DNA of 64,000 nt from Patiria pectinifera (Eukaryota; Echinodermata; Asteroidea; Valvatida; Asterinidae), in NCBI GenBank assembly GCA_029964075.1, contig CM057144.1, forward strand, positions 11,865,281 through 11,929,280, in the 5' to 3' direction. A program made the position numbers and the translations under genes. This document shows positions 1 to 64,000 of the stretch, piece after piece (within the stretch, counting starts at the first letter, position 1; each line of letters starts with the position of its first letter). The notes under the pieces were generated by a model, which was not told the origin of the DNA, did no database searches, and saw nothing but the letters and a program-made list of their open reading frames with translations.

Positions 1-860
1 TAAAGCTTCTAAATATATAATTCTTGAATTGCCTTAGAATGCAGGAGGAATCATCGTAGATTTCAAACTTTTTTGGGGCATGCCCCTGAACCCCCTAGCA
101 GGCTGTACCTTCGGTACGCCTTAGACTCAATACTCTTTTATATCAAACCCTCTCCCGTTTTCTGAAAGCTATATATGCGCCCATGTTGTCCTTCTGTAGT
201 TGTCGTTTTCTCTTTAACTTGTACAACATTCCGATAATAATAGAGGCATGTCATATTTTCGCATTGAATCGATCCGGCAGACGATATTGCATTTTTCCCC
301 AAAATGCTTTCACTGTATACATTTTTTTTCGAGATTGCTTTTGACCATCTCTCAGCCGGGGGCGGATTCCGCCCCCCTAAGATCTCGGCCATCGAGTGAC
401 GAAAAATCTTGAAACTCAGTACATGCATAGAACAACTCATCTTTAACATACCCAAGAAATTTCATGACTATAGGTCAAAGGGTTTTGGAATTATGGCAAA
501 TTAATTATTCATATGTACGAATGGTAATTCTGCTCTGTGTACACGACGTATATGGAAAAATTAAGTTTTCACGGCGCGTAGCTGCGCGGCAACCATTGTT
601 CCGATTTTTATGTTTTTGGTATCAAAAGATGCGCAAGGCTCGAGGCTAAAAAGTCATAACAGCTCAGGTCGCGGAACTTTTTTTTCAAGGCTATCGCAGA
701 AAAAGTTGAGGGGGGGGGCGGATTCCGCCCCGGCCCTTTTAGGGTTAAGGGAATAGTTCTTGTGCCAACCTATAGCAATAAAAAATAAAAGTAACAAAGG
801 TTTAAAAAAGAAACGATAAGTTTACAAAACGGTAAAAAAGGCGATTTTGTAAGTCAGATA
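1..860. other. gene-free stretch with near-palindromic GC motifs
   Basis: No coding region is recognisable. Two short near-palindromes built on GGGCGGATTCCGCCC lie near 360-380 and 712-732, and a GGGGCATGCCCC palindrome lies near 75-87. These look like fragments of dispersed repeats, but no element ends could be defined. Confidence 0.4.
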
Positions 861-879
861 AACAGTGGGGTAAAATAAT

Positions 880-1065
880 TCATGTTCTTTTGGGAACAAA
901 AATGCCCGTTCACGACACAAACCTTGGTTTTACGCTAATGCGAAGTTGCATATTCCTGAGTAAAAGTGTGAGGTCATTTCAAGCAGAAACCTCAATGTTG
1001 CAGCTACTTCAGCGCCAAGCTTTGCCAGAATTTTCGATACTTTGCTTTCGTACATTTTCTATTCT
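880..1065 (+). repeat. dispersed repeat, copy 1
   Basis: The part around 965-1035 is clearly similar to the reverse complement of about 54,565-54,640. Both conceptually read through the word FQAETSMLQL followed by a Gln-rich word and LPEF. The shared reading is only a marker of homology; neither copy is an intact gene. This is a two-copy dispersed repeat within the window, of unknown class. Confidence 0.5.
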
Positions 1066-1339
1066 TTGGTGATTCGTTTTTTTGGTTAAATACATGACAG
1101 AAGTAGGTGAGCAAATTTTTCTCACAAATGTTTGTATTTATGTTTCTAAATGTTTAATCGTTTTTGTTTTCGTATTTTATTATGTGTTTTGTTATGCATG
1201 GCATGCCTCACACAAGCTTTTGCGTTTAAGGTCTTGCCTTCTCTTCGGGACTGGATTTTCTTATCTGAATTCTTGTATATCTTTTGTGATTTACCATCAA
1301 CAGGAAATATATGTTATCAAATGTTAAATGTTAATCCTT

Positions 1340-1870
1340 CTTTGAACCTATCCAGACTGCGGTGGTCTTGTCAACATTAACTCGCAGCCCGGACATGTTA
1401 AATGTTTTAAATGATAAATATTTTAAATGGACCTCTCTGTACCATTTAAAAATAACACTGTGTCATCAGCAAATTGGGATATTCGGAATTCAATATCGCC
1501 TACATGAATACCCTGAACATTCTGGTCACAACATCAACAACACAACACACAAAACAGAAAAAAAAAAGAAACAAAAACGGACTTAGGCCACCTTGCCTCC
1601 AGCGCCCAATGCCTCGCTCAAAGGGATTCTGAGAAATCATTTACCATGACTGAGGAGGAGGCCTATAAACAAATGAAATCATCCTGTCTTGTGATTTGGC
1701 CCCCAAAGTAGTTATAAAAAAACTATATAAAAAATCGTGTGAAACCGAATCGAAAGCCTTTTCAAAATCAACAGTAGCAAATTACCTGCCTGACATGAAA
1801 CCTTTTTGATTATTATGGATCAATTGTTAGGAAAAGCATGTAATTTTAAAAGATGTTCAAAAGCGTGATA
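1340..1870 (-). mobile_element. degenerate non-LTR retrotransposon reverse-transcriptase fragment
   Basis: Read on the minus strand, this stretch contains in the correct order the hallmarks of a LINE reverse transcriptase: NQKGFMSGR (about 1,813-1,788), TVDFEKAFDSVS (about 1,775-1,741), a broken ERGI-RQG-LSPFL block (about 1,625-1,570), QFADDTVLFLNG with the catalytic DD pair (about 1,476-1,441), and SGLRVNVDKTTAVWIGSKK (about 1,400-1,340). These words fall in different frames and are separated by stops, so the copy is dead and lacks both ends. The motif wording resembles L1/Tx1-type elements of marine invertebrates; the exact clade is not assigned. Confidence 0.8.
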
Positions 1871-2616
1871 GGGCGTGCATGCACCGATTAACTTATAGGT
1901 GTCAAATAGTTTTCACACATTTAACAGGAGTTGAAATTTGCACAAAGTTGGTTTTTCCAAGTAAAATTCATGTGTCTATTTCCAACATCACCACACTGAG
2001 ATTGTTTGCAATAATTTCTTTTTCATGCAGTTTAATGGTTTTATTGATCGGTATAAACTTTACAACATTTTGTGTTCACTACATTACACAAAATAATGCT
2101 ATCATAGCATGCAAACAAGCGGCCTGTATTATGTGGTGATAATAATGACATGATGCATTATGCTCATGTAGACATGAGCCAAGCATTCACGGTGTAATTA
2201 CGTTCCAGATGCATGCACACCAATATTTCAAATTACAAGCAACAATAGAATTCGTTTCAAATGCTCACAATAAACTGATACTGTCCTCAGGGGCTCGTTG
2301 TTTTTACAATTTATTATGCCATTACTATTTTCAGGAACTCATCGGCAAAATAAAATTTTGTGACAATGCCTGACCGACTTGATTTATGTTTGCAACGGTG
2401 CCTGCTTTCTGCCGTTACAGCCATGGCTTTTTTTTTTTTAAAATCCAGACGTCTCGCCCTCACAAATCGATGATTTTAATAATACCTTAATTAGCTGGCT
2501 GACTGTTTCTATTGTGTGTCTGCCAGCATACGACCGAATTTTAATTTGGTTAAGATCTTTCTTTGTTAGAGTCAGTGAGCATAGTTAAAGGCAAACAAAG
2601 GTTGCCAAACTGGCCA

Positions 2617-2855
2617 GGGTCAATTTCACGGCGCTTGCAAAGCACACAAATTCGCTTAGCACAACAAAACGTCTGGCTTATTAAAGCAGGTTACCAACCA
2701 AAACTCCATGTGATTTTCATGCTAAGCAAACAACTGCTGAATACCAATCACGAGTAATATACATCACGTGGTGTTTTGGTTAATTGGTAACCTGCTTTTA
2801 TAAGCCAGATTTGTTTTGTGCTTAGCAGCTCCGTGAAATTGGCCCCTCAGGCAAC
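2617..2855. mobile_element. palindromic foldback MITE
   Basis: The sequence from GGTCAATTTCACGG (2,617) to CCGTGAAATTGGCCCC (2,855) folds back on itself. Both arms contain a TTAGCACA-type word, a TCTGGCTTAT word and AAGCAGGTTACCAA, over about 95 bp each with a short loop. No open reading frame is present. A fragment with the same end lies at about 39,250-39,305. It is a non-autonomous element with very long terminal inverted repeats. Confidence 0.75.
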
Positions 2856-3279
2856 ACATATCATCGTACATATCAGCTAACAAAAGTAAATGCAATTTTT
2901 CGAGGCAGCACCACGTTTGTGTGATTTCCCTTTCCGCAGATACGTGAAGTATATGCGCAATGAATTTAGTTAGCAATGTAGGAAAAAGAAAATTCAATGC
3001 CGTCAAGATCAAATGCGTCCATTGATTGCAGCTGCAACTTAAAGAACAAGGATTCATTCCCATCAGAAACGAAAGCACCGGGAGCCTGAGCCCAATTTCA
3101 TTGCTCTGCTTACCATTAGCGAATCTGCTTACTGTATAGCAGAAACTCACGTGCTGCACGGTAGGTGTATTTCACTGGTTAACAAGGAATTTTGGCCTGT
3201 GCACATGCGTGTATACACCCCGTAACTATAAGGATTGTGTGCTTACAGCGTTAGCATTGAATTTTTCTACTGGCGCGGT

Positions 3280-3912
3280 AAAGCCCAAGTCACACATTTA
3301 CGGTTAGAGCCACGGTTTACCAAGAATAAATCCATCACGATGAACCGTCGCGATTCGTGGAGAAATCGACTTTCTAAGAATGCACTACGGTTTCAGGACG
3401 GATAGCCACGACTGTCCTAAGGTTTCTCTACGAATACACCACGGTTTGTCAAGAATATAGACGGATTGTTGAAGAATATCGACGGTGTTACTAAGAATAA
3501 TGACGTTAACGCCACGGTTGTCTGCGATTGGGCCACGGATGACCTAGGTTCTCCTACGGCATATTCGTAGTACAACTTTAGCAGAACCCTAGCACATCTG
3601 GGCCTATCCGTAGGACATTCGTAGCGAATTCGTGGAGATTTCTAGCACGAATGAGCTACGAATCTCTACGAATATGCACGAATAGCCACGAATAACACTA
3701 CGAATAAGTACGGTTGTCCTACGGATGTCCCACGGTTGCACTACGGAGTTATGAACAGTTTGAAACTTCCGTAGCCCCTCCACGAATACCCAAGGAATAT
3801 GACGGATAACCACGGATGTACTAAGGATGAAAACGGTAGTCCCACGGTTTATCACGAATTTCAAACCGTGGAGATCCGTAGCTCCAAACCGTGAATGTGT
3901 GACTTGGGCTTT
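3280..3912. mobile_element. MITE with 26-bp TIRs and a degenerate short-word array inside
   Basis: The ends are inverted repeats beginning AAAGCCCAAGTCACACATT, at 3,280 and at 3,912 in reverse. The inside, especially 3,400-3,860, is built from recurring words such as CCACGG, CTACGG, CTACGAAT and GCACGAAT in both orientations at roughly 10-15-bp spacing. There is no ORF with a recognisable product. A clear target-site duplication was not found. Confidence 0.75.
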
Positions 3913-4364
3913 GGCAAAGAATGATGATCGTAAGCGCCGAATTCTGTGTTTAGCAGGGCCTTGCAATTCGGCCCTGATGCCACCCCCGAAAATGGCTGTT
4001 GCCGAATGTAGCCGATATCTTTCTCACGGATGTTTTGCCACATTTCCCAAATAAGCATCAGCACTTTTATAAATTGTTTCTTCCACTTTCTTCAGAATCT
4101 TTAATGCTACCATCTACCTTTATCATAGTTAAATACATTCAGTATAAATATAATGCATAACGATACATTTTCTTCCCATTTTTCATTTCATTACTAAGCC
4201 TTCTTCGGAGATCCTTGGACCAGGTACGCAAACCAGTATGCAATGATGTATTTTTTTTCTTCTAATGTGTTCTTCCAGGCAGACAAAAGAAAAAAACCCG
4301 CCATGATATTTATAAAAAAAATGTCACTCTTTCCTTGAAATATTTTGTCATTTCATTTAAAGCC

Positions 4365-4545
4365 TGGTGCATACTCCGTGCGAAAGCGAAAGCGAACGCG
4401 AATTGGTGACGTCGTGGCAAGCATTCGCGCTGCCAAAAGATGAACATTATTTCAACTGGGGCGAATTTCGCAGCGAACGTTTCATGACGTCCAGTTCGCT
4501 TCGCATTCGCATTCGCGTGGAATATGAACTGGGCTCCCCTTCATA
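4365..4545. mobile_element. MITE copy A with GCGAA-rich TIRs
   Basis: The element is bounded by inverted ends of the form GTGCATACTCCGTGCGAAAGCGAA and, in reverse, GTTCATATTCCACGCGAATGCGAA. Arrays of GCGAA/TTCGC words and an ACGTC motif fill the arms. It pairs with a second copy immediately downstream. Non-coding. Confidence 0.7.
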
Positions 4546-4607
4546 AGACAATGCAAAAAAGAACACATATCTAAATAGAAGCAAACGTTTGCGAAGATAA
4601 GCACAAA

Positions 4608-4792
4608 AGCCCGGTTCATACTTCATGCGAAAGCGAATGCGAAGCGAATTTTACGTCATGCAACATTCGCTGCGAAATTCGCCTGAGTTGAAATTATGTT
4701 CAACTTTTACGAATTCGCAGCGCGAATACTTGCCATGACGTCACAAATTCGCTTTCGCTTTCGCTTTTGCGCCGAGTATGAACTGTGTTTTA
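4608..4792. mobile_element. MITE copy B with GCGAA-rich TIRs
   Basis: This is the same family as the element at 4,365-4,545, with ends GGTTCATACTTCATGCGAAA and the reverse GTTCATACTCGGCGCAAAA. Two members within about 450 bp suggest nested or serial insertion at one site. Non-coding. Confidence 0.7.
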
Positions 4793-4867
4793 GACTTAAA
4801 ACAAAGTTCCACTACTTTAAAAAAATGCTAATTAAATCTCAAACGAAATTTGACAAGGTGCACCTAA

Positions 4868-5238
4868 GGCCAAAAAAAAAAAGTCTCCGGTTTCTGGTAT
4901 GGAGCTTGCCCCAAAAGTGGTGCGGCGACGCGGCTTTTTTACCTGTTTTTTTTTTTTTTTTTGGCTTCAAATGTCGGCTGATGACTGTAAATGGTGCCCG
5001 ACTAAACTTAGTGCAAATATATGGGAGTCGAGAGAGGCCACTTAAATCTTATTCTCGATCATAACCCCATCTAAAAACACGTTAAAATTGTGCAGCAGCA
5101 GAATTCCAGGCAAACCAGTGAGTTTGGCGGTTTTGAAACATCATCTTGTATTGAAAAAAAAACTTTTTCATTTTGCCGACGCGCATGGCTACGGCGACGC
5201 GCGCGCATACCAGAAACCGGAGCTTTTTTTTTTTGGCC
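4868..5238. mobile_element. Harbinger-like MITE, GGCCAAAA TIRs, TAA target duplication
   Basis: A 371-bp element starts GGCCAAAAAAAA and ends TTTTTTTTGGCC, flanked on both sides by TAA (4,865-4,867 and 5,239-5,241). The TIRs continue with a CTCCGGTTTCTGGTATG word. TAA/TTA three-base duplications with GC-starting TIRs are typical of PIF/Harbinger elements (family knowledge); the class is inferred. A second copy in inverted orientation lies at 59,193-59,553 and a more distant relative at about 26,718-27,096. Short readings inside it are not genes. Confidence 0.75.
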
Positions 5239-5299
5239 TAAACAATGGTTAAATAATTATGTGTTAATTAGTTTTTAATGAAATAAATCTGACATTGTA

Positions 5300-8200
5300 C
5301 AATTTCAGTGCATTGTGCATGGGCTAATGAAGTGATAAGTTTCACGCCCAGCGATCTACCAATGTGGTAAGGACAATATTACATTCATAATACTTCTATT
5401 TTACTGCTAAGCCATTTGTTTTCACATCTTTCTAAACATAATAACAGTTTCTATCTAAAACAATGTATGCATTCTTTTTTTAAGTTCATTTTAATTAACA
5501 GACATGTAAATAAAGAAAAGATTTATAAATATTTTAAATCACCAAAGATGATAATAATCACTTTTTGCCAAGATCTGCCTTGTAAAAATCGCACAAAAAA
5601 GTTCGGGGCTAATTAATAATAACTATTCTTCAGCAAATCCGAATTGTCATTAAATGTTTTTTTGACAATTGAGGGCGTTGTATTGAACAACGACTTGTAC
5701 TAGACGGCACCCGTCTTCGATTGCAAGACACCTGTCACTTAGCTTTTTAAATTAGATCAAAGTTAAAAACACATGTTTGTCATGACAACGAAGCGAAACA
5801 GGACGTTTTAAGAGTCAATAAAAATGCTTTTCATTCACAAACCATTTCAATACAGGTTAGATTTAAACAGCATGACTGGTACGCCTACATCCTACCCGTG
5901 TGCAAGAAGTAGTCGGCACACCCACCCAGCGCCACCAACGACAGCTTCTGTCAAGGTACGTGCAATGGCCAAAAGAAGCCATGTCATTATCATTCTTTGT
6001 GTTCTACTTGATTTATGTTTTTATTGATTAAGATCATCACATGAAACAACAAAACCCCCTCATCTCATACTCTGGCAAACTGCAGTGCAGATGAATTCTT
6101 TTCCATTTACACTTGAGTTCACAGGCCCAGACCCGATTACACAAAACCCAGATAGCAATTAATTCCATTCGTATAATTAGGCAACAATTGTGAAATGTTA
6201 AAAGTGTCAATCTACATTTTGTTGGAGCAGACAACGATCGCCCGATCATGATCCGTTCTGTGCTGTATTGTCTCAAGGGGCTACGTCATTCGGACGTAAT
6301 TAACAGTAAACAGAAGACGGAATGAGGGTTTTCATTATTTGTGCCTGGCAAAAGTCGTAAGCGTGTAATTCTTATGTAACAACAAATTGTCAAAGCGCAC
6401 TAACGTCCCACCCAAGTGGGTACGTAAAGCCAATTTTGTTCCCGACAAAAGAACGTAAGGATTTGAAATGCCGCTTAGGCGTACGTTAAAGGCTTGTAAA
6501 GTTCCCGGTAAAAGGTCGTTAGCATAAAAATTGAAATGACTTCACAATTAAGTAATATTTTGACATAAAAATGACAGCATTTTTGTTTGTTTTTACGAAT
6601 TTCATCAGTGATTTTTATTTTAAATTGGGAGCACAAAACCTTTCAACCCGATTATCTCAAGAAGTGCTTTTTGCGTGCCTGGGCTGCTAATAACGACCTT
6701 TTCCTTGTCACACGCCCCTCATGCCCTCCTCGCGTTTGGATCGGTTCCCCTGATGCCAAGACGCTGCGTGCCGCTGACAATCGCTCACAAAATCATTACA
6801 AATGGCATCACCTTGGGTAAACCAACCTGTCCACAGCGCGATTGCCAAACGGATTACCGGACGAAACGTGACGACACAAGTCCAATTAGAACCGCACGAG
6901 ACGTGGGTATCAGAATACTGGAGGCAATTAAAGCAAACCATCTCGCGAGATCATGACATTTTTAACGACACTGCACTTGCTGGATTTTGCTGAAGTCTTA
7001 TTCATGGTCGTTTTGACAAAGCTCGTACCGTTGGCAAACGCTATGACATTGTCGGTGAAGTACTGCGACTTTTTGATTGGCATTTGTTTGGTAACCATTC
7101 TAATTACGCATACCTTACTGAATAAAGACAAAATATGCTGCAAGTACAAACGGTTAAGCCTGATTCCCAGTTGAATTCTGACATGAGTAATGTGCGTTTC
7201 TGTGGTCATTATAATAACGATGATGTTGCTTTTAAATCATTTGAAGGTTCCGAAATTCATAGACTCCGGAGTAAGAATGATAACTTCTTAAAAGTCAAGC
7301 ATGGTTTTTGATGTATACACGGAAAACATATTCATGGAGAGTGTGCTTGAATAGACAGATTATATTCTTACAGTCGTTCCCTCCCAAGATAGCACAGGTG
7401 CATCTAATGCCTTTCTTTGGTTTTGATGCTCCATACTTGCTTACAACTGTTCAGGCATCGAGCGCATTATTGTCCACTCCTATACAGTCTGTTTTAGTGA
7501 ACACAATGCGTTGTCATTTGTAGTAGGTAAATAACCCCTGTCTGTGTGTCAGTGCACTTCTGATCAAGCAAAGAGAGTATGACCAAGTCGTAATTTTTTT
7601 TAACGTTGGAGGCAAATTTTGTGTGCGCACCTATAGGAATACAGTATATTGTGTGCGGTTTAAATGTTACAATACAATATTACATTTTATATGTAATTGT
7701 TGACATGGTAAATACTTTGGTAGCGCTGTGGAGCACAACCTGTGTCAAAGATGCTGTTATGTAATCTAAAAATTGATGTCTCGAAACACTTTGCATAATT
7801 ATTATTACAAGTGTGTCACTCCTTTACATCTGGCCCGTACGACGCTTATTATAAGCGCAGGAGTACTTTCAAATCCTCGCCTTAAAAACCTATGTACAGG
7901 GTTCGAATCCAAGCCAAGTGGCAAGAATATTTGCTGCACGTTTCCTTTTCTTTAGGCGTGCGAGCTACAATGCTATACAGAACTACATAATTTTAGTAAA
8001 GATAGTGATTTAGCTTATCTTACCAAAGAGTCCTTTATTATGAATTAAATTACATGAATTATATCAAATGAGTTACACACTATGCGTTAATTGATGCTTG
8101 ATTTAATACTTTTCGGTGCACATTTAATAATGTTTTCATTTATCTTGATGCTAAATTATACTCAGTTCAAACAATTATATGAACAACTGTGCATGCAGTC

Positions 8201-9100
8201 AAGGTGCAGCGAAAATACCGTGGGTTTCAAAGAGACGAAATTGCAATTTTCCGTTATCAAATTGCGTTAAATTCCCGACAATTTGGCTCTCAATTTCTTA
8301 TCTTTGGTGCTGTAAAGAGTGCGTATACCATGCATACCTAAAAAAAAGCGATTCCTGCCTCATTTGATATGCAACTATGTCACGGCTAGTGGATAAGAGT
8401 AGTTCACAAACTGCAGTCGATAGAACTTTGTTACAACTATATCAAATAAATAAATAAAATCAGTTAATTAATTGTACCATGCACTTGTTCAACTTTCTCG
8501 CTCGTGCAAACAAAATTGTCGGTTGTTTTTTTTCTGGTTAAGTTTTGGCACTACTGACCCATACAGCTTCAATAAAAAGCCCCATTATAGTAATTAATGT
8601 GTTTTTTATTCTGGAAGTTAATCATGCCGGATATTTCGCATCAAAACATTAGTTAAGACAATTTACGTGCTCACGTTTTAATTCAACGTTGCATTTAAAA
8701 AAAGAGAGAAGAAGATTTATTAAAGATGGGAAGGTTGAAGAACATTTTACTTCTACACCACACATTTTTACATTAAATACAGTGCAATAGGTCACAAGTG
8801 CTGAGGCCAATAACATTATGTGGGACGACTGGACAAACAAAGCGCGAAATGACAAAGTAATATTACTGTACATGAACTTACATGTTTCCGTCCGATGTAA
8901 TGATCGTTAGTGCTACAGATGCAGACAGACAAAGTTGACACACAGGATTTGTACGGTCGATTGATTGCTAGGGATGGTCAGATTGGTAGAACGAAACGAC
9001 AATCCCGAGATAAGGTAATTTTTGTGTGCGAGCTTGAATAGACAATATGCCTATTATAAAGTGCGACTGCTGAAAGTAAACGTGCGAAATCTTCGTTTTG
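5300..9100. other. gene-free stretch
   Basis: I see no gene, RNA gene or well-bounded mobile element in these 3.8 kb. All open frames are short and AT-rich with no recognisable motif. A lone GGTTCGAATCC word at about 7,901 resembles a tRNA B box but has no fitting A box or cloverleaf. Confidence 0.5.
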
Positions 9101-9115
9101 AGGAATATTCTTGGC

Positions 9116-10111
9116 TTAGACGTTACCGCTTATGACGGATGTCGTCAGTGGCATGTCGGTGTCTCCCTTTCTACCAAGGAGCGTTTTCAGAGCTTTTCGG
9201 AACTGCTTGTACTTGATGGCGTAGATGAAGGGATTGACGCATCCGTTGGATGCAGCTAGCCCGACCGAGGCGATGTAGATGGCGGAGGTGAGGTCCACGC
9301 CCACGCCCAGGTTGAAGAGGAAGAAGATGACCTCGTTGGGCGTCCAGCACACAGTGAACGCCACGCAGACGATCAGGAGGGTCTTGAAGGTGTTACGGCG
9401 AGCACGCATCAGTGACTCCCCCTGGCCCTCGGGAGCTGGGAGGGTGGATGGACCAGCAGCCGGCGGCCCGTCACCGGTTGTCGCCGCCGCGGTCGCCAGA
9501 CCGGGCACAACCCTTCTCGCCTCTTTCTTCAAAACCATCGCGATGTGGATGTAGACTACCACCATGACAGTGACAGGTATTGCGTAGGTGATTGTTATAA
9601 TGGCGACACCCAGGATCTCCGGATGCTCCACCAATGTCTGCTTACACTGGCCGTCTTCGAAGTACTGAATAAAGAAGCCGAAACTGTTGAACAGAAATGC
9701 CGATATCCAGACAACGAGAATGACAACTATCGCGTTCCGGCGAGTGCCGAGAACCTGGTACCTGAAGGGGAACACTATGGCCAGGTACCTCTCCAGAGTC
9801 AACGCCACCAGATTGAAGGAGGAGGTGAAGAACATCTGGAACAAAAAGACGTTGGTGACCCACAAGATGCAAAGGAGCGCCCCACCGGTCCCCACAGGGA
9901 AGGGGTCCGGGGTGGGGACGACCAGCCGGCTGGATAAGATGGTGACGGAACCCAGCAAATCGATCAGGGCTTGGTTGAAGATAAAGGCGTTGGTCAGGGT
10001 GTGCATGAAGCGAACTTTGGCGATTACTACGCATACCAAACCATTACCAATGACACCCAATACCCCGATCACAGACAGGAAGATTTGAAGGGCAGAGTTC
10101 TGATCAGCCAT
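9116..10111 (-). CDS. intronless rhodopsin-family (class A) GPCR, paralogue 1
   Basis: A 331-residue seven-transmembrane receptor in one exon. The ATG at 10,111 (MADQNSALQ) is chosen because it aligns with the starts of both paralogues; the frame opens slightly further upstream but only with TTG. Visible landmarks: GNGLV with Asn23 in TM1, Asp51 in TM2, Cys81 and Cys156 for the extracellular disulfide, ERY at 107-109 at the end of TM3, an Ala/Gly/Pro-rich third intracellular loop (about 201-230), CWTP at 255-258 in TM6 and NPFIY at 293-297 in TM7. The tail is short. The N-terminus is only about 10 residues and there is no signal peptide, so a small ligand or short peptide is more likely than a large protein ligand (inference). 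Resemblance is to the broad peptide/orphan group and to echinoderm-expanded receptors; the ligand is unknown. Compared with its two neighbours it is the most divergent in loop 2 and the tail. Confidence 0.95.
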   Translation of the reverse strand: MADQNSALQIFLSVIGVLGVIGNGLVCVVIAKVRFMHTLTNAFIFNQALIDLLGSVTILSSRLVVPTPDPFPVGTGGALLCILWVTNVFLFQMFFTSSFNLVALTLERYLAIVFPFRYQVLGTRRNAIVVILVVWISAFLFNSFGFFIQYFEDGQCKQTLVEHPEILGVAIITITYAIPVTVMVVVYIHIAMVLKKEARRVVPGLATAAATTGDGPPAAGPSTLPAPEGQGESLMRARRNTFKTLLIVCVAFTVCWTPNEVIFFLFNLGVGVDLTSAIYIASVGLAASNGCVNPFIYAIKYKQFRKALKTLLGRKGDTDMPLTTSVISGNV

Positions 10112-11518
10112 TTCTCTTGCGAAGCGCAAAATGCAAAAATGAAAACAAATGCTCCAGGCGTCCTTTTTTTCTGGCTAGCAGGATCACTGCTGCACAGCGT
10201 GCATCTCTATTTAAGCTCCCAGGGTATTTCTGCCTCTACACGCGATCGGCTTTTCTTGAGATACACAAACATTACAACAAAAGGATTCTCCGTGATAAAT
10301 TAACGTCCATGCTAGCAGGTTTTTAGTGCAGAAAAAATACTTTCTTAAAAAACGACCATTCAAGAATCAGCATCGATACTATATACGGCCTCACCGAATC
10401 AACTGGCGCTCCTCTGTCCATTATTTGTATAGACTGCTTAGGATTAATTGAATAACAACTTGACATATAATTAAATTCATTAAATTAAATAATTCAATTT
10501 AAGGAATGAAAAAATTCCCGTTTCTTTTTGAATTGCACGAATGCTATTTTGACCCATAATGTCATAATTGTATCGTATAAATATCTCCTAGAGATGTAAA
10601 CAATATATAATAAATCATTAAAAATGTAAAAAAAGAAAGAAATTAGTATGTCGTAAGTTGAATTATATTAACAGAATAACTTGTTACCAAACTAGTCACT
10701 TGGCAAAAGTCTTTTGTCCCACTGTTTCTAAGACTGTGACTGCGAATTTCATGCATGATCAATTTTGCATAAGCTATTGTGATAGCATGATGGCTCGCTG
10801 TCTGAAAGACTTCTTAAAATTAAGATTATTTTGAAAGTTGTAGGCGAACGGAAGTGAGTTTTCAATTTTAACCTAGTTCGAAATAATGTTTTAAGCATCT
10901 ACAAGTGTATCGAAAATATAACTTCAAACTGCTTCCAAAGTAGAATGGTTCTTTTATGGGTGCCCCAAAATAGCTCATCTTGCGTCGAATATAATAGTTC
11001 GGAGACACTGCGAATTAAATAAATTGCATTTTACTAAAAACAACGCAACATTTGACAGTAAAACCCATTCAACATGGTTCTTGCATAGCCATATACATTC
11101 ATGCACATCTCATATTAGAGACATTTTTGTTGCGACCTCGGCCATACCACAGACTGGAACAAGCCGTAGAGCTGTGGACAAACTCGCGTCTGCCATTTTG
11201 AAAATGTGAAATCAAAATTAGTTGGTCCGAGGTCTGATAGACGTAAACCGTCATGGCGCCTAGTATTATGCGTGTCAGGGGTGCCCGTATTGGTGAAACA
11301 TTGTAAAGATTTGGTCATTAACGTGGAAAACACCCAGATCAATTAAAATGTGCAAGAAAGGACACGATGATGTGATTGCAACACTGGTCTTTAACTTTAA
11401 CAACGACGATGATAATATAAAGCTAACTTAGCTAATATAATAGTTCCTAAACAAATTCAAATATGTAAGTGTAATGTGCCCTTACTTTGTGGGTGGTCAA
11501 TTTGGAGCCATGACGCTT
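10112..11518. other. spacer between GPCR paralogues 1 and 2
   Basis: AT-rich non-coding sequence. It includes the upstream region of paralogue 1, where a weak TATA-like word (TTAAATAGA on the minus strand, about 10,215-10,207) is the only promoter candidate, and the 3' flank of paralogue 2. No other gene is visible. Confidence 0.5.
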
Positions 11519-12457
11519 TTACTGACGGCGAGTACTCGAAAATCCGTCGTCAGTAGAAACTCGTCTACCAAAGAATGTTTTCAGAGCCTTTTGGAACTGT
11601 TTGTACTTGAAGGCGTATATGAACGGATTAACGCAGCCATTAGTTGCAACCATCCCGGCTGTCACGATCCAGAGTGCGGAGTTAAAGTCAACCGCCACGC
11701 CAAAGTTAAAGAGCAAGAAAATGATCGCATTCGGTGTCCAGCAAATAAGGAACGCCACGGACACGATCACAAGGGTCTTGAAGGTGTTACGGCGAGCCCG
11801 CATCAGCGACTCCCCCTGGCCGTCGGACGACGAACCAGCAGCCGCCGGTCCGGGCAACACTCGACCAGCTCCTCTCTTCAGGACCAAAGCAATGTGGCTG
11901 TAGACGACTATCATGACAAAGACGGGTAGAAGGTATACCATAAAGATTCCCGCCACACCGTGAAATTGTGGAATTGCCACATCTCTCGTCTTGCACTGGC
12001 CGGCGTCTGGATACCGCATGTAAATGTTATAGGTGGCGAACAGAAGCGCAGAAAGCCAAACAGCGATTATGGCGATAGTCGCATTCCTACGAGTAGCCAG
12101 CTTTTGGTATCTAAAGGGGAACACTATGGCTAGGTACCTCTCCAGTGTCAACGCCTCCAGATTGACAGTGGACGCTACGAACATGACCCAGTTGAGGTAA
12201 CCAGACAGCCAGAGTTTGCAGAGAAGCAGTCCTTGCGCTCCCGGGGGTAGCGGATTTGGGGCCGGTACGACGCTGCTGAGGAGAACCACCAAGGACCCGA
12301 GCATGTCTACCAGTGCTTGGTTGAAGATAAATGCGTTGGTCAGTGTGTGCATGAAGTGAACTTTAGCGATCACAACGCACACCAGACCGTTGCCGCAGAA
12401 CCCTATGACCCCAACAATGCTCTGGTAGATCTGCAGTGCTAAATTTGGTTCGGCCAT
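11519..12457 (-). CDS. intronless rhodopsin-family (class A) GPCR, paralogue 2
   Basis: A 312-residue receptor starting MAEPNLALQ at an ATG. Landmarks: GNGLV in TM1, Asp51 in TM2, Cys80 and Cys155, ERY at 106-108, CWTP at 239-242, NPFIY at 277-281. The third intracellular loop is shorter than in paralogue 1 and ends in the same GQGESLMRARRNTFKTL block before TM6. The C-tail is short, Ser/Thr-rich and basic. It is closer to paralogue 3 than to paralogue 1, for example in the KLWLSGY stretch of TM3 and the DAGQCK segment of extracellular loop 2. Coupling, ligand and tissue are unknown. The gene lies about 2.35 kb from each neighbour's start, consistent with tandem duplication of a unit of that size. 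Confidence 0.95.
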   Translation of the reverse strand: MAEPNLALQIYQSIVGVIGFCGNGLVCVVIAKVHFMHTLTNAFIFNQALVDMLGSLVVLLSSVVPAPNPLPPGAQGLLLCKLWLSGYLNWVMFVASTVNLEALTLERYLAIVFPFRYQKLATRRNATIAIIAVWLSALLFATYNIYMRYPDAGQCKTRDVAIPQFHGVAGIFMVYLLPVFVMIVVYSHIALVLKRGAGRVLPGPAAAGSSSDGQGESLMRARRNTFKTLVIVSVAFLICWTPNAIIFLLFNFGVAVDFNSALWIVTAGMVATNGCVNPFIYAFKYKQFQKALKTFFGRRVSTDDGFSSTRRQ

Positions 12458-12587
12458 CCCGTCTGCTACGTACTCTCCTGCAACTCTTCACGAAGTGTTT
12501 CTAAATCTTGACAACAGCAATACTTGAAGTAACCTGTGTCTTTGATTTTAAGCGCTCAAATGAGCAAGCAGCAGCGGTTGCAACAAT

Positions 12588-12593
12588 TTTATA
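12588..12593 (-). promoter_or_regulatory. candidate TATA box of GPCR paralogue 2
   Basis: TATAAA on the minus strand lies about 130 bp upstream of the ATG, leaving an expected leader of about 100 nt if transcription starts some 30 bp downstream. It is a motif match only. Confidence 0.35.
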
Positions 12594-12599
12594 TCACAG

Positions 12600-13090
12600 A
12601 TAGGCGCACACTGAAAGGTAGTTAACTAAATGTAGAGCAACGTATTCAGAAAATAAATCGTATTTTTTACTAGCTATTCACCGAGCACAGTACAAATCAC
12701 ACGTGTGCAACCTTTGATGCAGGTGAATAGAACTGAACAATCCGTAATCGAATTCGAAACAAAGACGGCAAGTGGGGAAAGAAACAAATGTTACGAATGC
12801 AGTTATCCGGGCAGTGTTATGCAGTTATCTGAGCCGTGTTATCAAATTTGCGTTCCTCTTGTTAGGTCCCTCGTTTGATTTGTTACCACAATTGTCCTCT
12901 TCCTAAAAATATCCGTGGTCACGGTGCACTATAGTAAAAATAAAAAGGTAAACGAAATTTACTGTCGGCTGATTTGGTTATTTTAAAACGCCGGAGTCCA
13001 CAATTTGATTGCACTTTTCCCGTAACAAGGTAACAGTGTGACCAGCTATCTCAGTTCCTTTGTCAAACGTCCAGCTGCTTTTCATCCCTA
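12600..13090. other. spacer upstream of GPCR paralogue 2
   Basis: Non-coding; nothing recognisable. The following 560 bp contain a diverged direct duplication. Confidence 0.4.
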
Positions 13091-13095
13091 CAATA

Positions 13096-13650
13096 TGCCA
13101 TGGAATCGACTCAAGAGAAAAAACCCAGCATACCTAAAGATGTGTTCTTAAAATGTAATGTGTCAACCATGAAGTGGGGGAGGGTCGTGGAAGATGTGGA
13201 ACGGAGACCTGATATAATTCATGAGGTCTCGTTCGGTTTTTCTTCATTTAAAGTCATTTTGTCTTTTGCATTCATCAGTACTCAACAGCAATTTTCAAGG
13301 TCTGCTGTAATGCACGATCTGATTGCGCTGTTCCAGGTAACAGACTGACCAATCAGTAGATTCATTGATTAAACTTCATCACTACAACACGCCATGGAAT
13401 CGTCTCGTCTCAAGAGAAACAGACAGCATAACTGAAGCACATGAATTCTCAAAATGATATGTTACAACTATGCAGTGGGAGGGGGGGGGGTGTTGGAAGA
13501 TGTAGACCGGAGATCTAACCTCATTTCGTGCAGTTTCAATCCTGACATTATCTATGAAATTTTCAGTATTTCTTGATTTTTTTGTCATTTTGTCTCTTTT
13601 CCCTTATGGCTTAGGTGCAGTCATCTGTACTCGACACTCAACGACAATTT
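13096..13650. repeat. diverged direct tandem duplication of about 290 bp
   Basis: Two copies begin with CCATGGAATCG at about 13,098 and 13,391. They share in order an AAGAGAAA word, a TTCTTAAAATG-like word, GTGGGGGAGGG/GTGGGAGGGGG, GGAAGATGT, CGGAGA-CTGA and a TTTTGTC-rich end. Indels and substitutions are frequent, so the duplication is old. Short open frames in copy 1 are not conserved in copy 2, which argues against coding. Confidence 0.6.
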
Positions 13651-13872
13651 TGTTTTGGCTGGGGCGGGAGGTGCGGCTGGGGTGGGGTGGCAGTTACAAA
13701 ATGTTCAAAACCAATTAAAAACAGTCAATTTTAGCAAACGACACAAAATTGTAAATCTAACACTGTGGAAAGCAACATGAAGCTTATTAAGTAACAGTAA
13801 ATTAAAATTTTCTAAAACGCAGGTGTAAAGTGAAATGTACCTTTACTTTTGGTTCTGTATTTATTTGGTGCG

Positions 13873-14850
13873 TTACTCAGGGCGAGCACTCTGAGTGGCC
13901 ATCGAGGATCCGTCATCTGTCGTAGCTTGTTTACCAATGAGTGTTTTCAGAGCCTTTCGGAACTGTTTGTACTTGATGGCGTATATGAACGGATTGACAC
14001 AGCTGTTTGTAGCAACCAATGCGACTGACACGATGTAGACGAAGGAGGTAAAGTCTATGGGAACGCTAAAGTTGAAGAGCAAGAAGATGAACGAATTGGG
14101 TGACCAACAAATGATGAACGCCACAGAAACAACCAGTAGAGTCTTGAAGGTGTTACGGCGAGCACGCATCAGCGACTCCCCCTGGCCCTCGGGAGCTTGG
14201 CCGGTAGATGGACTGGCAGCCGCCGGTCCGGGCTGAATTCTGCCAGCTCCTTTCTTCAGTACCACAGCGATGTGGACGTAGACGACCAACATGATTGTTA
14301 CTGGTATAAGATATAATACGAAGAATCCTGCAACACCAAAAACTTGCCCATGTGCCACAGCTTTCAGCTTACACTGGCCAGCGTCTGCATGATGCATATG
14401 AATATTATAGCTGGTATACACAATTCCAATAACCCAGACAGCGATGATGACGACAGTGGTATTCTTACGAGTCGCCAGCACTTGGTACCTGAAGGGGAAC
14501 ACTATGGCTAGGTACCTCTCTAGAGTCAATGCTTCCAGGTTGACAGTAGACGATATGAACAAGGCCCATCTGAAGTAACCAGACAGCCAAAGTTTGCAGA
14601 GCAGTTCTCCACTTGTGCCAGGGGGTAGTGGGGCGGGCGTCGGTACCAGGCTATAAAGAACAATCATCAGCGATCCGAGTAGATCGATCAGGGCTTGGTT
14701 GAAGATGAAGGTGTTGGTCAGGGTGTGCATTGAACGAACCTTAGAAATCACTACGCACACTAAACCGTTGCCGCAGATTCCAAGGAGCCCAACGATGGTC
14801 TGAAAAACCCGAAGTGTCAAGTTTTCTTCAGCCATGTCTGTAGCGTACAT
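13873..14850 (-). CDS. intronless rhodopsin-family (class A) GPCR, paralogue 3
   Basis: The frame gives 325 residues from the ATG at 14,850, or 320 from the ATG at 14,835 (MAEENLTL), which matches the starts of the paralogues and fits the TATA box spacing better; I prefer 14,835. Numbered from there: possible N-glycosylation site Asn5 (NLT), Asp51 in TM2, Cys80 and Cys155, ERY 106-108, CWSP 243-246, NPFIY 281-285. The third intracellular loop again ends EGQGESLMRARRNTFKTL. The tail is Ser/Thr-rich with no palmitoylation cysteine. An AATAAA on the minus strand at 13,865-13,860, only a few bases past the stop, could serve as a very early polyadenylation signal. Function: G-protein-coupled receptor at the plasma membrane, ligand unknown. 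Confidence 0.95.
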   Translation of the reverse strand: MYATDMAEENLTLRVFQTIVGLLGICGNGLVCVVISKVRSMHTLTNTFIFNQALIDLLGSLMIVLYSLVPTPAPLPPGTSGELLCKLWLSGYFRWALFISSTVNLEALTLERYLAIVFPFRYQVLATRKNTTVVIIAVWVIGIVYTSYNIHMHHADAGQCKLKAVAHGQVFGVAGFFVLYLIPVTIMLVVYVHIAVVLKKGAGRIQPGPAAASPSTGQAPEGQGESLMRARRNTFKTLLVVSVAFIICWSPNSFIFLLFNFSVPIDFTSFVYIVSVALVATNSCVNPFIYAIKYKQFRKALKTLIGKQATTDDGSSMATQSARPE

Positions 14851-14880
14851 GATCTGATCGAAAGGTACATGCTAGAACTT

Positions 14881-14889
14881 CTTTTTATA
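14881..14889 (-). promoter_or_regulatory. candidate TATA box of GPCR paralogue 3
   Basis: TATAAAAAG on the minus strand lies 31-39 bp upstream of the first ATG. A start site about 30 bp downstream would leave almost no leader for the 14,850 ATG but about 20 nt for the 14,835 ATG, supporting the latter as the real start. Confidence 0.55.
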
Positions 14890-15534
14890 GGCAACTGCCT
14901 TGCTATGACGTCGTGATGTTGGCTTGCTATCGTTTTGTTTTGAAAAACTTCATGCCAGTCTATATTTGATTAAGGGTTTCTAAGCAAGACAACAAATTGC
15001 TGTTCTACTCCATTGATGGATTGTGATTGCGTTCGAGGGACTTTTGAAATATTGTTATCATTAGAAACGTAATTTAATTTAGTACATCGATATCAAGAAT
15101 GTATTTTCTTTTCAACCTTCAGTTTCAAAATAACTAAGAAATCTCTTTGATGCCCGATTTCTAAAAAAAAACAATAGTTCAATTTCACTACCCCATCTGT
15201 GAGTGGCCTCGAGATACTATTTAATTATTGTTATCATATAGAAACCTCCGTGAGCACAACGACACCATTGAATATTTTCGATGACATATTTCACTAATGT
15301 CGGTATCAACATAACTAGACATCCAACCATTACCTTGAAGACAGCAATTTCGGTCGTGTACTTAGATGACATTTAAAGGGAAAATACAACATTTGCAAAC
15401 ATCAAAAAATAAAACTACCAAATCATCTTGAAATACCTTGCTGGACTGTTAGTGAATGACAGTGTAAAGCATCCTGTAAAATCATGGCACCTGGTATACT
15501 GTCATTTTCAAGAAAAGTGGTATTTTTGCATCAA

Positions 15535-15568
15535 TTTCCAACGCTGATCGGCCGATCAGCGTTGGAAA
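15535..15568. repeat. 34-bp perfect palindrome
   Basis: The arm TTTCCAACGCTGATCGG is followed immediately by its exact reverse complement, with the CGGCCG centre at about 15,549-15,554. There is no loop. It could be the fused end pair of an inverted-repeat element or a cruciform-forming site. Confidence 0.9.
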
Positions 15569-15656
15569 AAACTGGCTTTTTTTCAAATACTGGCCCCAAT
15601 TGACCATCGCACTTGTTTGCAATCGATTACAAACCTAAGAACGGGTACGAGCCAGC

Positions 15657-15739
15657 TAGACTGGTTCCCTGACCTTATAATTCCCCAATGTATGTAAACT
15701 GCTCTGTTTCTTCTTATATGGAGTCAGGGAACCAGACTA
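15657..15739. mobile_element. small inverted-repeat element
   Basis: TAGACTGGTTCCCTGAC (15,657-15,673) faces TCAGGGAACCAGACTA (ending 15,739), with one mismatch in 17 and a 49-bp loop. It resembles a very short MITE; no duplication of the target is evident. Confidence 0.45.
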
Positions 15740-16939
15740 CAGGAAAATGATTGTTTTTCTTGGTTTTTATCGCATTTTCGAACCCAAAACCTCAAAAAAG
15801 TCAGTGTAACTATATTTGCTATATATTTCTAACCCCCCAATTCCATCCATTTATGATTACAGCAAAAGCAAATGATGTATATTCCCTTTAAAGAGAAAGA
15901 ACCGTAGTTTTCAAGAGGCAAAATTGCCAGAGGGAAGAAAAACATTGGTTAAGCGTTCACACAAAAGTGAAAGTTCCAAGGCAAGGAACTCATTTATGAG
16001 GTCTCATTCTATGCATAATTAATGAGGACACGACCAGGACCTGCGTTCATGCTGAACGCACTGCCAATTTGTGTGCGTGTAGGCCTAATGTTAAAATCAA
16101 ATTACCACACGCCATCAGGATAACTATGCGAGAGATAATAAGGACAACTACGCACTGATAGATGTTCTCTGACTCTAGGAATTGCGGGAGTGTTCACCAC
16201 TGATCTCTGTTATACTGACTGGACAGCGCTTCGGGCCATGGGGGTGAAGTCACTGAACGCCATTTTGACACTCCCTTTGGTCACGTAAATATATATTCAA
16301 AGTCACGAAATAAAACTATATATTTCAACAAATATTAACATGAGTAAAATAACACTGTGAGCAAAATGAATAAATAAAAACGTGTTCGGTGATCCGAAAT
16401 TGCTATCTAAACTATTGTGATTCTGTGGGTTTTTTTATATACGGATCCGTGCGTTGTGGGCTTTTAAATGAGTTTCAAAATGGCCGCCGCGTGTGTGCGG
16501 GGGCGTCACGGTCTTGTGTACACGCATTGGTCGAAGCGCTATCCAGTCAGTATAATAGAGATGAGTGGTGTTCACGCTATTTATGTTTATTCATTAACTT
16601 TTCCTATGTCGGGCTTCAACCTCATCGCCATGACGTCTAGCAGTACACTCTCACTATTACTGCCCTCTCTGCTCTCGTAGTGGATCCCTTCAAAATCTCG
16701 CACACGATGCCCTGGTACAGAGACGTACGTAATGTGCCCAGCCAATTTCAGAAACGTTTTGCCGCCATTTTATCAAATCATATTTCGATGGCGTGTCCAA
16801 GTATAAAGAAGTATAGAACCAAAGAAAGTGCAAGATTTACAGTGTAAACAATGTTAGTTGTTGTTTGACTTTGGGAAGATACGGGTGAGAACTATGATGA
16901 CGGCATTTTATTCTATCCTTGCATGCTCCCTCTTTACAG

Positions 16940-17110
16940 CTTCGGTTCTCGCAATATCTCTTCGTTCACCGTGTTGATGTGTATGAGACGCGTGGAGCTG
17001 GCTCAGTGGTTGGTATTTCCGCCACCAGAGACAATGTAACCTTTGCCCTCTGGCAGGCGGCCACACCTAATGCAGGAAACCACAGCAGGATATTTTCTCC
17101 TACCCTCGAG
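16940..17110 (+). CDS. aGPCR exon 1 seen: FBXL4-like galactose-binding module, part 1
   Basis: After a CTCCCTCTTTACAG acceptor, 57 codons run to a GAG|GTAAAA donor (phase 0 to 0). The stretch with [18 protein letters not shown], a LW pair and SRIFSPTLE matches in pattern the beta-sandwich of FBXL4 (a discoidin-like fold). The first strands of this fold should sit on an upstream exon that I could not find. Confidence 0.8.
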
Positions 17111-20100
17111 GTAAAAATAAGAGATTTTTTTAAGCTTTAAAGTAACAAAATCTGACCAAAAATCAAAATTGTATCGAGTATTCTTAAAAATAACTGCAGT
17201 AGCGCACAATTGTAATTAACTTCTTGTTCTTTTGTTCTTGGAAATCGATTTTTTTCGGAAGGAACTCTGCACCGTTTTAATTGCTTCATTGATTTTTTTT
17301 GGTAGGCAGTATTTTTTTGGTCGCTCGAGAATCGCTTCACTTTTTAGTCCTGCAAATTTGTTTAGCCTTGTCTGTCTCGTATTTCTGCGGAACAAGGAGA
17401 AAAGAGGCTCTAAACGAGATTTAATTACTCGGCAATTAAGTGTTAAAACAGTGCGGCAGAATCGGGATGCGGTGCTGCCACCTAGAGGCTGAGTACTGCC
17501 AGTTAAAACGGCCGCAATTTAACAACAGGGGGCTTTGTTTTCCTGTTCAGTTTCTGCCCGTTGCTGTGGATACCGTTATCTTACACATCAACACCACACT
17601 AGCAAGACACGTGGAAATAGATGGTGTTCAAATACACGGTAGGAATGGTAAGTGATTAGCTGAGCTGGAAGATTTCATGTTATTTACGATTTTTTATTCA
17701 AAATGCAGACCACAGATGGCAAAATTTAAGGAAGTCACAACACAACGTGAGAATAGATTTAACCTTCTCAACGAGAATTGAAATTTTAAACATTGAAACA
17801 TAAGCAAGATTTGAAACTTTGCATGGTGGTAGTGTACTCTTGTGAGGTTTGCGGTAAAACCATGTGGAATAATCTCATTTTGAGAAAAAGTGTGGTTCTG
17901 AAAAGAACCGGGTAGTTGTGAAACTCGACGTTCCGATCAGTATGCTCTGATCGTCTTCAGTATCTCTCCTGAGGGCGATCAGTGCATACTGATCGGAACA
18001 TCGAGTTCGTGTCAGAACCACAGTTCTTTTCAGAACCACTCTTTAAGCTTCTCAAAAAAGAGATTATTCATCATGGTGTTACCGCAGACCTCACTGGTCA
18101 ACATTCAAACAGATGAAGGAAATTGACAGACAGAAAGAAAACAAGCTGAAAATTCATGTTGTGTACTTCTAGTGCTGTTATTAAGAAAAATGCAGACAGA
18201 CTTTTTGTCAGAACAAAACCTAATTATTGGACTTGCGTTTTTACCCACGGCTAAACAATTAGATTCTGCTATGGGTGTACGACTGACGGACGGACCAAAC
18301 CCGTACACAGGAATCGTTGAAGTGTACAACATGACCTGGGGTCACGTGTGCGATGACCGCTGGGAGATAAAGGACGCCCAGGTCGCCTGCCGCCAGCTGG
18401 GCTATAAGGGCGCCCTCAATGCGCTGACTGGAATCAGCGTGACTGATGGGACCCAGCGATTTCTCTTGGATGAAGTAGACTGCACCGGACAAGAGGAGCG
18501 GCTGTTGGACTGTGCACATGACGGGTTGGGGCAGCACAACTGTTACCATTACGAGATAGCTGGGGTAATCTGCAAAATGTCTGGTAAGGTTGTGGAATAC
18601 AATTTATTTAGGATTTAATTAAGCCTGAAAACCAATCTGGATACGTTTAATATGACTAATTAATTATGTATGCAATTATTAATTAAAATGCTCGTAATAG
18701 TTTATGACTTAATGCACTTGTATTAATAATGATATTTCGGGACCATTTTTAGGTGTTAATGAGACTTAAAGGTTTGCATGGTGGATATGAGGAGAAAGAT
18801 TGGAAAGTTTACGTTAACACCATGCGAATAATATGTCTTTTGAGCTGTGAGGTTCTGAGAAGAACCAGAACACTTTTAGGTGTGTTTCTTGTGTAATCCA
18901 CATACCTTTATTAAGCACTAATTTCTCCATGCAACATAAAGTTATCATGCATATTACCTCTCTAGAGTACCGCATTTACCAACGGTCTTGCAAGTTCTTT
19001 AAGTTGGATCATATTGCTCACATAATAAAGTTGTTAAATCCCGAACGATTAAGGCAGTAAGGGACTCAGGAACGAATAACGGCACATGAACCCCGAAATG
19101 ACTTCAACGACTTTATTCTAGCTCTTACGCCTTATATACAAGTTATCTACAAAGACCTTAACCAATCAACTGTGTACGTATTGTTCCCAATAGCCAATGA
19201 AAAAAACAGGAATGTGGCTATACATATTTTGTGCTACGTTTACTGAATTTCGACAACGATCTATGCCCATACTTTTTGAAAGAGGTTTGACTGTTGCCTG
19301 TGCCCTACCTCTCCGTATTTGGGTTATTTCTGAACGTGGCTAAGTTTGCTCAGTGAACAGAAGAACGTTTGCTGCCTAAAAGGGTTACCAACTGTCCTGG
19401 TGAACAACTCTCGTTTTGGTTTCACTATTATTGTTTCAGAGGACAGTCATCCGTGCGGAGCGGCTACATCTGATTCGAGCGTGTGCTCGTGTAATGTACC
19501 ATACATCACCAATGCGAGTTGCGACAGTCGTCACGCCAACTCCAGCAGTTGGAGTAGTTACAGCAGCAGCTGGTACGGTAGCAATTCATACAGCTACAGT
19601 AGCGACAGCAACAAGAGCGTGAGCTCGGATATCTGGCCAGGTTGTGATACATTCCTGGATGAGGACTGCCATCCTGAAGACAGTTTCTTCTACAATAACC
19701 TTGCCGATCAGCCATGCGGTGACTGGTGGTGCGACATACGCTACGAAGGTACGAGATCCCTTCCTAAAACCCGGGCTAAAGCTGTACTGTTGCATTAGTT
19801 TCTCACTCGCAACATTGCTCTTGTATAGTTTCTCTTCGTTAAGTGTTATACCAAGATTTAATCAATGGGGATTTTAATGAATACAATCTTTCTTCATTAA
19901 AGTCGGTAGAGTTTGGAGCAAGGCAACTTGTTTGATGGCGTTTAATCAAATTATTTCCTCTTTTTTCCCCGGGAAACAGAGACGTTTATCGACATAACCG
20001 ATGATTCACTTCACGCATCGAGTAACTCTAGTCTCTACGTCGAGCAGTATCTCCTGAGTGAAGCGCCCTCTTCCGACCAATCCGAGCCTCCCCTCAGCGT

Positions 20101-23100
20101 TGTTCACTGGTGCGCCCTCACCGGCGACGCTTACCAGTGGTTGGAGGTGGATTTCGGCCGGCAGATGGGATTGACCTGGTTGATATTTCCGGACATTGAG
20201 GATTCCCCGAGTTGGATGGAGTCCTTCAGACTATCCTACACCAAGGGCGACCTCTGGCGGTTTTATTCTGAGACGAGTAGACCTAGCGATCCAATGGTAA
20301 GTTTTGCTCATTTTGAAAAACAAAATCTTAATGCAGATAATGACAACCCTTCATGTATTTTGTGTGTAATATACATTGTTCTAAAATGCTATGTTGTTTT
20401 ACAAGCAACCAACGAAACCGTTTGTCTTACCTGTGTGCATCTTTGCAGAATTTCAGACTTGGCGCGAACGAGACCGAACGGGAGGATGAAGTCTCTTTTC
20501 CGACTCCGCTTGAAGCGCTGGCGATACGGATCCACCCATCCACCTGGCGAAGCCAGACTACCTGTGTCAACATGGCCGTCGTGGGATACGAGTTGTCAGG
20601 TAGAATGAGCAGAAAGTCACACCGATTAGATATGGCTGACACGTAATGTTGCCCTATACAAATCAATACTTTTGCTGATTGCATTTACTTCAAAAGTGCG
20701 AAGTTTCTCTTCTGGTTTTCAAATGTCTTTGTGTGTAAACAAAAGTAATACTTAAATCAATGGTTTGTCAGCTCAGAATAAATAAAAAACACAAACAAAT
20801 AGCAAATAATAATATTCCGCAATAATTGCTCCGTGACATGATTAGACATGTATGCTGCCTCAATTCTAATTGCACGAAAATCTTACTTTTATGTAAATTC
20901 GCTATTAATAGAGCTCCCGGAAACTAAATATTTTCTTTACTTGTTCACCATTAATTCGTCAGATTGACTGGGAAAAAAACGTCGGTGTGAAATCCGCACT
21001 GTGTGGTACACGTACGGTTCGAGTGGTTAAATATTAGATTTCGCACACTGTAAATTTAACACCGCTAATTTGGAAGTGCATTGTGCGTTACTGTTGTCAT
21101 CAGTTGTCACACGCGAGCTCGGGATGCAAAGCCACGCGATTGTGAACAGTCAGCTGTCGGCCGAGGACAGCAAGCCGGACTACCCACCTCAGGAGGCCCG
21201 TCTGAACGGCCCAGAGGCCTGGTGTGCTGAGTCAACCACCGACAGCTTCTACCGGATTGACCTCTTGCTTTTGACCTACGTGGAGGGACTACTCCTGCAG
21301 GGTCGTGACCCGGGTCAGGGGTCACGTAACGGCACATGGCTGACGTCCGTTCGTGTGCTTCTACAAGTTCACGAAACAGAATGGTCAACAAAAACGGTTA
21401 GTTAAGTGCCATATTTATTCCAAAATAAATGCCCATTACAAGTTCAGAGTTGTCATGTTACGATAACCTTCTACGTGAAATAGGAAATTTGCCTGCCGCT
21501 GGAGTCGAACCTGTGACCCGCAGATTACCTTACCTGTGCTCTATTAACTCTCCAATGACTGGATTTTTTTTCCAACTTTGTCATAGATTTGGTTCTGTTC
21601 AGCTTGGCAGGGTTTTTTTTATGAAAATGCAAATTGTAGAGTTAAAAGCAACATTTCACAACATTTCACACATAATAGCCTACAGTCTAGAACAAATTCA
21701 ACGTGTACAAAAACTTTCGGTACTCCAACTTGTGCTTTGATTTTTAAAATGTCATTTCAGACTTATGAAATCAGTGCACAAGACTGGAATACTTCCACAA
21801 TAAACTTGAAGAAACCAAGATACGTCCGTTTCGTCCGGTTGAAAAATTTCCAGTGGGTCAACGACCTATGCCTGCGAGTTGAGATTCTGGGAACGATGCA
21901 CATAGGTAAGTTTGCAATGGGACTCAGCTCGCCTCTAGGTGGCAGCAAACTCGTAAGTGGATTTCGAGATGTTCGAGGGACACTCGTTTAATGACCGCTG
22001 TTTATGCGCAGGCGACTTTAAAAGACTAAAGTCTTTGATTGGTGTTAAAGCTTTCCGGCATAATCGAGAGAAAAATCTATACCTACCAGGCCCAAGAGTT
22101 CAGCATATTTTTCAACCTAACAATCGTTGGCTTTCCTGCATGAGTTAGCCAAACTGCATTTTTTAAGTGAGGCCCTGTGAAAGCTCTTTAACCACACACA
22201 AAAGAGTTCAAAGGATGACAGGTGCGTCTCAAAATGGAGCCATTCTTTGATTCAATTCTACTTTTTAAAAGCTTATTCTCAGCTGAAACTTTCCTTTACT
22301 TCCAGTCAATTCCTTCTCTGCCGACTTTGAGGACACGGTACCCTTTTGGCAAGATCGTTCGGTAAGCAACGGGACATGGGCGTGGCATAGATACGGAGAC
22401 TTCGCCGAGGACAATGTCACTCGCGCTTTCGACGGTAAGCAAACATTATCATTTTGATTGCCTTGACTTATGATGAACGTTTTATGTGACCGATTGTATT
22501 ACCCAGAGCATAACGATTTACATAATTTTGCATATCTAGGCAACTTTATCTTCTACGATTGGATGAATGCAGCGGCAGATTGTATCGACGGACACCTGTC
22601 GACATCAAACGGGCCCAATAACAGCATTACGACTCAGATGCCGACCCAATCCACAACACTGCGTTCCTCGATGCTTCTGTCCTCTACACTACGGTCCACA
22701 ACGTCACAATCCACACAACCTCTGTCATCCACGGAATTCCCAAATACTGGATCGAACGGAACAATGCCAACAACATCTACAGCAACACAGACATTCACAA
22801 CATCAACATCTACAACACCGACATCCACAACACCGATATCCACAACAATGACATCCACAACGCCGACATCCACAACACCGACATCCCCAACACCGACTTC
22901 CACAACATCGATATCCACAACAATGGCATCCACAACACCGACATCCACAACACCGACATCCCCAACACCGACATCCACAACACCGATATCCACAACAATG
23001 ACATCCACAACGTCGACATCCACAACACCGACATCCAAAACGGCGACATCTACAACATCCAGATCCACAACATCGACATCCACAACATCGACATCCACAG

Positions 23101-26100
23101 CACCGACATCCACAACACCGACATCCACAACACCTAGATCCACAACATATCTGTCACCGAGCTCAACCACCGAACTGTACACAGTCTGTGCCTATGGAGG
23201 CTCCCAAGGGCCCTTTGTCTCTCGCCTGTTGGCTGCAACAAGCACCGGACCAACAGCTTCATATGTAGCCCGCTTCCGATTTTTGGTCAGGGGTTCAAAA
23301 GCTGATACCAAACTGGCCGTCTTCATCTCAAAAACCGATGAATATGCGGTTATCTCAGAGACAAGAATTTGGCAACAACCGGCCCAGGGACCAAACAGCG
23401 AAGTACAGGATGGATACACGGAGTTTCAACTTCGAGAAGGGGACCAGGTAAAGGTTAACGTTCAATCTTCATAAAATTAATGATCAATACAGTACAGTTG
23501 AACATATCGGTAAGAAACAAATCCTCAGCATTAATGAGGTTTTTCGTGTTACCTTTAGGTTATTATCGAAGCCATCATCGCCAAAGACGACATCGAGGCC
23601 ATTATAGCCATTGATGACTTGAACCTTTTCAAAGGTAAGTTGGATATTAAATGCCAAAAGTATACGCTAAATCCACGAAACAGGACGGACGTGGATATTT
23701 TTTTTTAAATATGCATTTATGTCGCAGGAGCTAGTGAGCCTGAACACCTCGCATTGGGTATGAGCAGTACGAAGCACTGGTGGCGCATATCAAGCGAGCA
23801 CCTGAACGTGTCCAGCGAGAGGCCACCGAGCGCCAACGGGAGTTTTCAAGCGGACAACGCCCGGCTGAACACCGAGGAGGGGGCGGGTGCTTGGTGCCCC
23901 ATGAGTAACGACCAAGACAGTTGGATTCAGGTACTTGTAAATCAAACTTGAGGACGGCATTCCTTATTATAATTTTCTTCAAGGTTTCAAACCCTTACAT
24001 TCTTCGGTCATTTTCTTAATAAGAAATTGAAGACTGTTGAAATAATCCACTTGCATCTTCAGTCACACAACCACCGTGGTAAAATTGGCTCTTCAAATTT
24101 TGTTCGCACTTATAGGTTGATTTCGTGGCAGACGCGGATATTTACGGGATAGTCATACAGGGACGAGCATCCTTTGACGAATGGGTTGAGACTTTCTCGG
24201 TGTCGTATTGGACGAGTGAGGAAGGATGGAAAAACATAACCGACGCTGACGGCAATGAGAAAGTAAGTATTCTTTCCCCCTCCACCTTTTTGTTATTATT
24301 AAAAACCGTGTAAACAATTTACTGATAACATGTTCGACCCATATACACAAAACTGCTATCGAAAGTAATTTGTAAATTTGCGCGAAGCACACATGGTCAG
24401 CTAGGTGCAAAAAAAGACGACTGTTTGAAGATTTAAATTTTTATTTAAGAGTACATTGGATCAACCGAGTGTGCAGAGAACACAATTGATAAAAAGGTAT
24501 TGATTCGGTCGGCAACGGGAAGCAGCTATCTTCAGTGTCATTTTGATTCCAAATTAATATTATTGTCCCAAAACTATATTCTTTTTCTAGATTTTTGTGG
24601 GATCATACGACAGTGTTACACCAATCCACGTTGTATTCGACGAGCCAATCAACGTACAACTTGTGCGCATCTACCCAGTCACGTGGCACAATGAGCCCTG
24701 TCTACGGATTGAGTTGATAGGCTACAAGCGTAAGACTGCGTTTTGCAATTTTTTTCAATTTAATAAAATATATTAGTCTAGTTGTGATGAACATTCATTA
24801 CACGAGGTTTAAACTGATTATGATAACCTCCGATATAATTGAAACATTTCACTTAACAGGATAACGATACCTGAACTTGTGTCAGCTTTGCGATACTCAA
24901 CCATTTTGTAGTTTAGTATTCTTACTATATCATATATCAAATGTCATGGATTGCTTCTGTTGATAACTCTAACAATTATTCTCTTGTTTACCGCCATTAC
25001 ATAATAACATAGCAAAGTTAAACACATTTTTACATTTTTTTCTCATGACTATCTGACCATCCGTGTGACCACTCATTCCGCCATCTTGGTAAAGGAACAT
25101 CCTGCATGTCATTTTTCAAAAGCACAACTGTGCAATCAGTTGTGTCCTGCACTGCATGAGAACAACATCACGAATCCAGAATGTTTAATCACATGTTTTG
25201 TCTGTAATTTGAAATAACCTGTACCGTAAATCATGGTCAATTAAATGGTGTAATTCGTCTATTTTATGTTCAACCGTGGATGTCGTTGTGCCGTTGTGGA
25301 ACAATTCTTTTTGTGATTGGCACAGTTTTCGTACTTCACTTTATAAGCACGGTGTCCTCACGCAATATTTTTTTCTTGTTCAATGTTGTACTCTTTTTGA
25401 GTCCATGAAGCTTTTCGTACCTAAAATATACTGTTCTTTTGTTTCTGATCACCATTTTGGTTTTAAGCATGATTGAAAAAGTTAAACGTGAAAAACATTG
25501 CCACTTGTCCGAGTTTTCCCTTAAAACTGCATGATTCCAATTTTGTCATAAAAACTGATTCGATATATTTCTTCAACTAGAAAGAAACATGTATTGTCCT
25601 GTCAATTATTAAGGCTTGCCGGCTACCGATCCTGTAGAAGACAATGCCACGGAGGGTGAATTTACCAGCGAAGCAATGACGTCATCGGGATACGGAACAA
25701 CAGACGATACTCCCTCGTCAACCGTTGATGCTGAGTCTACACCACAAGAATCTAGCACGGATGAAAGAAACACCGTGACCATCCCAGCAACAACGGGGAC
25801 CGGGTTGTTAGGTTCTGGAACAGGAGACGACTACCCTGGTACAGTAACTGACGCTGCTTACTCGTTTCCACCTACCTCGTCAGATACTGTGATCCAGGGA
25901 ACGGACATAACCTCAGAGGCTCAGACTTTTAAAAGCACAACCCTTGAGGTGCAAACTACGCAAACCTCCACCGTCGAACCTCAGACATCAAGAAACCTCG
26001 GTGTGACCTTAGGAACAGCGAGTCTAGACACCACACCTTATGAACCTCAAACATCGATGATTCATGATGCAGTGGAAATGGCACCAAGTCCGAAGACCCA

Positions 26101-29100
26101 AACCCCCAAACCTAAGCTATCAGTGACCACGGAGGCAACGCAAAAGCTAACTAAAGCAGATTTCGCAACCTTGGAAGCTCAGAAATCGATGCCTTCTCCC
26201 GAAACCAACTCTGAGGCAATGAGTCCAGAAGCTACAACCTTCGAACCTTGGACATCGAAACCCACTGAACCAAACTCAGAGGCACCGAGCCAGGAACCCA
26301 CAACTCTTGAACCTCAAACATCAGTTTCTGCTGAAGTGACACTGTCCCTGACACCAGGTCTAGAAACCTCAAAGCTACCTGTTGATGGATCCACGACCTC
26401 TAATGGCAAACAGTCACCAGGTGGGCCTTCCGTCGACCCTGCACCCACAAGTGATGTGAACACTCCCGCTGTAAAAAGTACAACCGGATCGCAGTCGCAC
26501 TCCACCAATGGGACCTCTGTTTCAGAGAAAGAGGCCCAGGGACTAATTCAAATGGCCACACATGTAGGTGACATGTCAATGCGTGAAAACGTACCTACTA
26601 AGGTACTGAATATCCGAATGCCTTTGAAATTTACGATAATGTACAACAGGGTTTTAAAATAACAAAATACGAAGGGCAAATGTCTTTATACAACGCGACA
26701 GTGTTATGTACACCTATGGCCAAAAAAAATAAATATTCGGTCTCTGGTCAGACCAAAGTTCCGGAATTGACGCGGCCACGCGGCTTTTTTTTTTTTTGGC
26801 TTTTTTTCTTTATTCTTCAAGCTTGGATTGTACAGACAAGGTAGGTACTATTTTGCTTTTTTGGTGTCCTCATGTACATTGGTGTCCTTCATAATTTGCC
26901 TTGGTGCTTTCGATCATTTGCCTTGGTGCAATTTCCCATTACTTGGTGCTCTTTGGTAAAAAAAAATTGAGGAGGTGCGGAAATAGAGGGCGCTGTTGGA
27001 GCTACCGCGGAACATTTTGAAAAAAAAAAAAGATCGACGCGCATGATTAAAATCGACGCGCGCGCTGACCAGAGACCGACTTATTTTTTTTTTTGCTTAA
27101 CTGTGCGACGGACACAACTTCAATCAAACGAGATTGCAATTAAACTACACAGATTTCTTTCTTTCAAGGTTGAAGATGTTTACGCCGCGATCGAATCGCT
27201 GGAAGGCGCTCTAACACCTCAGACGGCCAAACTGGCTCTAGACGCCGTATCCTCCGCCAAATTTACCCACCTAACCGACAAAGAGGTTGCAGTAGTCACC
27301 AAGACACTGGGCGCGGTCTCCGAAGCAGCCGGGAAGGACAAAGCCTCTGCCAAGGTAAAAACTAATAACTCATCCCAATGTTCACTGGTATCAACTCATT
27401 CATCACACGCATTGAAGCTTTAAACATACCTTAAAACGTTGTTGAGTTGTTGCAATATTTAGGAGAAGGAATCACTTTATATATTATATCAATGTGCAGT
27501 TTCTCGATGCGAATTTGTTAATGTCAACTGCATTGTTTATTTATAAAACCTTACTTTATTTTGATATCATAGGAGTTTCTCAATGTGTGTGGAGATCTTC
27601 TCAGTCCAAATTATACGGACGCACTCTCATCTTCCGGCACGGTAAGTCAGACATCACAGTCTGTAAATGTCTGAAGGTAGAACTGTTTTACGCCATGCGC
27701 CAATGTACTTCAGTTTTTATGACCCTCAACTGATTAGAAGCAGTGTATGTACCAGCCTCGCCTCCGTGGGCGCATGCGCCGGCCGCGTTCCTTCATACTA
27801 ACGAGCAAGGCATTATGGGAACCGACACAGCTGAGCAAGATCGTACCCATGGGGAACGAGGTTGTGTATCCACAGACTTCACTGGTTTAGTTTTGGGAGG
27901 TAAAACATGTCACTGTCGCCTAGGTCAACCGTGAATACTGCCACCTAGTGTCAATGGTATTCAGCCTCGGGCCGTCTACATTGAAGAGCGCCCCCGTGTG
28001 CTAATGTCCGGGATGATTTGTTGGCAAAATTTGGGTTTACCTCTTGGTCTTGCAAAGCCAGTGATTAGACGCGTGGCCGATGTATTAATAACTTACATTT
28101 TGTTATTTTCCAGGCTACCAATTCTTCCACATCGGCCTCCACCTCGGTTATCAGAAACCTACTTAGCGCGGTCGACAACTTTGCGGCTTCCGTCACTGAA
28201 AACCTACTGGATAAGAATACGACGGAAGTCCTCATTGCTAACGACAATCTAGGTAAGGAAAACTTATGAAAGTAACGTAAATATGCATAATAAGTTGCAT
28301 AATTAGCCTTACAGACCTTATTGGCGAGGAAGCCATTTTTGATCGTGTTCCCTGAATCTATTTTATAAATTGTAAACTGTCGAATGGGATGGTGCCAGAC
28401 TATTATTGGAATGCGTTCCAAGCCTCACTGTCATGTAATAAAACATTAATGTGGCTTGAAACGTTAGGGTACTATGATCAATCTGGAATTTTTAATTATT
28501 CATCAGAGCACACTGGTATGATTTTTTAATGAACTTTTATTCATTGCTTTCATTTCTACTCCTAAATTCCGATAATGAAGACTTTACCTCGCTTTCAATT
28601 GAATATTTTCGTCGTGTGAATAAAGTCTATTGAATAAAAACACAATACGCTGTACATGTATTACAAAATATGCTAACTTTGATAACGTTTCGACATCGGA
28701 AACTCTCCACGGAGACAGTGGTTTGGTTTTATTGGGAGTACTTTTTTTATTTGATCCTCAGTTCTACAGTGCTGGTCAGACTTTAGCGGAAAAATCAAAG
28801 GGAACAAGGTGGAGCTTAGCCCTGAATCTAGCAAGAACGTCTTCTCCCTACCTGCGTCTTCTTTCCAGGGAAAAGAAAGTACTCAAATGACATGTCTTTT
28901 GTCATAGTGGATTAATATGCTTATACTTAACATAACAGAAGCCTGAGGAATAACTGGTGATGCATATTTTTTAGGCGATCGAAAAACGAACCACAAATGG
29001 TCTAATGCTGCCTTGAGACCTACTTTTAATTTTCTAAATCACATGCCCTACCAGTTGATTCAACATTTTACAAGGACGTCTTATTTTAGGTTTCAAAACT

Positions 29101-32100
29101 GGGAAAAAACACAAATTAGTGTTCGGTTAATATTTAATTTCCAATAGTTTTCTGACGCCAAACCAATTGCTATCACGTTATTCAGTTAAAGCTACAGCAG
29201 TCGTCTTCAAAACCCTGCACAACGCGATCACGACCGAGGTTGAAGGTCAGAGTTCATCCGGAAATGCGACCTTGGGGTCAGAGGTCGTATCACTTACCGT
29301 GACCCAAGAGGATGGTTCGCCACTTCCATTAAGCGAGGACAATCCAGTGGTTTTGTCCTTCCAGCTTGAACAGGTATGCAGAAAATGTTGCTGTTTATTT
29401 TTTTGGTTTACAATTTGCAATGAAAAAAATATATATGACCTATACCGAGTCGCACCGTTCATTAAATATGAATCAAGTAATAGCTAGAATTTAATTGGCT
29501 CGAAAATTATGACATCGAAATCCCTGTTGTCTTACAGAGCAAAACATCGGACCAGGAGGCGAAATGCTGCTTTTGGAAGTTCCAAAACAGGTAAATTATA
29601 TCTTATCCTGTATTCTTTATCTAGCTTTATCTAGCGGAACAATAAAAAAAAGTAGGTGTATTACTTGGATGGGAAGTATGTTTTGGAAAAACAAACAAAA
29701 GTTGGACAATCGTGTTTAACAAAAAGAAGTACAATGGCTCAAATATTAACGACCTTCAATTTTCCATTTTTTTTCTACAAAAGTTCCAAGGGCGGTTTGT
29801 GGTCGACGGATGGCTGCGTTGTCAATGAATCTTCGTCCAACGCCACCACGTGTCACTGCAGTCATCTGACCAACTTCGCCGTCCTGCTTCAGCTTAAGGA
29901 AACCGTAGGAACCACAGCAAACAGCATTTCACAGCGGCACATTATCTACTTGTTTGTTGAAAATTTTTCAAGCATACATTTCTTTTGCTAAATAATGACA
30001 TTCATTCAGCTAAAAAAGAAGTTAACGAGTATACGGTTTGGGGTAAAACAGGTTTTTAACTAGAAAGCACCCAGAGAGCGCTAACCTCCGCCATGGCTAA
30101 ACAATTCCCCGCCATATTGTCAGTACACCCAAACGAAAAACTCGCATAAATGGCGAAGAATCCTTACAAAATAATTTTGGATCCAGACCCACATCCGGAT
30201 CACTTCGAAAATCTAATCGATTTGTACTTGTACCAAGGAACACCCCTATTTTTTTGTTCATGCACATCCGTCCACAACTTTTTGAGTTATCTTGCTATAA
30301 AAACAGACAAACCAACCAACCAACCAACCAACCAACCAACAAACTAACCAACGCCGAAGAAAATATAACCCCCTTGGCAGAGGTACTTAGGAAATAAACG
30401 AATTTCAACGACGAACTTCCATTCCTCCAACATTGAAACTGTATTCAGCCATGTATACTTTAAAGGTACACCGAGTTCAATCAATACTACAATCCCGGCC
30501 AAAATGGTTGGGACCCTGAGCCTGCCACGGTCACCTGCTCCCCCGGTCAATGTTGTTCTCTCCAGCTGATGGAGCACACACCGCGCAATGAGAGACAACA
30601 TTGAACGGGGACCGGGGGGTTGGGGGCCCAGCGAGATTTGGCCAGGATTGTAGGCTCCTTTTTTATTTTGTGTAGGTAATACCAGCGGCGCACTCGACAG
30701 CGCTTGAAGTCTTGACGTACATTGGAACCATCTTGTCCATAACTTCATTGCTGCTCTCCATCGGACTGTTCTGCTTTCTGAGGTTAGCCTTATCGGTCAG
30801 CTCTTCGTGTTAATAATAAACCTGTCGACTTTCTTAATATTGCTCCTCTTACGAGTTTGCTCTTAAAATAATCCTTAAACTGTGCAAACACTGTGTGTCG
30901 AATTTCATATAACGAAATTGAAAAGACATCACCCGTGATTACGACTTCGTTACATCTGAAAGCGCACGTAACGAGGTGGGCGCCTGAGAGGCTCACAGAT
31001 AATGGTTTTAATTGCTTTCAGCCTAGTCACGATCCGGAGTCATTATTTATCCTTTTTCCTTAATTAAACACGATCTGACTTCCCCAGTCACTGCTTACAT
31101 GATCAGAACTGACAGGCGGATGTGATTTGCAGTGATTAATTCGTCATTCCATGTGTGATAGCAATTTGCTCGATAACAAAAAAATTCACTTTTTTTTCAC
31201 ATTGGCTACAATGTCCTTCCAACATGTTAAATCAGCGGTGGCGGAATGAACGGTTTTCAAACTGGGGGCATCACCAAAAAGGGGCATTTGTACATCCGTG
31301 CTGAAATGTCGACACGTTTTTTTTTTCACCGGACACTTTGCCTCCGTAAAATCAAATAGTGGGGGTGGGGTGGGGTGGGGGTGGGGTGGGGGGTTGGTAA
31401 CATCTTCAAAAATAGAGGGGCGCTCTTCAAACCCGGCCATTGTGCAAACTACGCCTTATGTGCCCATTTTTAGGGCGCATTGTAAGGGTTTTGGGGCTTG
31501 GTTTTCATATTCATCGTTCATATCAGAACTCTCTATACCATTTTGAGAAATGGTTAACTAAAAACAAATTATCCACAATTTTAGGGCCAGTTTTGTTTTC
31601 ATCTCGAGGGGGCACATTTATGCTCGAGGGGGCACTTTTATGCCCGCAAAAGGGGCACTTTAAATCGGGGGGGGGGGGGGGGGCTAGAGCCACCCAAGCC
31701 CCCCGGTTCCGCCGCCCCGTGTTAAATTTAAGAATCGCCAATACGAACCGCATTCATGGTTCTTGACGTCGTGTAATATTATTGATACCCCTGAAAACTC
31801 GCGTTCAGAGGCACCTACACTGACAATAGCAGAAACATAAACGAAAAACTTTGCAGGTTTAATTCAGTAATGTCATTGCTAAGTTAAAGTTCACAGCTGT
31901 ATACAGCACCGAATACGGCTGCATTTCAAATTTCTTTAGTCTGTATAAAGCGTCAGACCATACTACCCGATTTATTTTGTTTCCCATCCAGTGTGGAACA
32001 GCCAGACTTTGTTCATGTATTGAAATAAAATACATCACATGACAGCCGAGAAACGATTGAATGAAACACCCAGTGTTAAAGGCAGTGTTAAAACTCCGGA

Positions 32101-35100
32101 AATAAGCGTCTAGCACAACACTTAAGCTTACGAATGTTCTTGGCTTCCTGAGATATTTTCCAAGTGTCTAGAGGCTATGTTTTCACCAAGAACGTATTTT
32201 GAAAGCTTCAAGACGGACGGTTTCGAATTTGATTTCAGGTTGTTGAAGTCCCAGCGTGTCATCATCCACGTGAACCTGGCGGTCTCGCTAGCCGCTGCTC
32301 AGCTGCTTTACCTGACAGGGATAGATGCCACGTCTAATCAGGCAAGTCGTCGTCTCTCTATGACATTTTGAACAAGACAGACGCATTAAAAGAGACAGCA
32401 CGGAAAGCTGAAGAAACCTTCAGAGAGGAAGAGAAAATGTGATGCGATCAAGCTGGCGTGAGTCGTTTGTCGACCCTACTCAATTTTTTTTATTACAGAT
32501 TTGAAAAGCGCACAATCTCAGCATTACTGCTGTGAAAACTGCACGGCTGGTACCATCTTTAGTTCAAAAATTATGGAAGTCGGAACACCAAAAGATGTGA
32601 TGAAGTGATGTGATGAAGTGGCCCTATTTTGGCCTGTATATCTCCAAATAAAAATTCCCAACAAACGACTCATTTTAATAGCTTGATCACATCACAAATG
32701 ATGAATTTATATTCAGTATTATGGGGAAAGCCGGAATGATAATCCCAGAAAACACACGGAATCAGCGTGTGGTTAAAAAATATAGCTTATCTTGGGCAAA
32801 GGCGGAGGAAAGCATAATACTATGTGAGCATTTCCCTTATAAAAAGCGGAGGAAAATGTCCCCTTCCATGATTTTAAAAGAGAAGTGGGATGGCGTTGGT
32901 ATAGCCATGTAGCATAATTATCTGTATCACTACACACTTTGCTTCTAGGGATGGTGTAAGGCTATCGCAGTCCTGCTACACTACCTCTTCACAACCTCCT
33001 TTGCGTGGATGTTCATGGAGGGCGTTCACCTCTACATGAAGTCTGTGGCGGTCTTCGGTAAGGGGCTGAAGACGTGGATGTACATGGCCATAGGATGGGG
33101 TAAGTCACATTGTCGAGAATCAGAAAAGCTTGGTACCCTTGTCGGATGTTGCACGGCTGAAGAAAGAAGCAATGATTAATGTCATCACCATTCTGAGTGA
33201 CGAAATACTTGTGATCTAAAAAGCCTTTCCACTTAACATTGGTTTACATGGTTCGTTTAGTCTCAGCAATTGCTTTTTGACAGTGAACAAACACAGCACG
33301 CAATTACCAGCTTTCACAAGCCGTAATATTTAAGTTAGATAGTGAAGGGGCGCTCTTGTATCGGTTAAGTTTCCTGCACCAAGGTAAACTTTGCGATCCC
33401 AATAAAGGCCGCTCAAACAGAAAATTACATTTTGCAAAATTGGCACCAGTCCGGAACTGAAAAAGCCTAGATACATCTCGGACACTTGGTGGCAGCAGAC
33501 ATAATTTTCGTTTCCGGTTAGATGGGTTAGATGTTTATGGAAAACTATTGTTTACTATGGTATCTAAACATTGCCTAGGGTTAAGTGTAACAGCAACATT
33601 GGTGTACATGTAATTTTGTCCCCCTCCCTGATGCGCCTTTCACGGCATATTATTGTGTATGGTATCCCGACGTCGTTTCGTACATCCGCTTAGTCCATCA
33701 ACATTTTGCGTCAGCTCCTTGCGTCATATTGAGCATGCGCAGCAGGAGCGAGAGGAAAACCTTTCGCCAGCTAATCAAAGCATTATTAACAGTGTCTGCT
33801 ATGAGACGAAAAGCTTGCATCTCTTCGCGGGTGAAAAACCTTTTCCATGTGGTTGTTGGGTCACCTACCGTGATCGGCGCATTATAGGCCTACGCTCTGT
33901 CGGTTCCCGGCCCATCGACCGTAAAGCGATAACAACAGGTCGACTGGCGGCTTCTAAGTTGTTGATTTGTTCGGATACCATTGCAGGGGTTCAGTCGAGG
34001 GCGAGATCTTTAAGGAATCCCTTAGGACGGATGCCGGATCCTCGAAAACCGCGGATGTTGTCTACTCTGATAGGATCGGAGAGGCAATATTACAGAAGGG
34101 TTGCCTAAGTAGATGAAAGAGGAGGCCGAATATCATCGGTCAATCTCGTGTCATCGACTTTCTCGGTGTATTGTGTCGATATTACGAGCGGCCGTGAATA
34201 AGGGGACAGTCTGATCGCTAAGGAGGAGTTGCAGTAATTCATCCAGTAATTTCCTTTCCCTAAATAACATCTGATTGCAAATCTTGTTGACTGAAGCATC
34301 GCAGCCATTCAATTAAACACACTGGACCTCAACACCTCACCAAACTCTATCTGAAAAATCATATTATTATAATGATTTTTGAAACTAGTTTGGTATCTCT
34401 AGCAAAGTTCTGGTGACCAGCACTGTAACAAGTCATAGGAACTTCACCACGCATTCTGGCTACTGCTTTCACAATTGCATTTTTCGAAAATGTAAGATAC
34501 ACCAAGCTGGACTTTCAAGCCAATACTTATTCTAGGGACATAAACGCTGCGTATTACTTGGAGTAATCATCTCAGAATCGTCATTTTTTTCTTGTGTGTA
34601 GGGTCTCCACTGTTAATAGTCGGCGTTGCCCTGGCTGCAAGGTTTGATGGCTATGGCACTGAAACCCGGTAAGGAAATGAAACATGACGTAACCACAACC
34701 CCCCCCCCCAAAAAAAAAACATCCCAACTTGAATAATAATAATAATCGTAATGATAATAATATTCATTAATGACGCATTTTCGAAACATTTACTGAAAAA
34801 TGGGAAAATAATAATATTTTCTTCATGAATATTATACACGATTTTATTTGCAAAGGCGTTTTAGTCTGGATCATATTTTTCAGAACAAATGGCTCATTCA
34901 ATTTCTTGTCTTGAATACAACTGTATTTCGTGAACAAGTCGAAATACCCACATGAAAACCAGATCGTTCATGAAAACCAAATCGGTCAAACTTTGCATAT
35001 TTAGGATTTTACTTTCTTGAGAAACTGTTTTAATTTGATACAGACAGACGTTTTTGACAGAAACCTGATATGACGAGATTATAAGCCAGTTCATTATCTG

Positions 35101-38100
35101 GAGCGATATAATGTGACAAAGCATCCTCTACATCAGCGTTAACACACACTATGTTGGTAATCAGACGCTGAAAGCCATCACACCTATACCTGGATGCCTC
35201 GAAATTGGTGACAAAGTAAGACAGAAGATGCTAGATCGAATTTTATCAGGCCATCTATACTGAGAAAATGTGTCAAACACTTCCGAAAATGGGTCACGGA
35301 GAACATGGTCAATTACTAACACACTTTTTTACGACAGTAAGCCGTGAAAAACATATCCTGTTTTGGCCAGCTTGGTAATTTTAACCTTGGGCATGGGGGC
35401 TAGGGTGCATCACCTGACACCGTACGCGGTATATCTTGTTTGCCGCGATTTTGTCAAATTATTTTGGCGTTGTGTTACACACAGCTGCTGGCTGTCCCTC
35501 GACAGTGGCCTCATCTACGCGTTCGTAACTCCAGTGGTGGTTGTCGTGGTGGTAAGTGCTCAACGGCCATTGCATGTACATGTTTATCCTGGTGTGGTGA
35601 CTGTTTTATGACTCACACTTATTCAAGATTCGCCTTCTGCCTTATCAAACCTTAAGCCGAATGCGACTTAAAGGTCATTCCAGACCTAGGGAATGCTTGC
35701 TTTTGCAAGCTTGCCTGTTTGTCTGATTTCTGAAAGTTCAAGTTTCCGTGTGCAAGTGTATACAATCTTCAGGGAGCCAGACGTTATTCAAATGTCCCTA
35801 ACAAATGGCTTATTATGCCACTTTTGATAACGAACAGTATTCATGCTGGAGGCAAAATCCATACGAATCACACTTTTTTTCCTCTTTCCTGCACACCTGT
35901 ATCAACATCGTTAACTTATAAAGTGCCCCGGGTCCCCATGAGAGGACTCTCACTACACGGCCCAAAGATCAACTGGGTGAATTTCTGTTGATTTTCATGA
36001 ATCCCGTGCCCCTTCTCGAGAATTATTTATGGGCTGAATGTTGTCCTTAGCTTGTCGAAAGCATTTCGACCCACGGTTATCCTACCCTGTGATCGGAGAA
36101 GTAGAACTAGAACTTGGTGGATGCGAGCGTTTGCCGTAATACTCGTTTTGCATAGAAAACCCGTGTTTTGTGCAATGAAGCGTTCAAAGACCAACCGAAG
36201 CAAAATCGGGTTCACTCACGGACATTGGGCCCCTTTGGTTTGATTCTACAGTCTCCGCCTCCAGTATAGCTGGGGGCGCCCCGCTCTGTACGGGATTGAC
36301 CGATTGATATCCCGCGCTCAGCTGCAGGCATAGATATCGTCTTGTGTCACCGAACTCAAAGCCACTTGCAAAGGAGAAGAAAACAAAGATGGTGAAAAGT
36401 CAGTGCCAAAAGGCCATGTTTCATCGATCGTATATGGATTCTCAATTTACTTATTGGCTTTATACACGGAAGGGAATCTAAGAGCACATGATACGGGCTT
36501 CCATGGCGATATTATGTCGAAGTGAATCAAACACTGCTTTGAAAAGGCCGGACGACATGGCACTTACAGTCAATGTGATCAAATGTCGCTTTAATTCCTG
36601 AAATGCGATACCGATTCTTCGGAGTTCGGCAGATTTGTGACACTTTCACGGTCACTTTAAAAGCGGCAGTGCAAAATATCTCCAGGCAGCTAGCAGCATC
36701 TTGCAAAGCGAGAATGAAAATGACCACATCTCTGTGCCATTCAAATGCAATCCACCAAGCTCTAGGGACTTGCGATGATTTCTTTCACACAGCTTTCGCC
36801 GCAAGATAAAAGAGGAGATCAATTTAGGTGAAACTTATTAAACCAAATTTGCTAACCTTTATAAGAAATTGTACGGTTTCTCTTGAGCAGCTGAACACGC
36901 TTATATTGGTGATGGTGATTCGTGTCTTCATGGGGTTGAAGGCGAATGTCGACAAGACGGAAAAGGAAAAAATCAGGTATTAAAAAAAGGTTCAACGAAT
37001 TAAAGAATGAATTCAATGTTAATGTGTTACATTACACTTTTTCTTAAAACAAATAACATTCTAGAAAACCTAAGAGGTCACCGTGTATTTCTAGTTGAAC
37101 TTCAATGAGTTTCTGTAATATTTGATATTCTTGACGAAGAAAAGAAAATTGTGCCGTGAGACATTTACACGAAAGTTTTTCCGTCAAGATTTCTCGGAAA
37201 ACGCTATAAATCAAGGATTCCAAGCATTCATATGTACCTTTTTAAAACACAATCTTCTTTGTTAATAATAATAATAAATAATAATAAAAGAACATTTGTA
37301 AAGCGCCGGTATCCGCCAAAAATAGGCGCTCATGGCGCTCGAGGAGAAAGTCAAGTTAGGATTGTGTATTGTGAGAGTAAGCTTGTTTGTACAGGCGAGA
37401 TTTTATGTTTGTCTTAAATGTTGTGATGGATGGAGATGATTTGATAGCCAGAGGGAGTTGGTTCCACACTCGGGTTGACGCTGGAAAGAAAATCCGCAAT
37501 GTTTTGAAATCCAAAGAGTTTCCACTTTGAAACTCAGACGGCTCATAATGATGGAACATTGATATCCCACCGTCCCCAGGGCCGGCATCAGGGCTGTTCT
37601 CCTGCTTCAACCCCTCCTGGGATTCACCTGGGTCTTCGGTCTGTTCTCAGCCTTCGACGACACGCTCTTCTTCACTTACCTCTTCGTCATCTTTAACTCC
37701 TCCCAGGTAAGGTCTTGTGTCAAACTAACTGTCAAGGCGTCAAAGTTCCATGCCTTATCGTATCCAGTGGTGTACTACGGGGTCTATTTATCTATTTATA
37801 CATATGTACTACGGGGGGATCACAGGGCCTCATGTTCTTGAGGGAAAACTCAATGGATTTAACAAGATACCTTAAATCTTTTTTGCTTGTGGGACAAGCT
37901 AGCCCAATTCCCCCCCCCCAGTTTACGCAACTGACACAATTATACGTTGTATACATTATTATTCAACCAATATAACCATTATTCTGCAACACTGTTTTGA
38001 CGCTAGTCTTCTTCGAGCGCGTGGGGGACTTTTGACCGATGACCGATAGCGGCCACCGTACGAGTCTAATCCAGAACTCAGGTTTCAATCATAGTTTTCC

Positions 38101-41100
38101 TCTTTCTTTTTTCCCTGTATCAGGGTGTCTTCATTTTCCTTCTGCACTGCGTCGGCGATTATGAGGTAAACTGCACATTTTTTGTTTTATATCAAATATA
38201 AATACTATCGATTTTGCATAATTATTATGTCATTAGTTGGTGTGACAGACCGAGCCACTAAGCTCCGCCCCATTATGTTTTGACCAATCACAGGGTAGAT
38301 TAATGTCAGTCATGCGTGCACAAAAGTCCGACATGCGTGCACGCGCGTATGACGCGCGCAGCTGGAACATATGCAGTGTGGCATTGCAGAGGAACACGTG
38401 TCTATGGTTAAAGATTGCCAAGTGCATCGGCATTTATCCGGTTCGTAAGTGACTTCGTCATACACGCGCACGCACCACTGATTATGAGCGCCCATTGGAT
38501 AAACACTCAAGTTGCGTTAACTTCCGGTTCCATTGGTGCCATGCTACACCATGTACAGTAAGTTGAGATGACGTCACACTTACGAACCGGATAGGGCGCA
38601 TCGGCTGCGCCGTATCCGGTTTGTTAGTGTGACGTCACCTCCAGCACTTTCTGCATGATTGGAACCGGAAGTTAACGCAGCTCGAGCGTTTGTAGCCAAT
38701 GGGCGCTAGTAATCAGTTGGGCGCGCGCGTGTATGACGTTTTCACTAACGAACCGGATGGAGTACCGAAGTGTGACGTCATTTAGAACCAGAAGGTGTAG
38801 TGCAAACGAATGGAGTATGCGCGCGTGTTGGTTCACAGACTGAATCACGCGCTCATGTCTTTTACACACATTTTGTGCGCGTGACGTATTCACTTATGTA
38901 CTCCATTTTGAAGAAATTTCGAGCAACTCGCGCGCGTGTTAAGAACATTTGGCACAGTGCGCGCAAACGCACCTGGTGGCGTTTAACACGCAGTGGGCGG
39001 GGCTTACCGGATCGCTATACTCCCCCTGTCATTAGTCTTGCACTTCAAGGTCCTTTTAAGTTTTAAGGAGGGGAAATAATGCGCAAAGACAGGAAACCAA
39101 TTTGATTGACGTGCTAAGCAAGAAAACTCAGCTGAGAGTGAGATCCAGTCACAAGGGATATTATATCCAATAATATTTCGGCAGGTAGCCTTTTTTTGGC
39201 TACAAAAGCAAATAATTAAATGCCCGCTTGTCTATCAGCTCTAGAAAGTTGGCTCCATGTGATTTTAACTCTTCTGTGCTTAGCCCCTCCGTGAATTTGG
39301 CCCAAGTTGTATCAATTTTTTTCACATGATGATTATAAGCTTCGGCCTGCCGGGAACACTCACTCTTGCGCATCATCGCCATCCCTTTCAATTTAGCAAC
39401 ATTGATTCAAACGATGTGTGAGCCGCATTAGTTAATACCATTGATGGTCAAAATGCGGGGTTTATGCTCAAAATGTGCGGTGATGGTCATGCGAAATGGC
39501 GGATTGTAAAAGTGCAACTACAAGCTGATGATCTCCCCGACGAGTCAGCGAGGGGGGTGGGCGCCTGTGCCACGCCGCCGGGGCATTGTTCTTTGGAGCA
39601 CATCATCAGGGGGCTCGTGTCTCGTGGATGCTCCATAGTACGTTGGCCTGCATCCCGTACGCATCAGGGAGCTGCACTTTTCCTGTTTATTTCCGCCCTC
39701 GGTGCGCATCGCATATCGACAGCGAATTTCCTGATAATGGGGGGAAAATCTGCACAGGTTTCAGTCCTTACAGTCTGTCAGCGCAGCGCATCTCCGTACA
39801 GCCATTCAACCCTTGAAATCAGTGGGTTTTTAAAAGTCTTTACGATGTACTTCCGCGACAAAAGTACTTCGGTAGAGGTCAGATCCTCATGCCAGAAAAA
39901 AAACTGAAAGAAAACTTTTTCTTCGAAATCATGCAATTTCAGACCCCATGGTGTAATCTGTTTGCGGTAACAGTCACAGATAGTTAAACGTCCATATCTA
40001 AATGAATACTTCAGGGAAAGACATCTCTGTTAAAAATTGTTTATTTTGATACAAAATTAATAGAGGCAATGCAAGGAAACTGAACCAGTTCAGCTATAAT
40101 AAAAGAATCCTTTGGTCTGTATTATTTTCCGCACAGGTTCGTAAAGCCTTCAAGAGGTACCGTGGTCGCCGCCCTGCCCCCTCGCCTTCTACCGACTGCT
40201 CGGCGGTCAACAACTCCAGACTAACCCGGAAGCAAACGGAACAGAGCATGACCGCACGGGCGCCCTCAACGCCGGGGTCAGGGAAGAAGCGAGCGCCCTC
40301 AACGCCGGGGTCCGGCAAGGAGGCGCATGCGCTGTCGACGGAAAGAAAGGAGCGCCATTTGACGAGCCAGGTAAAGCCCAAACAGAATTCGGTTTCGAAA
40401 CCTGTCAAGGCGGGTTCTAAACATTGAGAAGGTTAATGTCAAAGTCCCAAATATCGACTCACCGTCACTTTTCAATTTTGCAAGACCTTGACATTCGACA
40501 GTTACACATATCAATTATCAATTTAGGCCGTAAAGGAACTTGCCCTTTCTCTTTTTTTTTTGGGAGTGCATTTTGATACCACTTGCCCCAATTAATAAAG
40601 ATGTCTGAATCTCTACTTAAACATTACTGTTAGAGCAAACATCATTGGATCCAAATGAATCGTTTATAAACATAGACTGATCTGAACAAAGAGAGATTTG
40701 TGTTTTACAGGATTTGAACAGTATACGGCTGAAAAGAAGAGAACCCAGCAGTAAGTAAAAATCTAGTACCCGTTCAATACAAATAAACTTGTACGTAAGG
40801 GAAGAAAAAGTTAATAGAAGGAAATTCGATATTCTGTTCCTTTTTGGATTTCATTCGTTTTTTCGTCGATTCAATACCATTCTACTCATTCAGTCAAACT
40901 TTAAAGCGAACTTACACTGCAAAAACTGCAGTGTTAAATTTACACCATTGGTATATGTATAGGACCACCTGGTGTTAAATTTTACTGGTGTTGTCCTTTA
41001 TAGATACCAAATGTGTTAAATTAACACTGCAGTTTTGCAGTGTAGCATCTATTCCGTTCCAATTTCGTACACTCAAATTTGTACCAAATCTCCGCACTAA

Positions 41101-41278
41101 CTGCCATTCATTTTTCGGCAATTGCTTTCCCACAGCAGTGTCCCTCACTTCCAAATCGGCCTGGGCAAAGGACAACGCGGAAAACAATGCAGCGACGACT
41201 GGAAGTAAGTCTAAGAATTACGAGATCGACAATGGAACCTCCTTCCCAGGTATGCCGGAAGTCAAGACGGATCTCTAG
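16940..41278 (+). CDS. multidomain adhesion GPCR (FBXL4-like/SRCR/F5-8C/MAM/mucin/GAIN/7TM), 33 exons, 5' incomplete
   Basis: Gene-level entry; the exons follow separately. Thirty-three exons with mutually compatible phases give 6,420 nt: 2,139 codons plus a TAG stop. Domain order: FBXL4-like galactose-binding module, SRCR, Cys/Ser/Tyr-rich linker, F5/8C, F5/8C, MAM split by a Thr-rich minisatellite, F5/8C, mucin-like stalk, GAIN, GPS, 7TM (secretin-like, family B2) and a cytoplasmic tail. The GPS reads [13 protein letters not shown], so autoproteolysis and a tethered agonist starting TNFAVLL are expected from what is known of adhesion GPCRs. Extracellular modules suggest binding of glycans, lipids or microbial surfaces (inference). 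The N-terminus is missing: there is no signal peptide and the first visible exon begins in mid-domain. All introns are GT-AG except one GC-AG. AATAAA follows at 41,502. The closest general description is an adhesion G-protein-coupled receptor of unclear subfamily; no named orthologue is claimed. Confidence 0.9.
17551..17647 (+). CDS. aGPCR exon: FBXL4-like module, part 2
   Basis: Acceptor CCTGTTCAG, donor G|GTAAGT, phase 0 to 1. It encodes [20 protein letters not shown] then VQIHG, matching the closing strands of the FBXL4-type fold (the Arg/Leu-rich strand and the ELDAV-LHG ending). NTT is a possible N-glycosylation site. Confidence 0.8.
17841..18094. mobile_element. 254-bp inverted-repeat element with histone-3'-end-like hairpins
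   Basis: The arms begin TGTGAGGTTTGCGGTAAAAC and, in reverse, AGTGAGGTCTGCGGTAACAC. Each arm holds a 16-nt hairpin of the histone mRNA type: GGTTCT-TTTC-AGAACC on the minus strand at 17,909-17,894, and GTTCT-TTTC-AGAAC on the plus strand at 18,023-18,036. Both are followed by a CTCAAAA(A)-GAGATTATTC purine-rich word. The centre is a second foldback around GATCAGTATGC. It lies in the intron before the SRCR exon. A diverged half copy is at about 18,773-18,880. Confidence 0.7.
18263..18583 (+). CDS. aGPCR exon: SRCR domain
   Basis: A complete scavenger-receptor cysteine-rich domain on one symmetrical exon (phase 1 to 1, 107 codons). Visible: [58 protein letters not shown], and the closing VICK. 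The cysteines fit a group A-like SRCR of about 100 residues. SRCR domains bind polyanions, bacteria and proteins (family knowledge). Confidence 0.95.
18773..18880 (-). repeat. half copy of the histone-hairpin element
   Basis: The reverse complement reads GGTTCT-TCTC-AGAACC followed by CTCAAAAGACATATTATTCGC and CATGGTGTTAACG, matching one arm of the element at 17,841-18,094 with the loop changed to TCTC. No inverted partner is present, so it is a truncated or unpaired arm. Confidence 0.55.
19030..19353 (-). repeat. possible solo LTR
   Basis: In minus orientation the segment would begin TGTTCACTGAGC and end CGGGATTTAACA, with an AATAAAGTCGTTGAAGTC polyadenylation-like word about 110 bp before the end, as in Gypsy-type LTRs. 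No matching 5-bp target duplication or second LTR was found, so this is tentative. Confidence 0.3.
19440..19748 (+). CDS. aGPCR exon: Cys-rich and Ser/Tyr-rich linker
   Basis: Acceptor TTGTTTCAG, donor AG|GTACGA, phase 1 to 1, 103 codons. The first part has closely spaced cysteines ([17 protein letters not shown]), the middle is a Ser/Tyr/Trp/Asn low-complexity run (about 30 residues), and the end again has cysteines (CHPEDSFFY...CGDWWC). I recognise no family. Phase continuity and the absence of stops support it as an exon. Confidence 0.7.
19980..20296 (+). CDS. aGPCR exon: F5/8C discoidin 1, N-terminal part
   Basis: Acceptor GGGAAACAG, donor ATG|GTAAGT, phase 1 to 0. It shows the discoidin opening ([11 protein letters not shown]), HWCALTG, the QWLEVDFG strand, and [17 protein letters not shown], equivalent to the usual YS-DG-W segment. 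Confidence 0.9.
20449..20599 (+). CDS. aGPCR exon: F5/8C discoidin 1, C-terminal part
   Basis: Acceptor CTTTGCAG, donor CAG|GTAGAA, phase 0 to 1. It encodes the characteristic closing strands [20 protein letters not shown] followed by VVGYEL. Confidence 0.9.
21104..21396 (+). CDS. aGPCR exon: F5/8C discoidin 2, N-terminal part
   Basis: Acceptor TGTCATCAG, donor ACG|GTTAGT, phase 1 to 0. It carries [34 protein letters not shown] and a loop richer in Gly than usual ([17 protein letters not shown]). NGT is a possible glycosylation site. Confidence 0.85.
21481..21560 (-). repeat. tRNA-derived SINE relic
   Basis: On the minus strand GAGTTAATAGAGCA (A-box-like, about 21,550-21,537) is followed by GGTTCGACTCC (B box, 21,511-21,501) at tRNA-like spacing. 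No complete cloverleaf or acceptor stem forms, so it is a SINE or tRNA pseudogene fragment, inside the intron that splits discoidin 2. Confidence 0.5.
21761..21905 (+). CDS. aGPCR exon: F5/8C discoidin 2, C-terminal part
   Basis: Acceptor GTCATTTCAG, donor AG|GTAAGT-like, phase 0 to 1. It encodes [20 protein letters not shown] and VEILG, the typical last two strands of a discoidin domain. Confidence 0.85.
22306..22434 (+). CDS. aGPCR exon: MAM domain, part 1
   Basis: Acceptor TTACTTCCAG, donor G|GTAAGC, phase 1 to 1. [20 protein letters not shown] then TWAWHRYGD resemble the opening of a MAM domain (FE...W.Q....DW.R). The usual first Cys residues are absent. Confidence 0.75.
22540..23447 (+). 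CDS. aGPCR exon: MAM part 2, Thr-rich mucin insert, MAM part 3
   Basis: Acceptor CATATCTAG, donor CAG|GTAAAG, phase 1 to 0, 302 codons plus. It opens with GNFIFYDW (the G-Y-D strand of MAM), continues into about 190 Ser/Thr/Pro-rich residues dominated by TSTTP repeats, and then resumes MAM with [28 protein letters not shown] and RIWQQP. The mucin block thus sits in the loop before the ARLLSP-like strand of MAM rather than between domains. It is likely heavily O-glycosylated (inference). Confidence 0.85.
22790..23145 (+). repeat. 15-bp coding minisatellite (ACATCCACAACACCG), about 23 units
   Basis: Units of 15 bp encode TSTTP or variants (TISTT, TPSPT). A higher-order period of 75 bp (five units) is visible: GATATCCACAACAATG recurs at 22,835, 22,910 and 22,985. 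Because unit length is a multiple of three, copy-number change keeps frame. The array is probably length-polymorphic. Confidence 0.9.
23559..23634 (+). CDS. aGPCR exon: MAM domain, last part
   Basis: Acceptor ACCTTTAG, donor AAAG|GTAAGT, phase 0 to 1. It encodes [20 protein letters not shown] then LNLF, the end of MAM where FEA-RG and IALDDI are usual. Confidence 0.85.
23728..23930 (+). CDS. aGPCR exon: F5/8C discoidin 3, N-terminal part
   Basis: Acceptor TGTCGCAG, donor CAG|GTACTT, phase 1 to 0. It carries [20 protein letters not shown], a [13 protein letters not shown] segment and DSWIQ, the standard discoidin opening. Confidence 0.9.
24116..24262 (+). CDS. aGPCR exon: F5/8C discoidin 3, middle part
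   Basis: Acceptor GCACTTATAG, donor AAA|GTAAGT, phase 0 to 0. [18 protein letters not shown] continues the W-I-Q-V-D-F strand, and [17 protein letters not shown] matches the YS-DG-W element. NIT is a possible glycosylation site. Confidence 0.9.
24591..24729 (+). CDS. aGPCR exon: F5/8C discoidin 3, C-terminal part
   Basis: Acceptor CTTTTTCTAG, donor C|GTAAGA, phase 0 to 1. It encodes [20 protein letters not shown], the canonical closing strands. Confidence 0.9.
25614..26602 (+). CDS. aGPCR exon: mucin-like Ser/Thr/Pro stalk
   Basis: A long exon (329 codons plus, phase 1 to 0, donor AAG|GTACTG). About 300 residues rich in Thr, Ser, Pro and Glu with imperfect repeats on the theme [15 protein letters not shown], then a transition to [19 protein letters not shown] that should begin the ordered part. 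It is probably an extended, O-glycosylated spacer that lifts the binding domains away from the GAIN domain. Confidence 0.85.
26718..27096. mobile_element. MITE related to the GGCCAAAA family
   Basis: The ends GGCCAAAAAAAATAAATATTCG and, in reverse, GCAAAAAAAAAAATAAGTCG both continue with GTCTCTGGTCAG. It lies in the intron between stalk and GAIN exons and finishes about 70 bp before the next acceptor. It is more diverged from the copies at 4,868 and 59,193 than those are from each other. Confidence 0.65.
27169..27354 (+). CDS. aGPCR exon: GAIN subdomain A, part 1
   Basis: Acceptor TTTCTTTCAAG, donor AAG|GTAAAA, phase 0 to 0. Predicted helical residues ([20 protein letters not shown], then a [16 protein letters not shown] helix) fit the helical GAIN-A. 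Confidence 0.85.
27573..27641 (+). CDS. aGPCR exon: GAIN subdomain A, part 2
   Basis: A 23-codon exon (phase 0 to 0, donor ACG|GTAAGT) encoding [23 protein letters not shown] is a possible N-glycosylation site. The F-L-V-L pattern matches the middle helix of GAIN-A. Confidence 0.8.
28114..28252 (+). CDS. aGPCR exon: GAIN subdomain A, part 3
   Basis: Acceptor TTATTTTCCAG, donor TAG|GTAAGG, phase 0 to 1. [20 protein letters not shown] is the classic last GAIN-A helix (LL..VD.FA..L), followed by the NTT sequon and ANDNL. Confidence 0.9.
28762..28878 (+). CDS. aGPCR exon: GAIN subdomain B, first strands
   Basis: Acceptor TTTGATCCTCAG, donor GAAA|GTACTC, phase 1 to 1. It gives [20 protein letters not shown] and VFSLPASSF, matching the GAIN-B pattern N-LVLQ ... 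F-LP. An alternative acceptor at 28,780 would drop six codons in frame; 28,762 has the better pyrimidine tract and restores NLVLQ. Confidence 0.7.
29201..29373 (+). CDS. aGPCR exon: GAIN subdomain B, middle strands
   Basis: Acceptor GCTACAGCAG, donor CAG|GTATGC, phase 1 to 0. It contains VFKTLHNAI, the SEVVSLTV strand and PVVLSFQL, as in other GAIN domains. Confidence 0.9.
29538..29590 (+). CDS. aGPCR exon: GPS, first cysteine pair
   Basis: A 53-nt exon (phase 0 to 2, donor CAG|GTAAAT) encoding [11 protein letters not shown], where the GPS consensus is CVFWDF. The extra adjacent Cys is unusual. Confidence 0.9.
29784..29904 (+). CDS. aGPCR exon: GPS cleavage site and tethered agonist
   Basis: Acceptor TTTTTCTACAAAAG, phase 2 to 0, donor [20 protein letters not shown] and [17 protein letters not shown] are textbook GPS. 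The His-Leu/Thr cleavage triad is intact, so self-cleavage after Leu is expected and the peptide TNFAVLLQL would be the tethered agonist. Confidence 0.95.
30309..30345. repeat. (AACC)n microsatellite
   Basis: About nine near-perfect AACC units in the intron before TM1. Confidence 0.9.
30676..30782 (+). CDS. aGPCR exon: TM1
   Basis: Acceptor TTTTGTGTAG, donor AG|GTTAGC, phase 0 to 2. [20 protein letters not shown] and IGLFCFL form TM1 of a family B2 receptor. Confidence 0.9.
31180..31770. repeat. G-rich repetitive intron segment
   Basis: It contains GGGGT arrays (about 31,361-31,392) and an 18-G run (31,666-31,683), both able to form G-quadruplexes on the plus strand, plus recurring GGGGGCAC-TTT words. 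Probably a decayed transposon; the short open frames are not genes. Confidence 0.5.
32239..32341 (+). CDS. aGPCR exon: TM2, followed by a GC-AG intron
   Basis: Acceptor TTTGATTTCAG, phase 2 to 0. [20 protein letters not shown] is TM2. The donor reads CAG|GCAAGT, a GC donor in an otherwise perfect consensus, as is usual for the minor fraction of GC-AG introns. Confidence 0.9.
32949..33099 (+). CDS. aGPCR exon: TM3 and start of TM4
   Basis: Acceptor TTTGCTTCTAG, donor G|GTAAGT, phase 0 to 1. [20 protein letters not shown] followed by MEGVHLY is the adhesion GPCR TM3 signature, with the conserved Cys for the loop 2 disulfide. WMYMAIGWG begins TM4. Confidence 0.97.
34602..34668 (+). CDS. aGPCR exon: TM4
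   Basis: Acceptor TTGTGTGTAG, donor CG|GTAAGG, phase 1 to 2. It encodes [20 protein letters not shown], the end of TM4 and start of extracellular loop 2. Confidence 0.93.
35485..35551 (+). CDS. aGPCR exon: extracellular loop 2 and TM5
   Basis: Acceptor TTACACACAG, donor GTG|GTAAGT, phase 2 to 0. [20 protein letters not shown] includes the conserved loop 2 CWLS with the disulfide Cys. Confidence 0.95.
36891..36976 (+). CDS. aGPCR exon: end of TM5 and intracellular loop 3
   Basis: Acceptor TTCTCTTGAGCAG, donor CAG|GTATTA, phase 0 to 2. [20 protein letters not shown] then DKTEKEKIR; the charged stretch is the usual third intracellular loop. Confidence 0.92.
37250..37550 (-). mobile_element. 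3' end of a CR1/L2-like LINE
   Basis: On the minus strand, [20 protein letters not shown] followed by [11 protein letters not shown] and SRLY is the standard C-terminal end of many non-LTR reverse transcriptases. After the stop comes a short 3' region with a GCGCC hairpin and a TTATTATTATT tail (plus strand 37,263-37,287), as in CR1/L2-like 3' ends. The 5' side is truncated. It sits in the intron and ends within about 40 bp of the TM6 acceptor. Confidence 0.85.
37580..37706 (+). CDS. aGPCR exon: TM6 and start of TM7
   Basis: Acceptor CCGTCCCCAG, donor CAG|GTAAGG, phase 2 to 0. [20 protein letters not shown] is TM6 with the LGFTWVFG motif, and [11 protein letters not shown] opens TM7. Confidence 0.97.
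38124..38165 (+). CDS. aGPCR exon: end of TM7
   Basis: A 42-nt exon, phase 0 to 0. [14 protein letters not shown] is the QGVFIF end of TM7 common to adhesion GPCRs; the Q is supplied by the previous exon. Confidence 0.95.
38436..38592. mobile_element. nested MITE, copy 1
   Basis: It begins ATCCGGTTCGTAAGTGA and ends TCACACTTACGAACCGGAT. Its interior (TTATGAGCGCCCATTGG, GTTAACTTCCGGTTCC) recurs inverted in the second copy. Confidence 0.65.
38614..38758. mobile_element. nested MITE, copy 2
   Basis: It begins ATCCGGTTTGTTAGTGTGA and ends TTTCACTAACGAACCGGAT, in inverted orientation to copy 1, separated from it by a GGCGCATCGGCTGCGCC palindrome. Confidence 0.65.
39250..39305. mobile_element. 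fragment of the GGGCCAATTTC foldback family
   Basis: CCATGTGATTTT, GTGCTTAGC and CTCCGTGAATTTGGCCC match the ends and interior of the palindromic element at 2,617-2,855. Only one arm is present. Confidence 0.55.
40137..40370 (+). CDS. aGPCR exon: cytoplasmic tail
   Basis: Acceptor TTTTCCGCACAG, donor CAG|GTAAAG, phase 0 to 0, 78 codons. It starts with [12 protein letters not shown] (helix 8 region) and is strongly basic and Ser/Thr-rich. A 33-bp direct duplication (40,257-40,289 and 40,290-40,322) repeats [10 protein letters not shown], giving two possible phosphorylation segments. Confidence 0.9.
40711..40750 (+). CDS. aGPCR exon: cytoplasmic tail, short
   Basis: A 40-nt exon, phase 0 to 1, encoding [13 protein letters not shown]. 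If the donor A|GTAAGT is not used, the frame ends at a TAA six bases later, so an isoform with a shorter tail is possible. Confidence 0.75.
40915..41042. mobile_element. Tc1/mariner-type MITE with TA target duplication
   Basis: A 128-bp element starts CACTGCAAAAACTGCAGTG and ends in the inverse, flanked by TA on both sides (40,913-40,914 and 41,043-41,044). It lies less than 100 bp upstream of the last coding exon. Confidence 0.75.
41136..41278 (+). CDS. aGPCR terminal exon
   Basis: Acceptor TTTCCCACAG (or three bases later at CAG), phase 1, ending at TAG 41,276-41,278. It encodes [20 protein letters not shown] and ends [10 protein letters not shown]. The C-terminal TDL could serve as a class I PDZ ligand (S/T-x-hydrophobic; inference). 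Confidence 0.8.
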
Positions 41279-41501
41279 GTCGTTAACGTTTCAGGGGTGC
41301 ATAGGTTGACCACATCTAAAGTTGTAAGCAATGTGTTGTCTATGGAAGTAAAACATGGAACGTAAATCCGAATCTGTACTGTGAGCAGATTCCTAAATAG
41401 GTTGTTAAAATTGTAAATAGTTAAAAAGTAATAATAGTTTTCCGTCCAGAATGTGGAGTAGTGCATCCTTTGTATAATTTACTCACTCTTCATTTATAAT
41501 T

Positions 41502-41507
41502 AATAAA
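41502..41507 (+). terminator. polyadenylation signal of the aGPCR
   Basis: AATAAA about 225 bp after the stop codon, the first canonical signal downstream. Confidence 0.7.
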
Positions 41508-41509
41508 GT

Positions 41510-44500
41510 GATTTCGCATTCACCAAAGAATTTCATAAACAGGTGTATTTTTGTGCATGATTTTTTTTTCAATACCAGAAATTACATAATAACTGAGATA
41601 TTACCTTTATGAGATCATTTTGGAACAGCCCATCAAATGAAAACATATTTTTTGTTTTCGAACTTTATAATCCTCACCTGTAAAAAATTACCTCGCACGT
41701 GTTTTACTATTCGAATAAAAACGTTTGAAATGCTTTCGTCATTAAGTGTCGTCATCAACAGAGGGCGCTTCTAACCTTAACTTGCCCTTGTAAATACTAA
41801 AGTCGATAATGGTTGCGAATTTAGGGGTCGTGCCGATGTCGATATAAAAAAATAAATCATGTGTATAAAGTAAAACTGGAGGCTTTCCAAGGAGTAGAAC
41901 TACAAAGAAAATCAAAGAATATTTTCTTATTTGTCTTCGTTAATAAACCAAGTATAATATTCTACTTGAAGAAAATTGGGTGCGAGAGTCTAGAGTCTGT
42001 CCATTTTGTAACATGGTCCTTGTTCAGGAAGCAAATTTAATTTAAAAAAAATCAGAGAAATTTTGAACGTTCGCCTTGTCGGTGACTGGTATTTTGAAAG
42101 GCAAAAATGCGTTGTTTAATGTAAGGTTCCAGTCTTTCACAAGGCTTAGTATTAACCGAATGAGACATTCAATTTCAAATTGCAATATGTTTTTCAAAAG
42201 CGTTCATTATTTTGTTGAGATTGAGGCATTTGACAATTGACTCGAAGTATTTTCGAGCGCCCATATGCGTGCAAGTACCTTTCCCCCCCCTGAATAGATA
42301 TCTTATGGTTGTGTGCCTTTAAAAAAAGGTCCCGTATACTTTGGAGTGGGACAATTAGTCACGAGTGAGAATGAATAAGCGTGACACGTGTCAAGAGAAG
42401 TTTGCATCTTGCCAATTTGTTGCGGCGGTGAAATGACCGAATCCGTCAGTCAAACTTGCTAACTAATGGTCGGACGAACAGGGGAGAAACATCCTCGAAC
42501 ATTAAACATTATAGAGGATTGTGAGCTGCAGAGCGAGCGGATTGGTTCAAGACAGGTGGATAGTAAATCGTTTGCACGTACATGGTTATCCAAGCGAAAA
42601 AACAATCTCATTCTGATGAAGGTTGTCACTGTGATTTGTTGCAAGTACATAATTGCCGTACTTTGAACTTACAAGCATAGAATTGAACACACATTTCCCC
42701 TTGCATTTTGCAAATAAAGGTTTTTAATTTAAATAAACAGGTGAACAGAAGGCTAAGTTGGTCATTACATAATAGTATAGCATTTGTTATGATGAATATG
42801 TAAAAAAAACACCCAACTATTTCAGGTTGAAAAAAATTGATTGAATGCTTTTTGCAACATCGAAATTTAAAACATTTTTATTGAACACTCCCACTTAATC
42901 TTGATGAAAGTGGGGTCCAATTCGCCCATAGCGTCTCGGTAAGTTACCCTCTTTTTTTCTGCTTGGATGAAGATGATAACCTATGAAATGTTTTTTGCTG
43001 ATTTGGGTGGACGTCTTAACAAATGTTGCCCACGCACTACAGCCATCAGGGCGGCGATTCATGGCCGCAGGGAGCAGGATTTCCCCCCTCGGTAATTTGT
43101 CCCGAGCGACTGGCCCCAAGGTACGCAATCATGATTCAATTTATTTAAAACGAGATCTTTAATAAAAAAAAAAAGAGAATTAAGGAGAGGGCAAATGCTT
43201 TTAGGATTTATAGAAATATCTTTGGCAGCATCAACACGAACCAGTCCAAACCACTTAACTTGATTGCTTTGGTTTCTTGATGTTCCTGTTTTCAATTAAG
43301 TCACAAAAAAGCACGATTTCTAAAGATATCACTCTGTGTTACGAGCGCCGTTTGTATTTTGGTAATAGAACTCGATTGTGTATACTTCAAAATAAAAAAT
43401 GCCCCCACCAGTTACGGCTTGAACGAAAAAAACACTATATATATATTTTTTGTTAGAAGACTCTAATGCGAAGCATCAGATCTAACAAACAGTATAGGCA
43501 TAGTGGACAAACGTCCTTTTAAATGTAATTACGCTTCGACACCATAAATGAATTTCGCTTAAAAATAAAAGCAAAATAATTAATCAGTTAAGTCACCTAC
43601 TTATTCGTGCTATTTAAAGTCAACACTGGGAAAGATCGGTATGCAGAATTGTGTTTGCCTTTCCACTCCAAGATGATTAACAACTGTTTGCATATGGAGC
43701 CGTACGCGGTGCACAGCTCAATGAGCCAATTTGGTCAAAACACTCCAGTTCACGAGATGCGACCGAGCATTCTCACGCCCGAACGACCTTTACTGTTAAC
43801 CCGGATTGACTCGGTCCAATGTAACACTGCATGAGCATAAGAGCTAGGTGGTTGTTAAATGTCATCCACGGCTTTGACTCATAAGTGAAAAAAGTCCAGG
43901 CAGAATATATTACTTAGAAATTAACATGATGAGCAACAGATCAGCTGAACCATTCAGGCACTAAAACAAAACACTATCTTGTGTATTTTAGTTGTTAACC
44001 TGTTATTTTCAAGCAGGAATTGTAAGCGAAACAGTGAAATCAGCAGGTCTATGAATGTTCACCTGTTGTTAGCGAAATCTTTGCTTGAATTAAATTTTAG
44101 GTATCATGTATCGCTTTCATCCTTGAAAATGCTCTCAACAATTTTCCTCTCTAAATTTAATCGTCAAGAAGTTTGCTTGTGAGGTAAATGTTGCTCAGAA
44201 ACACGCTCAAAAATAGGTAACCCATCCTTCAGATTGTCACGTCTTGTGATTCAAATATTCGTAACTGTTTCAATAGTTCTGAAATTGATTAGCTTATATA
44301 TTTGGGTATAGTAACACGGCTTCTGAAACATCGACATTAATTGGTCCCGTGTGTGTCTTAAAATTCTCCAGTTTGTTGCAGCCAAAGCCAGGTATTAATC
44401 GGGGGAGAAGGAGTTTAGTTTCGCATTTGGGTGAACCTTGGCAGACAATAATGTGTACGAAATGCAATCCATATGGGAAATTTCGAGTGGTTTGCGTTGT

Positions 44501-47500
44501 CTAAGGAGAAACGCTGGACACGGAATCTAACCTCGACTCAAAACACCGGTGGGAGCTCGTGCTTAATTGAATAGTGTGATGGGACCTGATTTCATTTGGC
44601 AGTGAGCGAGTATCGTGTGTCAAATTGCGGGGCTTGTTTGCCGTCTTGAACCTTCGCAGCGAAAGGGAGAGCACGGCCCGCCAAGCGCCGCGCGATGACA
44701 AATGTCTGCAAATTGCCGCGAAAGAGTTAAGGAAGCGAGATAATGACTGGGCGTGAGAGTCTAACATTGCCGAGGCTGGGTGAATGGAGTGCGAGCGCAT
44801 GCGCGTAAAAAAAGTAAGTAATTAGAGCTGATCTGTAACGATTGCGGCTGTAGCAAAGATGCGAGAATGCCGTCTGAAGCTGGTGATTTCGAAGAACAGC
44901 ACGCCAATCTGTAATTGCGGCGGGAAGATTATCAAGGTTCGTCTGCATCGAGTTCGGGTTTTCATAATCTGTTCTTCGTTAAAGTACCGTCGCCCTCTTC
45001 GATCGAGTCGGCGCATCATTGTTTGAACGGCGCCTCGGTATTTACTCTATCGGCTGGCTGAGGTGTAAAAAGGGTTGCAGTGCAGCTACGGGCAGACGGT
45101 CTCGAATCTTAGTTCGCAAGCAATGATGTCCTATCATGTGAAACTGAAGCCTTCTTCGAACGCCTGTACTTTTAAAGCAAATAAAGCAGTAATGAAATCT
45201 AAAAGAGTGGTATGAACGTGTTGAAGTGCTGTCGTGATGAGGGTGTCATTACAACTTCATCTTGACGACCACATGTTTACAAAGGAGAGTTTCCAATACA
45301 TTTCTCTGCATGCCGAGGGTAACGTTTCACGTCATGAAATACGAGAGATAATAAGTTGTACGAGCACAGGCATGTAATGACAGGTTCTTTTTCACCTGAC
45401 GGACTTGTGTGTCAGGATTGTGACATGGTACATCGATGATCGATGCAGTCAATAACATATCATGCGCTTAACGAACACATCAATCAATCCCACACTTTCT
45501 CTTCTCAATATTAAGCTTTAGATATCAACTTTGTCTATAAACTAACCATTCAGTAGTTAAAGTTCATTTGGTGTACTGCTCTGTTCCATTTTATCAACAA
45601 TTGCTAAGGCGATAACGAATACATGTAAATAATCGCTTTAAGAATTTTCTCAAGGGCTTAGTTAGCAATAGGTTGAATACACAAACCGAGAAAACTGAGC
45701 GTTTACTCAGCACTAAATATAAGCATTAAAATAGCAGTCCCAAATCGCACACTTAGGCTATATTGCATCCAAATGTTAATCAAACAGGTAATAATAGCAC
45801 AACCAAAGCCACACGATTGCGCCAATCATTTCGAGAAAAAAAAGTGAACCTTAAACTGGGGAATGTTGAAAGCGACATTCACTGAATTGTACGGAGTGAA
45901 CCGTTCTAGCAAACGGATCTCGAGGGACACACAATGAATGTTAAACTGATTTTAACGGTGCATTAGAAGAGCTAGCCCCTCGGGCCGATTGTTCCTTGGC
46001 AAAAATTATACCGAATTACGGTGAAAGCACAATTTCGGCAGAATGAACAGCTCGGGGACATACACTTAACCAACATTTCCCTGATGAGTCCTAGGCTTTT
46101 TTCACGTTCTGTATTTGGCCACATTAAAGCAGGGCTTTTGCTGCTTTTTGTTGACTTTATACGAGCAATCACGGAATGGGAAAAAAAGGCCGCTGAATGT
46201 ATCTTAAGGCTAAGATTTGTTTTGCCATAAATGGATTAAAATGAAACAGTAGACGCGAATGGGTTTGGTAGAATTCTGCATTATTGTGAACAAGATTCTA
46301 GGGATACATCAAACGAAAACTGATATGCGAAAATGCGAAAGGCGTTTTTTTTTCGTTTTGTTTGCCCTTTTGATTAACTTTGCTTTTGTTTTTCATCTTT
46401 CTATTATATCACTATTGTTTTCAGTAACCCGTTGTTATCTACATTTATTAATGATCCGACGCATTAAACCACAGAGTAGAACAAGACCTGAGTTTTCATT
46501 TGTGATATGTGTTACTACCAGTAGGCCTACAAAGAAAACAAAAAAAAACAAAGAGAAGAGATTAATATAAACACTGCATGGTGTTTTTATTGAACACTAC
46601 GACATAAGGATGCCAAACGGTTGTGATTTAACACCAGAAAACCAGAAACTTCAACAGATTTCGATGCTCTCTCACTGTGAGGGTTACACAAACGAATATT
46701 TCTCTAAGTTAATAAGAGGTATGCAATATGCGTCCCCTTTGGTTTTGCTTTTGCGTTTTGAAGTATTTGTGTAGTGAATGCGAAGTGCCCTCGACATGAT
46801 GTGAAGTGCTGGCTCTTACACCACGGTAAGGATCCCGGGGGTTGAGCTTCCCGTTACGACAGCTGGAAGCTAGGTTGATGTAGAACACTCGTAAAAAAGA
46901 AAAAGACATATTTAGGAACCGTATCAGTAGCCGGGGATTTACGTAAGGCAGTGTTTGATTTGTTCGAAGAGTAATTTTCGGTTTTTCTTTTAACAAGACA
47001 AGATTTTTTTCCGTGGGGAAATTAAATTTCGACTCCGAATCTCGTCGACGCAGAAAAAGTTCTTGCGGCAAGTAACGCCATTTGAATCCTCCAAGACACT
47101 TGCAGGTATGGTATGAGGAGCATTAACACGATTAAAAAGCTGTTTTGTGACCTGACAACGAAAACAAATAACACGACGACCTTGCCATTCAACGCGAAGT
47201 TCTAAAACGGTACTTTCTTCTCATTGTCGTCTTCTTACCGGTTTCTTTAGGCTTGCGAGTGCCTAGGGCAACTTTGAGGAATTCTTGAATTCATTACATG
47301 AAAGATATACTGAATACACAACCAAACTGTTAGGTGTTTGTTGGAGTAATATAAGTTGTTCGAATATGAAAAGACAGCTGTCGAGCCGAATCACGGAATC
47401 GATCTTGCCATTTATTGCAATTACAACAAGTAAAGAATTACGAGAAACGTGAAGTTGTTACAATATGTGGGCCTTAGCACGATTCTCGCCAATTGTTTCG

Positions 47501-49560
47501 TATTCACATTACACATTTTTTTGCACATGCAAATTTCGACGGGTCGCGACAAGGGTCAGGAAGGGTGAGTAGGCTGTGTGCTGCCACCAAGCGTTTGATG
47601 TTTTCCATTGCTTTTGAATGTAATATGGTATCCGCACCGTGTGCATTGTGACCCTTTTCACAACAGTGGAAAGAAACAGGCTCGGTTACTATCAATGTTT
47701 TTGTTTACCAGAAACTGGCTGAAGAACGGTGCGCTTACCAGCGACAAACAACTGTAAACTAGTGTGTCGTGTGCACTGCTGTGACTATACCAGTCATGTC
47801 ATGCGAAGTATGATTCACATGTTTGATCTGTGAGTCAATGTTTTGTGGTTGAAATGAAAGTAGGATGAGAAAACCAAAATGTCTTGAAGGCCTACTCGTA
47901 TTAAACCAAAATGTCTGCTACTCGAGCTCGTATATATATACCAACATAGGGCAAAGTTCTTCTGCATGTAATAGTTGAGCTTTGATCATTGGCACAAAAT
48001 CCTAGAACAGAGTTCAAGTAAAGTACAAACATGCCACACAGTCTGCACTGTTTTTTCCCCTTCTTTTTTGGGTCTCTTCAATTAAAAATGACCTGAATTT
48101 GAACAGCCGCCAAAAACTCGAACTATCAATCAATCGAGATGCGCTTGGTGGTGCGCATAGCCGCATGGCGCTGCATATGCTTTACTTACGTTTATAACCA
48201 ATTGACCTCCTTTCACAAACTGACTGTATCCCTAAGGATCAATGTTTGTCGAACCAAATGGTCTTTAAGGGAATTTCTGTGTTTTTGTTTCTGGGTAAAG
48301 CGAAAACTCCATGCAAAACAAACCAAATCTTCAGGTTTATCTCCAAGAAAAGTTGTTTTTCTAACATTAAGCTTAATGCGTTGGCTTTGCTTTTCCGGGA
48401 TATTTTCCGCTAGACTCACAAAATATCGTGCACATAAAGCTGAATGATCGTTCATCTTAAGGACATTAATATGTTTGGTATACCCAGGTACTTTCAGTTT
48501 ACGCGTTTGCAGTGATTTCTTTTGTGTAATTTCCCTGTGAGACCAGATTCATTCAGTCCAAAATGTAACGATCCATTTCCAAGGATAGTAATTATTTATT
48601 TTTTTTCAAAATGGGAAACAAAAATTCATTTAACCCATATGCAATGGCCTTTAAAAATATCTAGGCCCAAGATATTGTTTTCACTTTACTGTCCATCTTC
48701 GTTGATTGATTATATCCCATAAGGACTAAATCAATCAATCACACTGCCCTCAGAGGGTACAGGAATTGTTTTAATGTAAAGGTCATCTCCGAGCAAGACG
48801 CGTTCAAATCAACACGAGAGACTAGCAGGTATAGAACGTGCGCAGAACTATTAAATGCGCCAGAAGACAGAGAGAGAGAGAAAGAGAGGGGGGGGGGGGC
48901 GAAGGACAATCGCTGGTAAATCCCGGTGGACTTTTGGTGGAAGAGGAGTCTAAGGGCACCGGTATAAGGACTAGCGATTTGACGGTAGTTTGTGGTTGCT
49001 GGACGCTGATCATGATTATGGCATAGCCCCCTACCCTCCGCAATGTGAATAAGCCCCAGCAAAGCCACTGATGGGGCTGTATAGCAAAATGTGAATTGTT
49101 CATTCCCAGGTGACGAGTATACCAAACCTTCGGAAATCCTTTTATAATAAACAAATCCGGCGGCAGCCACTTTCTGCGGAGTGATGGCACCAGGCACGCG
49201 CGAGTCGCGCTCGGGGAGTACACACGCACACCGTGCTCCATCAACCAATAGGAATACCAAAATGCGCGTGTGCCTCGTCTTTAAGAACGCGTGCAGCATG
49301 TGCGTGAGCGTGACACCACCGCAGTAAAAACTTTTAATTCTGGTCACCGGCGGATTTAGACACTCTGCCGAAAAGACTTTAATCATGTTTGGTTTTTGTT
49401 TAGGCTTCCATAAACGACTTCGGATTGATGTACTTTACTATTCAACGTCAAAACATTTCACTATTAATTTTAAAGTCAGTTACTTGAACGGCTCTGGCTT
49501 CGACCTTTTAATTTGCCTTCATGGAAATTCACACTGTGTACCTGTATTAAACAAGTGGCT
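41510..49560. other. gene-free stretch
   Basis: I find no gene, RNA gene or bounded element in these 8 kb. The stretch 44,500-45,110 is GC-richer and free of obvious repeats. Two ATCGAT words lie next to each other at about 45,432-45,444. A GA/G simple run lies at 48,869-48,899. The 215-codon minus-strand frame at 48,739-49,386 was considered and rejected. Confidence 0.4.
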
Positions 49561-49574
49561 CATTGTGGTAAAGG

Positions 49575-49787
49575 GGCTCGTTCAATGACGGCCATCTCTT
49601 AAAAAACTGCGTATTTTACGCAGTTAAACACGCATTGCGCGGTGTTGGAAATGTTCCAAACAGGCGCGCTTGTTGCTCGAAATGTGTTCGAAATATGACG
49701 CAGCCGATGCGCGTTATACAAGTTGACACTCAAAATGCCGATGCACGTGGATGGTCTGTAGGAAATGACGTCATTTGAACGAGACCT
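49575..49787. mobile_element. possible MITE with GCTCGTTCAA TIRs
   Basis: GGGGCTCGTTCAATGAC at the left and, in reverse, GGTCTCGTTCAAATGAC at the right frame a GCGC-rich, non-coding segment. Target duplication is not clear. It abuts the piggyBac-like element to its right. Confidence 0.5.
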
Positions 49788-49795
49788 ACTGTCCA

Positions 49796-50263
49796 TTAAA
49801 GATATAGTCCATCATTTTTAATTTGTGCATTTTGTTCGTTTGAAGCAACAAAAGTGTTCAAAATCTAATGAAGGATACTGAACAACTAACCTGATGAAGT
49901 TTCAATTTCAAATTAAAAGTTGCTGAATCATGCTTTGAATTGTTTGAATTGCAGCTATACGCGATGTCGCGCACTGATCCGACGAATAGCAACCGCGCGC
50001 GCGTGTGCGTCCTGCCAATGCTTGCGCGCGCTTCGCCGAATAACAAAACGAACAACTAATTTAAATTTTCCTACGGTGCGTCTTAAGACGCACCGTTGGA
50101 AAAGCCTTCTTTTGTTGATTTCTTCAAAATGACAGCTTGCCAGAATGAATAATTTCACAGGGAGATTAGTCCCCTTACTATCTTTCAACCAAGTATGTTT
50201 TTTTTAACAATAATTACGCCAGTTACTTTTTGGATGGCTGCAAATGATGGACTATAGCTTTAA
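49796..50263. mobile_element. piggyBac-like MITE with TTAA ends
   Basis: TTAA at 49,796-49,799 and 50,260-50,263 flank inverted ends AGATATAGTCCATCAT and, in reverse, AGCTATAGTCCATCAT. The TTAA target duplication is diagnostic for piggyBac-type insertion (family knowledge). It contains the palindrome at 50,066-50,103 and no transposase frame, so it is non-autonomous. Confidence 0.8.
50066..50103. repeat. 38-bp palindrome with one mismatch pair
   Basis: The arm TTTTCCTACGGTGCGTCTT is followed by its reverse complement with a single mismatch. The inner 24 bp (50,073-50,096) are perfect. Confidence 0.85.
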
Positions 50264-50269
50264 ACAGCA

Positions 50270-53200
50270 GTTTTTGAAGTGAATGCCCATCTCTCCGCGC
50301 CGCACGTGCGTTCAACTGGTACTCCAGCTACTAACGAAGCGGATTACGGGACAATCCCCGTGCGTCGAATGGTAAGGACAGACAAAGAACAAGCAGGAAA
50401 TCCGTCAAATTCCCTCGGTGGTCAAGCGGACGCGGACACACGGAAGAAAAAGCCACTTAGCAGCCGTGGAATGTGAACCACAATCTCGGCGGTAAAAAAG
50501 CCTTTCATCAAGTGTTGTTATAAAGAAAGCACCATGTACAAGTGACTTTGGAAGATGGAATATTCACGACCGTAGGTGTATGCTCTGTGAAGCGAAAACA
50601 AATTTGAGGCTGCGTCCCGTAAAATCTTTTTTTTCTGAATGCATAATGTTAATCATTTCCCATGATTTTGTCTTCTAGTGCAGTAGTTTACTATTTCATG
50701 GATTACGTTCAATGCATTGCCCATCAGAGTACGGTGGCCAGTATTTTATGGAACTTTTTATATGCACAATTTTAAAAGGTTTAAACCAGACCGAACCCGA
50801 CAGGCATATACATGTACATCAGACAAAACCACACTGAAAGCTTAATATAATAAAATAACAAAATAGAATCCGGAGAGTTTTACAGATTTTGTTTCAACAA
50901 ACAAACAAGTTATGTGCTCATCACTTAGCAGTGTGTCAACTGCCAGGACTAGTGCTCAAGTTGGACTTAAACCGGAGCCTACTTTTCACGGACATGGGCG
51001 CGGATTTTCTGGACTCTGACTTGGGCGCCCGGCCGCAGTAGACTCGACCGAAACAAACTCGTCTCGTGAATGTTCTTCAGTAATTTGTTTGCGGGTTTGT
51101 TATTTTGTTTGCGAGATTAAAAAAACTCAAAGAGATCTTGCTCCCCTAAAAAGAACTCACGTCAGCAAGTTCCACACCAGGAAGATTCCCTTGTGTTCCA
51201 CCTGCTGCAATAATTAACCATCCGCAATCAATCTCTCAACATTACACCCTTGATCGTCAAGCCCAAAGGCGCGACCTTTATCGCCGTTGTCGAAAGCTTA
51301 CAATCTCGGCCGATTCCCGAATGTACGAATTTCATGGCAATCACATGAATCAGGAACACACTGATTGCCTGGGAGCATTGAGAGTCTCGGCCCCACGGCA
51401 GGTGTTTGGTATAAACGGCGCACTATAAACAGTGTTGCAAGTTGACGGGTGATAATTCTACTTGACACCAATTGCGTTAAAGGTTGCTAACCCGTGGCGG
51501 CGAAAGAGCAGACGCAATATGCAGTTCAACTTGCCGCAGAGCAGAAAATATCACCCGCCCGAAGGCTGAGAAATGTAAAAAAACAAAAAACAAACTGACG
51601 AAAAACACATCTGCAAAAACTATAGGGTATTTTGCAGAAAGAGAAATCAACAAAATACACCTGGTTTAGCACCTATATAAGAAGTCTTCAGCCGCTGCGA
51701 CCGATAGGGCAAAGGCACCAATATGCCAGCCTGAGTGTGTTTGAAGCATGATTCAACTGACTGTAACATGTAACCGTACAGAGGCACTTACCGACTTTTC
51801 TAAGTCGTGGAGATGTTCCTATATAGACACTTTTTGGGTGCATGATAGAATTCTGTTTTTGGATCTTTGTTAGTGCTGCTTTTTATACGAGCGTTTCACA
51901 TTTCTTGAAACCATGAGGGATGTAATGCCAGGCTGTTCATTAGGCTAGGTAAAGACTAGAAAGCATAGGCCTAAGTGGATGTTGCTGTTAATTACCAAAT
52001 ATACCCGATGATTTTGCCATAAGGACTGTCATGGATCCGGCTCTTAAGAATACATGTGGCGTTGACAAAGTTGACAAAGTATACTGTGAGTTGCCTATAA
52101 ATCGAGAAGGGAGAACTTTACAAACCTGCAAATCAACTGTTACTCCCAGGTCAACGCTGGTCACTAAACGGCACAAGGCTCCTAGGGGCGGGATTTAGAA
52201 AGCGATTTAGTAACGAATAGGTGACGACAGAGGAGATGACAGGCGACGTACAGTTGGGGCGCCTCAGTCGGCACCACATGTTCTTAAATGGCGATACGCG
52301 TGTTGTTGGAGTAAGCCTGCCGACATTGCTTGCCACGCTGTGACTGATAACTATCTATATTAAAAGAAGATCATGAGGTTTGGAATGCCCTCTGCGTGGA
52401 GAGCTTTTAGGAGGATAGTCTTCCCAACTATCAAGAGCGGCTCAATACCGAATTAACGGCAAATTCATACCGAAATAATGGGAAATTCATTTTATTAAAT
52501 GAATTTGACGAATGGCTGAAATCCGTTGAGAAATCGAATGTTGAATATGGACGCATTTGATGTAAATTAATGTCGTCACCAAAATAATTCCAGAAGCGAT
52601 ATTGTTTGGATATTTTTTAAGTATTGATATCGAATCTTCTTAATCACTTTCCTATCCTTCCCTTTTGCGATAGAAAAAAAACCCCACATGGGCTGGTTTT
52701 ACAGTAAACTGTATACATGAACAAGAAACTTTAATAAACTTAAAGTGTTTACTATATTCAAAGAGAAGCTCCCTTTTACCCGTAAAACTTAACCTATATA
52801 CCCTCTCTCACTCCACCCTATGCCGTAACCTCACTCTAACCATAAAATACTTCTGCTTCTACTTGGACAATTGACGGTGCGTCCAATTGGATATCTCGTC
52901 AATAACACCGTTACCTTTTGCTATTAATCAAAAGTTGTATCGTCACTTAATAAGGTAATGATAGAAAAAGTGGATTTAACGTGATGCTCTCAAACGCCAC
53001 TAGTAATACAGATTTCTTACATGTCCCAAATGGACTTATAAAGCCACGAAATTACTAAAAACACGTGTTTTAGGCGAGGATCCGATTTATTAAGACGATG
53101 GCGAGGTGATATTCGATCTGTTGTTGAGACGTTTTACTTCTTAAGGGCCCTACGTGTATTGCAACTTAATCCTAACCCTCTGTTCTTCGCCACTTTTTTT

Positions 53201-53380
53201 AACGTGTTGTTTATTGCGGATTTGCGAAGAACTGCTAAAACTCGCTATCGTTTTAAATGTCACAGGCCGCCGAGGTACGCCCAGAGTGCCGTATTATTGA
53301 TAGCCTTGTCGTATCGGTAATAACCAGCATCTTGTACAATATCACTCTCTCCTAACACCCTCTAAGCAGAAAAAGGGGGA
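50270..53380. other. gene-free stretch
   Basis: No gene or bounded element recognised. Open frames are short and without motifs. Confidence 0.4.
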
Positions 53381-53396
53381 AAACAGCAACGCGGCG

Positions 53397-53484
53397 TTTT
53401 CCCGCCAAATGTATGCAATCAGCACTTCGATTGATTTTCTTCGGCGCTCCCTGCCCACAATAACATTAATCACTTTTGGCGGGC
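53397..53484. promoter_or_regulatory. pair of E2F-like sites
   Basis: TTTTCCCGCCAAA (53,397-53,409) and TTTTGGCGGGC (53,474-53,484) lie 65 bp apart in opposite orientation, in a GC-richer non-repetitive island. They are matches to the E2F consensus only; no gene start is visible beside them. Confidence 0.3.
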
Positions 53485-53640
53485 TGTCGACTTTATGGCG
53501 AGCGGCCTTTCTTCAAAGGCGGAAATGAAACTGTAACGGCGGATGCCTTTGCCAACGTGATCGGGACGATTGTTGAGAAGACCCAAAACGAGGAAAGATT
53601 GCCCGTCCTGTTCCCTATGCGTTCTGGCTGTTCCTTGTTT

Positions 53641-53730
53641 AATCAGAGCGGTGCAATGTAAATCACATTGGTGCGTTGTGTTGCCGGTCCCCTTTTAATC
53701 AGAGCGATATAATGTAAATCGCATCGGTTA
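53641..53730. repeat. 56-bp-spaced direct duplication
   Basis: AATCAGAGCGGTGCAATGTA with AAATCACATTGGT (53,641) recurs as AATCAGAGCGATATAATGTA with AAATCGCATCGGT (53,697). Confidence 0.7.
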
Positions 53731-54050
53731 GGGGAACAATAATGTTTAGGATCGGGCGTCTGTGATGACCGATAACTGTGGGCACGACTTAAGATTGGAA
53801 TATAAATATTTATCTCAGCCCTGGTGACAACATCAATGATATTTTCAAGTGATATAAATCTTTTCAACATTTTGCAAATTCGTTTCAAGGAACATTAAAT
53901 TAGTTCTTGGTAAACGGCTGCAGGGCAAGCAAGTTGCCGACTTTGGTGACATCAACGACGCCTTTAAATGCATGAAGCGAAGTCTGTTGCATGCTATACA
54001 GGGTGAGTCAAAAAAAGCGAAACCCAAATGTCGGGAGTATTGTTTTAGTG

Positions 54051-54452
54051 AAGTTCTGCATGTCGCACTTTCAAAATCTAGGATATGAAAGCCCAATTCA
54101 TAAGCTTTCTTTTTAGTATAAGAATCATTCAAATAACTCATGTACTTTTCAAGTTACGGATTTTAAACACAACCACTGTTTTAAAGTTCTGTCCACGGAT
54201 CACAAAAAAGGTGTGCGTTCTTTTAGCAAAATGAAAACAATTTACACTCATCCCCATGTGATTTGTTTTCGTTTTGCTGAAAGAACACTTACCTTCTTGT
54301 TATCCGTGGACAGAACGTTAAAACGGTGGTTGTGTTTAAAATTCCGTAATTTAAAAAGTACATGAGTGATTTGAATGATTCTTCTACTAAAAGAAAGCTT
54401 ATGAATTGGGCTTTCATATACTAGATTTTGAAAGTGCGACATGCAGAACTTT
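54051..54452. mobile_element. 402-bp long inverted repeat
   Basis: Arms of about 190 bp (54,051-54,241 and 54,262-54,452), roughly 90 percent alike by eye, beginning AAGTTCTGCATGTCGCACTT, with a loop of about 20 bp. About 50 bp to the left, CAGGGTGAGTCAAAA after a TA (53,997-54,000 onward) looks like a Tc1/mariner end, but no matching right end was found. Non-coding. Confidence 0.8.
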
Positions 54453-54479
54453 TTTTTTATGAAGCTATCGCCCAATTCC

Positions 54480-54720
54480 CTTGAAACTCCATGTATTCCT
54501 AAAGTGAACCTTGTGGTTTGAGATGGTATGGTCGCTTTTCTTGTAGGAGTTCACTTGGGGGTCAACTTCCAAAATTCTGGTAGCTTTTGATGTTGAAATA
54601 GCTGTAACATTGATGTTTCTGCCTGAAATAACATGACAGTTTTGCTCATGAATATCGAAATGTACATTAGCATACAAATAAAAAATGCATCAATATAACC
54701 TTGAAAAATGGCAAAACTAT
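54480..54720 (-). repeat. dispersed repeat, copy 2
   Basis: The reverse complement shares the segment reading FQAETSMLQL and LPEF with the copy at 880-1,065. It directly adjoins the long inverted repeat. Confidence 0.5.
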
Positions 54721-54999
54721 TATTGGAAAAAAGGTTAAATGGGACACAAAGGTGCATTTCCAAGAATTGCATCAAAGCAATAACACTACATGGGCCCTTT
54801 AATGACCGTTTTCATTACTCCCGATCGAAGCATACATCACGTGCGACGGAAGCAGCCCTCAGAGTGAAGCCTACATTTTTTTTGGTCACGCCACTGAACT
54901 GAAACAGGAAGCGCCCCAGACGCAGATTTTTTTCCAGCGTACGTGATCCGGTATAGAGGTTTGCCCCGGGATTTGGGCCGCGGCACGGCAGTACTTTGA

Positions 55000-56870
55000 C
55001 GTGATATCTCTAAATGTTGATGGTAGTCACCGCTACTCATTGCAATGCTCCGATTTACCTAGTCTTCATGAGTTTGTAAACGGTCGTGGAATTTGAAGCG
55101 CAGCTTGCTGTGTGAACGTATTGGAATTAATGCAATATGGGTAGGTATCTAAAGGTTCTTTTAAAACAGGTCAAAGCGAGTTGGGTCAATCCATACATTT
55201 GAGGTTCAATTTTGTGTGTCCCTGTTACTTCTTGCATGTATGAGATTTTGTAATTCAGGACACATTTTTAATACCTTCTATCTCCAAGAGTGCCAGAGTA
55301 CCTGCCAAACAAATAAAAAAATAGTGTGAAGTCAAAAAATATGTTAATGATACTTGAATGGCATATTACACAGGTCAGGTGTAACAGGGACACTAAATAA
55401 GGTCACACTTTTGGACCCCGAATGTATGGAATGATCCAATTTCTCTTTTATCCTTTTGAAGTTTGCATGATTCAGGATTCGATCACATGTGCGGCAAACA
55501 GAATAAATTCACTCGCTGTCTGACCCAGTTTTGAAAATTGTAAACTACTAATGGTTGACCCTATAGCGCCCTCTATCGGTAAATACCACTAGGAACTTTT
55601 TGAATTATCTTGTACACCATACACAAATTTGTTCAAGGAATATATGCTGTACAAGATCAGTAACTCAAGATTTTTATTAGTTTGTATTTTTACCAATTAT
55701 GTAGCCCTCATATGCATCTTGTTGCGTTTTTCTCGGGCTGAGTGGTACTCTGATACATGTTTTTTAGGCATCTGTACTGTTATAATTGACCTTATTACGC
55801 TGGTGGTCCTTGCCCCCGACTATCAAATATCATTGAGGTCATTTATGCGGTCACCAGCGAACACGCCAAAGCCAAAGTTATCCCGCTAGACTCCATGCAA
55901 TAAGATCTGCTACGTTTTGTAAAGTTGGCGCCGTTCATTTTGATATCGGGGTATTGGGACTTCGGGGAAGATCACTCTAATACCTGTGCCGTACCCTTTT
56001 TTTCCTCCAGGGCTTTAATCTCACGATTGGCGTGGTTCTTTCTTGTTGAAAGGAGTTGGTCAGGATCAGAAGATTGCCTTACGTTAGGCAGGTTGTATAT
56101 CTTAAGGTTCAGGTAATGCTTGAAAAGATTAAACGGCGTGTACTAAGGTGCAAAATTACTACGGCAAAATTGTGCCTTAAGGGCATTCGTAGAGAGAGAA
56201 AAAAGTGAAACTGTGGCACTGCGTTTTAGCTTGCGGGAGTTGTTTTCCGATTTCTAATATTGGGAAACTTTCTTAGCCAAAGGTTAAACGGTTGACATTT
56301 GCTTTCAATGAAACGAGAATCCGTCTGGGAATAGAATCTCTCAGGTGAAGTAGGGTAGGCCTGCCGAAATCCGAAACATGTGATGTTGTCGAGATTTACA
56401 TGGGTGTCTTAAATGACAGGATTTAACTGGTCTTCCTGTCAAGATTTTATGTCAGACTGACGAGACAACATGTTCTATCCAGAATGACAAATGAAGTCAT
56501 GTGCGTTCATCTCGACAGTGTAACAAGCTATTCAAATTACACAATTCTAAACTATTTCAATCAGATAAAACAATCAAACTGAAAAGATTTGATATGTTTT
56601 TTTCCTTTCCGCAACATAACGAATTTTTGATTACAAAACATCGCCTACAAACAACAAACGTTTGCAGTAAAAATTTGTGGAATATCTGTTCTTAAAAAAA
56701 TGACGCATTGTATTTGTTCTTAAAGATACGTGAAGGTCGGTCGACAGAATTGATGAACGTGTGTAGGCCTATTTGTCTCCTGTTGTAGCACCGTGGATGC
56801 TCTGAGTTGAGATATGAGTCCATTAGGAATACATCCTGCGGACGAAGCTGAATCTAATGGACTGCTCTAA
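55000..56870. other. gene-free stretch
   Basis: Nothing recognised; AT-rich with short open frames only. Confidence 0.4.
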
Positions 56871-56874
56871 TAAT

Positions 56875-57071
56875 GGACCAATCCAGTAAGCACCGCCCCA
56901 TGGTGTTCTGACCAATCACAGCCGTGATTTATGTCCGACGTGCGTGCACAAAAGTCCGACATGCGTGCACGCGCGTATGATGCGCGCGGCAGGAAAATGC
57001 AGTGTGGCATTCGAGAGGAGCACGTGTAAATTTGCCCGATGCGCAGTGGGCGGGGCTTACTGGATCGGTCC
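56875..57071. mobile_element. MITE, intact copy of the outer 38,247 family
   Basis: GGACCAATCCAGTAAGCACC at the left and, in reverse, GGACCGATCCAGTAAGCCCC at the right bound 197 bp. The interior shares GTGCACAAAAGTCCGACATG and GCAGTGTGGCATT with the larger copy in the aGPCR intron. Confidence 0.75.
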
Positions 57072-57796
57072 ATTGGTCGTGAAGTCATTTCTAATAAAGA
57101 GTGCGTTTTAACATGCTTGATTCACTTCACCCTTTATCTGTCCATACATTTTGTCTCCACATTCAGTACAGATGAGGGATGAATGTAGTAGTGTTGTCAT
57201 TTTAATACGAAAATCTTGCTTCTGTGAAGCATTGGAACGTAGCATTAGAAAGCCGGATTGATGTGTCTTGCTAACGCACTCATTATAAAACATATTCTGC
57301 GTTCCATATTCTTGCCATCACGTTCCTTATACAGTTTTTGCGGCCAAACGAAAAGTGCAAGAAATTGACAGGATTACCGAAACTGGATACGGTATTGATC
57401 CCCCGTCCATAAAAGCATTGCTAAGTGTTGACCTCAATCCTGATTGACACCCGAAAGTTCGGCATAATTGAGACTCTGTAATCGAATCCTGAAGAATCGA
57501 TATTCTCAGATACTTCGGCAGACACATTCTCACGAGTAATAGCCGCCATGCTTCCTAAAAGGTCATTTTCCCCCGACTTGATCCGTATGACACCTCGACA
57601 CGCAGTGACGGCTTTATTAGCTTGGATAACGGAGCAGATTTTGTCCTTTGACCGAAAACTACCAGATATCACCGAAGACGCGGGCACTGACCGGTATTTG
57701 AGGGGATCATCGAATTCTACTCACGACTGCATTGAAACTGCCTGCGCCCCCACACCCCGGAGACCGACACACTTCGGTCTGCAATCGCCGTTGCGC

Positions 57797-58199
57797 CGTA
57801 ATGCCTAGCCTTTAGTCAAGTACGCCCACGCGCGTATACCCGGACCATCCGGACACGAAACGCATCCCGGATGCTGGCATGTAAAGAGACTAGCACGAGC
57901 GGCGAAGCCGCGAGGGCCTTTACTATCTCGTGGAACTAGCGCGCTGGGCGCCAGCGCCAGACGACTTTACGTTAGTAATTCTGCATTCATTTTTTATTGG
58001 TCAATTTCAACGGGGTATGTGATTATGTATGTCTACCAAATCGGTAGACAAATATAAAGAAAAACATAAGCGTTCTCCACGAGATGGTAAAGGCCCTCGC
58101 GGCTCCGCCGCTCGTGTTAGTCCTTTTACGTGTCAGCATCCGGAGTGCGTCACGTGTCCGGGTAAGCGCGTGGGACTTGACTAAAGGCTACGTAATGCC
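57797..58199. mobile_element. foldback/MULE-like element with perfect 9-bp target duplication
   Basis: CGTAATGCC at 57,797-57,805 and 58,191-58,199 flanks an element at 57,806-58,190 that starts TAGCCTTTAGTCAAGT and ends ACTTGACTAAAGGCTA. The inverted arms are about 125 bp and contain CACGAGCGGCG-AGCCGCGAGG. Nine-base duplications with long TIRs are typical of Mutator-like elements (family knowledge). It has no ORF, so it is non-autonomous; the intact duplication suggests a fairly recent insertion. Confidence 0.88.
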
Positions 58200-59190
58200 A
58201 TACAAACAACACGACCGAATGAAATGATCAAATTTTCCGGTGTGCGGACGCGGTTGAACAAACACCGACGCGACGGCCGAAGGTTGTTCCTTTCCGCATG
58301 AATCATTCGCTTGCTGCTCATATTTGGTTATTGCCACCGCTGTATTGTTGTTCTGGACCTTTGTGGACCTTTGCAAAATGGACTGACGCATGTTGATCTA
58401 ACATTATGCGAACGTGTGAGTCTTGGAACTATTCCAGGTCCCCAAGGAATCCCGTCTATTTCAAATGTTTACCTAGCTTCTTTTGACTTTCCGAAGACGT
58501 GCTTGGAAAGCTCCTATTCCTAAAATGGAGAAAGTTGGCTAGCGTATCCATAACTAATATGTAGTACAAAATCATGAAAACGGTGACACTAAAATACCAA
58601 TTCCAAAGACTCTTAAAAACGCACTTTATCTATTCACCAGAGAAAAGATCCAAAATGTTTACAATTCCTAAATCCTTAGTGAACCAGGTTTGATAAGGGA
58701 GCCGCGGTGGAGACAGGCCTCTGTAAAGTTTGTTTCTGATATCATATCAAAATGTATTTTTCATTAGAACCATAAGAAAAGTTTCTCTCGCCTAACGCCT
58801 TCCACATCATGGATATCATGTTATACCCTTACAACGCCATGTCCAATTACAACGCCATGTCCAATTACATTACTACATTACTACCCTTTGGCTTATGCAC
58901 TTGACATAACATCGAAATCAGAATTGCAAAAACAAGGGGTTTACAATTTCTAAATTTTCGGGAGCTTCTTCAGGATCATACGATCGTTGCAACCAAGCCA
59001 CATCCCTTCGCCACAACCATTAGCCACGGATAAATTTAATGGACACAGAAATTAGTCAATATGGCTTTCTAATTTGGCTGCTAAAAGCTGTCATTAGTGT
59101 TGACATAACATTGAGGGCAGATCGCATCTCCATTTTCAAAGAACCACACCAGTTGGCCATTTTAAGAGGTTGTGCAATGAGAAGTCATGT
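58200..59190. other. gene-free stretch
   Basis: No gene recognised. A perfect two-copy 18-bp tandem (ACAACGCCATGTCCAATT) lies at about 58,831-58,866. Confidence 0.4.
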
Positions 59191-59192
59191 TC

Positions 59193-59553
59193 GGCCGAAA
59201 ACAAAAGTCTCCGGTTTCTGGTATGCGCGCGCGTCGCCGTAGCCATGCGCGTCGGCAAAATGAATTTTTTTTTCAATGAAAGATGATGTCTCAAAACCGC
59301 CAAACTCACTGGGTTGACTGGAATCCTGCTGCTGCACAATTTTAACGTGTTTTTGGATAAGGTTATGATCGAGAATAAGCTTTATGTGGCCTCTCTGGAC
59401 TCCCATATATTTGCACTAAGTTTAGTCGGGCACCATTTGCAGTCATCAGCCGACATTTGAGGCAAAAAAAATCAGGTAAAAAAAAAAAAGCCGCGTCGCC
59501 GCACCACTTTTTGGGCAAGCTCCATACCAGAAACCGGAGACTTTTTTTTGGCC
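59193..59553. mobile_element. Harbinger-like MITE, second copy, inverted
   Basis: It begins GGCCGAAAACAAAAGTCTCC and ends TTTTTTTGGCC. It matches the element at 4,868-5,238 end to end in the opposite orientation. The flanks are TTC and TTA, compatible with a mutated TTA duplication. Confidence 0.8.
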
Positions 59554-59559
59554 TTAACA

Positions 59560-62500
59560 ACAGGTTGCTTCCCTCGTCCGTCTTATCTTTCTTATAATGT
59601 TTGAACTGGGTTGTAATGTATCTTTACCTGCAAGCAAGCGGAGACTAAATGTCATCCATAATCCGCACAGTCTGGATGTCCGCCGACAGCAATGTCTAGC
59701 TGAGTCCTTTAATTCTACTGGCTCACACGTCGTTGCCTGTCCATATATTTCCTTAAGCAGTAATGTTCATGTTTTCGCGCTCATCTGTTTGCGCATTTCA
59801 GAAGCTCCCAGTGTTTTTTTTCGGGCAGTGTAACGAACAATTTACCACTCGTGATTCAATTACGTTCGGATTTCAAGTTCCAATTTCGGCCTACAGCGAT
59901 CGACCAGAGAGGCCTTTGTGGCTTAGAGCAACGATCGAGAAATTAGATTTCATTTGTTGGGGATTAATGTGTCTTTCTCTGCGCCGGGGATAAAAAAAGG
60001 CCTTCGCTTTTCCCTTTAATTGAGGCTTGGTGTTTCATTTTCGAAAACAGGATTTTTGGCGCCGATGGATTAAGCTCTGTCCCGATCGGGGACGATTGGT
60101 ACAGGATTTCGGTACGGGATATGCATTTGAAGGAGAAACCTTTCGATGTAGGCCTAATATCCAGCTGACGTCGTGACTAGTGACCACCAGGTGTAATGTG
60201 TTGGGGTAATATATTTAGCAGGATATTGAATCTTTGTATGAAAGCACAAAAAACAGGATGATCCTTTTTGTTTTTATTATCACACTTTGCGTATAGGGTA
60301 CTCAAGGGAGTTCATGACAATAACGCCCTCTCTGTCACAAAATGTCACACACAAAAAACCTGCCAATAGAAACAGACTTGCCATGTTATTCAATCTATCC
60401 AATGGAAAGGCTCAAGACAATTCAAGTCTCAACTTAACTAAAAAAGACAAAAAAAGTATAGCAAACAACTTGACGTCATCTTTGCAATAACCTTTACTGT
60501 TACACAATCATTGGCTTCCAACGTGGTTTACGCCATTCGCAATTGTTTATTTCTCCTCAATTTTGTATCGGAATCCCGTGGGAGACCTCCTTCGTCAAAC
60601 CCGGGACGTCTGCCTCTAAGATCTAATTTCGCGAATTTTAATATAAAAAACGGCATGATCTGGTAACAGAATCCGAGCAAACACTGCCAGCGCAATTTTA
60701 GCGGGCGGCGCCGCGCTCAATGTAAAAACTGATAGTGCCTTGAAATTGGCAGAACCCAAATCGGTGAGCTGTTTGTTCACCGGGCGTAGAGCGACACGGG
60801 CACCCATGGAACTTCACGCCAGTGCGCGCTGGAAAGAACCCGATCCCGGAACAACCTGCCGGGCACTGCTTTGCACATTCATCTCCCCCCCTGTACTTTT
60901 CCCCTTTTGTGTAACCTGATTTCAATTTCAATTAACCCTAAAGGGAATAAACACTAATTGAATGGAACACCATCCTGTAACTGTACCGAGAACGGTATGG
61001 ATAAGAAATGAGGAAATGGCGGAGTATTTGAATCGGCTGGGTCGCGGCAGCTACGGGCACGTGCTTGGGTGTGTAGCGACGAGTCAGTGTGTCATGCGTA
61101 TTGTCTGACTACCGTGCCGTGCGTGCCTACCAACGCTCAATTCATCATGCAACTCGGTCAATTTGAATCGAAGATTTGGGTTCAATTTGCTAGAAATGAG
61201 TAGTTCGAACAAACATGTGTGCAGCTAACGCCACGAGGCGAGTTAAGGTGTTGACACTGCCCCTGTTCATTACACTAAAATGCACTGGATGGTTTCGTTG
61301 TGGTGTTCTCTTAGCCTTTCATCTTCTCCGATCTCTGTTTTTTCCCCAAACATCGAAGCCTGAAAGCTGCGAAGTTGTGTTTGTTTGGTCAGGTGTCCTA
61401 TGCTTAGACCGCTTTCCCGCCGATATTTCGTTCGCGTTCTTTTCATCCAGACACGACCGGCTACTTATCGATCAATTAACCAGGAGCTGCGTTCGTTTGG
61501 CGTAGTTCAAATCGAGAATCAAGCCGTTTGAGTACGGCTGGAGTGGAGAGATCTCATAGTCGTTCAAGTCTTTTACTTTTTATGTGAACGTCAGGGTTCC
61601 AGACACAATAGACTTGCGCAATTACCATTACCAATACATGTACTCTCGATTAATCATAATGTTGTGGTCGAATTTTCAGATACTTGTCATTATTTTTTTT
61701 TGGCAATCTGTTACATTATGTTGTAGGCTAATGCTTCCTTTATTTCCTCCACGATACCAAATTTTACAGTTAACAACCCGTTCCCTGGCTGTAACAAGAC
61801 TATTGACTTCAATAAAATTCTATCTTAAAACGAGTGGTATCTAACAGTAGGAAGCCATGCAGACTTGGGAAATGAGGTGACATATAAAACAAACGCCCGT
61901 GGCGCTTGGCTTCTCTCTGAAAATACCACACTGCCCTTGAGGACACTCTCTGGATGGAAACTCTCCAAATCTCAAACCAAATCTTGGGACTGCCTCATGA
62001 CACGTCCACCGTGCGACGTGTTCGCCAAGCAGAACCTCCTGCTTGTGACTTTTTCTCTCTCACAACTTTCACGTTGTCGGGCTTGAGGCGCGTAGGTTGT
62101 CGAGGGTTCAGCAACCTGTGGATTACAAATCAGGTAAATGAGATGGACACTTCATCCCAAGCGATCGTGCCGCTCAGAACAACTTATCATAGTATGAATC
62201 TCGACAGTTGCTATCAAACCTATCCAGGAAGGACCTTGGGCAAAATAGAATGATAAAAAGAAACTCTACCACCCCTAAGTAAACACAGCGTGTCCCAATG
62301 GAGGCTGCCTCACACGGAATGCTTTTATCACCAAACATTGGCCCCTTTCTTGTTTTGAGAGATTCTTTTTTGAATAACTGTAATTACCTTGGCGTAGTGA
62401 TCTCCCTTTAAAATGGCTGAATTCTTGGATGTCATATACCTAGAAAACGGTTACAGGCAACTACAACTTATAGCAAGAAGATTGGCAGAACCCATAGGTT

Positions 62501-63380
62501 TTGGGTTTCAGACCCAATCTGATTCCCGCGTTTTTTCCCCGCCTAAAACTGAACATATCTCCTTCATCTTCTTTCTAGAAATTTCGCCAGAGGCGCTTTC
62601 GAGGAACCCGACCTCAATTTCATTACCAGAAATAAACAAACTAAGGCAAATCGAGAAAACGAGCATGGACGGCGCTGACAATTCGAGGGCTGAAATGGGA
62701 GAAACTAGAACGCGGCGAGGAAATAGAAGGAGGCAGGTTCTTAGAAGACAATTCACACACGAAGACGGGCATTGCTTTGGTTATCTCCGCGCTGACGTAT
62801 TTTCATTTCTTGCGATGAGCCAAGGATTCCAAAAAGCACTTGTAACCGAATAGTCAATCCATCGAGAAAATACAAATGGATGTTCAGATGAAGCTGACAA
62901 ATTCTAAGAATTACCATTACGGAAAGAAATGAACGTAAATGAAAATTGAATGTAAGGGCGTAAAGCAACAACCTGGTACATTCTTGGTCTTGGAGGAATT
63001 CAAACCGGCAATACCAAGGACGAAAACAAACCCCAAGGAAACTCATCTTCCTGCTCTTTCTCCACGAACGTATGCATCCCAATGCAAACAAGGGTCGCGA
63101 ACACCGGAGACGGCTGGATTTAGCAGGACAAAGATGGGAAAAGGTTCTTCCTGATTTAAATGAAAACAGGCGGAGCTAATCAGACGAAGGACGAATTCAA
63201 GAATGGGAGAGGAAAGGAATAAACACAATAAGAAGAACGAGGAAATCAGGCGCGACAACTTAAAGATTGGAGAAGACGTCGACTTAAATGTTTTCAATCG
63301 GGCGGGCATACACGGTGTAAGGCTTTTTTCCAGTGGGCCAATGGTATAATGTTTATCAGTTGTGTACATTTGGAATATTT
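59560..63380. other. gene-free stretch with a GC-richer island
   Basis: No gene could be supported. The part 59,800-60,130 is non-repetitive and dense in mixed-sequence words, as is 60,600-61,150; these are candidates for conserved regulatory DNA. The 146-codon frame at 62,413-62,853 has no recognisable feature. Confidence 0.35.
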
Positions 63381-63387
63381 TTTTTAG

Positions 63388-63578
63388 TTAAAGACCTTAG
63401 AAGAAGCTTTTTGCTACCTGCAAGGAAAAAAACTGACTTTGAGAAGTTCATTGCCAATCTAATTTCTCACACGCGTTCTACACAGCGTGCTCGTAACGAC
63501 ATGAAACCCAAAGTAGCAAGATTCTCAAAATCGCTAGATCAGTCAAGCATGCCAGACATCCCCAAGGGTCGAATTAAG
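63388..63578 (+). CDS. candidate exon of an unknown gene
   Basis: A strong acceptor-like TTTTTTTTAG precedes an open stretch of about 64 codons, highly charged (DLRRSFLLPARKKTDFEKFI, then SHTRSTQRARNDMKPKVARF), and a GTAAGA donor-like word follows near 63,578. Read straight on, it ends at TAA 63,579-63,581. No family is recognised. This may be chance. Confidence 0.25.
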
Positions 63579-63599
63579 TAAGAGTCCATGGAAGGCCGA

Positions 63600-63740
63600 C
63601 GGTCCTTGAAAGTCGTGACACGTCAGTCGTCTGCCAATTATGGGCGGGAAACTAGCGGAAAAGTGACCGCCATTTTGCAAGATTGAGGCATCCGGGCGCG
63701 AAGCCATTGCGACGAAGCGTAATTCGTATGTGGAGGTCAT
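63600..63740. promoter_or_regulatory. promoter-like island
   Basis: It contains GGGCGGGAAA (E2F-like, 63,642-63,651), CCGCCATTTT (YY1-like, 63,667-63,676), a TGACACGTCA CRE-like word (about 63,616-63,625) and several CpGs within 120 bp. Such clusters mark TATA-less promoters, but no transcript start can be assigned. Confidence 0.3.
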
Positions 63741-64000
63741 TGAATGGGCACTTTTTCTGTTTTAAGTGTTGACTTTTTTGCGGTTCGTTTTTGAAAAATT
63801 GTTAAACACATTACCATCGGTTCAGAAACATATCAATGGAGCGAACCATACTGCAAAACATCGCCAAAAATTCATTTTATGCCAACAGCTGCTGCACTGA
63901 GTAAAGGATCCGGAACAATTCAAAACAACACACTTTAAACTGATGAACATATCACAAATCCAAATTTTGTTTTCCAATCCAAGCATGATTAACTCCTGTA

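Follow-up and report, generated by a model that had tools for sequence, protein, structure and literature searches.

Does the locus at positions 16,940 to 41,278 encode a single adhesion GPCR, in which an unusual ectodomain is joined to a self-cleaving seven-transmembrane (7TM) core, or do its exons belong to more than one gene or product? We addressed this question in the 64-kb window, the whole stretch of DNA that was analyzed (C16:11865281-11929280). Judged from its sequence, the locus very probably holds a genuine adhesion GPCR gene whose ectodomain is unusual; our model of it is incomplete at the 5' end, and its FBXL4-like and MAM modules are weakly supported. We propose, with a probability of roughly 0.7, that it is one gene for an adhesion-class GPCR of an echinoderm, most likely a sea star, with an exon-shuffled ectodomain and a mechanism of cleavage and tethered agonism as outlined below.

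Open frame and receptor core

The first-pass annotation had proposed that 33 exons join in phase into one frame of 2,139 codons. When we rebuilt these plus-strand exons (16,940-41,278), they formed a single open frame of 2,144 codons with a terminal stop codon and no internal one, which bears out the proposal over the same span with a small correction in length. The chance of a stop-free run of 2,144 codons at this composition has a log10 of about -57. GT-AG sites flank all 32 introns, except for the GC donor of exon 24. Splice-matrix scores are low for the acceptor of exon 3 (-1.9) and for the donors of exons 19 (-2.8) and 22 (-1.5), and close to zero for the donors of exons 14, 15, and 28. 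An in-house splice/codon predictor, run without input of the exons proposed earlier, gave identical ends for 27 of the 33 exons in the final model, and 17 further exon calls within the span were dropped. This predictor is not independent, because 11 of the 12 stretches listed from the same region had served to seed its codon table, and its agreement on exon 32 (40711-40750) is circular, since that exon was taken over from the predictor. Exon 32 is therefore tentative within the cytoplasmic tail, which ends in KTDL (exons 31-33, 40137..41278, plus strand), and exons 32-33 of this tail are the least certain part of the gene model. Between exons, we also observed inverted repeats of 40-71 bases with 83-88% complementarity (17842-18094, 38436-38758, and 40922-41036), which are perhaps small mobile elements.

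The 3' portion of the frame encodes the receptor core. Exons 23-30 (30676..38165, plus strand) match the seven-transmembrane family 7tm_2 in Pfam (6.7e-61), and the hydrophobic segments over threshold number exactly seven, all of them after the GPS. The GPS motif itself lies in exons 21-22 (29538..29904, plus strand; Pfam GPS 7e-15), with a predicted cleavage at HL|T between 29868 and 29869, and the 11 residues directly after it, starting with TNFAVL, are the predicted tethered agonist. When the GAIN-7TM portion was used as a query, it matched 117 distinct PDB sequences (E ≤0.001), the best being an ADGRL3 chain (2.5e-74), a second ADGRL3 chain, and ADGRD1 (5.2e-68), followed by secretin-family receptors. 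Of the self-cleaving 7TM core described by the first-pass annotation, the 7TM part and the GPS are thus confirmed by the 7tm_2 and GPS matches, and self-cleavage is predicted from the presence of the HL|T motif. For its GAIN module the matches diverge: the region before the GPS (exons 16-21, 27169..29590, plus strand) aligns with the ADGRL3 chain by phmmer from query residue 122 on and leads into a significant GPS, whereas Pfam gave no GAIN match beyond the GPS. In the 5'-incomplete model the N-terminal part spans 1,744 residues and carries adhesion modules, namely an SRCR domain and three F5/8C domains. Taken together, the core and the predicted cleavage motif place this protein among the adhesion GPCRs (class B2). 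No lectin, olfactomedin, or HRM match of the kind that would place it in the latrophilin (ADGRL) subfamily was obtained from Pfam in the parts scanned.

Gene boundaries

Whether the ectodomain and the core belong to the same gene depends on the junction between exon 15, which ends at 26602, and exon 16, which starts at 27169. This junction is in phase. Read beyond its donor, the frame of exon 15 runs into a stop at 26660-26662, an AATAAA follows at 26728, and the GAIN exon is preceded by an in-frame ATG (27043) with no stop between them; separate or shorter products are therefore possible. These signals could mark two genes, the first (exons 1-15) for an SRCR-F5/8C-mucin protein that is secreted or has an anchor of its own, and the second (exons 16-33) for an adhesion GPCR with a short ectodomain. 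Such a division would also fit the near-zero score of the donor at 26602, and the predictor likewise divided the locus, but at another place, the repeat of exon 10, which it read in a different frame; we judged that division to be wrong. We nevertheless consider two genes unlikely, given that the sequence after the ATG contains no signal-like hydrophobic stretch (the best 11-residue hydropathy mean is 1.05) and that exons 15 and 16 join in phase. The stop in frame with exon 15 and the poly-A signal behind it could instead reflect alternative 3' ends of one gene, yielding a soluble decoy ectodomain alongside the full receptor. AATAAA is common here, however, with 61 occurrences on the same strand of the window, and we rate this arrangement as somewhat less likely again than two genes. 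A bacterial promoter/terminator scan of 26.5-27.3 kb is uninformative for an animal gene. We thus retain a single gene with a single receptor product as the preferred reading.

At the other end of the model, exon 1 (16940) opens at a splice acceptor, and the model has neither a start codon nor a signal peptide. Within the reach of our motif and splice/codon scans, neither the window nor the 20 kb upstream yielded a start codon, a signal peptide, or the missing first half of the FBXL4-like domain, and for lack of a start or signal peptide we regard the gene model as 5'-incomplete. Within the window, tblastn and phmmer with a presumed FBXL4 sequence also found no first half of this domain. The splice/codon scan yielded no candidates between 14.86 and 16.94 kb, either as internal exons of at least 120 bases ending in phase 0 or as signal-like first exons. 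Over the start of the window and the 20 kb upstream of it, a scan for internal exons of 60-420 bases in phase 0 returned 147 candidates, the best 26 of which are one tandem-repeat frame located 12.7 kb before the window. Three upstream candidates ending at 13336 passed the motif filter but had negative scores, and none was convincing. We rejected two further possible starts: a signal-like frame at 16894, which does not share the frame of exon 1 and crosses the polypyrimidine tract of that exon, and a hydrophobic stretch that runs from 18190 ahead of exon 3, because exon 3 is phase 1 on both sides and is in phase after exon 2.

Just upstream of the adhesion GPCR, the minus strand carries a trio of tandem class A (7tm_1) GPCR genes (9119-10108, 11573-12484, and 13876-14862). 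Each occupies a single open frame, intronless over the matched stretch (Pfam 7tm_1 7.3e-43, 7.5e-40, and 9e-44), and the three appear mutually alike by eye.

The incomplete 5' end could also mean that the gene is truncated or decaying, with exons 1-2 as the remnant of a longer gene whose beginning was lost. Consistent with such a loss, only half a domain is present, no start was found in the window or in the 20 kb upstream, and the three minus-strand GPCR genes lie between. Against a decaying gene speak the 33 exons, which stay open over 2,144 codons, and their mostly good splice sites, and we consider this explanation very improbable. In the following, we therefore continue with the reading of one gene with a 5'-incomplete model.

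Modules of the ectodomain

The most N-terminal module in the model is the FBXL4-like one, encoded by exons 1-2 (16940-17110 and 17551-17647, plus strand). In one-to-one comparisons with a presumed human FBXL4 sequence, this stretch gave a phmmer match of 1.4e-5 and a blastp match of 6e-5 (26 of 102 positions identical). With the same query, the two exons ranked first and third among 2,183 ORFs of the window, a ranking that is not significant on its own because the E-values are only 2.4 and 4.3. Pfam gave no match for the stretch, and the PDB gave only matches of E >0.5. The FBXL4-type fold of the first-pass annotation is reduced to a putative second half, which is carried by the one-to-one match, and a complete domain was not recovered.

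The SRCR domain that follows is well supported. Exon 3 (18263..18583, plus strand; phase 1 on both sides) encodes a single domain with six cysteines (Pfam SRCR 1e-27) that matched 26 distinct PDB sequences at 1e-5, with CD163 as the best. At the positions that correspond to SALSA residues 1019, 1020, 1023, 1026, 1058, 1059, 1060, 1081, and 1086, it has D, D, E, D, D, E, V, N, and E, respectively; in this ungapped comparison seven of the nine cation positions are identical, and two are D-to-E exchanges. Arranged by site, these residues are D, D, E (site 2), D, D, E, N (site 3), and E, D, V (site 1), in a register that we set ourselves by counting the spacing from the CDD motif. Counted in the same way, one CD163 domain has D, D, E; D, D, E, N; and D, D, M. 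The scavenger receptor domain of the first-pass annotation is therefore upheld as a member of the SRCR superfamily with its cation-site residues retained.

Exon 4 (19440..19748, plus strand) encodes a Cys- and Ser/Tyr-rich segment of no recognized family, with no significant Pfam match. A comparison of exon 4 and one of the class A GPCRs with NCBIfam, which is a prokaryotic library, gave no match either. The three F5/8C modules proposed for the protein are all significant in Pfam: the first is encoded by exons 5-6 (19980..20599, plus strand; F5_F8_type_C 7.9e-10 when scanned alone), the second by exons 7-8 (21104..21905, plus strand; residues 474-595, the best stretch of a two-stretch match of 5.7e-24), and the third by exons 12-14 (23728..24729, plus strand; 1.1e-21).

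Between the second and third F5/8C domains, exons 9-11 (22306-22434, 22540-23447, and 23559-23634, plus strand) encode a MAM-like region. Only its second half resembles the Pfam family PF00629 (E 0.0049-0.0067, profile positions 65-154 of 158), with a score of 17.2 bits where the cut-off is 26.4. No Pfam MAM match was obtained for the first half by itself or for either of two insert-free constructs that join the halves, and the MAM construct gave only matches of E >0.5 in the PDB. The MAM domain that had been proposed here is accordingly narrowed to a sub-threshold second half, and no whole domain scored above the Pfam cut-off. The two supposed halves are separated by an insert of 191 amino acids in exon 10, with 67% Ser+Thr. 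The DNA for this insert includes, in the coding frame, a minisatellite with a 15-bp unit and 24.3 copies (22783..23147, plus strand; Tandem Repeats Finder). The frames of this minisatellite are open on both strands. A second Ser/Thr-rich stalk (34% Ser+Thr) is encoded by exon 15 (25614..26602, plus strand). A more far-reaching reading would join these features into a single-copy pattern-recognition adhesion GPCR, with the SRCR cation site and three discoidins mounted on a tethered-agonist 7TM core and a coding minisatellite inside a MAM fold, where the length of the allele would alter reach or adhesive specificity between individuals. We regard this elaborated version as unlikely, and the preferred reading remains the one-gene receptor without it.

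Relatives, proposed action, and known systems

We searched the genome of the same animal (613.5 Mb, 1,020 contigs) for relatives of both halves of the protein. A query of exon 4 with the F5/8C pair, for which all 47 candidates were scored, gave 11 matches, of which 5 are the gene itself and the other 6 have E-values of 0.0013-0.018; exon 4 had no relative elsewhere among these candidates. The FBXL4-like half gave three matches (4 of 4 candidates scored), two in the gene itself and a third with E 0.29. For a query of the MAM and third F5/8C regions, the MAM part (query 1-115) matched only the gene itself (139 of 587 candidates scored). The first 601 residues gave at least 77 matches (73 of 1,068 candidates scored), 7 in the gene itself and the other 70 over the SRCR part. 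Since no close paralogue of the ectodomain was found among the candidates scored, the ectodomain set is likely, on these matches, to be single copy.

The core has many relatives. A GPS-7TM query gave at least 120 matches (119 of 593 candidates scored), and the nearest paralogues, on contigs C10, C9, and C76, are about 50% identical over query positions 120-194. In the 20 kb upstream of the C10 paralogue we recognized Ig-like and Thr-rich stretches by eye, and tblastn found no match there to the ectodomain of the present gene. Of 20 further loci picked by the TM3 exon, the predictor was run on 8, one of which (L017) has EGF-like repeats by eye. If the gene model holds, these loci would illustrate how the GAIN-7TM core is combined with differing ectodomains within one genome, which has at least 150 GPS matches. 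Three other 7tm_2 receptors lie in long open frames of about 710-725 amino acids with Cys-rich N-termini (L001 at C6:21660796, L002 at C21:22573866, and L005 at C21:15303100) and are Methuselah-like by eye only. Among viral contigs, a pattern match was obtained at 20 stretches, none of which was confirmed.

We also looked at which modules are located near each other. The source tables are lower bounds, with 150 of 509 candidates scored for 7tm_2, 150 of 184 for GPS, 73 of 1,068 for the SRCR query, and 150 of 871 for F5/8C; from these, the co-location lists took in 131 of 149 7tm_2, 143 of 150 GPS, 68 of 77 SRCR-query, and 57 of 153 F5/8C matches, and those left out are mostly from clusters on C8, C14, and C3. 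At two places on C4 (5015154/5043530 and 5769745/5803175), an SRCR match and a GPS match share a strand, the SRCR match being the upstream one by 28-33 kb. That contig has many GPS matches, and the two pairs are possible further SRCR adhesion GPCRs. No F5/8C-GPS pair was present among the 57 F5/8C matches used, a table that is no test of absence because the present gene's own F5/8C exons are missing from it. Dense SRCR matches form a cluster at C3:2435543-2513548, and large F5/8C match clusters are found on C8 and at C14:7.29-7.52 Mb.

Based on the adhesion GPCR class and on structural work on SRCR domains, from which the mechanism is carried over to the residues observed here, we propose the following model. 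Exon shuffling would have built the receptor from half an FBXL4-like fold, an SRCR domain, a Cys-rich linker, two F5/8C domains, a MAM-like region with a mucin-like insert, a third F5/8C domain, a mucin-like stalk, the GAIN/GPS region, and the 7TM core. The motif predicts that the receptor self-cleaves at HL|T and that its two parts stay together non-covalently. The SRCR domain, via its cation site, and the discoidins may bind to polyanions, to glycans, or to surfaces rich in phospholipid, for example those of microbes, dying cells, or matrix, while the two Ser/Thr-rich stretches may act as glycosylated spacers. Pull or ligand binding would then free the 11-residue tethered agonist, thereby activating the 7TM core and the G protein, a step that is established for the class. 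Pattern recognition or matrix sensing by the receptor is plausible because the cation residues of the SRCR domain are retained. If the model holds, a scavenger-receptor ligand site with a retained cation pocket would be coupled directly to G-protein signaling. In this animal, which as an invertebrate lacks vertebrate-type adaptive immunity, the sensing of microbes or matrix through an adhesion GPCR could then be put to the test.

Several of these features are known from other receptors. Like ADGRL3 and ADGRD1, the present protein has a 7tm_2 core and a GPS with HL|T, and it shares the TNFAVL start of the agonist with the ADGRL3 chain; unlike them, it gave no Pfam match to a latrophilin-type ectodomain module. 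Its SRCR domain has the fold, by sequence match, and the cation-binding residues in common with those of SALSA/DMBT1, MARCO, and CD163, but here a single SRCR domain is joined to a GPCR. The accessible parts of a recent review (PMC13197933), a choanoflagellate survey (PMC12716839), and a history of vertebrate adhesion GPCRs (PMC8584163) contain no mention of such ectodomains that we could find. Nor did we find a description of the full module set in the available portions of the literature covered, a scope outside which most subscription journals lie.

Closer parallels come from other invertebrates. According to the sections available, SRCR and discoidin are among the N-terminal modules of adhesion GPCRs in amphioxus, as they are in the present gene, although those sections do not state that both occur in one receptor and mention neither FBXL4-like nor MAM modules (PMC2246102). 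The sponge adhesion GPCRs Aq712029 and Aq715659 likewise carry SRCR, in the form of multiple repeats and with no F5/8C named in the accessible figure legend, in contrast to the single SRCR domain found here (PMC4302439). In the crown-of-thorns starfish Acanthaster planci, the leading partner domains of SRCR proteins, as read from the columns of the available table, are Sushi, EGF-like, LDL-A, F5/8C, and 7tm_2 (PMC10855680); two of these, 7tm_2 and F5/8C, are shared with the present gene in a comparison by domain table rather than by architecture. Available parts of further reports describe sea cucumber adhesion GPCRs that were left unclassified (50 of 56 and 38 of 39; PMC7042368) and sponge SRCR and adhesion GPCR genes that respond to microbial patterns (PMC6208332). 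The ectodomain set, which the first-pass annotation had called unusual, did not recur elsewhere in its own genome among the candidates scored, but its novelty is limited by the SRCR and discoidin adhesion GPCRs already published, as far as the accessible parts of those reports go (PMC2246102, PMC4302439, PMC10855680). Because its modules and some of their pairings are known from other invertebrates, we see the gene as a variant of interest and not as a receptor of a new kind: the combination is new, but the receptor class is known and shuffles its modules freely.
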